DNA from: Cephalotus follicularis
Lineage: Eukaryota > Streptophyta > Magnoliopsida > Oxalidales > Cephalotaceae
Direction of reading: 5' to 3'
DNA length: 64,000 bases
Assembly: GCA_001972305.1 (NCBI GenBank)
Contig: BDDD01002926.1
Span: 1 to 64,000 of the forward strand
Shown here: piece by piece, positions 1 through 64,000 of the stretch
Numbering within the stretch: the first letter of the stretch is position 1
How the letters are laid out: every line of letters begins with the position of its first letter
Translations under genes and position numbers: made by a program
The notes under the pieces: generated by a model
Seen by the model: the letters and a program-made list of their open reading frames with translations, nothing else
Database searches by the model: none
Told to the model about the DNA's origin: nothing

Positions 1-73
1 ATATGTGATGTGATGATTATCTTTGAGTATTTGTTCTATTTTTGGCTTGTTTTTCTGTTCTGAAATGAAAAAC

Positions 74-310
74 GTCGACTCCTTTTCTGGAATTTTTTGT
101 GCTTTACAAAATAGAGTCGACTCCTTTTCTGGAAAAACTGTGTTTTATGAAAATGCCGTCGACGTCTTTTGAAACACGTCGAGCTCTTTTTAAAATGCGT
201 CGATCCTTTTTAAAACGCACCGTTTTTATAGCCAAATTTTAAAATCACGTCGACTCCTTTTCGAATCACGTCGACGTCTATTCATCAGACACTCGACTTC
301 TACATAAAAG
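74..310 (+). promoter_or_regulatory. GTCGAC-core motif cluster upstream of the element A ORF
   Basis: About eight copies of a motif with GTCGAC or CGTCGA core, most followed by a CT-rich tail (GTCGACTCCTTTT or GTCGACGTCTTTT), lie between 74 and 315. A TATA-like CATAAAAG is at 303-310 and the ORF starts at 524, so the cluster sits where an enhancer or proximal promoter would be. The 528-bp LTR of element A at 2191-2718 lacks this cluster, so it is not simply the other LTR copy. A regulatory role is inference. Confidence 0.5.
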
Positions 311-523
311 GTCGACATTTTGCTCACTTCTCCATTTCCCTCTCTCTTCTGCCTTTTCAAAAAATTTCCAATCTTACTGTTTTTCTTCAAAATCGTTTCT
401 TTCTAGTCGAAAACAACTCTCTCATCTCTTCTCTACTATAAACTTCGTCTTTCGTCTGTCACAATCCACTGATTCGTTTCACTCTTTGATCTTTCCCCTT
501 GTGCACACCACCTGCTTGTCAAA

Positions 524-1828
524 ATGCCTAGAACAAAGAAAGCCACCAAAAAGAAGGCTGTCTCACCCTCTCAACCAAAGAAATCTGCTAAGAAGCAGAG
601 ATTAGAGGTTAGGGAATCATCTTCTACATCTTCCCACTCTGATTCCTCTTCTGAACAGCCTGTCCCAATCCAAACCCTAAGTTTTGTAGAAAAGAGGGTC
701 ATGGGAGGCAGAAATGTAGATTTTGATTTCTGTTCCTCCGAATTCTCGTTTGTTTCATGGTTGGATGACCTACATTTACTCCCACTTGTCCAAATCTCTA
801 ACCCTTTTTATGTAAAATTGGTTAAAGATTTTTACTCAAATCTCAAAATGGTTTCCGAGCAAAACCAAGAATTTGCTATAACTTCTGTTGTTAAAGGTCA
901 GCGTATGTATCTTGATGCTAGAATTCTAGCTTCAATTCTTCATATTCCACATAACAGCATTTATGTTTTCGAACATAAAAAATGGCCGGAGGTTGAGGGT
1001 TTTCACCCTAACCAAATTCTCTCCGTTTTGTATCCAAATGATCCCAACGTCCATCCTAACATGGCCTTGACAACCAACCGTTTATCTGTTGATCATCGCC
1101 TCCTCCACCACCTCATTGTGCATCAAATTTTACCCACCGGTTGAGGGTACGCGAAATTATCTCGGATGCAAGTGTTTATCATGTGGTGCATCATTTCAAA
1201 GATTGATTTTTGTTTCCCTCTGTTGATTCTCAAGACTATGGTTCGTGCTTATTCCCAAAAGAAATCAGTCCTTCCCTATGGATCCCTTCTCACTCTTGTC
1301 TTCCTACACTATCACATTCCTCTTGAAGGAGAGACCCCTACAAAACTGAAAAAGGAAGACACGTACAATAAAAGCACACTGAATAGAATGGGATGGAAGA
1401 AGCAAGATGGTATATGGACGTATTGCCGTAGAGCGGATCAAGCTCCTAGGCTTGCAAGGGAGGAACAAGAGGACAACCCCCCTTGGGAACATGATGCCCC
1501 TGCAGCCTCTGCCCCTGCACAGACAGCTCCCTCATCATCCACTGCTGTTTACGATCGCATGATGGAATTTATGGAAGCAAAATTTTCTGCCATGGAAGCC
1601 TCTCTTAAAGAAGTCCACTCACGGCTTAATCGTTTGGAAGGAGATATTAGGACTATTCATAAGGACTCCCAACTCACTGATGACAACATCTTCTATGACT
1701 TAAAGGTCACGAAGAGACGCTTAAAGAGGATGGAGAGGAAGCTAGCCGAATCAAAGACCATTGACCAAGTTGAAGAAACTTCGGGAGATGAATCCGAATC
1801 TGATGCTTCCACTCCTGCTGAGTCTTGA
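524..1828 (+). pseudogene. Putative plant transposon protein (PTPD-type), one in-frame stop
   Basis: A single reading frame runs from ATG 524 to the TGA at 1826-1828, broken only by a TGA at 1142-1144. The N-terminus is lysine-rich (MPRTKKATKKKA), then serine-rich. From about residue 60 it resembles the 'putative plant transposon protein' family found in many eudicot retroelements: the RNVDF segment, the FYVKLVKDFYSNL segment and, after the stop, the conserved LPYGSLLTLVFLHY segment near the domain end. The C-terminal 100 residues are Ala/Pro/Ser-rich, then a charged heptad-like stretch (MMEFMEAKFSAMEASLKEVHSRL begins it) predicted to be a coiled coil, then an acidic tail. The biochemical role of this family is not established. 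The two halves are 206 and about 227 codons. With only one lesion it is either a young pseudogene or, less likely, decoded by readthrough. Confidence 0.65.
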
Positions 1829-2166
1829 TGATGTTATGTTGTTGTTTGTTTTGCTGATTTTGTTGTTGTTTTGTTGTTGCTATGAACCCTTGTGTTCATT
1901 GTTTTTGTTTTGGTTGTAATGAACAATGTTTGATTCTATGATATTAATGAAATGTTTAAGCAAATTGTTGTTTATGATTATGTTTCATGAATTGTGTTTA
2001 CTTTTGCATTAATGATTTTCTGCTGTAATGATTATGTTCTCTATATTTTTTCTCTTTATTTTCGTCATTTCCGATATTTTTTGAGCATTTATAATTTTAA
2101 ACCCAAGCTGTAATTTAGGGGGAGCTAATGTTTTTCTGCCCTTGTAGGATCTTTTTGATGATATAC

Positions 2167-2181
2167 AAAAAAGGGGGAGAA
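2167..2181 (+). other. Polypurine tract of element A
   Basis: An uninterrupted purine run (AAAAAAGGGGGAGAA) lies 9 bp upstream of the LTR start at 2191. This is the expected primer site for plus-strand DNA synthesis. Confidence 0.7.
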
Positions 2182-2190
2182 TGGTATATA

Positions 2191-2718
2191 TGTTAAGGCT
2201 CAAAGGAAAGGAATTTATGTTAGATTCAAAATCAATCACACAACATCAAGAGAAATCAAAATTCAAGCTATCTAGTGTGCAAAAGCTCAAAGTGCTCTAC
2301 ATTGTTCAACAAGCTTCTAAAGCTTCTTTCTTTGAGTGTATCTGAGTGTTTCTTGTTGTGAGCTTTATTTATTCATATCAACCTACTTAAGAGGTTATTG
2401 TAAACACATTTCAATTACTTGTAAAAAGAGGAGAATCCTCAAAGGCTTTGAGGTCAAAGTCTTGTGATTGAGGTCAATCACGAAATTGTGAGGTGTAACG
2501 ATTTGCTGCCTTAATCAAATCGAGCTAGTGGAAACTCAAGGAGCTCCCTTGGGAAAAGTGGACGTAGGCAAGAGTTAGCCGAACCACTCTAAAACTCGGA
2601 GAAGTTTTTCTTTCCTTATCTCTCTACATTTAAAGTTTTTAAATTTCCGCATATTCCTCAATATTCAATTCACCCCCCCTCTTGTGTATTGCAAGAGTGT
2701 TTTATTTCAGACCTTACA
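2191..2718 (+). repeat. 3' LTR of element A (528 bp)
   Basis: It starts TGTTAAGG and ends CCTTACA, an imperfect inverted pair, directly after the polypurine tract. Its distal part has features shared with the minus-strand SIRE-like LTR at 45439-46793: a 'GTGGACGTAGGC' segment, a 'TTCACCCCCCCTCTTG' segment near the end, and the CCTTACA terminus. The two LTRs therefore look like distant members of one LTR type, although this one is less than half the length. Confidence 0.65.
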
Positions 2719-3494
2719 AGCGTCAATGGTTAAGATGAAAGTGTCGACGGTTAGGCATGATTGCAACTTCATTTTACAGTTTAAAAATCCGTTCAAATCC
2801 ATTCAAACTCCATTTAATCTGTTTAAAACTTGATCCAAAGGAATATATAAGCTCCAATGGTCAATTACAACTAAAAAACATCTTTAAACACTTACATCCA
2901 ATCCCATAGACTCATAATCGAGAGAGAGATAAGGGATTGGAAAAAATGTCCCAAATTCACTAATCTCTCTCTGATTCCTATTTTAATTCATTATTAACGT
3001 ATCAATCACCCTAACTCATCCATCTAACACATATATATCAAACCATAACCCTATAATCATTCAATTCCATCATTATGCATGAATTCAAAGCATATATGTA
3101 GAACCTACCTCAAAACTATGGGGGCAAAGACCGAAAGGGATTTGCTGTTGAATCCTTGTTTTGATCCTTCCTTAGAGTTCCAAACTCTGCCATGAATCCA
3201 AAGACTCCTTCCTTGGCCGATTCTATCATCTCTCTCTCTAACTCACTCTATCTCTAGAAATGGAAAGAGGAAATGAAAATGAGAAAGAAAGAGTGGAACT
3301 GTCTGTATATAGACTTCCTTGGGTGGAAAACCAAGAAAGTTCCCCTAGGTTCAATTGAACCCACATTATCCATAAAAAGCCACAACAGGAAAATATCATA
3401 ATATCATATACATGACATGCCTTCCATCAATACGATACCGTACAATACCATATAAATACAATCAAATACATACATCCATGACCCGGGGATTACA
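2719..3494 (-). repeat. G1 3' LTR fragment
   Basis: On the minus strand the LTR begins TGTAATCCCCGGG at 3494, right after a purine-rich tract (AAGGAGGGGAGGA, plus-strand 3495-3507). It extends to 2719, where element A begins. No gene is seen in this stretch. It has CT/GA microsatellite-like runs around 2920-2970 and 3225-3255, and no GTCGAC cluster apart from a single copy near 2740. Confidence 0.65.
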
Positions 3495-3537
3495 TCCTCC
3501 CCTCCTTAGAGAAATCTCATCCTGAGATTCCCTAAGG

Positions 3538-4782
3538 TCAAAACAAATTAGGATATAATGCTCTCACGTCTTTCTCACGCTCCCATGTCACTTCCTCAAG
3601 CCCATGATATTTCCATAACACTTTAACCAAAGCGATACTCTAGTTCCTTAACTTCTTGACTCGATGATCTAGGATCACAACAAGTGTCTTCTCAAAACTC
3701 ATACTGCCCTCAATTCCAACGGCTCAAACCCTAACACAGGCGAATGGTCTGGATGATACTTCCTCAGCATCGATACATGGAAAACATTGTGCACCTCTGA
3801 TAAGCTGGGCGATAAGGCAAGCCTGTAGGCAACTGCACCTACTCTCCCAAGGATCTCAAAAGGTCCTATAAACTATGGGGCTAACTTTCCTTTCTTGCCA
3901 AACCTCATAATCCATATGTTTGGTGAAACCATGAGGAACACACGATCTCCCACTAAAAACTCTATGTCTCATTGTGGATGGTATGTATAACTCTTTTGTC
4001 GACTCTGTGCTGTTAGAAGCCTTTCCCTGATAACCCTGGCCTTCTCTGTTGTCACTTGGACAAGTTTGGGCCCTAAGAGACTCTGCTCACCTACCTCAAA
4101 CCCACAAACAGGAGTTCTACACTTTTGACCATAAAGAGCCTCAAACGGTGCCATCCTAATACTAGCATGACAACTGTTGTTGTAAGAGAACTCTACTAAA
4201 GGCAGAAGCTCATCCCAACTGCCACCCAAATCCATCACACATGCCCGAAGCATGTCTTCAAGAGTCTGGATAGTCCGCTTGGACTGACCATCTGTCTAGG
4301 GATGAAAAGCCCGACTCAAGCTTAACTAAGTACCAAACGTTGCTTTCTATTTCTTCAAAAACCGATAAGTAAATCGTGGGTCCCTGTCGAACACAACACT
4401 GATTGGTACTCTATGAAGCCTAAAAATCTCTCCAACATACAAGGATGCCAACCGTTCAAGATAATAAGGCATCTATATTGCTTGAAAGTGTGCAGACTTC
4501 GTAAAGCAATCAACGATAAAGCATATGGCATCACGGTTACTCTTCATCCTTTGTAACCCTGTCACAAAATCCATCGTGATGTGCTTCCATTTCCACTGTG
4601 CTACTGGTAATGGCTGAAGCAATCCAACTGGCCTATGATGTTCTACCTTAACTTGTTGACAAATTAGGCTAGAAGTGACATACTCTGCTACCTCCCTCTT
4701 CATGTCATTCCACCAGTAGTTGAGCTTTAGGTCTCGGTACATCTTGTTACTCCCTGGATGTACTGAGAAATTTGAGCGATGA
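3538..4782 (-). pseudogene. G1 integrase, C-terminal part with chromodomain-like end
   Basis: Minus-strand translation gives the integrase zinc-binding end (SVHPGSNKMYRDLKLNYWW, then CQQVKVEHHRP), the catalytic core (ITMDFVTGL with the first Asp, a second Asp in the VFDRDPRF segment, and [16 protein letters not shown] with the Glu), the FSYNN segment, a [20 protein letters not shown] module, and a tail ending in a WEREKDVRALYPNLF segment. In-frame stops at several points and frame changes make it non-coding. The N-terminal part of the same gene lies beyond the solo LTR at 6255 onward. The chromodomain-type tail supports the Del/Tekay-type chromovirus lineage. Confidence 0.8.
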
Positions 4783-6249
4783 TGTTACGCCCGGTATTTT
4801 TCCTGAATGTAATAGTTTGATTTATAATGTAATCATTAATCTGGATTTAATGAGAATGTTGAGTTTAACCTCAAAAGATGCTTGCAAACCCTAGTTATGG
4901 ACTTAGAAATGGAGTGTGTATGTTAAAGCTTGAAACGGCGCTGTTTTGGCCAAAAGACATCGACGTCTTTTGGAAAGACGTCGACTCCTTTGTGACCTAG
5001 GGCTCACGTGAATGCATGGGCATGCACGTCGACTCGAGAAGGAGGAATCGACACCTTCTTACGATTGGACAAAGACATCGACGTCCAAGGAAAGACGTCG
5101 ACGCCTTTGCATGAATGGCCAGCACGTTCTCCATCGACAGAACATCATGCTAGAAAGGATTGTTTAGGGGCTCACCTAACGCCTTTCTGAGTGCTCTGTG
5201 GCGTGTTGTGCATGTGGGAGTGTTTCCAGAACATGTCCTCACATGATTTCTGGGAGGGGAATCCTCACCTGCTACCTGCAATGTAAAGAATGGTTAAAGA
5301 ATGAGAAGGAAATGCAGAAAGAGAGTAGGTGGGAGAGAGCATGTGGAGGGCTGTTAAATGCCAAGAGGAAATGTCGGGGGAGAGCCTTCTGCATAAAGGA
5401 CACCCTCCCCGCTTGTCTCTCTCGTTTTACTATACTAGAAGAGAGAGAGAGTGAAACAGTGACTGTGTGTATTCCACCATTGTTGAAGCTTGGAGCTTGG
5501 ACCTTGGAGCTACTGGTGCAGCTGCAGGACGGATCAAGAAGGGCTGCTGTGACTTCGTGGATATTGTAGTCCTATGTGGACATACTGACTGTTGTGGTCC
5601 TATGCGGACATACTGTACTGTACTGTTTATTGGTCCTTTACGGACACTGCTGGTTGTTGACGTAGCCCTGGCCGGGTTACTACTGCACTGTTACTGTACA
5701 CATATATTTTTATATATGTAACACTGATATTTTACTGTACTGATATATGTATTTTCACATATGTATAAATTGGGTCTCCACTGAACTGCATCATTTATGC
5801 ATTCATATCATGACATGCATTATGTTAATCCCGATTTACTGTTATGACTTGGCCGAGTGAGGACAAAGGCTAACCCCCTACTGTAACAGATTGATGGAGT
5901 GGTCTTGACATGGAGCAAGCACGAAGATTTAAAGAGAAGACTTGTTATTTTCTCTTATTTTGGGGTTGTTGAACATTTATCATGATATTTGGTTTTTGTA
6001 ACATTTGATATTCGTTATCTTGTACTGTTTTGTTCACGCTCCGTTACTGGGCGATTAACTTTTATGACCTGTATTGTGTAACGTGTGGTATGGGACGCAC
6101 GTTACGTGTTGACAGCTTATGTTCTTTTATGCTTCCGCAACTGTTATGCTTGGAAAAGTTTTAAATTTTACGGTTTTTACATGAGCTGTATTTTTACGTT
6201 AATTGCCTTTACCGCTTTAATGCTGCGTTTTTGTAAACGGGGTGTGACA
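4783..6249 (+). mobile_element. Solo LTR inside G1 integrase, TSD GATGA
   Basis: It starts TGTTACGCCCGG and ends CGGGGTGTGACA, and is flanked by exact GATGA repeats at 4778-4782 and 6250-6254. G1 integrase coding sequence resumes on both sides. With no internal region or second LTR, this is a solo LTR made by LTR-LTR recombination. The ends, the GCATAAAGG box at 5391 and the 'GAGGACAAAGGCTAACCCCCTA' type segment near 5860 match the LTRs of N1, N2 and G3. At 1467 bp it is about 1.1-1.3 kb shorter than those, lacking the downstream GTCGAC cluster. Confidence 0.88.
4965..5115 (+). promoter_or_regulatory. GTCGAC-core motif cluster in the solo LTR
   Basis: Six or so GTCGAC/ATCGACGTC motifs occur between 4967 and 5112, including two back-to-back arrangements where AAAGAC and GTCTTT flank the core. 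A TATA-like GCATAAAGG is at 5391. The sequence ACGGCGCTGTTTTGG just before the cluster (about 4934) recurs next to the clusters in N1 and G3. Confidence 0.5.
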
Positions 6250-6254
6250 GATGA

Positions 6255-7328
6255 GCCTGGACAAAATATCACCCTTCAGCTCGTTACTACCAAGAACACA
6301 AACGCTGCCTTGAAACCCTAACAATCCATCACTACGAAGTGAGAAATCGGGTCTTAACCCTCCTTGACCATCTAATGCAACCTTGGGCATGCCTCTATCC
6401 ATACCTTCAGCCTCTCTGATTCTATCCAACAACCATGGCCATGTTTGAATTTGAGCAACTGTCAAGCAAGCTAATCAGCGACTTAAGGCATGTACAACCA
6501 CATTAGCATTGCCTGAGTGGCACTGTATCCCATAGTTATAGTCATTATGCAACTCCATCAACCTCCTTTGTCTCATATTTAGGTCCTTTTGGGAGAAAAG
6601 GTGCGTCAAACTTTTATGGTCCGTGTACACATCAAACTTTGTACCATACAAACAATGCCTCCATTTGCGTAATGCAAGAACTATTGCTGCCAAATATAGG
6701 CCATGAGTGGGATAACTCTCCTCATGAGGCTTTAACTTCCTTGAAGCATAGGCAATCACCTTACCATACTGAATCAACACACAACCCAAACTGTTCCATG
6801 ACGCATCATTGTACACAATAAATCGTTCACTACCTTTGTGCAAAGTCAAGATTGGCGTAGTAATCAGACGATGTTTTAACTCCTTAAAACTCCTTTTGCA
6901 ATTGTCAGCCAAAACAAACACTGCCTTGTTCTGCGTCAAACTGGTCAAAGGTGTAGCTATCCATGAGAATCCTTCAACAAGGCGGCGATAGTACCCCGCT
7001 AACCCCAAGAATCTACAGACTTCTCTCAGGTTTTTCGACCGTCTCCAATCCCTCACTAGTTCTATCTTTGCTAGATCTACTGATAAACTAGCACCAGAGA
7101 AAACATGACCAAGAAAATCCACCTTTGACAACCAAAACTCACATTTGCTAAACTTGGCATACAACTGGTGGTCTCTCAAAACCTCCAATGCCAAGTTCAA
7201 AAGTTCCCCATGCTCCTCCATAGTCGTGGAATAAATCAAGATATCATCGATGAAGACTATGATGAACTGGTTGAGATAGGGACTAAACATTCTGTTCACA
7301 AGGCTCATGAATGCAGTAGGGGCATTGG
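6255..7328 (-). pseudogene. G1 reverse transcriptase (C-term), RNase H and integrase N-terminus
   Basis: Minus-strand translation begins inside the RT at '[15 protein letters not shown]', just before the catalytic FIDDILIYS motif. It continues through the thumb ([25 protein letters not shown]), RNase H and 'ADALSR'-like end, and into the integrase N-terminal region up to 6255. In RNase H the first Asp (YNDAS) and the later Asp (YTDHKSL) are present, but the usual DLE segment reads GLY, so the catalytic Glu is lost. The end of RNase H has a stop at 6475. The RT is cut off at 7328 where the C1 LTR begins; the upstream RT is not found in this window. Confidence 0.82.
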
Positions 7329-9522
7329 TGTTGGGAATGGAAGTTCATCCCCGGTAGCAAAAATGGGCGTAGGGTGCTAAGGGGACCAATTTTAATTTTT
7401 AGGTTTAAGGTAATGGAAGAATCCCATTAACACTCCATAATGAACAGGTCCAATTTTATCATTCCAGGTCTAAGGCGTTACATTAGCGGTGTCCCTGTAT
7501 GCCACGATATGGCTTGTTGGTTGTACATATACACTCTTGATTAATACAATTTCGAATCCCTTTCATATTCATGTGAAAATTTATATATTATCAAGGCTTT
7601 GTGGCTCATCCCAACCAACCAAAAGTAACAGAATAATTATTTATAATTAACTGTATGTCATATAGAGCCCTGTCACATCCAAAGGGTTGGATCTCGTGCT
7701 GAGAGGGCTATGAGAATGAGATCCTTATTCCCTGTGACAAATGTTCCAAGTCATAGGTTCACTTTCTTTGGGTGACCGGCTCTATTTATCTATATACGTT
7801 GCATATTTAAAAGTCCCAATCAGTCATAGGTGGACTGGGAATGAGAGGTTCCACTGGGAAGTCTACCGATAGTCTCAGTGCGAACATAGATTCATAGTTA
7901 TCGCAGCAATACTAGAGGTGACATTCATCCAAACCCTAGGCTGTGATCGGAGCCAAGTATGACAAGGGAAACACGACACATATGTCGATGACTGGATAGA
8001 GCGACTGGCTATTCGGACCATGATTGATAGACGTGGTAATACACGGATTTGGGGAGTGACTGGAGCTCACACCAGGGCTGCTCTGAAAGCTGTGTACTAT
8101 TAGTGTGGTCATACCAGAAATTGGGATGCTCTGAGAATTTATCATCATAACGGAGATCGACAGGATTTTGGGTCCTGCCTGACTTTGAACAGGTTCATAT
8201 GTGGTGGTACACATATCATTTAGTGAAAGGAAAACATCAGGGAATATGTTGTTTTGCTAGTGAGTATTTCATTTGATGGATTTAGGTTCATGCAATGCCA
8301 CGATGAAATATTCCATGAGAAGGCTTTTGAAAAAGGAAAAGAATGTACAATTTTTTCTTGGGCGTCGATGCCATGAAGAGCATGCATCAATGCCATGTCT
8401 AGTTGAGTTGTTGGGCGTTGACGTAAATGGATTACGTTGACACTGAAAAAACCAGTAGCTTTAGACGTCGATGCCATGGAGAGCATGCGTCGATGCCATA
8501 ACTGGATTGAGCCGCTGGGTGTTAACGCTATGGAGAGCATGGCGTTGACGTTTTAAAAACCAGTAGGTTTACACATTGACGCTATGTGTTCTACACGTCA
8601 ACGTAAAGAAAAATGAGACTCGACGCCGGTTTCATCTTATCCACGGTGTTGACGCCTAGATAATATGAGACACATGGCGTTGACGCCTAGACAGGCTGAT
8701 GCACGGTAATAGTAGGAAAGAGAAAGTCTGACTATAAAAGCTTGAGAGAAGCTTCTTCAACACACTTTTGACTTTCTTCTTTCTCTCTCTTCCCTGTCAT
8801 GTGTTCACTTCTTCCTGCTTGCATACGTGCCGACGCCTATCACCTACACGTCAACACCTACGTCGCCTGGTGTGATTTGCAGCCATTTTCAAGCCTCCTT
8901 TCACCACTCAAAGGTCATTATAGGTGGAGATAACTTGTACACTGCATCTTATCTACACCTAGAGTGATTTAGTATAGGTCTAAACACTTGGCTTGCATCC
9001 TTGGTTCTCCTATCCGTGGCTGGTGGAGGAGCTTGGAGCTTTTGGGGGTAAAGAGTAGAGGGAGCTTGTCTTGAAGGAAGGAGTCTTCACCATTGGTAAG
9101 ATTCTCCTCTTCTTTACCCTTTTGTGGTACCATGGCAGTGAGTGGGTACTAGAGTGTGTGTAACCTCCATTGCTTGCTTTGTTTGTCATCCCTTAGGGTT
9201 AGGGATGTTAGGGTATGGGTTGATTGGACTTTAGGCTAGGGTTTTGTGTGTTTCCTTGTGAGCCTATGTTTGGAGTCCATTTCTAGGGTTTACGGAAACC
9301 CTAACATTTTGACCCATTTTGCCCTATCCTTGGTTTTGGCTTAGGTTTGACTGGCTTTTCAATTAGGGTTCCTTGGCACTCATTGGGACAATTAGAACTT
9401 ATATTAGGGCATCACATTGCTTGGGGATTAATCTATTGGTGAAAAATAAAGTTAATCGGCCTTAAACCCTAATGTATGAATTGATAAGTCTTCCACTGCG
9501 CGTGGGCCATGCATTCCCGACA
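7329..9522 (+). repeat. C1 5' LTR (2194 bp)
   Basis: It runs from TGTTGGGAATG to CATTCCCGACA, a nearly perfect terminal inverted pair, and is followed at once by the PBS. The first half (about 7670-8215) is recognisably related to the LTRs of C2 and C3, including the GGATCTC...GAGATCC hairpin block near 7689-7722. The second half differs: it holds a TCGACG-type cluster, a CTATAAAAG TATA box at 8732-8740 and TTAGGG-like repeats at 9190-9300. The 3' copy is found in two pieces. No protein-coding gene is seen here. Confidence 0.85.
8360..8740 (+). promoter_or_regulatory. CGTCGACG-type motif cluster and TATA box in the C1 5' LTR
   Basis: About ten copies of GCGTCGATGCC, GCGTTGACG, CGTCAACG and related forms lie between 8363 and 8690. 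The TATA box CTATAAAAG follows at 8732-8740, so the cluster occupies the proximal U3 position. A second small group (GCCGACGCC, CGTCAACACC, ACGTCGCC) lies at 8829-8868, downstream of the expected transcription start. Most variants differ by C-to-T or G-to-A at CpG, as expected from methylation decay. Enhancer function is inference. Confidence 0.55.
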
Positions 9523-9524
9523 AG

Positions 9525-9537
9525 TGGTATCAGAGCC
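9525..9537 (+). other. C1 primer-binding site (tRNA-Met type)
   Basis: TGGTATCAGAGCC lies two bases after the LTR end at 9522. It is complementary to the 3' end of plant tRNA-Met, the usual copia primer. Confidence 0.85.
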
Positions 9538-10929
9538 ACCTAATTGACTTTAATTATACCTCAATTTGATGTTTAGTGGATTAGAGATAGCATATTTGTC
9601 TTGACCGAGTTTATGTAGTCATACGTTTAGTGGGAGTTGCTTATTGGTCACACTAATGAAATCGACGAACCATTGAATGCCAAATTTTTATGTGTTTATT
9701 CAATTATATATCGGTTATATTTTTGAATTTCTTATGCATGCTGTGTCACACCCCGTTTTTCCAAGAGGACAACATTAAAGCGGTAAGACAATCAACACAA
9801 CATAATTCAGCTTATGCGATAAAACGTATAAACAAAACCTTCAATAGCGGAAGCAATAACATGAAATAAACTGAAATTAAATGGGTATCATGCATCCCAT
9901 ACTATGTGATACCCAACAAGTTTATACAAAACCTAACATCATAGCTGATCGGCCATAACGGAGCGTGATAAAACAGTACAGGATAATAAAATAACCCATG
10001 TTACAGTAATCCAATTAACATAACAAATGTTCATTAACTCAGTACAAGAAATAAGAGAAACAATTCAGTCTTCTCCTTAAGTCTCCTTGCATGCTCCATA
10101 TCATATCCACTCCATCAAGCTGTTACAGTAGGGGTTAGCCTTTGTCCTCACTCGGCTAAGTGAATAAACTCATAAATGCAGTTCGAGGTATATGATAATG
10201 AGTATCATGAATGAATGCATTATGATGCAGTACAGTAAATATATATTGCAATATATATCGCAGTGTGTACATGTATAAAGTATATGCATGTTCACAGTAC
10301 AGGTATAACCTCGTAAGGCCACATCAACACAAGCAGTAAGTATGTCCCAAAAGGAACCAGAAAAACAAGTCGTCATGACCGTCGCCACCTCCTGGCCCCA
10401 ACATCATGCACTCTTACCCCATCCCCGTTTGCGAACGGTTTGGAGTAAGTCCTCCATACATGTTGCTTAGCACGACGGCCAAACAATCAACAGGTTATTA
10501 GCACAGCGGCTAATAATCAACAAGCACAAGCATCGTACAGTACAAGTCAAGCAATAACATATAATTACTTGATCAAATATATTTGTTTAAAATATATTAC
10601 TCCATTCTCAAGTTGTGATAAGTTATAAAACTTAAAATAATACATTTTGAATTGTGTAACCAATCCTTTAAAACATTTCTTTGTCTTTGGAAAATACTTT
10701 CCCCAGTCATTTCAAAAATATATATATTCATATGTTGACAAATATACATTTTTGTACAATAATGATTATAATAATCATACAAGCTTTTCAAAATGGTTAA
10801 CACTTTTTAGAAATCAACCATAATGCAATTCATAGTAATAATGCAAACATATGCTCAGAATGCACATAGGATCGTTTCTAGAGTCGTTTCGGGTCTAGTG
10901 GGTCCCATCCGAGTGAGATTTTTCCAAAC

Positions 10930-11370
10930 AGGAGGATAAGCGTCGATGCTTATTCCCAGGGCGTCGACGTCTTTACCCTAAGGCGTCAACCCCTCGTACA
11001 GTTATTCCTAGGCATTTTTGGACTAAAGACGTCGATGCTTTTCCAGCGACAACGATGTCTTTATGATACCAGGAGGTATCAGTTCGTGAATCTTGATTCC
11101 AGGGGGAGGAATTCGGCCCCTAAACCCTCGTATAAGCAAAACTCACCCTCTCAAGGCGTAAGACATGCTACTGTTTATCAGGATATGTAACCATAACATC
11201 ATTCCGTAAATAAACATGTGACCACGAGTGGCCAATTCACCTTCTGCAGTAAACACTACTGTTCTATGAATACCCAGAAAAGGCGTCGATGCTTTTACTC
11301 AAACATCGATGTCTTTTTCATTCACACGCGAAGACATCGATGTCATTAGGTAGACGTCGATGTCTATTCA
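10930..11370 (-). promoter_or_regulatory. Downstream GTCGAC-core motif cluster in N1
   Basis: About nine GCGTCGATGCT, GGCGTCGACGTC, ACATCGATGTC and similar motifs, most followed by TTTT or TTTA on the plus strand. In LTR polarity (minus) this cluster lies downstream of the TATA-like box at 11828-11836. Confidence 0.45.
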
Positions 11371-12129
11371 GCCCATAATGTCATTTCCATAGTTTTAACA
11401 CACCAGGTCATTACCCAAATCATCCATTACACCAACCAGTTCGAATATTCATGTAATTTGCACATGCATGTTCACTCCGTACATCACAGTAGTCATCACA
11501 ACAATTCCAGAGATTACAATTCATCCATTAATATGCAATTCATCAATGGCATTCATTATCTTAAAACTCAAAATGCATGTATAAGAATCATCACTTTCCC
11601 CTACCTCTGGTTTCAAGTTAGAAACCTTGTAAGTCCACCTCCTTGTGTTCCAAGATTCCGGTCACAGCAGCTCCAAGATCCGCTCAGCAGCTGCAATCCA
11701 TGAGCTCCAAGTCTCTAGCTCCAATCAAGCTCAACAATGGTGGCTCTCTCTTTCTCCCACTCACTAGTTTCCTCCTCTTCCTTTCCTTTGGTGTTTTAAA
11801 TGAGAGAGAGAGGTGGGGAGGGGGTTGTTATTATGCAGATGGCTCCTCTCCCTCTTTCTCCCTGCATTCAATGAACACTCTCGTGTTCTCTCCCTGTTTC
11901 CCAGTGAATTTCTGCATTTCATTTTGTTTCCTTCTCATGTTTTCTGCAGGTTGCATGCACACCCACACTTGTCATGTTCTTCCTCCTTCTTCAGTCATGC
12001 AGGTCAAGAGGCCATTATGCATGATCAACACATCTGCTTCCCGTGCCTCAAGGTGCCTGCAAGGATCCTAATTCCTTCCCTCTTGCACGTTACTCTGTCA
12101 GTTCATAACGTGACTGATATTCGTTTCAA

Positions 12130-12275
12130 AGATGTTGACGTCTTTCCTTAGACGTCGATGTCTTTTCCTCATTCATACGAGGATGTCGATGTCTTCGTCT
12201 ACGTCGACATGCATGTCCATGCATTCACGTGCATCTGGGTTCCCATAGGCGTCGACGTCTTTCCAAAGACATCAA
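12130..12275 (-). promoter_or_regulatory. Upstream GTCGAC-core motif cluster in N1
   Basis: About six motifs (GTTGACGTC, GACGTCGATGTC, GATGTCGATGTC, CTACGTCGAC, GGCGTCGACGTC, GACATCAACGC) lie between 12132 and 12273, about 300-440 bp upstream of the TATA-like box in LTR polarity. The adjacent CGCGCCGTTTTTTG (about 12292) matches the ACGGCGCTGTTTT-like segment beside the other clusters. Confidence 0.45.
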
Positions 12276-12458
12276 CGCGATTGTCCCAAAACCGCGCCGT
12301 TTTTTGTTTAACATACACATTTCTTTCCCCCAAAACCATATTTAAGGTTTGGAAACATCTTTGAGGTTGAAATCTCAAACATTTTCATTAATTCAAGCAT
12401 AAGATTACATCTTAAAATGAAGCATCACAATAAAGAAAACACCGGGTGTTACATGCTG

Positions 12459-13183
12459 GTAGGCTTGGGACTTGGAATAACTTTGTGTTTTCTCTGTGTG
12501 GTTGATTTAATTTCTTTGTTACAATAATGGAATTCAATTGATCTATAATAAGGTTGCCTACATGCACCGTATTTATTTTCTTGTTCTTATATTCTTAGAG
12601 TAGAATTCTCTTCTCCCTGAATTGTATTTCTTTTTTTTAATTGTACTATGGTTGTAAATTGAATAAAGTAGACCAATCAAGAATAAAGAGAAGATCAAGA
12701 AGATCGCAAGACTAGTTGAAGGCCATGTATGCGTCGTGGCAATTGTAATAGAGTTAATTAAATTAGTACACCTAGGAGACCTAGTGGTCACGTTCGCTCA
12801 CGTGATCACTTATAGCTTATGTCCCAAGTTAGGCCACTTTTAGGGTGCATGAGATGGATATTTTTCTTTTAATGATCCAAACACGTCCAAGCATGTTAAG
12901 CCGTCCAAATGTATTGGAAGATTAAAATTAATCTAAAACGGCTATTGTAATATGTTAAAATTGATGACACCAAATCCCTCCAACTTGCAAATAATAAGTC
13001 CATAAGTTGTGGGGCACATGGCGGGCCTATCGTTGGCCTTCCACAATCATCGTTGAATGGTGTGGACATATTGGGGATGGCACTGTAAAATCAGAGATCC
13101 CCCACATGAAAATTTCTATTTAGTTTCAGTGTGAGGAACACTGAAAGGAAATGACTTTGTTTTGGCATCAGGACATCGATACG
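12459..13183 (+). other. C1 leader, middle segment, non-coding
   Basis: This is AT-rich untranslated leader between the C1 PBS and gag. Its last 350 bp align by eye with the C2 leader on the minus strand (32500-32880): both have AAGCCGTCCAAATG, a segment on 'CCTCCAACTTG', 'AATAATAAGTCCATAAG', 'TTGGCCTTCCAC' and 'TTTCAGTGTGAGG' in the same order. That shows C1 and C2 are one family and that this stretch is original C1 sequence. No ORF of interest. Confidence 0.7.
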
Positions 13184-13214
13184 TGTAACGCCCGAGATTT
13201 TTATATGAGGAACA

Positions 13215-14675
13215 CTGAGAATCTTTGTGGCTGACATGAGAGTACAGCCTGTGTTACTGGATCACATCAGGAATGCACAACCCCACGATCCGGAGTTGCA
13301 ACAAATTCGGGAGAACCTGGACTCGAAATCCGATTTTCGAGTACATGCTGATGGTATTATGAGATTTCGGGGACGCGTGTGTCTTCCGAATGAACCAGGG
13401 TTGAAGAATGAGTTACTTCGCGGGGCTTATAAATCTCTGTACAGCATTCACCCTGGTAGCACAAAGATGTACTAGGAGATGAAGAAGAATTACTGGTGGC
13501 CTGGCATGAAACGAGAGATCGCCGAGTATGTGGCAAGGTGTTTGACTTGCCAGACAGTTAAGGCCGAACACCAGAGACCAGCAGGTTTGCTACAAACTTT
13601 ACCAAATCTAGAGTGGAAGTGGGAACATGTTACGATGGATTTTGTTTCGGGTTTTCCTCTGACTCGGAACCGTCACAACGCCGTGTGGGTTGTTGTGGAT
13701 AGACTCACCAAATCAGCACACTTTCTGCCTACACACGTTACGGATTCTGCGAGCAAGCTAGCTCGTTTGTATGTGAAGGAGATAGTGAGGCTACACAGAG
13801 TTCCAGTCAGCATCGTATGTGATAGAGATGCCATCTTCACTTCCAACTTCTGGAAGAGGTTTCAGATAGCTTTAGGGACGAAGCTAAACCTGAGTACTGC
13901 CGTCCACCCTCAGATCGATGGACAGTCTGAGCGGACCATCCAGACCTTGGAGGATATGCTACGGGCTTGCATTATTGATTTTGCTGGTACATGGGAGGAT
14001 CACATTCCTTTGATAGAGTTCTCTTATAATAACGGCTATCACTCCAGTATCGGCATGGCACCGTTTGAAGTACTGTATGGGAGGAAGTGCAAATCTCCTG
14101 TATGTTGGGATGAGGTCGGGGAACGACCTTTACTCGGGACTGAGTTAGTGGAGGAAACTTCAAAAAAGATTAGGACGATAAAAAAGAAGCTGCTTACTGC
14201 TCAGAGCCGGTAGACGATTTATGCGGACAGTGTTAAGATGAGGCCTTTGACCTTCAGTGTGGGCGATCATGTGTTCTTAAAGGTCTCACCATGGAAGGGC
14301 GTGCAAAGGTTTGGGGAAAAGGGCAAATTAGCTCCTCGCTACATTGGTCCTTTCGAGATTTTGGAGAGAGTTGGGAAGGTAGCCTACCAGCTTGCCTTAC
14401 CTCCTGCTCTGTCAAACGTGCACGACGTCTTTCATGTATCTATGCTGAGGAAATATATCCCGGACCCGTCACATGTTCTGAATTATGATGTTGTTCGGGT
14501 ACAAGATGACCTATCTTGTGAAGAGTTGCCTGTACGGATTCTAGATTGGAAGACGCAGATTTTGAGGAACCGAGCCATCTCCATGGTCAAGGTTCAATGG
14601 CAGTTCCACCAACCGGATGAAGCAAATTGGGAGCGTGAGGAGGATATCCGAGAACGCTACCCGCACTTGTTCTAG
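13215..14675 (+). pseudogene. N2 integrase with chromodomain-like C-terminus
   Basis: A single frame runs to a TAG at 14673-14675, with in-frame stops only at 13473-13475 (TAG) and 14211-14213 (TAG). Comparison with G3 indicates a Gln codon at 13473 (MYQDMKK in G3), and one is likely at 14211, so both are C-to-T changes. Visible are the zinc-binding HHCC region ([18 protein letters not shown]), catalytic core ([26 protein letters not shown]-like segment with [16 protein letters not shown]), GPFEILERVGKVAYQLALPP, and a tail ending QWQFHQPDEANWEREEDI that resembles the chromodomain of Del/Tekay chromoviruses. Nothing upstream of integrase remains. Very close to G3 in sequence. Confidence 0.85.
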
Positions 14676-14707
14676 TCTCGTTTTAAATTTCGAGGACGAA
14701 ATTCTTT

Positions 14708-14721
14708 GAAGGAGGGGTGGA
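14708..14721 (+). other. N2 polypurine tract
   Basis: GAAGGAGGGGTGGA lies directly before the 3' LTR start TGTAACACCCGAG at 14722. Confidence 0.75.
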
Positions 14722-17285
14722 TGTAACACCCGAGATTTTTATATGTTGTAATTTCACAATGTAAATGCACTTTATTATGGAATTAATAAAAAGATGGATT
14801 TCCGAATTTGATGATGTTTTCCCAAACTCTGATGATGTTGATTTTGGAGTTCAATTGTTAGAGAAATGTTAAAAGAGTAAACTTAGTTAAACGACACAGT
14901 TTTGAGGTTAAAGCGCTGATGCCTGGATTTGGAGCGTCGACGCTTAAGCGATTGAAACGCGCGTTTAAATTTAAACACATAAGCGCCGAGGCCTGCATGT
15001 AAACGTCGATGCTTTGCGGCGTGTTCTGCATGCACACAACAGCAGATGGACGTGTCGCATGGAGGTCAATTGTGCCACTTATCAAGAGTCTTAGCAAGCG
15101 CTTTAAGAACGTGGCATGCATGCTTTTGTTACAAGACCTACCTGTAACAAAAGGGCATGGGACAGAGGGAGAATCCCTGAGTGCATGGCTTGTGAAAGGG
15201 AAGAAATGGACACCTATTGCCCCAGGTTGCCCAAGTGGGAGAGGAGAAGAAAGTAGGAGGACATGCAGAGAAAAAAAAAAGAAATCTGCATAAAAGTCGA
15301 CTCCTCTCACCCCCTCTCATCTGTTATTGAAAGCCAGAGGAATTAGTGACACTATGAGTGACAAGAGAGAAAAAGAGAGTGAAAGAGAGAGAGAGACCAC
15401 CATTGTTGAGCAAAGGAAGCTTGGAGCTTGCACACCAACTACTGGGACGAACCAAGGAACCTTCAAATCGTACCTGGGAGCTCAAAGTGACTGGTTGGAT
15501 ACTAAAAAAGGTGTACTTTCAGCTTCTAACTTGAGGCCTGAGGTAGGGGAAGCCATAATTGTATTTTGTGTTCAATACTTGGTGTTTGTTCAGTGATGTT
15601 TATGCATGAATTTCATAGCATGGTGATCCATTTTTAGTCACTGAAATGATGCTACCTTGTACTAGATGTGAAATGTGATATTGCATGTCGTTTTTCTGGT
15701 CCTTATACATGTGGGATTGCATGTTACTATTATGGGAATGTCACTGATTGCTCATGTTGTGAGGTAGAAGACGACCACTGCACGAAACCGTCGACGCCTT
15801 GGGTAAGCGTCGACGCTTAATACTATGAACTGCGTTTTATATGTTGAAAGCGTTAAACGTCGACGTCTAAAGGGAGGAGATATCGACGCCCAGACACTGA
15901 AAGCGCTGCCGCTATGGGACTGAACGTCGACGCTTAAGGCACATAAGCGTCGACGCCTAAGGAATAAACGCCGACGCTTTAGAGTCCTGTTTGGACAATT
16001 TTTACGGTTTTGATACCCGACGATCCCGATTTCACCTAGGGTGCGTTAGAACATTTGTATGCATTGCATATACACTATTTACTGCCTGTTTGGTTACTAT
16101 TTGTGTATCGTTTATGATTTCTAAAGTTGTGATGTTTAGAATTGCACATGTGAACTCGGAATGTGCTATTTTGAATATGAAAATATGTATTGGTTAATAA
16201 CGTATTTTCGAACGAACTGGAAAACAATTTACACCACTGATTTGTTCAAGGTATTTCTACTACTGAAATTACATATTTCAAATATTTACTACTTTCAGAA
16301 ATATTTGAAAATGAACTGCTTGTTGTCGATCTGAAACGATCATCACTGTACTGTTTACTGCACTGTTTACTGTTTAATTCACTATTGCTCTGTGAATTTC
16401 TATGTGGTTGTGCTTGAACCACTGGTTGCATGGCGGAGGCTGCCAGCGCCGGCTAGTGGTGGGGTTGACCTAGGGGCCAGGAGTTGGCTGGGTGACTCAC
16501 TGTATTGTACTGTTGCCTCGCTTGGTTTCTTGGAGTAGGGACCGAAGTGGGAGTGTAGCGTGGGGCTAGGAGTTGGCAGCGTTACATATACTGCCTGACT
16601 GTTGTGGTCCTTTATGGACATACTGTACTGCCTGTTGGTCCTCTTTGGACATTACTGTGACTGTGGAGGTAACCCTGGTCGGGTTACTACTGTGCCGTTA
16701 TTGTTTACATATAATTCTTTTATATGTACCCACTGTTATTTTACTGTACTGCAAAATGTATATATTTTCCATATATATATAAACTGGTATTTCCTGCACT
16801 GCATCATTTATGCATACATCACATGACATGCATTTATTGTTGATCCCGAGCTACTTTTATGACTTAGCCAAGTGAGGACAAAGGCTAACCCCCTACTTTA
16901 CAAATTGATGCAGTGGACCGGTTGGACTGGCATGGGTGAAGAACAAGATGTTATGTTGTTTTGTTCTTGGTTTTACTTTTCTCATGTTTTGTAATAAACT
17001 GAGTTTTATTTAAGGACTAATGTACTGTACTATGGTTTGTTTAACGATAGGACTAATATTGTACTGTGATCACGCTTCGTTTGTGGGCTATTAACAACGA
17101 CGAACTTGTTTTGGGTAGCGTGCAGTATGGGATGCACGTTACATGTTTTTTAGCTTATGAATCTTATGCTTCCGCAATTGATGTCTTGTTTATAAGTTTA
17201 AATTTTATGGTATTTGCATAAGATGAATTTATATGTTAATTGCCTTACCGCTTTAATGTTGTCTTCTCGAAAACGGGGTGTGACA
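14722..17285 (+). repeat. N2 3' LTR (2564 bp)
   Basis: It runs from TGTAACACCCGAG to ACGGGGTGTGACA. A TATA-like GCATAAAAG is at 15288-15296. Around it are an upstream GTCGAC-type group (about 14930-15012) and a downstream cluster (15788-15972). Further on it carries short TACTGTACTG repeats (16340-16760) and the family segment 'AAGTGAGGACAAAGGCTAACCCCCTA' at about 16869. No protein gene is supported inside it. Confidence 0.85.
15788..15972 (+). promoter_or_regulatory. GTCGACGC motif cluster in the N2 3' LTR
   Basis: Eight copies of CGTCGACGC, CGTCGACGTC, ATCGACGCC and CGCCGACGC lie in 185 bp, several as AAGCGTCGACGCTT-like palindromes. It lies about 500 bp downstream of the TATA-like box, so inside the likely transcribed R/U5 part. 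Confidence 0.55.
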
Positions 17286-17714
17286 ATACATACGGGTGCT
17301 TCAAAACAAGTTAATTTCTTTGATGATTATGGGTTTCACTTATACCGGGATCATATGGTTTGCACAACGGAAGTTGGGACCATATGGGCTGGGGGGCCGA
17401 ATCTTGTATCGGATCTTACATATGGGCGAGAGGTCCTAATGTAAATGGGTATACATACCTACCTATTCATGTATTAAGGTTTGCACAACGAAAGTCGGGA
17501 CTATAGTGTTGTGGATAGATTCTGATCCCCACTAGGAAGCGAGAGACTTCCCGAATTCCACATGCGGTTGTTGGATACGATTAGAATAGTGGGAGGAACC
17601 ATAATTACAAAAGACCAAGTGTTATGGTAATAATATAAATGGAATGATTCGCTAATTTGTCTCTCTCTTGTTTCCTCTTTTATAGGTTGCTAGTTATCAC
17701 CATATTCTGCAACC
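17286..17714 (+). other. C1 leader, last segment, with possible 3' splice site
   Basis: It aligns by eye with the C2 leader on the minus strand (about 32080-32470): 'GATCCCCACTAGGAAGC', 'GGATACGATTAGAATAGTGGGAGGA' and 'TTGCTAGTT' occur in the same order. A pyrimidine-rich stretch ending TTTATAG/GTTGCTAG (about 17676-17692) precedes the gag ATG at 17715 and looks like an intron acceptor. A conserved GGTAAGCC donor-like site occurs in the LTRs of C2 and C3. Splicing is inference. Confidence 0.45.
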
Positions 17715-18706
17715 ATGTCAGTTGGCACAGCACTATCGAGAGATTTGGAAACAAACAAGCTCACGGGTCCAAATTTCTTGGATAGGCAGCGAAACCTGTG
17801 CTTGGCACTCACGAGCATGAAGCTTGTCATGTCATGACTGAGAGCCCCCGTAAACTCGGAGTTAACTTGTCCGAAGTGCAAAAGGCTAAGAGGGCCAAAT
17901 GGTTAGACGAGGATGAGCAGGCTCATTGCCTAGCGATTTTAGGTATGGTCCCAAAATTGCAAAGACAGCACGAGAAGCTTGATACCTTAGGAGCTATACT
18001 TCTCCGTCTTCAGGAGTTGTATGGATCCTGGTCGAGGACCGAGCGGTTTAACTTGTCCCTTCAGCTCTTCTGCACGAAGATGGCCGAGGGATCTTCAGTC
18101 CATGCTCATGGATTGAAGATGATTGATCTTGTTGAACAGCTGGCTCAGTTAGATCTTACCATGGACAATGAGTTCTACATTGACCTGGTGCTATCATCTC
18201 CCCCTCAATCATATTCCGAGTTCATCACAAATTTTCACATGAACAAGGTGGATACTAATCTACCTGAACTTGTGGAAATGCTTCGTACGGTCGATGTTGA
18301 TATGGGCCATGGGAGGTCCAAATATGATGTGATGTATCTTCCTTCTACATCTTCCCGGATTGCTCTAAGAGGGAGCGTATCGAGAGGATCCAAGTCCAAG
18401 GGCAAGGCGCCCATGAACCCTAAAGGGAAAAAGAAGAATAAAGGGAGAAAAGCAGCTGCGCCGGCAGGGTGAGCTGTTGGGGGATCAGTCCTTGATATGA
18501 TCCGACAGCTACATGATGATGATTGTTGCTTTTATTATGGAAAGCATGGACATTGGACATCAAAGTGCAGTGAGTTCCAAAATTCTAAGTCAAGACGTGC
18601 CTCAGGGCTAGGTACTTTCATGATTGAGCTTTTTCTAACTACTAATGTTAGTTCAAGTTGGGTTTTGGATTCAGGTTGTGGAACTAATATTTGGAACTCT
18701 TTGTAG
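17715..18706 (+). pseudogene. C1 gag: UBN2-type gag, CCHC knuckle
   Basis: Translation from ATG 17715 gives SRDLETNKLTGPNFLD, the usual start of copia gag. The frame is lost at about 17790-17837 and continues in another frame at 17798-18472 with the gag-polypeptide (UBN2-like) body (WLDEDEQAHCLAIL; LYGSWSRTERFNL) and a Lys-rich C-terminus. After a stop at 18470-18472, the zinc knuckle is seen in 18497-18706 as CCFYYGKHGHWTSKC, where the second Cys of CX2CX4HX4C is Tyr. The same stretch ends with the protease motif (WVLDSGCGTNIW). Broken by a frameshift and stops. Confidence 0.8.
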
Positions 18707-19000
18707 GGGCTATGAGGCACTAGACAGTTGAGAGAGGCTGAAGCTTTGGACTTGCGTCTAGGTGATGGATCGATGATTCACACCATATCAATAGGTATTT
18801 TTGAGTTGTTTTTGGGAAATGGCAATGTAATTAAACTTGATCCTTGTTATTTTGTCAAGAACCTTGTAAGAAACGTTGTATCTGTTTCATATTTGTATAA
18901 GATGGGCATGGAGCTCACTTTTTTCCATATGGCTGTAGACTTATACATAACAATGTTCTTTTATTTGATGGACAAATTGACAATGGGATCTATGTTTTAA
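18620..19000 (+). pseudogene. C1 aspartic protease
   Basis: The DSG catalytic motif (WVLDSGCGTNI) lies around 18659-18691, in the family position after the zinc knuckle. A stop follows at 18704-18706. The protease body resumes at 18728-19000 (LRLGDGSMI; GIFELFLGNGN; CYFVKNLVRNVVSVSYL). This matches copia proteases in order and content but is interrupted, so it cannot be active as it stands. Confidence 0.7.
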
Positions 19001-19014
19001 ATACAAATTCTCAA

Positions 19015-20075
19015 ATGGCTTTAACAATTCAAGCTGGAACAAGCACTAAAAGACAACGAGAGATAAGCGATGTAAACCCTTCATACATATGGCATTGTAG
19101 ATTAGGTCATCCTAGTCAGGGTAGACTAGCACACTTGGTTAAGGATGGTCTTTTAGACATCAAGGACGTGGAGTCCTTTCCAGAGTGTGAGCCATGTTTA
19201 ATTGGGAAAATGACCAAATCTCCCTTCTCCGGGTAGGGGAAAGGGCAGTGGACATACTGGCTCTTGTCCACACCGACGTCTAGGGACCTATGTCGGTCAA
19301 TGCTAGTGGAGGTTTTCCCTACTTCATCACCTTCACCGATGACTTGCCACTGTAAGGTTATGTGTTTCTGAGGAAACATAAGTCTGAGGCCTTTGAGAGG
19401 TTCAAGGAATTCAGACTAGAAGTAGAAAAGCAAATGGGTAAACCCATTAAGATCCTTCGGTCGGATCAAGGTGGTGAATACCTATCTGCTAAATTCCAGG
19501 GTTATCTGAGGGATAATGGAATTCTCTCTCAGTAGACACCTCCAGGAACACCACATCATAATGGTGTTTTCGAGCGAAGGAATCGGACTTTGATGAACAT
19601 GGTCCGATCCATGATGTCTTTCGTGGATCTTCCTATATCATTCTGGGGTTATGCACTGCACTCGGTGGTGTACATCCTAAACTGGATTCCTTCAAAATCC
19701 GTCCCCTCCACTCCTTACGAGGTTTATATCGGGAGGAAACCTAGCCTAAACCATTTGAGGGTTTGGGGCTGTCCAGATTATGTAACAAGGGTGGAGCCTT
19801 CTAAGCTGGAGGCATGAGCGGATCGTTGTTGGTTTGTGGGATATCCTAAGGAGAGCATAGGATATTACTTTTACCATCCCAGCGAACAAAAGACTTTTGT
19901 TTCGCGAACTGGAAAATTCCTAGAGAAGGAATACCTGCTTCTAGCGAGCAGTGGGAGCAAGGTGGAACTGAGAGAGTTATTACCTAGTGAGAGCCCACAG
20001 GATGAGGAGGAATTAGAGGTTCAAACGTCTGCAGACATAGTTGGGGAAGGTTCCCAACCTGAGAGTACATCTTAG
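19015..20075 (+). pseudogene. C1 integrase
   Basis: The pre-integrase zinc segment is seen in 19015-19236 (YIWHCRLGHPSQGRLAHLVKDG, CEPCLIGKM), giving the HHCC pattern. A stop at 19234-19236 and several frame changes follow through the core, where SDQGGEY (about 19456) and TPPGTPHHNGVFERRN (about 19540-19586) give the second Asp and the Glu of DDE. The C-terminal part is at 19590-20075 (DLPISFWGYALHS; PSLNHLRVWGC; GYPKESIGYYFYHP), with a stop at 19815-19817. Order and motifs are typical copia (integrase before RT). Confidence 0.82.
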
Positions 20076-20090
20076 TTAGGTACTCTTTTA

Positions 20091-20808
20091 ATGAGGAGAT
20101 CAAGCAGAGTTCCAGTGCGTCCTGAGAGATATGGCTTTCTAATTAAGGATATTGAGGAGCTCAGCGACATCGATGATGATGAGCCTGTCAGCTATGAGGA
20201 GGCACTGAAGAGCCCTGAATCTGGGGCATGGCTAGAGGCCATGAAATCCGAGATGGACTCCATGAACGCCAACCAAGTATGGAACTTGGTCGATGCACCT
20301 GAGGGTATTAACCCTATTGGTTGCAAATGGATCTTGAAGAGGAAGATTGGCGCTGATGGTAAGATAGAGACTTATAAAGCGTGATTGGTCGCAAAAGGGT
20401 ATAGGCAAAGACACGGAGTCGACTATACCAAAACTTTCTCACCATTTGCTATGCTTAAGTCCATCTAGATATTGCTTGCTATTGCCACTCATTATGATTA
20501 TGAGATATGGAAAATGGATGTCAAGACAGCCTTCCTGAACGGCTTTCTTGAAGAGGACATTTATATGTCCCAACCCGAGGGGTTTGCATCCATGGAGCAT
20601 CCACAGAGAGTGTGTATGTTGCAAAGGTTGATCTACGGCCTCAAGAAAGCGTCCTGTAGCTGGAACATACATTTTGACGAGACCGTTAAGACTTTCGGTT
20701 TCATCAAAAATGTGGATGAGCCTTGTGTCTACCGGAAACAGGATGGCCCAAACATATCATTCTTGGTACTATACATGGATGACATACTAATCATAGGGAA
20801 TATGTGTG
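20091..20808 (+). pseudogene. C1 reverse transcriptase, cut by G2
   Basis: The copia RT begins with WLEAMKSEMDSM and WNLVDAPEGINPIGCKWILKRK. It has a stop at 20382-20384 (before LVAKGYRQ) and another at about 20466. It continues through YEIWKMDVKTAFLNGFLEEDIYM (first catalytic Asp in KTAFLNG context), QRLIYGLKKAS and the catalytic LYMDDILIIGN at about 20768-20800. Here G2 begins (20809), a few codons after YMDD. The rest of RT and RNase H is not found on the far side of G2. Confidence 0.85.
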
Positions 20809-23800
20809 TGTAATGCCCAAAATGGCCAATAAAGCATATTCATAATGCGCGATAGTAAGCCCTATGTTCACATTATTATTGTGATTATTTTAGTGGCGGT
20901 TTGGATAATTAATATCGCAATGCGCGGATTAAACGAGACCCAAGCCTTAACATTTTGCTGGTATATACCAAGAAGATAGGCAAGTGGCTAAAGGAGAGAG
21001 GGAGAGGATACGGGCACATAACGTGCCCATATGAACAAAGAAAGAGAGAGAGGCGAGGGAGAAAGTAGCGGGAGAGAAAGAGAGAGAGAGGGACCTAGGC
21101 ACCGGAGAAGAAGAGAGACGTCGGCGGGCGAGACGGCGAGCGTCACGGTGGTTCTTCCATGCCCGGTAACCTTCCTCTTCCTTTTCTTCTCTTTTCTTTT
21201 TCCTTCCCCCCCGGCGCCTTATGCCCTTTCTCCTCTGTCGTGTATTCCACAATCGGTAATCATCAGAGGTGGGACCAGTCTTCACCTAGAAGGTTGGCTG
21301 CACCCATATCGGTGACAGTTTAGGCGTCGTTTGGGCAGAATCGGCTGGATTCCAATTTCCGAGTCGACTCAGAGGTTCGACTTGCTACCGCTTATAACTG
21401 CGTGATAAGATCTGAGTCTCAGCTAGTCTAGGGCAGGGATATGTTAATCTGATGATGGTGTGGCATTTTTGGGTGTTGACTGGAGTTTTGGACGACCAAC
21501 GAGTCAACTCAGTAAGTTGAACTCACTGCCGGCCGTGACAGCGAGTTTCGCGGTGAATCAATGCGAGTCTCTGGTAGCATTGTGTAGATCGCCCAATGTG
21601 GAGTCATTTTATGGGTGTCGTCGGAGCTTGGTGTGTTGGCCAGAATCTAGCCGGAGCTCTAGTGGCGGCAGTGCTTGGTTTCCGTGCATAGAGTTTAACG
21701 GAAATGTGTTGTACATGCAGGGTAAAGGAAATGGTCAAGGATAGAAGGTTTACGAGCTCAATTGCTAAGAGGTAGGCTATACTATTGGTTTCGCTTATGC
21801 ATTATGAATGGATTGTATGAACATGCCTGTTCATTGATGATTGTTGTTTAAATGTATGGTTATGGTTATGCATGCTTTCATGGTTTATGGCAAAGGGTAG
21901 GGTTAAACAGAGGGAAATGGAGATTGAAAGGAAATAAGACAGTTTGGGATTTTTACCCATTCTCTATTTTCTCTCAATCTAAGGGTTATGGATATGGTTT
22001 CAAATGGTTTTAACGCTGGTTTTATGTTTTAAATGATGGGTGAAGCTTATAGCTTCCTCTGAGTTGAATTTTAAAGGATTGAAAGCAATTTTCATGGATT
22101 TCACTGTGTTGACAGTGGCCCAGGGCATCAACATGTTCTTTGTACGCGTTGACGTGTTCTAGAGTGCCCAGAGCATCGATGCATTAGCTATGCATTGACA
22201 TCATATGTGTTTCTTCGCGTTCGCATGCTAACTAGCATGATGCTTTAACGCGGAAATGGGAAAGAAGGACATAAGTGTTGACGCTTTCAGTAAGCGTTGA
22301 CGCCTTATGTGTTATGAGTAGATGACGCTTAGTGCATGCGTCAATGCCTAAGGCACAATGCCTTAACCGTCGACACCTAGCACAAAGTGTCGACGCTCAG
22401 ACGTTACTCGTCGACGCCTAAACTTTACGCGTCAACGCCTAAAGCCCCTGTTTTACTTTGCCAAGTTTTATGGTTTTCAACCCAAATGACTTTCTTTCAA
22501 AAAGGACTCCATGGGAAGCCTCCCTAAGGCCTTGTAGCCTATGGAAATCCTATCATAACACTTTTAAACTATTGATTTCTCTTTGAATCAATCTTTAAAG
22601 AAAGTTTTATGAAAAGGGGTTTTTATACAAATAGCTTTCAAGAAGGGTTAGGATAGATCGATTGGGACACCTGGACGCGAATATCCTAATTAGACTACGT
22701 CTCTGTCATTTTATGGATTTGAAATGGTTTTCAATAAATGGTTAGGATAACTCAGTTGGTACATCTGGACGCGAATATCCTAATTAGACTTCCTCTCCAT
22801 TGTTTTCAACTCTGATAGGGACCAACAAAATTGAAATGGTTTAGGGAAAAGGGTTTATGGTTATGGAAAAGGGTTTAGGGTTATGGAAAGGGTTATGGTT
22901 ATGAAAAGGGTTTAAAGAGTTTTTAAAGGGTTTTGAAGGATGTGGGTCCTATGAGATCCTTTATAGTAGGTCCCTATCTTTTAAATGGAATATGGTTATG
23001 GTTTAAGGGTATGGTATGGTTATGGTTTTGGTTTAAGGGTATGGTACGGTTATGGTTATGGTTTATTATGGATGAGACCTTTCGGGATAACCCATTCATG
23101 ATCTTCATTTTCGTCATAAAATATGATGGGTGTAGGCTACATAGTATGGATATGGATTCCTCCTTTTCTAGATGACCTTTGGGCATCACCACATTGTAGA
23201 GTGCCGGGGCATGCTATGTATATGGCATAGATCACACAGACCTATTAGGGTTTAGGGTTGACCGAGCTGAGCTCTTCAAGATTGAGTTACGGGTCCCCCC
23301 AGGGGCTAGTACCTTCGAGACTAGTATTATGGTTTTAGGGTTGACCTTGCTCCTTCGGGATTGAGTCGCAGGTCCCCTCAGGGAGTATGTGGCCAGTGTT
23401 ATCCTATGCTCCACACGGCTATGACACGGAGAGTGTATGGACTATGATGGAGGTACTACCCTGGGCCGGAGAGGCCGGGAAAGTACTTGACCCTATGGAT
23501 TGATTGTTCCCATGGTATGGTTATGGATGGTTTATGGAGTGTTTGTAGGCCTATGGCCTTTGATGTGATATTAGGACTAGCGAAGTATACCACTGCTCAG
23601 GGATGGTTGGTATACTGTAGTAGTCCACACTTGGCATTCATACACGTGACACGCATATAGGGTTATACTATTGCACGCATAACATATTATTATGTTGTTG
23701 CATTACATGACATACTATTATACTGTTGCACACATACATTATTATACTGTTGCATGCATAACATATAGTATACCTACCGACTTTATGCCGCTGACCCATT

Positions 23801-24381
23801 TCCACATGATGGAATGGGTCAGGCCCAGGTGATGGATAGCAATGAGATAGACTGCGGTGGATGGGCTGTCTTGTAGCAACTTTTGTTAGCCATGTTGTAT
23901 ATGGTTTTGTATATGAATGGTAAAGAATGCCTTATGTGTATAAACTAAGCTATATGGCTCCTGAGACTTGTTATGTATAAGAGACTAATCTGAAGATGTA
24001 TTAGAGATATGTTTTATTCAGCTATCGACCTGCCGACATGTGGCAGTGCTTATGAGATGTGTGTTGATGTATTCGATATGGTTTATAAGCTGCTTGTTCC
24101 TCCTACGAAAGTGTGGTTGTTGAGGGAGGAGCCCGTTTATAAAATGTGTTTTCTTTACAGGGGGCATAGGTCCGATAAATGAATACATCATGCCCGATTT
24201 TTGGGAAATCATAAGAGTTACTTTTTATATGGATTACTTATTCCGCTGATGTCATATGGTTGATTGAAGTTTTAAATTTATAGCACTGTTTGGAGTATGT
24301 TTTTATATGAGATGAATGGACTGAAGGATGGTATGTCACGTGTCGGATCGTGGTGGTTTCATCACGATTCGGGGCATGACA
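20809..24381 (+). repeat. G2 5' LTR (3573 bp)
   Basis: It has TGTAATGCCC and GGGGCATGACA termini and is followed by the PBS. It contains a GGTATATACC box near 20960, a GA-rich tract (21030-21120), a GTCGAC-type cluster (22090-22440), and a stretch of TATGGTTATGG and GGGTTTAGGG repeats (22840-23060). A 3' copy with the same order lies at 47333-49842. Small ORFs inside are low-complexity and not supported as genes. Confidence 0.85.
22090..22445 (+). promoter_or_regulatory. TCGACG-type motif cluster in the G2 5' LTR
   Basis: At least nine copies of GCGTTGACG, GTGTCGACGCT, CGTCGACGCC, CGTCGACACC and CGTCAACGCC lie between about 22107 and 22440. The densest part is 22365-22440, where the copies are about 20 bp apart. 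The same cluster is at 48595-48925 in the 3' LTR, where some copies keep CG while the other LTR has TG or CA, which fits CpG decay. Confidence 0.55.
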
Positions 24382-24386
24382 TTGTT

Positions 24387-24397
24387 TGGTATCAGAG
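24387..24397 (+). other. G2 primer-binding site (tRNA-Met type)
   Basis: TGGTATCAGAG lies five bases after the LTR end at 24381. Confidence 0.8.
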
Positions 24398-25349
24398 ACG
24401 GCATATTCTGGATACACCTGGATAGTGTCCTTGGCTATGGGAAATGAGGATGGTTGATGGAGATAAAGTGCTATTTGGAGTTGATTAGAGTTGTGGAATA
24501 ATAATAAGGGTGTATGAAGTTTTTCAGAATTATGGTTGTGGAAAGTCGATAGCTGATTCTTTTGTCTCTTATACAAGGTAATTATGGAAGGAAAAAGGAG
24601 GGGAGCCCGAAGGCAGGCATTTGACCTAGTCTTGTGGTTTTATGGTATGGTTTGGCTATACAACTATGAATCGTACGGTTATGGTTAAGGCGTAGGGTAA
24701 GGATATGGAATGATATGGTTAGATGATGGTATGTGGCTAACTACTTATATATGCTGGTATGAGACAATATGTGTATTTAGTGAACCTTTCTATGGATATG
24801 GAACGGATCGTTATGGATCGTTATTGAAATGACTGTTTCTACTAGACCGTTGTTATTGACTGCCAAGCAGACTATGTACTGCTGAGCAGACAATCGTCAA
24901 GGGTTGAGGGTTAGAGCTAAGGCTCGTGGTTTGAGAGGTGAGTCCTATGACCTCATAGATTGTATGGCAATGGAATGGATGGTTAGGGAATGTTATGGTT
25001 AGCAGCACATTATGCCCAGGTAAATTGTTATGGTAAGGTCGTAAGCTTCGATATGCTAGGATAGTCTCAATTCCAGTTATTGGGACTTAAATCATCAGCC
25101 AGTACGGATGATATCAGCCTTCATGTTGATAGGCTTTTGAAGCAGGGTTATCGTGGATACCTGGCATATGTGATTAATGGAAGGGAAATGAGCACCAAGG
25201 TTGAGGATGTTCCAGTGGTTGTGAATACCCATATGTGTTTTCGGATGAATTGACATCCTTACCTCCATACAGGGATTCAAAGTATTTGATGGATTTGCTT
25301 CCAGGGGTTTGGCACTATATCTCCTCTGTTTGTCCACCCCTTTGTTGGT

Positions 25350-25725
25350 CAACACGTCGACGCGTTGGTTCATAGCGTCGACGCCTGTGAGTGAAGACTT
25401 GATGCGCTGGAAGTGAGCAGTTGACGCGATGTCCATTCCGTTGCGTTTTTGTGCGTCAATCAGTGTTACACATCGACTCCTTGGCTATACGTCAAGGCCC
25501 AACTATGGTTAACGGAGCAACGTGATAACGCGATTCATGGAACTTGTTAGCACTAAGGAGGGGGGTAGTTAATGCGTCGACGCACACCCTGAATGTGTGC
25601 TCAACGCGTGAGCGCCTAAACATGGTATCTGATGAAGCTTAACGTGAATACGTTAACGCCTAGAATGGAAGAGTTGAAGCCTACAGTGATGGCGTCGATG
25701 CCTAGAGGATGGTGTCGACGCCCAA
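25350..25725 (+). repeat. GTCGAC-core motif cluster inside the G2 internal region
   Basis: About eight copies of ACGTCGACGC, GCGTCGACGCC, GTTGACGCG, GCGTCGATGCC and GTGTCGACGCC lie between 25358 and 25722, followed by 'AATGTCCTGTTTCTTATG'. That resembles the text after the G2 LTR cluster (AAAGCCCCTGTTTTACTTT). This lies outside the LTRs and may be an embedded LTR remnant. Confidence 0.4.
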
Positions 25726-26129
25726 ATGTCCTGTTTCTTATGAAGCTTCTAATTTTACTTGGGTTTTTATCCTTAAAGGATTCCTTGGTCAGGCTAACGC
25801 CTAAGGCTACTGAGTAGGCCGTTTATGAGGCCGCCAAGTAGTCTAGGCTTGCTAGGGAGGTTGACTTCAAGAAGGCAAACCTTCCGAAATCCTATGGGAT
25901 ACATCAATGATGTGACAGTGAGGGCCATGACATGTGAAATGAACAGGTCACCGACTAAGATGACCGTGATGAATATGTATGGCACCGAGAGGAAGGGTCG
26001 ACAAACCCTGACTCCAGAACATATATCATATAGTTAGGGTATGGTATAGATACGGTTATGGAACCAGGTTCACTCTATTCATGCTGATGTGAAACCCGAG
26101 TGTTTATGAAATGTTATGTGAGTTAACAC

Positions 26130-26725
26130 CCCCAGTAGGAGGATCTATTCTTCCCTAATGGGTGTGTGAGTCGTGTGCTATAGATATAGCCGACCTTATA
26201 TGATGGCAAACCTCTTAGTGTTGCTGATGGATGTTTTGGAAGTGATTCCAGGGATGGATCCATACAGATATGTATTGTTATCTGCAACCTCCAAGTCATG
26301 ATATGGACTTTATGAGTGGATTATAATGTCCTTTGGGGTGACCAATGCCCTACTACATTCGTGAACCTTATGAAAAAGTGTGCAATCCATATCGTAACCA
26401 TATCATCATGATCTCCTTCGATGATGTGTTAGTGCATTCCAGGTCTGCGGAATGCCATGGGAAGTGATTGTGCTGAGCATGGCGGGTCTTGCGAGATCGC
26501 TAGTGGTATGCCAAGTTCAACAAAAGTGGAATTTTGGTTATCAGAGATAGTTTTCCTTGGTTATGTTGTCTCCAGTACCAGTTCAGCTATGGACCCAACA
26601 AGGATAAAAGCAGTGAAGGATTGGAAACAACCGACCAACGTTACTGAGATCTGTAGATTCTTAGGCTTAGAGGGCTGTTATCGCCATTTTCTCGAAGAAT
26701 CCTCACGGATTACTACACTTTGAAC
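26130..26725 (+). pseudogene. G2 reverse transcriptase remnant
   Basis: Between 26300 and 26350 the DNA can be read as the RT segment around YEWIIMSFGVTNA (family [13 protein letters not shown]), then with frame changes through the active-site region. At 26514-26723 the thumb/connection region is clear (KVEFWLSEIVFLGYV; DPTRIKAVKDWKQP; EICRFLGLEGCYRHFLEESSRI). It is cut at about 26725 by the truncated C2 LTR. The catalytic FxDD segment is seen only in broken form near 26420 (FDDVLVHS). Non-functional. Confidence 0.7.
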
Positions 26726-28524
26726 CGATCTGCCACCACAGAGAGAAAGAGGGAGAAAGAAAGGAGAAATCAGGAGAGAGAACGGAGAAGGCTTACCAGG
26801 GATGGTCGCTTGCCTTCTCATGGCCTCCGGCGCGAAGAGCCGGTCTCTCCTCCAGCCATAACGCTCCCCTGCACGCCTGACGCCTTGTGCATCTCTCTTT
26901 TGCCCAAAACGCACGAATCGTGCGTTATAAGAAGAAGCAATGGGAGAGATGGAAGAGAGTGTGAGAGAGATTAAGAGAGAGATTTTAAAATTTAGTTTTT
27001 AAAATGCATTTTTTACTTAATAAAATAAGTCTCTCTCTCTCTCTCTCTCATTTCTCTTTTCTCCTTTTAAAAAATCTCTTTCAATTTAAATTAAATTTCT
27101 CTTTCAAAATTAATTTGTTTCTCCCACATATTTAATAATTCTCTTAATTAATTAAACATGTTTCTCTCTTTTATGATTCAATTAAGGTCTCTCACTTTAA
27201 ATAATTAAAGACTCTCTCTTTAATTAATTTAATTAAAATTAAATCATGCTCTGACTTTAAAGTCTCTTTATATATAAAGATGACTATTAGTGGAACGAAA
27301 AACAAACCACTAATGTCAAAATAATATATACTAGTTAAAAACTAGATTTACCACCAAGCGAGCATGTGTGCAGTATGCGTCACTTTTCCAATAATCAGGC
27401 AGGACCCAAAAGCCCGGTGGATTTCTGGTACGATGATAAATTTCTCAGAACATCCCGGAGTTCTAGTACGACTATCCAGCTAATAGTCCCGATGTGATCT
27501 ATAATCACCCCCGAATCCGTAGACCAAAAAATACCACGTCTATCATTCGTTAATCGGTTCCCCAGTACTTTATCACTATCATCGGTTTGTGTGCTGTGTA
27601 TCATTCATCATCTCGGCTCCGACCGCGAACTAGGGTTTGGATAAATGTCACCCCTAGGTAAAACCACGATAACTATAATTCTATGAACGCACTGAGAATA
27701 TGGGAGATATCCCCAGAACCCTCTCGTTCCCAATCTCCCAGTACTTGGCCGGGAATTTTAAGTCTTCAAAGGTCATAGATGTTATAGAGCCTATAACCCT
27801 CAACACGGGTGTGACGACCCCATCTTGCGAACTCGCCCATACATCTCAATGCAGCTCCCACAAGGCCCAAAGACAACCCTTTTGCCAGCACGTGGCTAGT
27901 GCTGGGGAAGGCAGAAATCAAAGCCAGGCAGTTACTACACAACGTATGCCAGGCACTCAGGTCTAACGATACAACGTAAATCAAGTATGATCTACTAGTC
28001 CTCTTTGACTAAACACTACCGAGACAATAGGAACTCTATTGATAGAAGTGTTGACTCTCCAAATAGATAACCTATGGTGGGTCAGTTCAGTGTCGTGCCT
28101 CTGCACGCACCCTGCATGAGCTTTGGAGTAAAACACAAATGGCAATGAGATAATTCATCCTCTCTAACATCGAGACCAAGCATAACACGACAAGTCTTTG
28201 CGGTTCATCACTTGCCCTAAGAAAGTGAACCGATGACTTGGAACTTTTGTCACAAGGGAGTAAGGATCTCATTCTCATAACCTCTCAGGCACGAGATCCA
28301 ACCCTTTACGGACAGGGCTCTATATGTGTATTTAGTTGACATGATGATCAACTGATCCGTTGAGACGGTATGGGATAACACACATAGCCAGATGCCAATC
28401 TTTTATTTAAAATGCACTATAAAACATGAATGGAACTAAGAATGTACGATTCGAGAGTGTGTCATATGTCAACAACATATGTCTGCAGCCTTCTCGTGGC
28501 TTGCAAGGACACCCTAATCTAACA
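26726..28524 (-). repeat. C2 3' LTR, truncated
   Basis: It aligns by eye with the C2 5' LTR from about 34403 on. The first shared bases are CGATCTGCC at 26726; everything equivalent to 33534-34402 is absent. It begins (minus) TGTTAGATTAGGG at 28524. It contains CT-microsatellite (27030-27050), the conserved core block, and the GGATCTC/GAGATCC hairpin (about 28263-28299). Confidence 0.8.
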
Positions 28525-28533
28525 ATCTCCCAC
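28525..28533 (-). other. C2 polypurine tract
   Basis: On the minus strand AAGTGGGAGAT directly precedes the LTR start TGTTAGATTAGG. This is the usual copia polypurine tract. Confidence 0.7.
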
Positions 28534-30990
28534 TTGGCCCTCCAGCCACGAAGACCTCCAGCCTAAGCATATCGCACTCTAGCACTGCTCATGGCCTTGG
28601 TCAGTGGGTCTGCTAAGTTCGCTTCTCGCGCGACTCTCTCTATGGTGACATCTACTCTCATGATGTCTCCTATATTTCCTTAATAACATCTCCTTTGAAA
28701 TGTTACATTCGTCTAAGATCTCCATGATCAAATGATACCGTTACTGTATATGCTTGAGCGGTAATGAGACCCGGGTTCCTTGGTTTGTGCAAAGCCCCAT
28801 CGTCGTCCCTATTCTGCACAACTGGACAACAACGGATAGAACCACATAAAGTTCCGCAATGAACTTCCGCTACCATACCAGCTACCATAACCGGTATCAT
28901 AGGTTGCAACATACTTTTATTCTCTGGTGAAGTCTGCAGTCCTCGACTGCCACAAACTCCTCCAACTCACACAGCACTTCCATTTAGGATCAACACATAT
29001 CCTAAAATGGATTTATGATCATCCAGATCACAAGTGAAACTAGAGTTAAACTAACTCTTACGTCTCAATTCACTATATTCTCCATGTGTCAAGAAATAAT
29101 CCTGAGTCTTTCACAGGCATTATATCCTCTTCACTATGTCCCAATGTCTCTTACAGGGACTGGACTAAAATCGACTAGCCAAACCCTTAGGCATATCGAC
29201 ATCAGACCTAATACGAAGTATGGCATACATGATGGAGCCTATTGCCGAAGCATAAGATTTCCTATTCATGCGTGTCCTCTCCTCAGAAGTTCTGGAAGAA
29301 TTTCTCTTGAAAAGGTGAATTCCTTGGCTAATTGGCAGTAAGCCATATATGGAATTCGTTTCCATACTATTTCAGCTACCTGCTGATGTACTGGCTTTGG
29401 GAAAGTCCAAGCAATCTACTTGATCTACTCTTTAGACCTTAATTCTCTAAAACGTAGAAAGCCTCTCCCAAATCCTTTATGGAGAAGTTCTTGCTTAACT
29501 GTACTTCAACATACCTACACCATTCTCTATGTGTAGTATCTCTTCTACATACAGTGCCAAGAAAGTGATTACTGGGTTATCCTATTTTCGGTAGACATTA
29601 GGCTTATCCATATATTCAACGAAGTCAAAATGGATATTTCAGCTACGGGATGCTTGCTTAAGGTCATAGACCTTTGGAGCTTGCACCTCTTGTGCTTATG
29701 CTCTTTGGATGTAAACCGCTTGGGTTTGGGACATAAAGATGTCCTCTTCAAGATAGTCACTCTTGCAGACTGTCTTAGCATCCATTTGCCATAGCTCATT
29801 ATCACAATGAGTGGCAATTGCAAGCATTATCCAAATGAATAAAGCACTACGACTGGTGAGAAAATTCCTGGTACATACAGACCTCTTGTCTTAGTGTATA
29901 CCCTTTCGCGACCAATTGCACTTTAAAGGTTTCAACCTTTACCATTAACGCCAATCTTCCTCTTGAAGATTTACTTGCATCTGATAGGATTTTAAGCCTT
30001 TGGGTGCGTATACCAAGTCCCTCACTTGGTAGGCGTATATGGAGTAATTTTCAGATTTCATGATCTCTTATCATGTCCTGGAATTAGTGCTCTTCACTAC
30101 TTCCTTGTAGCTGACAAGCTCGTCATCACGCTGACATTAGGTTCGTCAGTGCTTTAATTTAGAAAACCTTATTTCTCAGGCACTGTCGAAAACCTTTGCC
30201 TGATCTCCTCACTAGAGGAGTGCCTTACCGAGACTCTACCCAGTGGAAACTCTCTTTGTTTCACCTAACTCCCACTACTTCCTGCAATCAGGTATTCCTT
30301 CACTAGGAATTTTGCAGTAGTTGAAACAAAGCCATATTTGTTTGCAGGGATGGTAGAAGTAATATCCTAAGCACATCTTAGAATATTCCACAAACCGGCA
30401 ACGTCTAGATCGTGCCTTCAGTTTAGAAGATTGTCGCCTTCTTATATAAACTAGACAGCCTTAACCCTCAAATGGTTTAGGCTAGGTTTCCTCCATTTAT
30501 GATCTCCATAATCATATGATATCCTCTCGATATCGGAGGGAACGAATTTCCAAGGAATCCGGATTAGGATATGCTCTGCCAACTGCAGTGCATGACCCAG
30601 AAAAAGATTTGGAAGATGTATAAAAGACATAATGGACCTTACCATTATCTACTTCTAGTCATAAATCCATGACTCTTTCTTAGGATTTTAGACTTGTTTT
30701 CCTCTTGAAACACTTACCCAAAACTGTGATAAAACACCGATGATGGGATTGAAGTAGTCAAAATCTCCATTTGCATTAACCGATATTGGTTCACTGCCGT
30801 CGGTGTGGACTTAACCTAATATGTCCACTGTCCTTTCTCAACACCCGGAGAAAGGAGATTTGGTCATCAAGTGAATCAGACATGGCTTACACGTTGGAAA
30901 GGACATGTCCTGGATGTCCAATAGAACATCCTTAACAATTGTGTTTTCCTAGCATCTCTAGGATGACCTAATCAACAATGCAATAATAAT
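28534..30990 (-). pseudogene. C2 pol remnant (integrase, RT, RNase H)
   Basis: Scattered minus-strand pieces in the proper copia order are seen. The pre-integrase segment (about 30880-30990) is the counterpart of WHCRLGHPS in C1. The integrase C-terminus is at 30451-30645 (MVRSIMSFIHLPN, KPSLNHLRV). The RT palm to fingers is at 29569-29823 (FTSKEHKHKRCKLQRS). The post-RT segment is at 29165-29365 (GLLPISQGIHLF, YASAIGSIMYAILRIRSDV). An RNase H-like tail lies at about 28800-28960. Many stops and frameshifts are present. Confidence 0.7.
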
Positions 30991-31639
30991 GAAGGATTTA
31001 TATCTTTTATTAATTTGTTCCTTTGAATTGTTAATATAATGTTATGGTAATTGTATAAGACATAGATCTCTTATGTCCACGTGCCTCTTGCACTAACTAG
31101 AACATTGAAATGTATAAGACTAAGAATTTATACCAAAAATTTGAGCTTCCAGCTCAACTTATACATATATCACATAGAAACAAAATTCCAGACAATGTTC
31201 TTTATATACAGAGATCAAATCTTTATTACATAACCATTTACAAAAATATACAATTCATAAACGCCAACTACATAGGCGTGAATCCTCGATGCATCACCAT
31301 GCCGCCAGTCCATAGCTTTACCAGCTCTCTCAACTGTCTAGCGTCTCTCAGCCACCTGCAAAGAGTTACAAATGTTAGTCTCACAATCTGAGCCAACTAC
31401 TCAAATTGAACTTACATTGTATACTAGAAAAAATATGAAAGTACCTAACCATAAGGTATTTCCTGCTTTGGACTATAGGAACAAATTATATCTCTCCCAA
31501 TTGCCTCAGCTTCCCACAATAGAAGTAGGCAAACTCCATATAAAACTTTTAGATCCTATCTATAATGGAATCCCTTTGCACTAATTGCCTCTTCCATGGG
31601 TTTTCACCCTTGGAACTTAGATTTACTTGATCTATCTCC

Positions 31640-31960
31640 CCTTGAGATTATTCAAGTAGGAAATCGAGACATCACAAACGATCATGACCTCTCTTGGTCA
31701 AAATCTACCTTTACAGTCCTCGACTGGGTGCCATACAACTCCATAAGTTGTGTAAGCATGACACACAAGGTCTGTGAGTGTATAACCCGATCATGCGGAA
31801 TTGTGGCAATATGCCAATAATTGATAGGGTACGAGCTCGATAATCGTCGTTCCACCATTTAGCCCAATTGGCCTTGTGATGGTCGGATACATCGTTCACT
31901 AGCTCGGGGTAATCTCAGTCATGACATGAGCGACTCTCATGCTCGTGAGAATATTGCGTT
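31640..31960 (-). pseudogene. C2 gag remnant
   Basis: Minus-strand text at 31711-31950 matches the C1 gag N-terminal body: CATGAGCATGACGAC-like start, ANWAKWWNDDYRARTLSIIGIL (C1: AKWLDEDEQAHCLAILGM). The frame is lost after about 31780. Only about 60 residues are recognisable. Confidence 0.55.
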
Positions 31961-33519
31961 AAACGCGTTTCCATTCAGTGAAATACGGATGTTCAAGTTT
32001 TGGAGTTTTAAACGTGTTTGAAAATTGTTTGTGCTATTTGCCAATTTGAGTACATTATCAAGTATGCAAAAAAAAAAAAAAAACTAGCAACCTATATGAA
32101 GAAAAAGAAAGAGAATATTAACAGATCATTCCATTTATGTTATTACCATAATCCTTGGTCTTTTGTAATTATGGCTCCTCCCACTATTCTAATCGTATCC
32201 CACACCTCCATGTGGAATTCGAGAAATCTCTTGCTTCCTAGTGGGGATCGGAATCTATCACGCCCTATCATGGTCTCAGCGGTGGGCATGACAAACCACA
32301 ATAGCGAATAGTTAGGCTTAAAGCATCATATTTGCTTTAGGGCCTCTTGCCCAAAATACAAGATCCGATACAAGTTCCGGCCTCACGACCCATATAATCC
32401 ACATCATTGGGCTGTACCAATAATATGAACTCGGTATAAGTCTGAACCCACAATCCTCAAAGAAATGAACCTGTTTTGTTACGCACAAGGGAGCTTGTCA
32501 GAGTTTCAAAACATGGTTATTTCGTTCCAGTGCACCTCACACTGAAATTGAATAGAAATGGTCATACGGGGGACCTCTACAGTGGGCAGTGCTATCCCAA
32601 ATATATCCACACCATTTAACAAAAATCGTGGAAGGCCAACGACGGGACAACCTTATGTCCCACCGCTTATGGACTTATTATTTCACAAGTTGGAGGAATT
32701 TGGTCTCATCAAATTTTATATATTACCAAAAAGCCGTTTTAGATAATTTTAATTATCTTCCAATCCATTTGGACGGCTTAGCATGCTTGACATGTTTGGA
32801 TTTGTTTGCGAAAAGAAAACATCCATCTCATGCAACCTATTTCCCTCTTAGAAATAAATATGGTCTGGCCAGGGATTAAATCTATGAGAGATCACACGAT
32901 CGTATGTGATCCCTCAGTCTCCTAGGTGAACTATTCAGTATTACTTTATTACAAAATGCACCATGCATACATGGCCTTCACTTGGTCTTGTAACTTCCTT
33001 GATCTTCCTCTTCAAGCTCTTTTGTAATTCTTCTCTTCTTTGTTTACAAAATGAAATTACCAAAATACATTTAAAAAACAAAGAATAGAATACAAAATGG
33101 AGGGAGAGAGAACTAAAACAAATAAGGAAATAAAAGGTTCTCGCAGGCAACCTTATTACAAACCAAATAAAGTACATGATAATAAAGCGAATTAAACCAT
33201 CCACAAAAGAAACCAAAAAGCTAGGTTCAATACCATAGCCTACCATCATGCATAAGACATTTAAAATCTACATCTACTATAGACTTTAAATAAACACTAG
33301 CAATTTCAATTTCCGATGGCCAATCGAAACAATTCCACAAGTTCGCCGACATTCCAATAAACCTCCCACTAGATTATTTAAAACCTAGTTTCTCGAAAAT
33401 ATATTTTATTTTTTAAAACCAACCATGGGAAGGGAATTAAACTATAATTTCAGGTACTTTAATTATTTCAAAATAGCCACCAAAGCCAAAATTAAAGTCC
33501 CATTGAAATTACACGGATC
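31961..33519 (-). other. C2 leader, non-coding
   Basis: No gene is seen. It matches the C1 leader in order (32120-32470 to 17286-17690 and 32500-32880 to 12830-13180). A 16-17 bp poly-A run (32067) occurs where C1 has the TTGCTAGTT acceptor-like site. The rest, up to the PBS, is AT-rich. Confidence 0.6.
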
Positions 33520-33520
33520 A

Positions 33521-33531
33521 CTCTGATACCA
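33521..33531 (-). other. C2 primer-binding site (tRNA-Met type)
   Basis: The minus strand reads TGGTATCAGAG, two bases after the LTR end at 33534. Confidence 0.8.
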
Positions 33532-33533
33532 CT

Positions 33534-35546
33534 TGTTGGAAACCCGGGGGGGCGGTCAATTTTGGGTCTAGGATGCTAGTGTGTATAATTTTAATTTTTC
33601 AAAAGACACCAAGACAACAAGTCAAGGTTGACACTGACATCTTGCTACCAAAATCAATATGCCTAGGATCTCCGTTTGATGTTCAATCGAACAATTACGA
33701 AAACAAGCATGCACACAAAACCATAGAGTTTAAGCACAACAGAAAACATAAAAGCATAAGTGAAGCAACCATACCAATGTTGGAAGCTCCATCACTTTGC
33801 CGCTACACGCTTGCAGTGGCAACTGCCGGTCACCGGTAACACCGCCGGATTTCGAACAGTTCACGTTAGGTCCGATCTTGACATCACCGGACTCCAAAAA
33901 ATATGCTCTACCCGAATCTAGAGGAGACACGCCCGGAACCGCGTCAGAACACGGCTGCCAGAGGCGGTGACTCACTGAGTTCAGACTTAGTGAGTCTCGC
34001 TCAACTCGTCATTGACCGACCTTGACATATGTGGATGTTAACACCATGACGAACGACCCGGTGGCCGAGAATCGGCGAGACTCAGCCTCGAACTCAGAGA
34101 ACGGCTGGCGGTGAGTCAAAGGGTTGACTCGCCGTTTGTCACCAGCGGCCGCCAAGCCACCAAACTGCTCAGAGACACCAGCCCGACACACCCCAACCCA
34201 AGACTCGCCGTGACTCAGCGCGGAATGCCCAGTCACAGCAGCCCGACGCATCAACTCGGTGACTTGACTCACCGAACGCAAAACCGGCCAAAACAACGCC
34301 GGAAATGCCTAAACTAAGGTCAAGATAGGTAGAGCCAAAGGTTGGATCCACCTACAAGTGACGATTGGGGACGGAAAGGGATGCCAGAGCAGGGAGGCTG
34401 CAGAAACGCGATCTGCCGCCATAGAGAGAAAGAGGGAGAAAGAAAGGAGAAATCAGGAGAGAGAAGGGAGAAGGCTTACCAGGGATGGTCGCTCGCCTTC
34501 TCATGGCCTCTGGCGCGAAGCGCCGGTCTAGAAATCAGGAGAGAGAGGGAGAAGGCTTACCAGGGATGGTCGTTCGCCTTCTCACGGCCTCTGGCGCGAA
34601 GCGCCGGTCTCTCCTCCGGCCAGAACGCGCCCCTGTGCATCTCTCTTCTGCCCAAAATGCACGAGTCGTGCGTTATAAGAAGAAGCAATGAGAGAGATGG
34701 GAGAGAGTGTGAGAGAGATTAAGAGAGACATTTTAAAAATTAGTTTTTAAAATGCATTTTTGACTTAATAAAATAAGTCTCTCTCTCTCTCTCTCTCTCT
34801 TATTTCTCTTTTCTCCTTTTAAAAAATCTCTTTCAATTTAAATTAAATTTTCTCTTTCAAAATTAATTTGTTTCTCCCACATGTTTAATAATTCTCTTAA
34901 TTAATTAAACATGTTTCCCTCTTTTATGATTCAATTAAGGTCTCTCACTTTAAATAATTAAAGACTCTCTCTTTAATTAATTTAATTAAAATTAAATCAT
35001 GCTCTGGCTTTAAAGTTTCTTTATATATCAAGATGACTATTAGTGGAACGAAAAACAAACCACTAATGTCAAAATAATATATACTAGTTAAAAACTAAAT
35101 TTATCACCAAGCGAGCATGTGTGCAGCATGCGTCACTTTTCCAATAATCAGGCGGGACCCGAAAGCCCGGTGGATTTCCGCTACGATGATAAATTTCTCA
35201 GAACATCCCGGAGTTCTAGTACAACTATCCAGCTAATAGGCCCGGTGTGATCTATAATCACCCCCGGATCCGCAGACCAAAAAATACCACGTCTATCATT
35301 CGTTAACCGGTTCCCCAGTACTTTATGACTGTCATCGGTTTGCATGTTGTGTATCATTCGTCATCTCGGCTCCGACCGCGGACTAGGGTTTGGATAAATG
35401 TCAACCCTAGGTAAAACCATGATAACTATAATTCTATGAACGCACTGAGACTATGGGCGATATCCCCGGATCCCTCTCATTCCCAATCTCCCAGTACTCG
35501 GCCGAGAATTTTAAGTCTTCAACGGTCATAGATGTTATAGAGCCTA
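33534..35546 (-). repeat. C2 5' LTR, first segment (LTR end to G3 insertion)
   Basis: It runs from the LTR end (minus TTTCCAACA, at 33534) to the G3 insertion point. It has a TATA-like TTATAAC (about 34672-34678, minus), a GGTAAGCC donor-like site (about 34476 and 34558, minus), an 82-bp tandem duplication (34450-34613) and a CT-microsatellite (34779-34800). The rest of the LTR is at 44694-45424. Confidence 0.8.
34450..34613 (-). repeat. 82-bp tandem duplication in the C2 5' LTR
   Basis: A unit beginning AAATCAGGAGAGAGA at 34450 repeats at 34532, period 82 bp. The 3' LTR has one copy (about 26769-26850), so the duplication arose in this LTR after insertion. Each unit contains the GGTAAGCC site. 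Confidence 0.75.
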
Positions 35547-36864
35547 TGTCACACCCCGTTCAGGAAAACGCAATATTAAAGCGGTAAAGGCAATTAACAT
35601 AAAAAATACAGCTCATGCCAAAACCATAAAAATTAAAACTTTTTCAAGAATAACAGTTGCGGAAGCGTAACAAGTTCATAAGCTGTAACCACGTAACGTG
35701 CGTCCCATACCGCACGCAACCCAAAAACAAGTCATCAAGTTAATCGCCCATAAAACGGAACGTGAATTACAGTACAAAATAAAACTCCATCAGAAACAAT
35801 ACCATTACAATGGCACATCCGAAAACCATAATCCACATGGGTTTAATACAAAACAGGAGGATGAACAAAATCAAGAATATAACAATTTGATCTTCGTCCA
35901 TGCCGATCCAACAGTCCACTGCATCAATCTGTAAAGTAGGGGGTTAGCCTTTGTCCTCACTCGGCTAAGTCATAACAGTAATCGGGATCAACATAATGCA
36001 TGTCATGATATGAATGCATAAATGGTACAGTGCAGTGGAGACCGAGTTTATACATATATGAGATGTATATACGTATAACAGTACAGTAAAATATCGGTGT
36101 TACATATATAAGATATATATGTATACAGTAACAGTACAATAGTAACCCGGCCAGGGCTACATCAACAATCACAGTAATGTCCGTAAAGGACCAATAAACA
36201 GTACAGTATGTCCACATAGGACCACAACAACAGTCAGTATGTCCACATAGGACCACAACAACAGTATGCATAGCGCCGCCAACTCCTGGCCCCACGCTAC
36301 ACTCCCACTCCGGTCCCCACTTCGAGCAACCGAGCGAGGCAACAGTACAGTGAGTCACCTAGCCATGCTCCTGGTCCCTAGGTACAACCCAACCACTAGT
36401 CATCACTGGTAGCCTCCGCCACGCAACTAGTAGTTCAAACACAATCACAAAGCAATTCACAGAGCAAACAGTGAATTCAAACAGTAACAGTACAGTAAAC
36501 AGTAATGATCGATTAGATCGACAACAGGCAGTTGTTTTCCGAAATGTTTCCAAAAATGACAAAATTTGAAAATAGATAATTTCAGTACACAATATCAATA
36601 AACAGTTTCAGTAGTGTAAATTGTTTATCCGTTCAGTCGAAAATACGTTATTTAACCAATACATATTTTCATACTCAAAATATCCTATTCCGAGTTCATA
36701 TTTGCATATCTAAATACCAATACTTTAGAAATCATAAACAATTCACAAACAATATACAATCAGGCAGTAAACAGTGCATATGCAATGCATACATATGCTC
36801 AAATGCACTTTAACAGGAATCAGGATCGTTTTGTATCATTGGATGAAGAGAACCCCAAACAGTA

Positions 36865-37200
36865 ACAAAGACGTCGATGTCTTCCCAAAAGGCGTCGATG
36901 TCTTTTCCATCAAGCGTCGATGTCCAAGTCTCAGTGTCAGTGCGTTCTTCTTCAGAAGGCATCTATGTCCATTTCATACGCGTTGATGCTCAAGGTCTGG
37001 AACCCTAAAATGACAGCGTATTGTTGATGGCGTCGACGCGTTAAGGTAGGAACCTTAGGCGTCGACGTCTTTCACGTCAAAATCCAGGTAGGTAGCCCAG
37101 GGCGTCGATGTCTTTACATAGACATCGATCCCTTTCAATCAGTAGCAAGGCAAAACTAAAAAGACGTCGATGTTTATTGAAAAGGCGTCGATGTCTTTTC
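36865..37200 (-). promoter_or_regulatory. Downstream GTCGAC-core cluster in the G3 3' LTR
   Basis: About eleven copies of GACGTCGATGTC, GGCGTCGATGTC, GCGTCGACGCG and GGCGTCGACGTC lie between 36869 and 37198. The 5' LTR copy (43490-43620) keeps only the first half because of the 265-bp deletion. Confidence 0.5.
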
Positions 37201-38029
37201 CAACCGTAGTCGTCTTCTACCTCACGACTTAACAAACAGTGTCCTTAACAACCCATAATCATGCATAATAACAGGTAATCGAGGCAAGGAACTAACATGC
37301 AGATACACAAAACATATCTAGCATATCATGGCATCAGTCCAGTAACAAAATCAGTACAAGATTTATGCATTTTATACATCCAAAACCATAAACCGTGCAT
37401 GGATATCAAACTCGAAATTACAGTATGGCGTTCCCCTACCTTTCGTCCCAAGTTAGGAACTGGAAGTCCACCTCTTTTCATTTCCAAACAGGTCACAGCA
37501 GCCCCTCTAGGTCTGTCCCGTAGCTGCACCAGTGGTTCCAAGCTCCAAGCTCAACAATGGTGGAAACATTTTATCTCCTTTACTTTCTGTTTCTTACCCT
37601 CACTGTGTCTCTCTCAAGTGTATGGTTCTTTTCCAAACAGTAACAACCGAAGGTAAGGGGTGAAGGATGTCTTTTATGCTCTCACCCTCGTTTCTTCTTC
37701 CTTTGTGCTTGTTTTGCAGGTCACATGTGCCTAGGGTACATCCCCATCTCTGCATGCAGCAGCTGGGTTCGTTTCCCCATCCTTCATGCCAGACAGTGCC
37801 CCATTCATTCTATCCATACCTTGCATGCACACATGTTCCATTCTTCTTGCATTTGTTGCATGTACACACACAAGCCACACATGTCCTCATCATTTCAGTC
37901 ATGCAGGTTAGGTAGTAAGGTGCATGCCCAACACGTCCTAACTCATGCCTCAAGGCGCCTGCAAAAGGCCCCATCTCGATTTCCCCTCGCACGTTATTTG
38001 TCAGCAGAGTAACATGCATGACATTCGAA

Positions 38030-38170
38030 GTTAAGGCGTCGACGTCTTTCATCAACATTACACAAGGACGTCGATGTCCTCATCCGGATTGATGTGCATG
38101 TGCATGCAGCCAACGTGAGCCATTTTCCCTCAAAGGCGTCGACGTGATCCTAAAGGCGTCGACGTGTTTT
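38030..38170 (-). promoter_or_regulatory. Upstream GTCGAC-core cluster in the G3 3' LTR
   Basis: Copies are GGCGTCGACGTC (38036), GACGTCGATGTC (38068) and GGCGTCGACGTG twice (about 38135 and 38156). The segment AAACACGTCGAC then AACAGCGTCATTTT lies next to the last copy. The 5' LTR has the equivalent at 44387-44510. Confidence 0.5.
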
Positions 38171-38348
38171 CCCCAGAACAGCGTCATTTTAGCCTTTTAA
38201 CATTCTTTTAACATTTAACACAACAATTCAACATAATAGAGATGGGAAAACATCACCAAATTTGGAAAATCCATCCTTATATTAATTTCACAATTAAAGG
38301 TACAAATACATTGTGAAATTATAATACATGAAAATCTCGGACGTTACA

Positions 38349-38365
38349 TCCAGCCCTCCTTCAAG
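38349..38365 (-). other. G3 polypurine tract
   Basis: The minus strand reads GAAGGAGGGCTGGA just before the LTR start TGTAACGTCCG. Confidence 0.7.
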
Positions 38366-38392
38366 GAATTTTGTCCTCGAAATTAAACAAAT

Positions 38393-39727
38393 CTAAAACA
38401 AATGCGGGTAGCGTTCTCGGATGTCCTCCTCACGCTCCCAAGTTCGCTCATCAGGTTTGTGAAACTTCCATTGAACCTTGACCATGGAAATGGTTCGGTT
38501 CCTCAAAGTTTGCGTCTTCCGATCAAGGATCCGCACAGGTAACTCCTCACAAGATAGGTCATCCTGTACCGGAACAGTATCATAGTCCAGGATATGTGAT
38601 GGGTCCAGGATATATCTCCTCAGCATAGATATGGGGAAGACGTCGTGCACGTTTGACAGTGCAGGAGGTAAGGCAAGCTGATAAGCTACCTCTCCGACTC
38701 TCTCCAAAATCTCAAAAGGACCAATGTAGCGTGGAGCTAATTTGCCCTTCTTTCCGAACCTCTGCACACCCTTGCATGGCGAAACCTTCAAGAATACATG
38801 ATCACCCACACTGAAGGTTAAAGGCCTTCTCTTGACACTGTCCGTATAGCTCTTTTGCCGACTCTGAGCAGCAAGCAGCTTCTTCTTGATCATCCTGATC
38901 TTTTCTAAAGTTTCCTCCACCAACTCAGTCCCGAGTAAAGGTCGCTCCCCGACCTCATCCCAACACACAGGGGATCTACACTTCCTCCCATACAGTGCCT
39001 AAAACAGTGCCATGCCGATACTGGAGTGATAGCTGTTATTGTAAGAGAACTCTATCAGAGGAATGTGATCCTCCCAATTACCAGCAAAATCAATAACACA
39101 GGCCCGTAGCATATCCTCCAAGGTCTGGATGGTACGCTCAGACTGCCCATCGGTCTGAGGGTGAAAGGCAGTACTCAGGTTCAGCTTCGTCCCGAAGGCT
39201 GACTGAAATCTCTTCCAGAAGTTGGAAGTGAAGATAGCATCTCTATCACATATGATGCTGACTGGAACCCCGTGTAGCCTCACTATCTCCTTCACATACA
39301 ATCGAGCCAGCTTGCTTGCAGAATCAGTAGCGTGTGTAGGCAGAAAGTGTGCTGATTTGGTGAGTCTATACACGATGACCCACATGGCATTATGACAGTT
39401 CCAAGTCAGAAGAAAACCCGAAACGAAATCCATCGTAACATGTTCCCACTTCCACTCTGGAATGGGCAAAGGCTGCAGCAGACCTGCCGGTCTCTGGTGC
39501 TCGGCCTTAACTGTCTGGCAAGTCAAACACCTCGCCACATACTCAGCGATCTCCCGCTTCATGCCAGGCCACCAGTAACACTTCTTCATGTCTTGATACA
39601 TCTTCGTGCTACCCGGATGAATACTGTACAGAGATTTATGAGCCCCGCGGAGTAGCTCATATTTCACTCTAGGCTCATTCGGAAGACATACACATCCCCG
39701 ATATCTCATAATACCGTCTTCGTGCAC
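38393..39727 (-). pseudogene. G3 integrase with chromodomain-like end
   Basis: The frame of RT continues into integrase. The zinc-binding part ([27 protein letters not shown]), core ([36 protein letters not shown]), and the SSIGMALF segment are intact until a TAG at 38999-39001 (Glu codon in the family). After it the frame continues (ALYGRKCR; CWDEVGERPLLGTELVEET) into GPFEILERVGEVAYQLALPP and the chromodomain-like tail (VKVQWKFHKPDERTWEREED, ending RYPHLF at 38393). Near-identical to N2. Catalytic Asp, Asp and Glu are present. Confidence 0.88.
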
Positions 39728-39772
39728 TCTAAAATCAGACTCCGAATCCAGATTCTCTCGAATCCGCTACAA

Positions 39773-40790
39773 TTAAGGATCATGTGGTTGTGCATCTTTG
39801 ATGTGATGCAGTAACACTGGTTCTACCCGCATGTCGGCTAGAAAGATCCCCGATGACTGATTGAAAGGTGACCACTCTTGGAAGTCTTCCAGCATCTTCC
39901 ATTGCGACGCCATTGCACTAGCAAGCATAGCCTTACGGCTCAAGGCATCAGCGACCACATTCGCCTTCCCCGAGTGATACTGTACACTGCAGTCATAGTC
40001 ATTGAAGAATTCTACCCACCTGCGCTGTCTCATGTTCAGTGTATCTTGACAAAACAAATACCTCAAGCTTTTGTGATCAGTAAAGATCTCAAACTGCGCC
40101 CCATAAAGGTAGTGCCTCCATTTCTGAAGGGCGAAGATAATAGCTGCAAGCTCAAGGTCATGAGTCGGGTAGTTTTCTTCATATGGTTTCAGCTTCCTCG
40201 AGGCATATGCAATCACTCTGCCTCGCTGCATTAACACACAGCCTAAACCCTTACCCGATGCATCACTGTACACTGCAAAGCCTTCATTACCCTCAGGTAA
40301 TGCCAAGATAGGAGCGGAAACTAACCGGTCCTTCAGCTCATGAAAACTAGCCTCGCAGTCCTCGTTCCAGACGAAAAGAGTCTTCTTATGGGTCAGTCTG
40401 GTAAAAGGTTCAGCTATCCGTGAAAAATTTTGGATAAACCTCCGGTAATATCCCGCCAAACCAAGGAAACTGCGCACCTCCGTCACATTCTTTGGTTGTG
40501 GCCAATCTCTCACTACTTCAGTCTTTGACGGATCCACCGTCAAGCCTTCCCCAGATACTATGTGACCGAGAAAGATCACATGGTCAAGCCAGAACTCGTA
40601 TTTGCCGAACTTGGCATACAATTGGTGTTCTCTGAGAACCTGCAACACCATCCTAAGATGTCGAGTGTGCTCCTCCTCACTCCTCGAGTATACCAGTATA
40701 TCATCAATGAATACTACGACAAACTGGTCCAAGTACGGTCGAAATACGTCATTCATCAATGTCATAAAAGCTTTGCAAAATGTGCAGATA
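39773..40790 (-). pseudogene. G3 reverse transcriptase (C-terminal part) and RNase H
   Basis: It starts abruptly within RT at [16 protein letters not shown], just before the catalytic FIDDILVYS. Thumb and connection (CKYEFWL-like segment; [14 protein letters not shown]) and RNase H ([52 protein letters not shown]) follow, with RNase H catalytic Asp, Glu and Asp all present. Two stops (TAA and TAG near 39767-39773) separate it from integrase in the same frame. The N-terminal palm and fingers of RT are deleted. Confidence 0.87.
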
Positions 40791-42057
40791 TAAATGAATG
40801 TGATGCTCCTGAATCCATCAGTACTCTAGCAGAATAACCATATATATACAGAGTACCTCCAACAACAGAAGTCGACTCTGGAACCTCAGTCTGAGCAAGT
40901 ACAAAAATTCTACCTTTTGCGATGCCCTTGCCGGTATCCCTCATCTGTGATGGTCCCGCAGTCGCACCACTGCTGCTCCCCGGCCCAGTAGGCGCTGTAG
41001 CAGAACTCTTCGGGCAGTCCTTCACCAAATGACCCGGTGCCCCGCACCTCAAACACCAGCCATTGAACTTCCAGTAATCTTTCTATTGGTGGCCGGTACG
41101 ACCACAGTAAAAGCATCCTCCAGATCTAGCATTACTCCCCTGGATGGGAGTACCCTGTGAAGCTGTCTGCTGGGACTTGTTCTTCAACGACTTCGTCAGA
41201 GAACCACCATCTTGCCATTTTGACGATGCCGGTCGGGACTGTGTAGGACTCTGTTTACTCTCCTTTTCGCGAGCTCTCTCAGCCCGGTCCTCGCTGGATA
41301 TCGTCTCCAACAGTCTAGCTTTCTGAGCAACCTCCACATAAGTCCTCAGCTCCATGGCTCTAATCCTCGACCGAAGATCCGGTCGCAACCCTCTCAAGAA
41401 CCTCCGTATCCTCTTTGCCTCATCAGCTACTAGATAAGGTGAATGTCTGGCCAACTCCATGAACTTTGCTTGATATTCAGCAACAGTCATCTCTCCCTGT
41501 CGTAACTCCAAGAGCTCAGTCTCTCGTCGCTCTTGATCAATACCCGGAACATAAGTCTCCAAGAACTCTGTCTGGATTCTGTCCCAAGTACTGTCCAGTC
41601 CCTGTGATTCCCACTTTGCTCTAACCATTTCCCACCAATGAGTGGCCTCGCCCCATAGGCGGTACACAACAAATCTCAACTTCTGAGCATCAGTACAGTC
41701 CATCACTGCAAAGATCTTCTCCAGGTCTTGCAGCCATCTCTCAGCAACCGTAGCATCCAGTTCCCCCTTGAAGCTGGGTGGATTCAGCCTCATGAACTTC
41801 TCGATATCTCTCCCAAAACCATCCTCTCCTGGGCAGTGGTCGGGAGCCCTATGCTGCGGTCGAGCTTGCGCGTGGTACTGGCGCATCTCCTCCGCATTAG
41901 CCCTGTTAAAGGCCATTTGCTGCTGAAAATAGTCTGCAATCCGAGCCATCGGATCTCTGTCATCTTGGGGAATGTCCATCCCCTGCGGAACATCAGCTTC
42001 TTCCGGGGCATTTGCTCCAACGGCTCTAGCCCTAGCACGTGTTCTCCTTCGGTCCAT
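40762..42057 (-). pseudogene. G3 gag and aspartic protease start
   Basis: The likely ATG is at 42055-42057 (MDRRRTRARARAVG). The gag body includes FKGELDATVAERWLQDLEKIF and a retrotrans-gag segment through VAEYQAKFMELARHSPYLV. A first zinc knuckle (CFYCGRTGHQ) ends at a TAG at 41083-41085; the same frame continues with a second (CLRCGAPGHLVKDC). The protease motif is [18 protein letters not shown]. At about 40775-40790 the protease joins RT in a different frame, marking an internal deletion. One in-frame stop otherwise. Confidence 0.85.
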
Positions 42058-42150
42058 TTTCCTATAAGAAGATTGATGGTCAGTCACGACTTTAGGAAAA
42101 CAATTCATTAATTGTCAAGGAATTTATCCTCGCTAAGCATATTTAGAATA

Positions 42151-42163
42151 TGCTCTGATACCA
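42151..42163 (-). other. G3 primer-binding site (tRNA-Met type)
   Basis: The minus strand reads TGGTATCAGAGCA, four bases after the 5' LTR end at 42168. Confidence 0.85.
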
Positions 42164-42167
42164 CTGT

Positions 42168-44688
42168 TGTCACACCCCGTTCAGGAAAATGCAACACTAA
42201 AGCGGTAAAGGCAATTAACATAAAAAATACAGCTCATGCAAAAACAATAAAAATTAAAACTTTTCCAAGAATAACAGTTGCGGAAGCATAACAAGTTCAT
42301 AAGTTGTAACCACGTAACGTGCGTCCCATACCGTACGCTACCCAAATACAAGTCATCAAGTTAATCGCCCATAAAACGGAGCGTGAATTACAGTACAAAA
42401 TAAAACTCCATCAGAAACAATACCATTACAATGGCACATCCAAAAACCATAATCCACATGGGTTTAATACAAAACAGGAGGATGAACAAAATCAAGAATA
42501 TAACAATTTCATCTTCGTCCATGCCGATCCAACAGTCCACTGCATCAATCTGTAAAGTAGGGGGTTAGCCTTTGTCCTCACTCGGCTAAGTCATAATAGT
42601 AATCGAGATCAACATAATGCATGTCATGATATGAATGCATAAATGGTACAGTGCAGTGGAGACCCAGTTTATACATATATGAGATGTATATACGTATAAC
42701 AGTACAGTAAACTATCGGTGTTACATATATAAGAAATATATGTATACAGTAACAGTACAGTAGTAACCCGGCCAAGGCTACATCAACAATCACAGTAATG
42801 TCCGTAAAGGACCAATAAACAGTACAGTATGTCCACATAGGACCACAACAACAGTCAGTATGTCCACATAGGACCACAACAACAGTATGCATAGCGCCGC
42901 CAACTCCTGGCCCCACGCTACACTCCCACTCCGGTCCCCACTTCGGGCAACCGAGCGAGGCAACAGTACAGTGAGTCACCTAGCCATGCTCCTGGCCCCT
43001 AGGTACAACCCTACCACTAGTCATCACTGGCAGCCTCCGCCATGCAACTAGTAGTTCAAACACAATCACATAGCAATTCACAGAGCAAACAGTGAATTCA
43101 AACAGTAACAGTACAGTAAACAATAATGATCGATTAGATCGACAACAGGCAGTTGTTTTCCGAAATGTTTCCAAAAATGACAACATTTGAAAATAGATAA
43201 TTTCAGTACAAAATATCAATAAATAGTTTCAGTAGTGTAAATTGTTTATCCGTTCAGTCGAAAATACGTTATTTAACCAATACATATTTTCATACTCAAA
43301 ATATCCTATTCTGAGTTCATATTTGCATTTCTAAATACCAATACTTTAGAAATCATAAACAATTCACAAACAATATACAATCAGGCAGTAAACAGTGCAT
43401 ATGCAATGCATACATATGCTCAAATGCACTTTAACAGGAATCGGGATCCTTTCGTATCATTGGATGAAGAAAACCCCAAAGAGTAACTAAGACGTCGATG
43501 TCTTCCCAAAAGGCGTCAATGTCTTTTCCATCAGGCGTCGATGTCCAAGTCTCAGTGTCAGTGCGTTCTTCTTCAGAAGGCGTCGATGTCCATTTCATAC
43601 GCGTCGATGCTCAAGGTCTGGAACCCTAAAACGACAGCGTATTGTTGATGGCGCAAAACATATCTAGCATATCATGGCATCAATCCAGTAACAAAATCAG
43701 TACAAGATTTATGCATTTTATACATCCAAAACCATAAACCGTGCATGGATATCAAACTCGAAATTACAGTATGGCTTTCCCCTACCTTTCGTCCCAAGTT
43801 AGGAACTGGAAGTCCACCTCCTTTCGTTTCCAAACAGGTCACAGCAGCCCCTCTAGGTCCGTCCCGTAGCTGCACCAGTGGTTCCAAGCTCCAAGCTCCA
43901 AGCTCAACAATGGTGGAAACGTTTTCTCTCCTTTACTTTCTGTTTCTTACCCTCACTGTGTCTCTCTCAAGTGTATGGTTCTTTCCCAAACAGTAACAAC
44001 CGAAGGTAAGGGGTGAAGGATGTCTTTTATGCACTCACCCTCGTTTCTTCTTCCTTTGTGCTTGTTTTGCAGGTCACATGTGCCTAGGGTATATCCCCAT
44101 CTTTGCATGCAGCAGCTGGGTTCGTTTCCCCGTCCTTCATGCCAGATAGTTCCCCATTCATTCTATCCATCCCTTGCATGCACACATGTTCCATTCTTGT
44201 TGCATTTATTTCATGTACACACACAAGCCACACATGTCCTCATCATTTTAGTCATGCAGGTTAGGTAGTAAGGTGCATGCCCAACACGTCCTAACTCATG
44301 CCTCAAGGTGCCTGCAAAAGGCCCCATCTCAATTTCCCCTCGCACGTTATTTGTCAGCAGAGTAACATGCATGACATTCGAAGTTAAGGCGTCGACGTCT
44401 TTCAAAAGACGTCGATGTCCTCGTCCGGATCGATGTGCATGTGCATGCAGCTACGTGAGCCATTTTGCCTCAAAGGCGTCGACGTGATCCTAAAGGCGTC
44501 GACGTGTTTTCCCCAGAACAGCGTCGTTTTAGCCTTTCAACATTCTTTTAACATTTAACACAACAATTCAACATAATAGAGATGGGAAAACATCACCAAA
44601 TTCGGAAAATCCATCCTTATATTAATTTCACAATTAAAGGTACAAATACATTGTGAAATTATAATACATGAAAATCTCGGGCATTACA
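42168..44688 (-). repeat. G3 5' LTR (2521 bp)
   Basis: It has the same termini as the 3' LTR (TGTAATGCCCGAG and GGGTGTGACA). About 265 bp are deleted at 43651 (GTTGATGGCG joined to CAAAACATATC). GTCGAC copies are at 43490-43610 and 44387-44510, with a TATA-like GCATAAAA at 44025-44032. Confidence 0.9.
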
Positions 44689-44693
44689 GCCTA

Positions 44694-45424
44694 TAACCCT
44701 CAACACGGGTGTGACGACCCCATCTTGCAAACTCCCCCATACATCTCAATGCAGCTCCCACAAGGCCCAAAGACAACCCTTTTGCCAGCACATGGCTAGT
44801 GCTGGGTAAGGCAGAAATCAAAGCCAGGTAGTTACTACACAACGTATGCCAGCCGCTCAGGTCTAACGATACAACGTAAATCACATATGATCTACTAGTC
44901 CTCTTTGACTAAACACTACCACGACAATAGGAACTCTATTGACAGAGGTGTTGACTCTCCAAATAGATAACCTATGGTGGGTCAGTTCAGTGTTGTGCCT
45001 CTGCATGTACCCCGCATATGCTTTAGAGTAAAACCCAAATGGCAATGAGATAATCCATCCTCTCTAACATCGGGAGCAAGCATAACATGACAAGTCTTTG
45101 TGGTTCATCAATTGCCCTAAGAAAGTGAACCTATGAGTTGGAACTTTTGTCACAAGGGAGTAAGGATCTCATTCTCATAACCTCTCAGGCACGAGATCCA
45201 ACCCTTTACGGACAGGGCGCTATATGTGTATTCAGTTGACATGATTATCAACTGATCCGTTGAGACGGTATGGGATAATACATATAGCCAGATGCCAATC
45301 TTTTATTTAAAATGCACAATAAAACATGAATTGAACTAAGAATGTACAATTCAAGAGTGTGTCATATGTCAACAACATATGTCTGCAGCCTTCTCGTGGC
45401 TTGCAGGGACACCCTAATCTAACA
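44694..45424 (-). repeat. C2 5' LTR, second segment (to LTR start)
   Basis: It continues the LTR interrupted at 35546 and ends (plus strand) at CTAATCTAACA, the LTR start TGTTAGATTAGG on the minus strand. It matches 27790-28524 closely. The GGATCTC/GAGATCC hairpin is at about 45161-45199. Confidence 0.85.
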
Positions 45425-45438
45425 ATGGGCACCTACCT

Positions 45439-46793
45439 TGTAAGGTCGATGATAGGTCCACAAAAGCTACCAAGAGGGGGGTGAATTGGTTATGCGAAAA
45501 ATAACCACCTCTTTTTGAAACTTAAAAACAAGAGTGATAAAAGCAATCAAACTTTAACCGATGCAAGCAAACAATAAATCAAAATACACTTAAACAATTA
45601 TAAACAAGAAAATAACTTGCAAATAATTAAAAGAGTAAGAGATAGTGAGTGCGAACAAGTTTTATATTGGTTCGGCCCAATGATGCCTACGTCCACTCTC
45701 CCAAGCAGCAACTTGAGGTTCCACTAGAACGTAATCCCTTTGATCACAAATAGTTTCTCTGGATTTTTACAAGTTCAATCCTAACTTGGACTTTTGCGAG
45801 TTCAATCCTAACTCGGATTTTTTTGGAAGCTAAATCCTAACTTGAGTAAGGTACTAACGACCTTGGGTATACAATGATTTCTGAATGTTTGAAGTGTTTA
45901 AAACCTCTCAAAATGTTGAATAACAGAAAACACTGAAGCTCAGAATCTCAGAAAATAAGAACTTAGCAAACTACAACTTTTTCTTGCTCTTTGTATTGCT
46001 TGGATATTGCTTGCTTTTGTTTGATTGTTTTTCTTCATGGATTCAGCCTCTATTTATAGCCTTCTGAGGAAAATAGTCATTGCTAGAGTTCAGGGACTGA
46101 TCAGAGAGCCATTGGAGCTATTCAGGGAAAGGATCACCATTTCAGTACCTTCAAAATTTGCAGATTCTGTGTTTAGCTGTCATTGGCGTTGACGTGTACG
46201 CATGGCGTTGACGTCTATCCTCTTATACGTTGACTCCTATTGCTTTCTACATTAATACTTCAAGCTTCTCTTCAGCATCATTTGTATTCACGTTGACGCA
46301 CATACATATCGTTGATGCTAATATAATTTGAGTTGACTCCATAATATCTTTGCGTTAACATCCAAACCTACTTTCTGAAATGTGCATCATTTACGTTGAC
46401 GTCCAATTTTGGCGTTGAAGTCTTCAGACAAGGTGTTGATGGCACTTATTTTCTACGTTGACGTCCAAGCCATTGTCATTGTCATCTTCCTCAAAAAGTT
46501 GACGTAAATCATAATTTCGCAGCACGTTGACACGGATAGTGAATATCGTTGACTAGAATCATCTTTTCAATCCCAGAACGAGTATCCATTCCCAGAACGT
46601 CGACGTATAGAATATAAGCATTGACACCCAAAGTACTGATATGCAAGTTTAAGCTTTATTGTAACACAAGTTATCTTTTTTACAGTGCAAGTTAACTTTG
46701 TTAGCTGAATATTTCACATCAAACACACATATTAGGTGTTTTGTAATCATCAAAACAAAGGATAAACAAGGATTATAACATATAATGTCAACA
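45439..46793 (-). mobile_element. SIRE-like LTR in G2, beside C2
   Basis: On the minus strand it starts TGTTGACATTATATG and ends ATCGACCTTACA. It has a TATA box CTATAAATAG (46050-46059) and a GTTGACG-type cluster upstream of it (46185-46640). The end features (GTGGACGTAGGC segment, TTCACCCCCC segment) resemble element A. It is 14 bp from C2. Flanks TACCT and GTAGA do not match, so there is no TSD. No internal region is attached. Confidence 0.65.
46185..46640 (-). promoter_or_regulatory. TTGACG/CGTCAACG motif cluster in the SIRE-like LTR
   Basis: About fourteen copies of GCGTTGACGT, ACGTTGACGTC, ACGTTGACGC and ACGTCGACGT lie in 455 bp, upstream of the TATA box in LTR polarity. Most have TTGACG on the plus strand, the decayed form of TCGACG. 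CGTCGACG itself survives at about 46598. Confidence 0.5.
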
Positions 46794-47332
46794 GTAGAGT
46801 ATATGGATAAATCAGAGTGGTGTAATAGGCATGCGTAATGGATTCGGGAATCTCATCGCAGTTGGGATGAACATCTGCCATTAGTAGAACTCCCAGTAAG
46901 ATATCATGTATCACATGATATGTCCATATCTCAATACTAAGAAAATATCCTCCAGATCCTTCTCGCGAGCTACAATATGAGCCGTTAGAGTTAAGGACAT
47001 ATACGACCTTGAGGGGAACTCATGCATATTTAGAGATGGTTTTAGAATGATATGGACGCTGAATGATTATGGATGAGTTGTATGGTCATGGATCGAATGG
47101 TAATGGATCAAATGGCTATGGATTAACTGGCTAAGGAACAAGGTAATGCCTTAACATAAGTGTTATGGCAATGTCATGGGCTTGAGAAAGCCACATGGGA
47201 CATGAGGGGGCATGTGACACCCCACTAAGAGTGCGCAAAGAGGAAAGGGCTATCCATGAGGTGAAGCCACTGTACCCTCACATGTTTTAACCAAGGGAAT
47301 CTCGGGTCGAGATTTCTTTAAGGAGGGGAGGA
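46794..47332 (+). pseudogene. G2 integrase end and 3' untranslated region
   Basis: ACVMDSGIS and, after a frame change, WDEHLPLVEL match the gypsy integrase C-terminal core (family WDEHLPLVEFSYNN), around 46830-46895. No other integrase, chromodomain or RNase H sequence is recognised, so a large part of pol is missing between 26725 and here. A polypurine tract (AAGGAGGGGAGGA, 47320-47332) precedes the LTR. Confidence 0.6.
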
Positions 47333-49842
47333 TGTAATGCCTAAAATGGCCAATAAAGCCTATTTATAATGCGTGATAGTAAGGCCCTATGTTTGCATTA
47401 TTATTGCGATTATTTTAGGGGCTGTTTGGATAATTAATATCACAATGCATGGAATAAACGAGACCCAGGCCTTAGTATTTTACTGGTATATACCAAGAAG
47501 GAGGCAAGTGGCTAAAGGAAAGAGGGAAAGGACACAGGCGCATAATGCGCCGTATGAAGAAAGAAAGGGAGAGAACAGTGGGAGAGAAAGAGAGAGAGAG
47601 AGAGAGGGAGATGGGCACCAGAGAAGAAGAGAGAGACGCCGGTGGGCGAGATGGCGAACGTCACGGCGGTTCCTCCATGGCCGATAACCTTCCTCTTCCT
47701 TTTCCTCTCTTTTCTTTTTTCCTTATCCCCGGCACCTTGCGCACTGTCGCCTCTGCCATGCGTTCCCCCACTGGTAATCATCACAGGTGGAGCCGGTCTT
47801 CACCTAGAAGGTTGGATACACCAATATCAGTGATAGTTTAGGTGTCGTTCGATCGGATTCCAGAGCCGAGTCGACTGAGTGGGTTTAACTCGCTACCGCC
47901 TATGACCACGCGATAAGCGTCGAGTCTAGGGCAGGGATACATTAATCTGATGATGGTGTGGCATTTTTGGGTGTTGACCGAAGTTCTGGAAGACCGATGA
48001 GTCAACTCAGTGAGTTGAACTAACTGCCGTCCGTGACAATGCGTGTCGCGGTGAGTCTCCGGCAGCATTGTGTAGATCACCCAATGTGGAGTCATTTTAT
48101 GGGTGTTGCCAAAGCTTGGTGTGTTGGCCGGAATCTAGCCGAAGCTTTAGTGGCGGTAGTGCTTGGTTTCCATGCATAGAGTGTAATGGAAACATGTTGT
48201 ACATACAGGGTAAAGGAAATGGTCAAGGATGGAGGGTTTACGAGCTCAATTGCTAAGAGGTAGGTTATACTATTGCTTGCGCTCATGCATTACGAATGGA
48301 TTGTACGAACATGCATGTTCATTGATGATTGTGTGCTAAATATATGGTTATGGTTATGCATGCTTTCATGGTTTATGGCAACGGGTAGGGTTAAACGGAG
48401 GGAAACAGAGATTAAAGGGAAATCGGAGAGTTTGGGATTTTTACCCATTCTCCATTTTCTCTCAATCTAAGGGTTATGGATATGGTTTTAAATGGTTTTA
48501 AAGCTGGTTTTGTGTTGTAAATGATGGGTGAAGCTTATAGCTCCCTTTGAGTTGAATTATGAAGGATTTAAACCAGTTTTCACGAATTTCACAGTGTTGA
48601 CAGTGGCCCAGGGCATCAACGTGTTCTTCGTGCGTGTTGACGTGTTCTTGAGTGCCCAGACCGTCGACGCATTAGCTATGCGTTGACGCCATATGTGTTT
48701 CTTCGCGTTCCCATGCTAACTAGCATGATGCGTTAAGGGGGAAATGGGAAAGAGGGACATAAGCGTCGACGCTTTCAGTAAGCATTGACACCTTATGTGT
48801 TATGAGTATCTGACGCTTAGTGCATGCGTCGATGCCAAAGGCACGATACCTTGACCGTCGACGCATAGCGCAAAGTGTCGACGCTCAGACGTTACGCGTC
48901 GACACCTAAACTTTACGCGTAAATGCCTTAAGCCCCTGTTTTACTTAGCCAAGTTTTACAGTTTTCAACCCAAATGACTTTCTTTCAAAAGGGACTCCAT
49001 GGGAAGCCTCCCTAAGGCCTTGTAGCCGATGGAAATCCTACCTTAACACTTTTAAACTATGGATTTCTCTTTGAATCAATCCTTAAAGAAAGTTTTATGA
49101 AAAGGGGTTTTTATACAAATGGCTTTCAAGAAGGGTCAGGATAGCTCGATTGGGACATCTGGACGCGGATATCCTAATTAGACTACCTCTCCATGATTTT
49201 ATGGATTTGAAAGACTTTTCAATAAAAAGTTAGGGCAGCTTAGTCTGGACATCTGGACGTGAATATCCTATTTAGACTTCCTCTCCATTGTTTTCAACTC
49301 CGATAGGGACCAACAAAATGGAAATGGTTTATGAAAAAAAGGAAAAGGGTTTATGGTTATGGAAAAGGGTTTAGGGTTATGGAAAGGGTAATGGTTATGA
49401 AAAGGGTTTTTGATGGATGTGAGTCCTATGAGATCCTTTATAGTAGGTCCCTATTTTTTAAATGGAATATGGTTATGGTTTAAGGGTATGGTACGGTTAT
49501 GGTTTGTTATAGATGAGACCTTTCGGGATAACCCATTCATAATCTTCATTTCCATCATGAAGTATTATGGGTGTAGACCACATATTATGGATATGGATTC
49601 CTCCTTTGCTTGATGACCTTTGGGCATCACCGTATTGTAGACTGATAGGGTATGCTATGTATATTGCACAGATCGCATAGATCTATCAGGGTTTAGGGTT
49701 GATCGAGCTGAGCTCCTTCAGGATTGAGTCTCCGGCCCCCTCAGGGGCTAGTACCTTCGGGACTAGTATTATGGTTTTAGGGTAGACCTTGCTGAGCTCC
49801 TTCAGGATTTAGTCGCAGGTCCACTTAGGGAGTATGTGGCTA
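47333..49842 (+). repeat. G2 3' LTR, truncated at its end
   Basis: It starts TGTAATGCCTAAAATGG, matching 20809. Equivalents of the 5' LTR are in the same order, including the TCGACG cluster (48595-48925) and the TATGGTTATGG repeats. It stops at about 49842 (GTGGCTAG, equivalent to 23395), missing about 985 bp, and passes directly into the C1 LTR. Several short indels versus the 5' copy. Confidence 0.85.
48595..48925 (+). promoter_or_regulatory. TCGACG-type motif cluster in the G2 3' LTR
   Basis: Copies include GTTGACAG, GCGTTGACG, CCGTCGACGC, GCGTCGACGCT, GTGTCGACGCT and CGTCGACACC. Same position and order as 22090-22445. Confidence 0.55.
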
Positions 49843-50368
49843 GTTTTTCATCTTATTGATGGCGTTGACGCCTAGATAATATGAGATGCAAGGCATTGAC
49901 ACCTAGACAGGCTGATGCTCGGCTGCAGTAGGAGAGAGAAAGTCTGACTATAAAAGCTTCAGAGAAGCTTCTTCAACACACTTTTGACTTTCTTCTTTCT
50001 CTCTCTTCCCTGTCGTGCATTCTCTTCTTCCTACTTGCATATGCGTCGACACCTATCGCCTACACGTCGATGCCTACGTCGCCTGGTACGATTTGCAGCC
50101 ATTTTCAAGTCTCCTTTCACCACTTAAAGGTCATTATAGGTGGAGATAACTTGTACACTGCATCATATCTACACCTAGAGTGATTTAGTATAGGTCTAAA
50201 CACTCGGATTGCATTTTTGGTTCTCCCATCCGTGGTTTTTGGAGGATCTTGGAGCTTTTGGGGATAAAGAGTAGAGGGAGCTTGTCTTGAAGGAAGGAGT
50301 CTTCACCATTGGTAAGAACCACTTCTTCTTCTCCCTTTTGTGGCGTCATGGCAGTGGGTGGGTGCTAG
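49843..50368 (+). repeat. C1 3' LTR, first segment
   Basis: It matches 8623-9150 of the 5' LTR, including the GCGTTGACGCCTAGATAATATGAG segment, the CTATAAAAG box (49948-49956) and the 'CTTGTCTTGAAGGAAGGAGTC' segment. Everything equivalent to 7329-8622 is missing. Ends at the E insertion. Confidence 0.8.
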
Positions 50369-51800
50369 TGTAACACCCCTGGGCGGCGGAAGTCGTTACA
50401 TGTCATAAAAAAAGACCTATCAACATAGCATAACTTAACTGAACATAAACATTACTTTATTAGCCAAAACGTGGCAGTCATAGCATAACTGAAAAACTGT
50501 TGAAAACTTAAAACTTAACTTTTCGGAAAACTTAAACATATTTCAAAAGTAACTTAAATAAACATAAACCATTAAGTATCTTTTTGTTCATGACCAACTC
50601 TAACAGTAAACATATGGGATCACACTCCTAGGGATCCAGAACATAAAGGTGATCATCTCTCATTTACACATTCCCCCGTTTCTCCTGATAACCTGCCACA
50701 TGGAAAACAAAACGTGGCTGAGCAAACCTCAGTACGGATAAAGAAAGTAAAAGCAGTAAACAATAATTTTAAAAGCAGTAAAATTTCAATAAAACTCGTA
50801 ACAGAAATCTTAAGCAATTAAAAACAGTTTAATCATTCTTTGAAATCATATTAGAATTTCCATAAAATACCAATTTCATATATTTTAAAACATTTACGAA
50901 ACATTTCAAAAACATCATTTCATGATTCATACTGAGTCACATACATATAACATTTCATAACATATATTGGCAACGGAGGCGCTAATTCCACATGCCCATT
51001 AGAATTGAAGTGTACGACACTACACAAGTCAATTCTCATATATCATTTCATATCACATATTCATATACTAGAATCGATTCATACGCCTCTATCATACATA
51101 GCGGATCCATAAATCCACCTCATGGGATTTATTCATAACATTGAGAGACGCCGTAGACTAATCAAACCGCTACGGAAGTGTCATGTCCCCGTGCCAGGCC
51201 TACGACATGCCTATGGTACGCCCCATAGGTGGGTACAATGCTCAGTATTAGATCACTTTAAAAACACATAAATATGCTTTCTAAAAACATATTTGAAAAT
51301 CGTTCACCAAAGATATCATAACATACATTTCATAGTCAAAACACCAACCCATTTAATTTCCGCTATAAGGAGATGATCATTTCATAACATATCGTAATGT
51401 ATCATAGCATAAGAATAAAGTAAGGAACATTTAAATTCATAAAATGTCAAAAACAAACTTTATTTTCGAAACATATCAAAACCATAAAACATAACCAAGT
51501 TCATAAAACGAAGGAACATAGCATAAAACAAAACTGATTTTAGCTCGATAAAACCAGATAGCCAAAGAACGATAGAAATCCGTATCTTATGCGTTCACAA
51601 AAGCACTTACGGAAAGATTGTTAAATCAACTCCCCTTTTGAAGCACAAGAATCTAAAAAGACACCAAAACTACTCATATAAGGGTCTGAGAATTATTAGA
51701 GACATAAAAAAGATTCATTACAGTGCTTAGAAAAAGACCCAGATTGATCCGAAGGACAAACAGATTAAAACAGTTGAAAACAGAAATTTTCTGGGAAAAA

Positions 51801-51990
51801 CAGCCAACTGTCACAGAGCACTAGTCGACTAATCATAAGGGCCAGTAGACTACTCAAAATAGGCTGCAGGCAATCGACTGTGAAAGAGGTCCAGCCGACT
51901 GTACATAGCAAGGTAGTCGACTGATTCATACAAACAGCCGACTACACAACACAAGACAGTCGACTGTCCATCAAAACAGCCGACTGTTTT
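51801..51990 (-). repeat. AGTCGACTG-type motif cluster in the E 3' LTR
   Basis: About ten copies of CCAACTG, TAGTCGACTA, CAATCGACTG, CAGCCGACTG and CAGTCGACTG, spaced 15-25 bp. It shares the GTCGAC core with the other clusters but has A and T, not CG, outside the core. The 5' LTR copy at 61780-61990 has two extra AGTCGAC copies. Confidence 0.6.
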
Positions 51991-52635
51991 GCACGACAGA
52001 ACAACAGAACTTGACATTTTTCAAGACAAAAACTGCATAAACATGAATGACATCATACCAGAGGCTTATACACATATACATATGATATTGTATGATGTTT
52101 AGTTGACACAAAAAACACAGAATTGACATGGGAATACATAAGCAGTGACTTAATTTCAAAAGAAAGAAAGAACCTTTAAACATATGCATACATATAAGTC
52201 CAAATCAGATTTTCTTGTCAAGTTATCTGTCATTACTTTTAAAAACCAGATTACAGTTTATGTGAGGTGTCTAAAGGCTAACCAACTGACTTAGAACAAC
52301 AATGACAACATGGCATGAATCGACAGGAAACCAAAACAATCTTTAACAACATATTTGGCATGAATACAACATGACAAAGTGAAATAAACCATCACAGCAG
52401 GATTCACTAGCCTGTAACGGTATTAAGAACCCAGAAAATAGCAGAAAGAATACAACTAAACAATGTCAAACGGTTGTTCACAGGGACAAAAGAGAAGAGA
52501 ACAAATACACAACTCAAAGCTTGCCAAGGAAAGTATAACCATAAGACAACAAAAGACATCAAACAAACCTGATATTGATGAAGACCGAAACAACACAAGA
52601 ACACAACAATCTCAGCTTGCACTTTCGGCAGTGAC

Positions 52636-55077
52636 TATTGGAACCCAGGAACGGTCCCGGTCGATTTTGTGTCTAGGATGCAAGTGCGTATAATTTAAAT
52701 TTTTCAAAAACACCAAGACACAAAGTCAAGGTCACACTTACATCTTACTACCAAAATCTATACGCATAGGATCTCCTTTTAATATTCAATCGAACAAACA
52801 AAACAGTCAAGCACACATCCACTTAACCGAAACCAATTCGGTAAACAAAAAAAAACATAAGATTAGTAACCATACCAACGTTGGCAGCTCCATCACATTG
52901 CCGCTACGCGCTTGCCGAAGAAACTTCCGGTTACCGGCTCCACTACCGGTTTTCGGCCAGTCCACGAAAACTTCAACCAAGACACCAACGGAATCCAAAA
53001 ATCTGCTCAGCTTGTTTCTGGAAGAGACGCGCCGGGAAGTGCTCCGGAAGGCGGTGAACAGCGGCGGCAACTCACTGAGTTTTGACTCAGTGTGACTCGG
53101 TCAACACCTCATTGATCGGCGACGACATATGTGAACGTCAACACCCCAATAAACGCATGGGTGGTTGAGACTCGCCGTGACTCGAGCTAAAACGCCAATT
53201 CAAGGCGCACAGTGAGTCGACTCAACAAAACGAATCCGGCCACAAACGCACTGGAAAACGCCAGGAAAAGCCTAAACTAGGGTCAAGGTGGGTAGAGCCA
53301 AAGCTTGGCTCCACCTACTGTGACTGTCGGCGGCGGAAGAGACGCCGGCATGGGAAGACGCAAAAACACGTCTCGGTCAAAGAGAGAGAGAGAAGAGAAA
53401 AAAGGAGAGAGAAGAGAGAGAGGCTTACCGTGGATGCAAGGCCGCCTCTTTCCCCGGCCACCGACACCAGCGGCGTCGACTTCTCCGGCCGGAGCGCGCC
53501 TGCAGCGCGCAATGCATGGGTCTGTGTGTTTTCTCCCCTACAGTGCATTACCCGAGCGCCATTTTGGCTTGTCCAAAACACCAAGAACAAAAAGAAGACT
53601 TAGTCTAAAAAACAATCTGTCCTCATTTTGTTTTATTCTCTTTTCTTCTTTTATTTAATATAAGTCTCTTCGTGTTTAAATTATGTGCACCCTGCACAGG
53701 GTTTGTTAAACATACTCCCACTGTGGTTTCTTTTAATATATCAATTTGACAATGCGGTGGTAAATTTAAATTAATAAATAAACCACTAATGCCAAATTAA
53801 TATATACTAGTTAAACTAGATTTTCCGCCAAGCTAGCATTTGTGCAGCATGCATCGCTTTTCCAATAATCAGGTGGGACCCGAAAGCCCGGTTTGAATCC
53901 GGGACAACTATAAATTTCCCAGAACATCCCATGAGTTCTGGTACGACTATCCCAATAGTCCCCGACTATTAAAATAGCCCCGGTGTGAATCCCATCACCC
54001 CCCGGATTCGTAGAATCAACTACGTCTATAAGTCGACATCCGGTTAAACTAGTACTTTATCCAGTCATCGGCATACGTGTCATGTATCCTACGTCATACT
54101 TGGCTCCGACCGCGACCTAGGGTTCGGAATAATGACACCCCTAGGTAAAGTCGTGATAAGTATAAATTTACGTACACATTGAGACTTTCAGCAGACCTCC
54201 CCGAAAACCCCGTTTCCATTCTGCCTATACATGATCAGGGTTTTATGAGTCTCAACGGACATAAATAATATAGAGCCGATCACCCTTCATACGGGGGTGA
54301 CGATCCCTTATTGCGAACTCGCCCATACATCTCAATGAAGCTCCCATAAAGCCTAAAGACAACCCTTTTGCCAGCACGTGGCTAGTGCTGGGGAAGGCGA
54401 AAATCAAAGCCAAGCAGTCACAACACAATGCATGTCAGCCGCTCAGGTCTAACGATACAACGTAGCTCCATGAATGGTCTACTAATCACCATAGACTATA
54501 CACTACCGAGACTATAGGAATCCTATTGACATAGGTATGACTTTCCAAATAGGTTTCCTATGGTGGGTCTGTTCAGTCTCATGCTCCTTAGCACGAACCC
54601 TGCATTATGCTTTAGGATAAATCCAAATGGTAATGAGATAATCCATCCTCCACTAAACCCAGGAGCAAGCATAATACGGCAAGTCTTTGCTGTTCATCTA
54701 TTGCCCTAAGAAAGTGAACCTATGACTTGGAACGTTCTGTCAGAAGGGAGTAAGGATCTCATTCTCATAACCTCTCAGGCATGAGATCCAACCCCTCGAA
54801 CGACAGGGCACTATATGTGTACTCGGATGACATGGTGATCATTCGATCCATTTAAGATGGTTTGGGATATACATATAGCGGGTTGCCATTGTTGATTGAA
54901 TATTCACTATTAAACACGAAAAGGAATTCAGATTGTACAAATAGAGAGTATAATATACACACATGCAGCCGCCCTTCGGCTTAAAACGATATCTCCAGTT
55001 AAGGAGTGCATCTCTTACATACATATATATTTATGCAGAGCCACCTCGTGGCATGCAGGGACACCCCTACTCTAACA
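52636..55077 (-). mobile_element. C3: solo copia LTR in the E 3' LTR, TSD GTGAC
   Basis: The LTR starts (minus) TGTTAGAGTAGGGG at 55077 and ends GGGTTCCAATA at 52636. Exact GTGAC repeats flank it at 52631-52635 and 55078-55082, and the E 5' LTR shows the uninterrupted site (GGCAGTGACAGGC, about 62626). Its core block and hairpin match the C1 and C2 LTRs. At 2442 bp it has no internal region, so it is a solo LTR. It has no GTCGAC cluster. Confidence 0.9.
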
Positions 55078-55583
55078 GTGACAGGCTAGAGGAATTCGGA
55101 TGACATATCACAATGACAAACGCATTTTTAAACGGGAAAAAGAAGAGAGAATTGAGGGATATATAAGGAATAGAGGGGAAAAAATCAAATTGATAAGGAA
55201 AGAAGAGATTGAAAACGTGTGGGATTGATAAGGGAAAGAAATAGTTACGGGAGAGGGAGAGGAAAAAGAAGGAAAGAAAAAAGAAAAGAAAAAAGAAAAA
55301 AGAAAAAAAAAAGAAAAGGATTTTAAAATAAAAGGAATTGTTTTAATAAATTTCAAAATTGTAAAATAAGGTTTGATAAAATTAAAAAGACACAAACATA
55401 AGTCCAACTCAACATTGCATTAACATACCAACATATCCAAAGTTTAGGCTGATATCAGTCAGCCCAAAACATATAGGCTCAAAACAAGGGCAACCGGACT
55501 TTATAACAAAACAAAATTAAAAGCCCGAAAACAAACATATAAAAAGTCCATAAAAGACATATACGAACAAGCAGGGTATTACA

Positions 55584-55604
55584 TCCACCCCCCCCTTTAA
55601 AAGG
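55584..55604 (-). other. E polypurine tract
   Basis: The minus strand reads TTTTAAAGGGGGGGGTGGA just before the LTR start TGTAATACCC. Confidence 0.8.
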
Positions 55605-55636
55605 ATTTCGTCCCGAAATCACAACATACACATACC

Positions 55637-57369
55637 TCAAGCAAACAAGTGCAGATATCGCTCCCGAATATGCTTCTCCAGCTTCCAAGTGGCCTCACGT
55701 TCGGGATGATTCATCCACAGAACTTTCACAAAAGGAACGGTCTTGCTACGTGTCACCTGCTCCTGTCGATCCAGAATAGCCTCAGCCTCCTCATCAAAAG
55801 ATAGGTCCTCCCGAATACTATCAAACGGATAGTGAACCACATGCGGGGGATGATACTTATAACCCATCAACAAAGACACGTGGAACAAGTTATCGACATG
55901 TGCTAACTGCGGAGGCAAAGCTAAACGATATGCAACTGCGCCTACCTTTTCCAGAACTTCGAAAGGCCCAATAAACCGCGGACTCAACTTTCCCTTCAGC
56001 CCAAAACGTCGGACTCCTTTCCAAGGTGAAACTTTCAAGAACACATGTTCACCCACTTTGAACTCCAAATCTCTCTGATGTCTGTCCGCATAACTTTTCT
56101 GTCGAGATTGAGCTGCTTTCAATCTCTCCCTTGCTATTTCCACTTTTCCATAGTGATCTGCACTAGCTCGGGTCCCTCGATAACTCGCTCTCCAACCTCA
56201 TCCCAACATGTCGGAGCTCAACACTTCTTCCCATAATGAGCTTCAAACGGAGCCATACGGATGTTAGCGTGACAATTGTTATTGCATGCAAACTCCACCA
56301 AGCTCAAATACCCGTCCCAGTTCCCAGTCCACTCCAACAGACAAGGCCTCAACATATCCTCTAATGTCTGGATGGTTCTCTCAGTCTGCCCATCTGTCTG
56401 TGGGTGGAAAGCTGTACTGTAACTGAGCCTAGTACCCCAAGCTTTCTGAAACCCTTTCCAAAACCGTGAAGTGAAACGAGGATCCCTATCCGAAACAATG
56501 GATACAGGAGTCCCATGTAGTCTCACTATCTCCTACTGAAACACCTCAGCCAAACGATCCACAAAGAAATCCTCTCGGATAGCCAATAAGTGAGCCGATT
56601 TAGTCAATCGATCCACTACAACCCAGATAGCATCGTTCCTTCTAAAAGTTCTCGGTAAACATGTAACAAAATCCATCGAAATGCTCTCCCATTTCCATAC
56701 TGGAACTTCCAAGGGCTGTAACAAACCACTAGCACACTGGTGCTCAATATTTACCTGCTGACAGATCAAACACCTCCCAACATACTCTGCTACATCACTT
56801 TTCATTCCATTCCACCAGAAATTCTTCTTCAAGTCTCTATACATTTTTGTAGAACCCGGATGTATAGAAAATGGAGAACTGTGTGCCTCTGACAAAACAG
56901 CATTTATGATAGAAGTATCTGTCGGAACACACAACCGATTACCCAGCCATATCACACCATGCTCATCCATACGAAACTCTGGTTGCTTACCCTTTTCAAC
57001 ATTCTGGACTAAGGCCCAAAGCTCACCATCATCACTCTGAGCTATCTTAATTCGAGATATAAAAGTAGGCTCTACATTCATCGTAGCAACACGACCTTCA
57101 GAACCCTGAACATACAGATGCAAATCCATCCACTCCATATCAGCTATTAACTGCGGCTGAGTAACCAAAGCCGCTACACTCCAAGAACTCTTCCGACAAA
57201 GAGCATCAGCTACCACATTTGCCTTACCAGGGTGGTACTGAATATTCATGTCATAGTCTTTAAGAAGTTCCAACCACCTTCTCTGATGCATATTCAACTC
57301 TTTCTGCGTAAAGATATACTTGAGACTCTTATGATCGGTAAAGACATCACAAGTTTCTCCGTACAAGTA
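55637..57369 (-). pseudogene. E RNase H end, integrase and chromodomain
   Basis: After the TAG at 57376-57378 (Trp codon in the family) the same frame reads RNase H ([28 protein letters not shown]) and the integrase. The zinc region ([26 protein letters not shown]) and core ([37 protein letters not shown]) carry Asp, Asp and Glu. Stops are at 56533 and 56218 (TGA; the family has CGA Arg), then a frameshift at about 56140. The last part is [20 protein letters not shown] and a chromodomain-type tail (VKVLWMNHPEREATWKLEKH, RERYLHLF). Confidence 0.87.
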
Positions 57370-57375
57370 GTGCCT

Positions 57376-58481
57376 CTAGATCTTCAATGCAAACACCACT
57401 GCTACCAACTCAAGATCATGTGTAGGATAGTTGACCTCATAAGGCTTCAACTGTCTTGAAGCATAAGCTACCACATGACCGTGCTGCATCAAAACACACC
57501 CCAAACCTTTCTTAGAAGCATCTCTATATATCTGGTATCCACCTGACCTAGATGGTAAACGAAGAATCGGTGCTGACACAAGACCATTCTTCAGTTTCTT
57601 GAAGCTTGCTTCGCGCTCTTCATTCCATTCAAACTTAGCTCCCTTTCTCATAAGCTGAGTTAGTGGTAAGGCTATTGAGGAAAAACCTTCCACAAACCGC
57701 CTATAGTATCCAACCAAACCCAAGAAGCTCCTAACCTCCGTCACTGTGGTAGGACTCAGCCATTTAGTAATAGCCTAAACTTTAGCAGGATCCACACTAA
57801 TCCCATCAGCTATAACCACATGAACCAAAAACACCACATGTTTCAGCCAGAACTCACACTTCGAGAACTTCGTATATAGTTGATTCTCCCTTAGAATACT
57901 CAACACTATACGAAGATGTTCTTCATGTTCTTCCTTCAACTTGGAATACACACGAATGTCATCTATGAACACAATTAAAAACTGGTCCAAGTACTCATGA
58001 AACACCAGACTCATCAGATCCATGAAAACTGTCGGGACATTAGTAAGTCCGAAAGGCATCACCAGAAACTCATAATGCCCATACCGAGTACGGAAGGTAG
58101 TTTTAGGCACATCTTCATCCTTTATCCGAAGTTGATGATATCCCGATCTCAAATCGATCTTAGAGAAATACCGAGCACCTTGGAGTTGATCAAACAAGCC
58201 ATCAATCCTAGGCAAAGGGTATTTATTCCAAACGGTAATCCGATTCAACTCTTTGTAGTCTATGCATAGCCTCATAGATCCGTCTTTCTTCTTCACAAAA
58301 GAACCGGAGCACCCCACAGAGAAACACTAGGCCGAATGAAACCCCGATCCAACAGCTCTTGCAACTGTTCTTTCAACTCTTGCAGTTCCAACGGTGCCAT
58401 CCTGTAAGGTGCCTTAGATATTGGTGCCACTCTAGGAATGAGTTCAAAGGTAAACTCCACTTCCCTTTACGGTGGCAAACC
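57376..58481 (-). pseudogene. E reverse transcriptase and RNase H start
   Basis: After a frameshift near 58320-58480 the RT is in one frame. It shows [52 protein letters not shown] (first catalytic Asp), [12 protein letters not shown] and [13 protein letters not shown] at 57775-57777 (Glu codon in the family) precedes the connection ([16 protein letters not shown]) and RNase H ([27 protein letters not shown]). YRDAS keeps the first Asp and DLE keeps the Glu. It ends at the TAG at 57376. Confidence 0.87.
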
Positions 58482-60179
58482 CTATAACTCCTCCAGAAAC
58501 ACATCGGCAAACTCTCGTACTACAGGATAGTCTTCAAGGCGAGGCTCAACCTTTGAGACATCCTTCACAACAGCTAAGAAACCTTCAGCACCCTTAGCCA
58601 CCAACTTCCTAGCCTTCAAAGCAGATATAACCTTCACTTCTTTTCTTGGCTGTGAACCCTGATAAATAAAATCAGGCCTATTCACATCCCCAAACAGAAC
58701 CCTCCGAGCATAGCAATCAATCGTAGCTCGATGATGATCGAACCAATTCATACCCAGAATCATATCGAAGTCGTACATATAGATAGGAAGAAGATCCGTA
58801 TCACGAATTCAATCATCAAAAACAAGAGGGCAAGCATAAAAACACTCAACTATCACAATAGAAGAACCCGTAGGGGTCAAAAGAACCAAAGTTGGATCAA
58901 GCAACTGAGAAGACATCCCAAGATGCCGAACAAAAGACCTCGCTACAACTGAGTGGGTCGATCCAGTATCATACAAAACATAAGCTTTACGGTCACCGAC
59001 ATAAATAAAGCCCAAAACAGTACCTGGTGCATTAGCAGCCTGCTGTGTCGTGATAGCAAAAACACGACCTCCCACATTGCGCTGTCCATGATCTGCATTG
59101 TTCCCCCTCCTTTCCTTCACACGAGGATCAGGACAATCCTTCATGAAATGCCCCTTCTGACCACTTACAAAAAAGGCCCTGATAGCCTTATAGCACACTC
59201 CCACTAGATGCTGTTTACCACAAGTGTCAGACTTGGCAATCTGAACATCCGTAGCTCCCTGTGTCTGCCTCTGATCATTACTGGGTTGTTGTTGTCCTCG
59301 GTTATCATTCCTCCTTCCTCGTTTGCCATTTCTATTCTTACTATTCTGTCCAGAACCTTGCCCTTGAGAATCTCCCCTGTTTCTCTTCTTGTCACTTTCC
59401 TGACAAGCTGCCTAGAAATCTAGCCTCTCCAACTCTATGTTCTTCACTGCATTTGCCACTTCAGAAACATCAGCAAACCTGGTATTAATCAGCTTACCCC
59501 GGAGCTGATAGTGCAACTTCCACTTGAACTTCTCAGCCTGGTCCAGTGCTGTCCCCACCGCGGACCCAACAAAACCAGCAAGCCTAGTGAAACGGGTCAG
59601 AAACTCCGTGACCGATTCTCCATCCTTCTGTCTTGTATTTATGAACTCCCTGGCATAAGCCTCTTTATCAGAAGTGGGAAAATACTGCTGATAGAAGACT
59701 TCACAAAACTCTGACCAGGTCAAAGCATCAACATAGTTACCACCCTTAGCCAAACCTAGAGTCTTCAACCATTTCTGAGGATCACCCTCAAGCTTGTAAG
59801 CAGCTAACTTAACCTTATGTTCGTCACTACAACCAAGCACATCGAAGATCTTGTCCATATGCGCAATCTAGTGCTCAGCCTCCATAGGAGTCACGGCTGC
59901 GCTGAAAGACTGTGGCCTCTGTTTCTGGAACCGCTCGAGCTAGATATAAGCAGATGTATCAGTCCTGTCCCCAGTTTCCCTTCCCAACTGAACATCAGCT
60001 GGAGCATTCTCCTCAGCAACTGGCTCCCTACGGACATGATCCTGATTTTGTTGATGCATCACACGTCGTACCTCCTGAGCGACTGCCTGACATACTAACT
60101 CTTCCTTAGACGACTCATTTCTGACTTCCTGAGCCTCAGTGAGTGCAGTACTCTAAGCTGCGTTCCTTGTACGTACCAT
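58482..60179 (-). pseudogene. E gag and protease
   Basis: From ATG 60179 one frame runs to the TAG at 58482-58484, broken by TAG near 60155, 59940-59942, 59868-59870 (Trp in the family) and 59412-59414, and TGA at 58809-58811. The gag body is at 59858-59415 (WLKTLGLAKGGNYVDALTWSEFCEVF; FTRFTRLAGF). The second zinc knuckle reads FFVSGQKGHFMKDC, where two Cys are Phe and Ser, so metal binding is lost. The protease has YVLYDTGSTHSVVARSF. The 58778-58485 part is the linker to RT (FDMILGMNWFDHHRATIDC). Confidence 0.85.
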
Positions 60180-60330
60180 TTACGAAAAGGCACTCAAAAC
60201 ATGAAACATTACAAAGAACAAAAACTGAAACAGAAAACATATCATAAGATCATAACGGAAAATCCTAACACAATGTCTACCCAATCTCATAGGTCAAACC
60301 TATTACGTCTTGTAAGGAAACAAAACATAA

Positions 60331-60343
60331 TTCTCCGATACCA
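60331..60343 (-). other. E primer-binding site (tRNA-Met type)
   Basis: The minus strand reads TGGTATCGGAGAA, five bases after the 5' LTR end at 60349. One base differs from the standard TGGTATCAGAG. Confidence 0.75.
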
Positions 60344-60348
60344 CAACC

Positions 60349-63143
60349 TATAACACCCCCGGAAGGCGAAAGTCGTCATAGGTCATAAAACAAAACCTAT
60401 CAACATAGCATAACTTAATTGAACATAAACATTACTTTATTAGCCAAAACGTGGCGGCCATAGCATAACTGAAAAACTGTTCAAAACTTAAAACTTAGCA
60501 TTTTCGGAAAACTTAAACATATTCCAAAAGTAACTTAAATAAACATAAACCATTAAGTATCTTTTTATTCATGACCAACTCTGACAGTAAACATATGGGA
60601 TCACACTCCTAGGGATCCAGAACATAAAGGTGATCATCTCTCATTCACACATTCCCCCGCTGCTCCTGATAACCTGCCGCATGAAAAACAAAACGCGGCT
60701 GAGCAAACCTCAGTACGGATAAAGAAAGTAAAAGCAGTAAACAATAAGTTTAAAAGCAGTAAGATTTCAATAAAACTCGTAACAGGAATCTTAAGCAATT
60801 AAAAATAGTTTAATCATTCTTTGAAATCATATTCAAATTTCCATAAAATACCAATTTCATATCTTTCGAATCATTTACGAAACATTTCAAAAACATCATT
60901 TCATGATTCATACTGAGCAACATACATATCACATTTCATAACATATATTGGCAAGGGAGGCGCTAATTCCACATGCCCATTATAATTGAAGTGTACGGCT
61001 CTACACAAGTCAATTCTCACATATCATTTCATATCACATATCCATATACTAGAATCGATTCATACGCCTCTATCACACATAGCGGATCCATAAATCCACC
61101 TCATGGGATTTATTCAAAACATTGAGAGATGTTATAGACTAATCACACAGCTACGAAAGTGTCATGTCCTCGTGCCAGGCCTACGACATGCCTATTGTAC
61201 GCCCCATAGGTGGGTACAATACTCAGTATTCAATCACTTTAAAAACACATCAATATGCTTTCTCAAAATATATTTGAAAATCGTTCACCAACGATATCAT
61301 AACATACATTTCATAGTCAAAACACCAACCCATTTATTTTCCGCTATAAAGAGATGATCATTGCATAACATATCGTAACGTATCATAGCATAAGAATAAA
61401 TTCGGGAACATTTAAATTCGTAAAATGTCAAAAACCGACTTTATTTTTGAAACATATCAAAACCATAAAACATAACCAAGTTCATAAAACGAAGGAACAT
61501 AGCATAAAACGAAACTGATTTTAGCTCGATAAAACCAGATAGCCAAAGAACGATAGAAATCCGTACCTTATGCGTTCACAAAAGCATTTACGGAATGATT
61601 ATTAAATCAACTCCCCTTTTGAAGCACAACAATCTAAAAGACACCAAACTACTCATATAAGGGTCTAAGAATTATTAGAGACATAAAATAGATTCATTAC
61701 AGTGCTTAGAAAAAGACCCGGATTGATTCAAAGAACAAATGGATTAAAACAGTTGAAAACAGAAATATTCTGGGCAAAACAGCCAACTGTCATAGAGCAC
61801 CAGTCGACTGGGGAAGCTTGGAAGTCGACTAATCAAAAGGGAAAGTCGACTACTCAAAACAGACTGCAGGCAGTCGTCTGTGATAGAGGTCCAGCCGACT
61901 GTGCATAGCAAGGCAGTTGACTGATTCATACAAACAGACGACTACACAACACAAGACAGTTGACTGTCCATAAAAACAACCGACTGTTCTGGACAACAGA
62001 ACAGCAGAACTTGACATTTTTCAATACAGAAACTATCTAAACATGAATGACATCATACCAGAGGCTTATACACATATACATATGACATTGTATGTTATTT
62101 TGATGACACAAAAACACAAAATTGACATGGGAATACATAAGCAGTGACTTAACTTCAAAAGAAAGAAAGAACCTTTAAACATATGCATACATATAAGTCC
62201 AAATCAGATTTTCTTGTCAAGTTATCTCTCATTACTTATAAAAACCAGATTACAGTTTATATGAGGTGTCTAAAGGTTGACCAACTGACTTAGAACGATA
62301 ATGACAACATGGCATGAATCGACAGGAAACCAAAACAATCTTTAACAACCTATTCGGCATGAATACAACATAACAAAGTGAAATAAACCGTCACAGCAGG
62401 ATTCACTAACCTGTAATGGTATTAAGAACCCAAAAAATAGCAGAAAGAATACCATTGAACAATGTCAAACGGCTGTACACAGGGACAAAAGAGAAGAGAA
62501 CAAATACACAACTCAAAGCTTGCCAAGGAAAGTATAACCATAAAACAACAAAAGACATCAAACAAACTTGATATTGATGAAGAGCGAAACAACACAAGAA
62601 CACAGCAATCTCAGCTTACACTTTCGGCAGTGACAGGCTAGAGGAATTCGGATGACATATCACAATGACAAAGGCATTCTTAAACGAGAAAAAGAAGAGA
62701 GAATTGAGGGATAGATAAGGAATATAGGGGACAAAATCAGATTGATAAGGAAAGAAGAGATTGAAAACGTGTGGGATTGATGAGGTAAAGAGAGAGTTAC
62801 GGGAGAGGGAGAGGAAAAAGAAGGAAAGAAGAAAAAAACGAAAAAGAAAAAAGAAAAAGAAAAAGAAAAAAAAGAAAAGGATTTTAAACTAAAAGGAATT
62901 ATTTTAATAAATTTCAAAATTGTAAAATAAGGTTTGATAAAATTAAAAAGACACAAACATAAGTTTTACCCGACATTGCATTAACATACCAACATATCCA
63001 AAGTTCAGGCTGATATCAGTCAGCCCAAAACACTTGGCCCAAAACAAGGGCAATCGGACTTTATAACAAAACAAAATTAAAAGCCCAAAAACAAACATAT
63101 AAAAAGTCCGTAAAACACATATACGAACAAGCAGGGTATTAAA
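60349..63143 (-). repeat. E 5' LTR (2795 bp)
   Basis: It ends (minus) GGGGTGTTATA at 60349 and starts near 63143 with TTTAATACCCTGC (3' copy: TGTAATACCCTGC), so its terminal bases have changed. It is otherwise close to 50369-55583 without C3. The GTCGAC cluster is at 61780-61990. Confidence 0.85.
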
Positions 63144-63162
63144 TCTATGGTGCATGTACCGT
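63144..63162. other. Unassigned 19-bp insert between the E LTR and C1 LTR
   Basis: TCTATGGTGCATGTACCGTA lies between the E LTR end and the first C1 LTR base. It matches neither. It may be filler DNA from repair at the junction. Confidence 0.35.
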
Positions 63163-63528
63163 AGCTAAACCTCCATGGCTTGATTTGTTTGTCATCCCTT
63201 AGGGTTAGGGATGTTAGGGTATGGGTTGATTGGATTTAGGCTAGGGTTTTATGTGTTTCCTTGTGAGCCTATGTTTGGAGTCTATTTGTAGGGTTTACGG
63301 TAACGCTAACGTTTTGACCCATTTTTCCCTATGCTTGGTTTTGGCTTTGGTCTGACTGGTTATTCAATTAGGGTTCCATGGCACTCATTGGGACAATTCA
63401 AACTTAGATTAGGGCATCCCATTTCTTGGGGATTAATCTATTGGTGAAAATTTAAAGTTAATCCGCCCTAAACCTTAATGTACTAATTGATAAGTTTTCC
63501 ACTGCGCGTGGGCCATGCGTTCCCAACA
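63163..63528 (+). repeat. C1 3' LTR, last segment
   Basis: It matches 9162-9522 of the 5' LTR (CCTTAGGGTTAGGGATG, ATTAATCTATTGGTGAAAA, ACTGCGCGTGGGCCATGC) and ends TTCCCAACA at 63528. Confidence 0.85.
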
Positions 63529-64000
63529 TAAGGAACGCCCGCATCACATCATAATCAAATAGTCATCACATATACATGCTTATGTGATGAACAAACAACA
63601 AAGAGAGTGAATAGAAGCTCCTTCTCATTTTCGGTACATGCTTGAGAAGATTACTCCAAGGGCTCCTCCAAGACGCCAAAATCTGCTGCTTCAAGCACCA
63701 AGAAAATTTGGCAGCCTTCCTTCTTCAAACACAATCCCTCTGCTAAGTAATATGATAATGCTCAGAAAAGGAGCATTGAAATTGACTAAGGTAGTCGATC
63801 ACAAGGCACCCTAGTTTAGCTCCAAGCTTGGTGAACAAAATTGGTGAAGGGATCTCAGAGAATTAAATGCTGGTTCCAAGGAATTTCACTTTCTCTGTTT
63901 TTACGCCAAAATGTCGCATTCTCCTTTTCTTCTTATGTTGTTTTCTCTAAGAAAACCACTACGCACCTCCCAACGTGCTACATCGTTTTCTCCAATGAGC
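63529..64000. other. Unassigned sequence right of C1
   Basis: No ORF of note, no LTR end and no RT sequence that would continue G1. It holds short segments such as 'AAGAAAATTTGGCAG' and 'TTTTCTCTAAGAAAACC' that look like an LTR R/U5 or untranslated leader on the minus strand, but I cannot place it. Confidence 0.3.

Follow-up and report, generated by a model that had tools for sequence, protein, structure and literature searches.

Retrotransposon arrays in a Cephalotus contig

The window analysed here, the first 64,000 nucleotides of contig BDDD01002926.1 of Cephalotus follicularis, holds several LTR retrotransposons, and most occurrences of a short motif with a GTCGAC core form arrays in the non-coding DNA of these elements (Table 1). 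The motif was found in every interval for which the sequence-only reading had given coordinates, and further arrays lie at 10.94-11.36, 15.79-15.98, 43.49-43.65 and 44.39-44.51 kb and in P1; the array that it called "N1", without coordinates, may be that at 10.94-11.36 or that at 15.79-15.98 kb. The array core is CGTCGACG, and the unit is a palindrome, AAAGGCGTCGACGCCTTT, with flanks that are symmetric around GTCGAC both in the flank counts and in the matrix.

In 100 dinucleotide shuffles of the window, 6.7 GTCGAC are expected (sd 2.4, maximum 13) and 57 are observed; for CGTCGACG the figures are 0.1 (maximum 1) and 27, and for clusters of at least three GTCGAC/GTTGAC/GTCAAC per 300 bp they are 0.6 (maximum 4) and 19. 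Shuffling in 500-bp blocks left the excess of words and clusters nearly unchanged. The dense clusters first noticed by eye are therefore real, and both words stand far above shuffled sequence. An 18-bp matrix finds 119 sites with a score of at least 7, against 10.9 per shuffle (30 shuffles), a count that is partly circular, as the word counts are not, since training of the matrix used 34 sites from the same set; 111 of the 119 fall within the 16 arrays. The CpG observed/expected ratio is 1.38 in the 16 array intervals and 0.61 elsewhere, partly by construction, since the motif itself holds CpGs.

Table 1. Motif arrays and associated features of the window (sites are matrix sites unless stated otherwise)
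Feature	Position	Strand	Remarks
Element A array	68..322	+	8 sites, 6 of them with intact GTCGAC; lies inside a Sirevirus-like element, ahead of its linker ORF
TATA box CTACTATAAAC, candidate internal promoter	437..443	+	putative function
Element A ORF	524..1828	+	PF20167 (Transposase_32) match; one in-frame stop, codon 207
Two AGGGGGAG polypurine tracts	2117, 2172	+	several tracts before 3' LTR, as in Sirevirus
Element A 3' LTR	~2182-2718	+	polyC signal at 2668
G3-type LTR copy a, array	4953..5108	+	5 sites; earlier "solo LTR"
C1 LTR array	8358..8861	+	12 sites, of which 10 precede the TATA at 8733 and 2 follow it
G3-type LTR copy b, second array	10936..11367	-	6 sites
G3-type LTR copy b, U3 array	12128..12282	-	6 sites
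G3-type LTR copy c, U3 array	14909..15016	+	4 sites; TATA-like box at 15289
G3-type LTR copy c, second array	15784..15981	+	7 sites scoring at least 7
G2 LTR array	22142..22442	+	7 sites scoring at least 7; LTR 20809-24381
N2 array	25350..25725		9 sites; unclassified; between G2 primer binding site and gypsy fragment
G3 3' LTR (copy d), second array	36867..37198	-	9 sites
G3 3' LTR (copy d), U3 array	38032..38169	-	4 sites
G3 5' LTR (copy e), second array	43488..43614	-	5 sites
G3 5' LTR (copy e), U3 array	44385..44509	-	4 sites; TATA-like box at 44031
SIRE-like LTR	45439..46793	-	polyC signal at 45486; boundaries judged from the sequence
SIRE-like LTR array	46182..46631	-	11 sites scoring at least 7, upstream of TATA at 46058
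G2b LTR array	48609..48909	+	10 sites
C1b array	49858..50077	+	4 sites; truncated at 49846
P1 3' LTR copy, variant array	51824..51964	-	3 GTCGAC
P1 5' LTR copy, CAGTCGACTG array	61779..61986	-	10 sites, at most 2 mismatches

Element A and the SIRE-like LTR are Sirevirus-like, and the polyC-rich integrase signal ATTCACCCCCC occurs within the window only in these two, on the + and the - strand, respectively. The element A cluster had been taken for part of an LTR; it is internal and precedes the ORF, and the 3' LTR is without the motif. The TATA box lies 121 bp past the last array core and 87 bp ahead of the ATG. The ORF sits where an envelope-like gene would be, a position from which an envelope-like role may be supposed; the window starts downstream of any pol gene of this element. 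After the last polypurine tract, the attachment site is AA/TG (2180-2183), not AT/TG; an AT site is described for 20 of 21 elements in PMC2829016. No target duplication was found around the SIRE-like LTR (45439..46793). From array end to TATA the distance is 121 bp in element A, 49 bp in C1 and 130 bp in the SIRE-like LTR, so that in these three cases the arrays hold a promoter-proximal position relative to TATA. The G3 U3 arrays of copies c and e also lie upstream of TATA, as the second G3 arrays do not.

The C1 LTR/PBS junction fits a Sirevirus variant named in PMC2829016, and the C1 LTR end is without ATTCACCCCCC. The body assigned to C1 shows 71-77% identity to that of X, in which the polypurine tract is AGTGGGAG. 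Among the remaining families, the palindrome can firmly be placed in gypsy LTRs for G3, where an element that encodes gypsy gag and RT-RNaseH has arrays in its two LTRs, and probably for G2; P1 carries the CAGTCGACTG variant. The supposed solo LTR at 4965-5115 is not a separate family: it aligns with the G3 LTR at 80% over 5564-6249 and with another G3-type LTR at 74% over 4782-5109. The LTRs of G2, G3 and P1 all start with TGTAA(T/C), after which comes a stretch rich in CC, and each has an array at 1.05-1.63 kb from the LTR start; this common start and similar offset suggest that they may descend from one ancestral array. A sense-strand TATA was not found by pattern search in G3 copies a and b, nor in the scanned regions of G2 and N2, and the P1 array lies downstream of both sense-strand TATA candidates.

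Unit variants, spacing and turnover

In the SIRE-like LTR and in many G3 units, the variants are one-base changes of a single hand and are not palindromes. On the + strand, the SIRE-like cores are GTTGAC in 10 of 11 cases and GTCAAC in none, and a single intact GTCGAC stands among the 11 hexamers between 46188 and 46604; in element sense, the G3 units read CATCGACG 19 times and CGTCGATG once. In C1 both hands are present, and none of the 10 matrix sites at 8360-8700 has an intact GTCGAC. The variants had been regarded as CpG-decayed forms, but simple decay of palindromic units would not be expected to leave variants of one hand only, as in the SIRE-like LTR and G3.

Outside the G3 family, unit spacings in five arrays follow a period of 10.5 bp (n=40, R=0.76), with a phasing statistic of 23.1 against a maximum of 11.5 in 5000 jittered sets. 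The same phasing is seen in these arrays with spacings above 24 bp only (R=0.74, n=22, p=0.0002), with only those spacings that are not near a multiple of 21 bp (R=0.73, n=12, p=0.004), and in all 16 arrays together (R=0.59, n=91); it is absent from G3 alone (n=10, R=0.33). In a seven-array set, 10.5 bp (R=0.67) fits better than 20.7 bp (R=0.40). The P1 variant array has spacings of 20-22 bp and one of 28 bp.

Both gain and loss of units are evident, and the second arrays of G3 have been rebuilt between conserved flanks. Between G3 copies a and b, non-CpG divergence is 0.12 in the sites, against 0.33 in the spacers and 0.35 in the rest. The sites are not clearly more conserved in the younger pairs of G2 (0.045 against 0.065/0.073) and C1 (0.069 against 0.084/0.080), and they diverge more once CpG changes are counted (0.116 against 0.085; 0.181 against 0.101). 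The two arrays within a G3 copy are alike in flank type (r=0.75 in c, 0.89 in d/e and 0.62 in b), a likeness spotted post hoc in few arrays.

The closest known counterpart

The closest known counterpart of the arrays is the repeated motif of Sireviruses (Bousios et al. 2010, BMC Genomics 11:89; PMC2829016), whose palindromic boxes, in the available text of that paper, form CpG islands and precede the TATA box and, in elements with an envelope gene, that gene as well. Its units are likewise palindromic, multi-copy and CpG-rich, and element A and the SIRE-like LTR match the published anatomy. At least eight copies per element are described there, and the partial elements of the window carry 8 (element A array), 11 (SIRE-like LTR), 12 (C1), 10 (G2b) and 13 (G3 copy d). 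The published core is CGG-CCG, whereas here it is CGTCGACG; the table of that paper lists Tnd-1 as also lacking the CGG-CCG signature, and the Vitis motif CGGTCGACCG includes a GTCGAC core. Of the 21 Sireviruses in that data set, 13 had the repeated motif, whereas the 30 classic copia elements all lacked it; gypsy was not covered. In the window, by contrast, a Sirevirus host applies only to element A and the SIRE-like LTR, and the arrays extend to gypsy LTRs and C1. We found no discussion of helical spacing in the portions of PMC2829016 available to us. The arrays had been put forward as an undescribed system: their Sirevirus side was published in 2010, and their presence in gypsy LTRs and C1, the CGTCGACG core and the CAGTCGACTG variant are new relative to that account. 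Full-text searches of openly licensed PMC literature listed no paper whose title or abstract opening mentions arrays of this kind for gypsy LTRs or for Cephalotus.

Maize Sirevirus LTRs have clusters of another palindrome in their regulatory region (as related in PMC5311732 and PMC10760457); maize gypsy elements, in the parts of these papers available, generally lack such a peak of structure, whereas here gypsy LTRs carry arrays. In the Brassicaceae, COPIA LTRs contain heat-responsive elements, mostly species-specific and in one case grown by duplication (PMC5059998). The parallel with the present arrays would be that a single host factor binds in the LTRs of copia families, but there the factor is known (heat shock factor) and, as far as that account goes, the LTRs analysed are those of COPIA families.

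Possible readers of the arrays

We consider it probable, at roughly 60%, that the arrays have a cis-regulatory role, as binding arrays of the Sirevirus repeated-motif kind for one symmetric DNA-binding factor. Each unit would be a dyad of about 16-18 bp bound by a two-fold symmetric protein, most likely a host transcription factor. With units mostly two helical turns apart, and sometimes three, four or five, the bound proteins would lie on one face of the DNA and could act jointly on a promoter: that of the SIRE-like LTR, of C1 and of the G3 U3 (array upstream of TATA), and the internal promoter of element A. The second G3 array, downstream of the TATA-like box, is a possible enhancer. Lineages of one host would share the core through dependence on the same factor, perhaps after independent gain of the arrays, and within a lineage the arrays would be inherited and then reshaped as units are added or lost. 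The sequences suggest that a single DNA-binding factor may be common to different retrotransposon groups.

It is also conceivable, though we think it unlikely, that the arrays have no shared function and persist passively, having arisen by slippage and inheritance or by exchange between elements. The gain and loss of units and the similar offsets of the gypsy arrays would fit this account, and in maize a single palindrome is the top motif in the structured regions of both copia elements and Helitrons, across superfamilies (PMC10760457). Moreover, BLAST between families (with pairs omitted as within-family when their names begin with the same two letters) gave 25 rows at E<=0.01 with unmasked arrays, among them A-G3 in 7 rows, SIRE-like-G3 over 86 bp at 65% and C1-G2 over 57 bp at 68%. 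These cross-family matches vanish, however, when the 18-bp units are masked: none of the 29 rows at E<=0.1 lies over array units or spacers, except a CT-rich match at C1 8778-8816. The earlier observation that the arrays do not align across families outside the motif thus holds once the sites are masked. Odd multiples of 10.5 bp, too, would not be expected from slippage of a 21-bp unit. The clusters are indeed common to copia-type and gypsy elements; the claim of unrelated families is right as to several lineages but over-counted them, since the solo LTR is G3 and the gypsy families may share ancestry. Three lineages with arrays (Sirevirus-like, C1 and gypsy) can safely be counted.

A somewhat less probable alternative is that the arrays act in RNA, adjacent units forming hairpins that would supply small-RNA silencing or have a role in the RNA of the element. 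With z scores of -7.1 for C1 and -4.6 for element A, folding beats dinucleotide shuffles in these two, and the palindromic regions of maize Sireviruses are hotspots of small-RNA mapping (PMC5311732, PMC10760457, as far as available). For the SIRE-like array, however, the fold is weak (z -1.65), with 7 of 100 shuffles folding as well, and so it is for G3 copy c (z -2.2, 5 of 200); moreover, hairpin pairing requires neither 10.5-bp phasing nor self-complementary units.

We regard as improbable a factor encoded by a transposon, for example a Sirevirus-like one, that acts as a VANC-like anti-silencing protein or activator, with the other families as passengers. The targets of VANC are dense same-orientation arrays in non-coding transposon DNA, in which units are gained, lost and changed together (PMC5735166), and similar turnover is seen in the rebuilt second arrays of G3, as is one-handedness in the G3 and SIRE-like units. 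The ORF family of element A is very numerous in Cephalotus, from which all of the best 120 of 350 protein matches come. According to the available text, though, VANDALs are DNA transposons whose motifs are each confined to a single family and read by an element-encoded factor, and the motif given for them, YAGTATTAY, is not palindromic; the present motif is spread across several retrotransposon families. Nor is the element A protein tied to DNA binding, its structure model, built from 43 of the best 120 Cephalotus relatives, being unusable (mean pLDDT 43, with only residues ~283-352, a helix, fair).

That the clusters are bZIP C-box/as-1 enhancers, as the sequence-only reading proposed, is very improbable: GACGTC is in excess (29 against 6.7 expected), but 26 of the 29 lie inside GTCGAC-centred units, TGACG/CGTCA is at background (71 against 76 expected), TGACGTCA does not occur in the window (0.7 expected), and ACGT is present in 58 of 119 units and missing from 61. 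The W-box of WRKY factors was likewise rejected, since 2 of the 81 TTGACC/TTGACT/GGTCAA/AGTCAA in the window are inside units. Rfam gave no match at gathering thresholds.

If the arrays are read by a single factor, we can speculate, as a possibility of rather modest weight, that they form a host-specific code, in which Sirevirus-like copia, another copia and several gypsy families share helically phased arrays of one palindrome, the core follows the host rather than the element lineage, and flank types change together in all arrays of an element, a pattern that would arise if elements kept pace with a shifting DNA-binding specificity. The promoter palindromes of Sireviruses have so far been without a known binding factor. 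Because gypsy LTRs and C1 have one unit in common within a single host, the reader of the arrays becomes testable, and one labelled probe would lead to one factor acting on several element families. The helical spacing is a stronger argument for cooperative protein binding than repetition alone. An internal promoter before the envelope gene was supported but not conclusively identified in 2010 (PMC2829016, in the text available), and element A may offer a concrete candidate for it.

Palindrome arrays in a nest of LTR retrotransposons

Self-comparison, primer binding sites, Pfam searches with ten ORFs and the reading of junctions revealed that the window is a nest of LTR retrotransposons. The G3 element, whose 3' and 5' LTRs are copies d and e, is inserted in an LTR of X, a copia element without an array, and LTRs of the G3 type occur at three other places (copies a, b and c). 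A body fragment of the G3 type (13.2-14.9 kb) strongly matches Tf2-type SH3 and, under the relevant cut-off, chromo. A gypsy fragment behind the primer site, together with the polypurine tract and the LTR start, marks G2 as probably gypsy. C1 is taken to be copia, given a copia gag (17786-18472) in the body that would belong to it according to the nesting. At 49846, the G2b LTR (second G2 copy) is cut short and gives way to the second C1 LTR, which starts mid-array. The G3 LTRs contain a 31-bp tandem repeat (36171-36266 and 42792-42887).

Retrotransposon features of the window
Feature	Position	Remarks
G3 gypsy element	35547-44688	gag and RT-RNaseH; 5-bp target duplication GCCTA
G2 LTRs	20809-24381; second from 47334	
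P1 gypsy element	LTRs near 50.4-55.6 kb (interrupted) and 60.35-63.15 kb	gag, RNase H, integrase
C1 LTR	ends 9522	
SIRE-like LTR	about 46793-45439	minus strand

The GTCGAC-core clusters proposed in the sequence-only reading are real: 19 clusters were found versus 0.6 in shuffles, with 57 versus 6.7 occurrences of GTCGAC and 27 versus 0.1 of CGTCGACG; the unit derived from the matrix is AAAGGCGTCGACGCCTTT. Hexamer enrichment was ranked in 13 regions, including the X LTR, the 3' LTR of element A and two coding controls. GTCGAC or an overlapping word ranked first in element A, both G3 LTRs, G2b, the unclassified array N2 and the SIRE-like LTR (there CGTTGA); CGTCAA tied with first in C1, CAGTCG was third in P1, and in G2 simple repeats ranked above GTTGAC (10th) and GTCGAC (15th). 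The motif was missing from the enriched hexamers of the X LTR, the element A 3' LTR and the two coding controls. CATGCA, an RY-type word, is enriched in two G3 LTRs (14719-17286 and 42168-44691; 12 and 15 copies versus about 2 in shuffles) and hardly ever falls within the palindrome units.

Helical spacing and divergence of the units

The arrays of A, C1, G2, N2 and the SIRE-like LTR give 40 spacings, none above 115 bp, with the second copies (G2b, C1b) omitted. Most are 19-23, 31-32, 41-44, 50-53, 63 or 73 bp, and the remainder are 28, 85, 95 and 103 bp. These five arrays are phased at 10.5 bp (R = 0.76), the statistic being twice the maximum of 5000 jittered sets. Because the phasing persists when spacings below 24 bp are dropped (R = 0.74, n = 22) and off the multiples of 21 bp (R = 0.73, n = 12), the growth of a single 21-bp unit is not its entire cause. 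Two G3 arrays analysed on their own lack 10.5-bp phasing (R = 0.33, n = 10). The variant array of P1 (10 sites versus 0.41 expected from 200 shuffles) has nine steps, all 20-22 bp except one of 28 bp.

With CpG changes set aside, G3 copies a and b differ by 0.12 across sites, against 0.33 across spacers and 0.35 elsewhere. Comparison of c with d shows a rebuilt second array (0.26 for sites and 0.55 for spacers) between flanks that align (0.24), and the d-e pair diverges little in all classes. For the G2 pair and the C1 pair, divergence at sites is slightly below that of the remainder when CpG changes are excluded, but above it when they are included. A post hoc comparison of few arrays suggests two flank types, GACGYCTTT (A, most G3) versus GACGCTTA/GACGCCTA (G3 copy c, G2b, N2, C1), with the SIRE-like array intermediate. 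The two arrays in copy c belong to the latter type and resemble each other (r = 0.75) more than they resemble the first arrays of A and G3 a, b and e (r = 0.13-0.37). One-handed variant units also occur within families (46188-46604; G3 LTRs), a pattern that amplification of an altered unit, or a site turning polar, could produce.

Array position and known systems

The array ends upstream of the TATA box by 121 bp in A, 49 bp in C1 (with two further sites beyond TATA) and 130 bp in the SIRE-like LTR. In G3 copies c and e, a first array about 185-300 bp into the LTR is followed by TATA-like GCATAAAAG (offsets 570 and 657) and, downstream, a second array (1046-1256); copies a and b do not match this TATA pattern. 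The similar LTR offsets of the G2 (1262-1626) and P1 (1157-1363) arrays make it plausible that the gypsy arrays descend from one array, and gypsy is counted once.

Element A represents the 3' portion of a Sirevirus-like element. The closest relatives of ORF 473-1144 are all from Cephalotus follicularis among the best 120 of 350 (top identity 95%), and the window most probably derives from this carnivorous plant. ORF 524-1828 belongs to PF20167 (Transposase_32), a widespread 'putative plant transposon protein' family, and from its place downstream of the array and TATA box and upstream of the Sirevirus-like 3' LTR with its polypurine tracts, this family may be an envelope-like linker gene of Sireviruses.

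According to PMC2829016, the same array anatomy is present in 13 of 21 Sireviruses and absent from 30 classic copia elements, in a data set without gypsy. Element A and the SIRE-like LTR match this anatomy except in the core word and, for A, in its AA/TG site and array-free LTR. In maize, according to PMC10760457, a single palindrome is the top motif of both copia elements and Helitrons, while gypsy elements are generally without a peak of such structures. All array results come from sequence evidence in one 64-kb window, and there the arrays in gypsy elements and C1 exceed what the published descriptions found cover.
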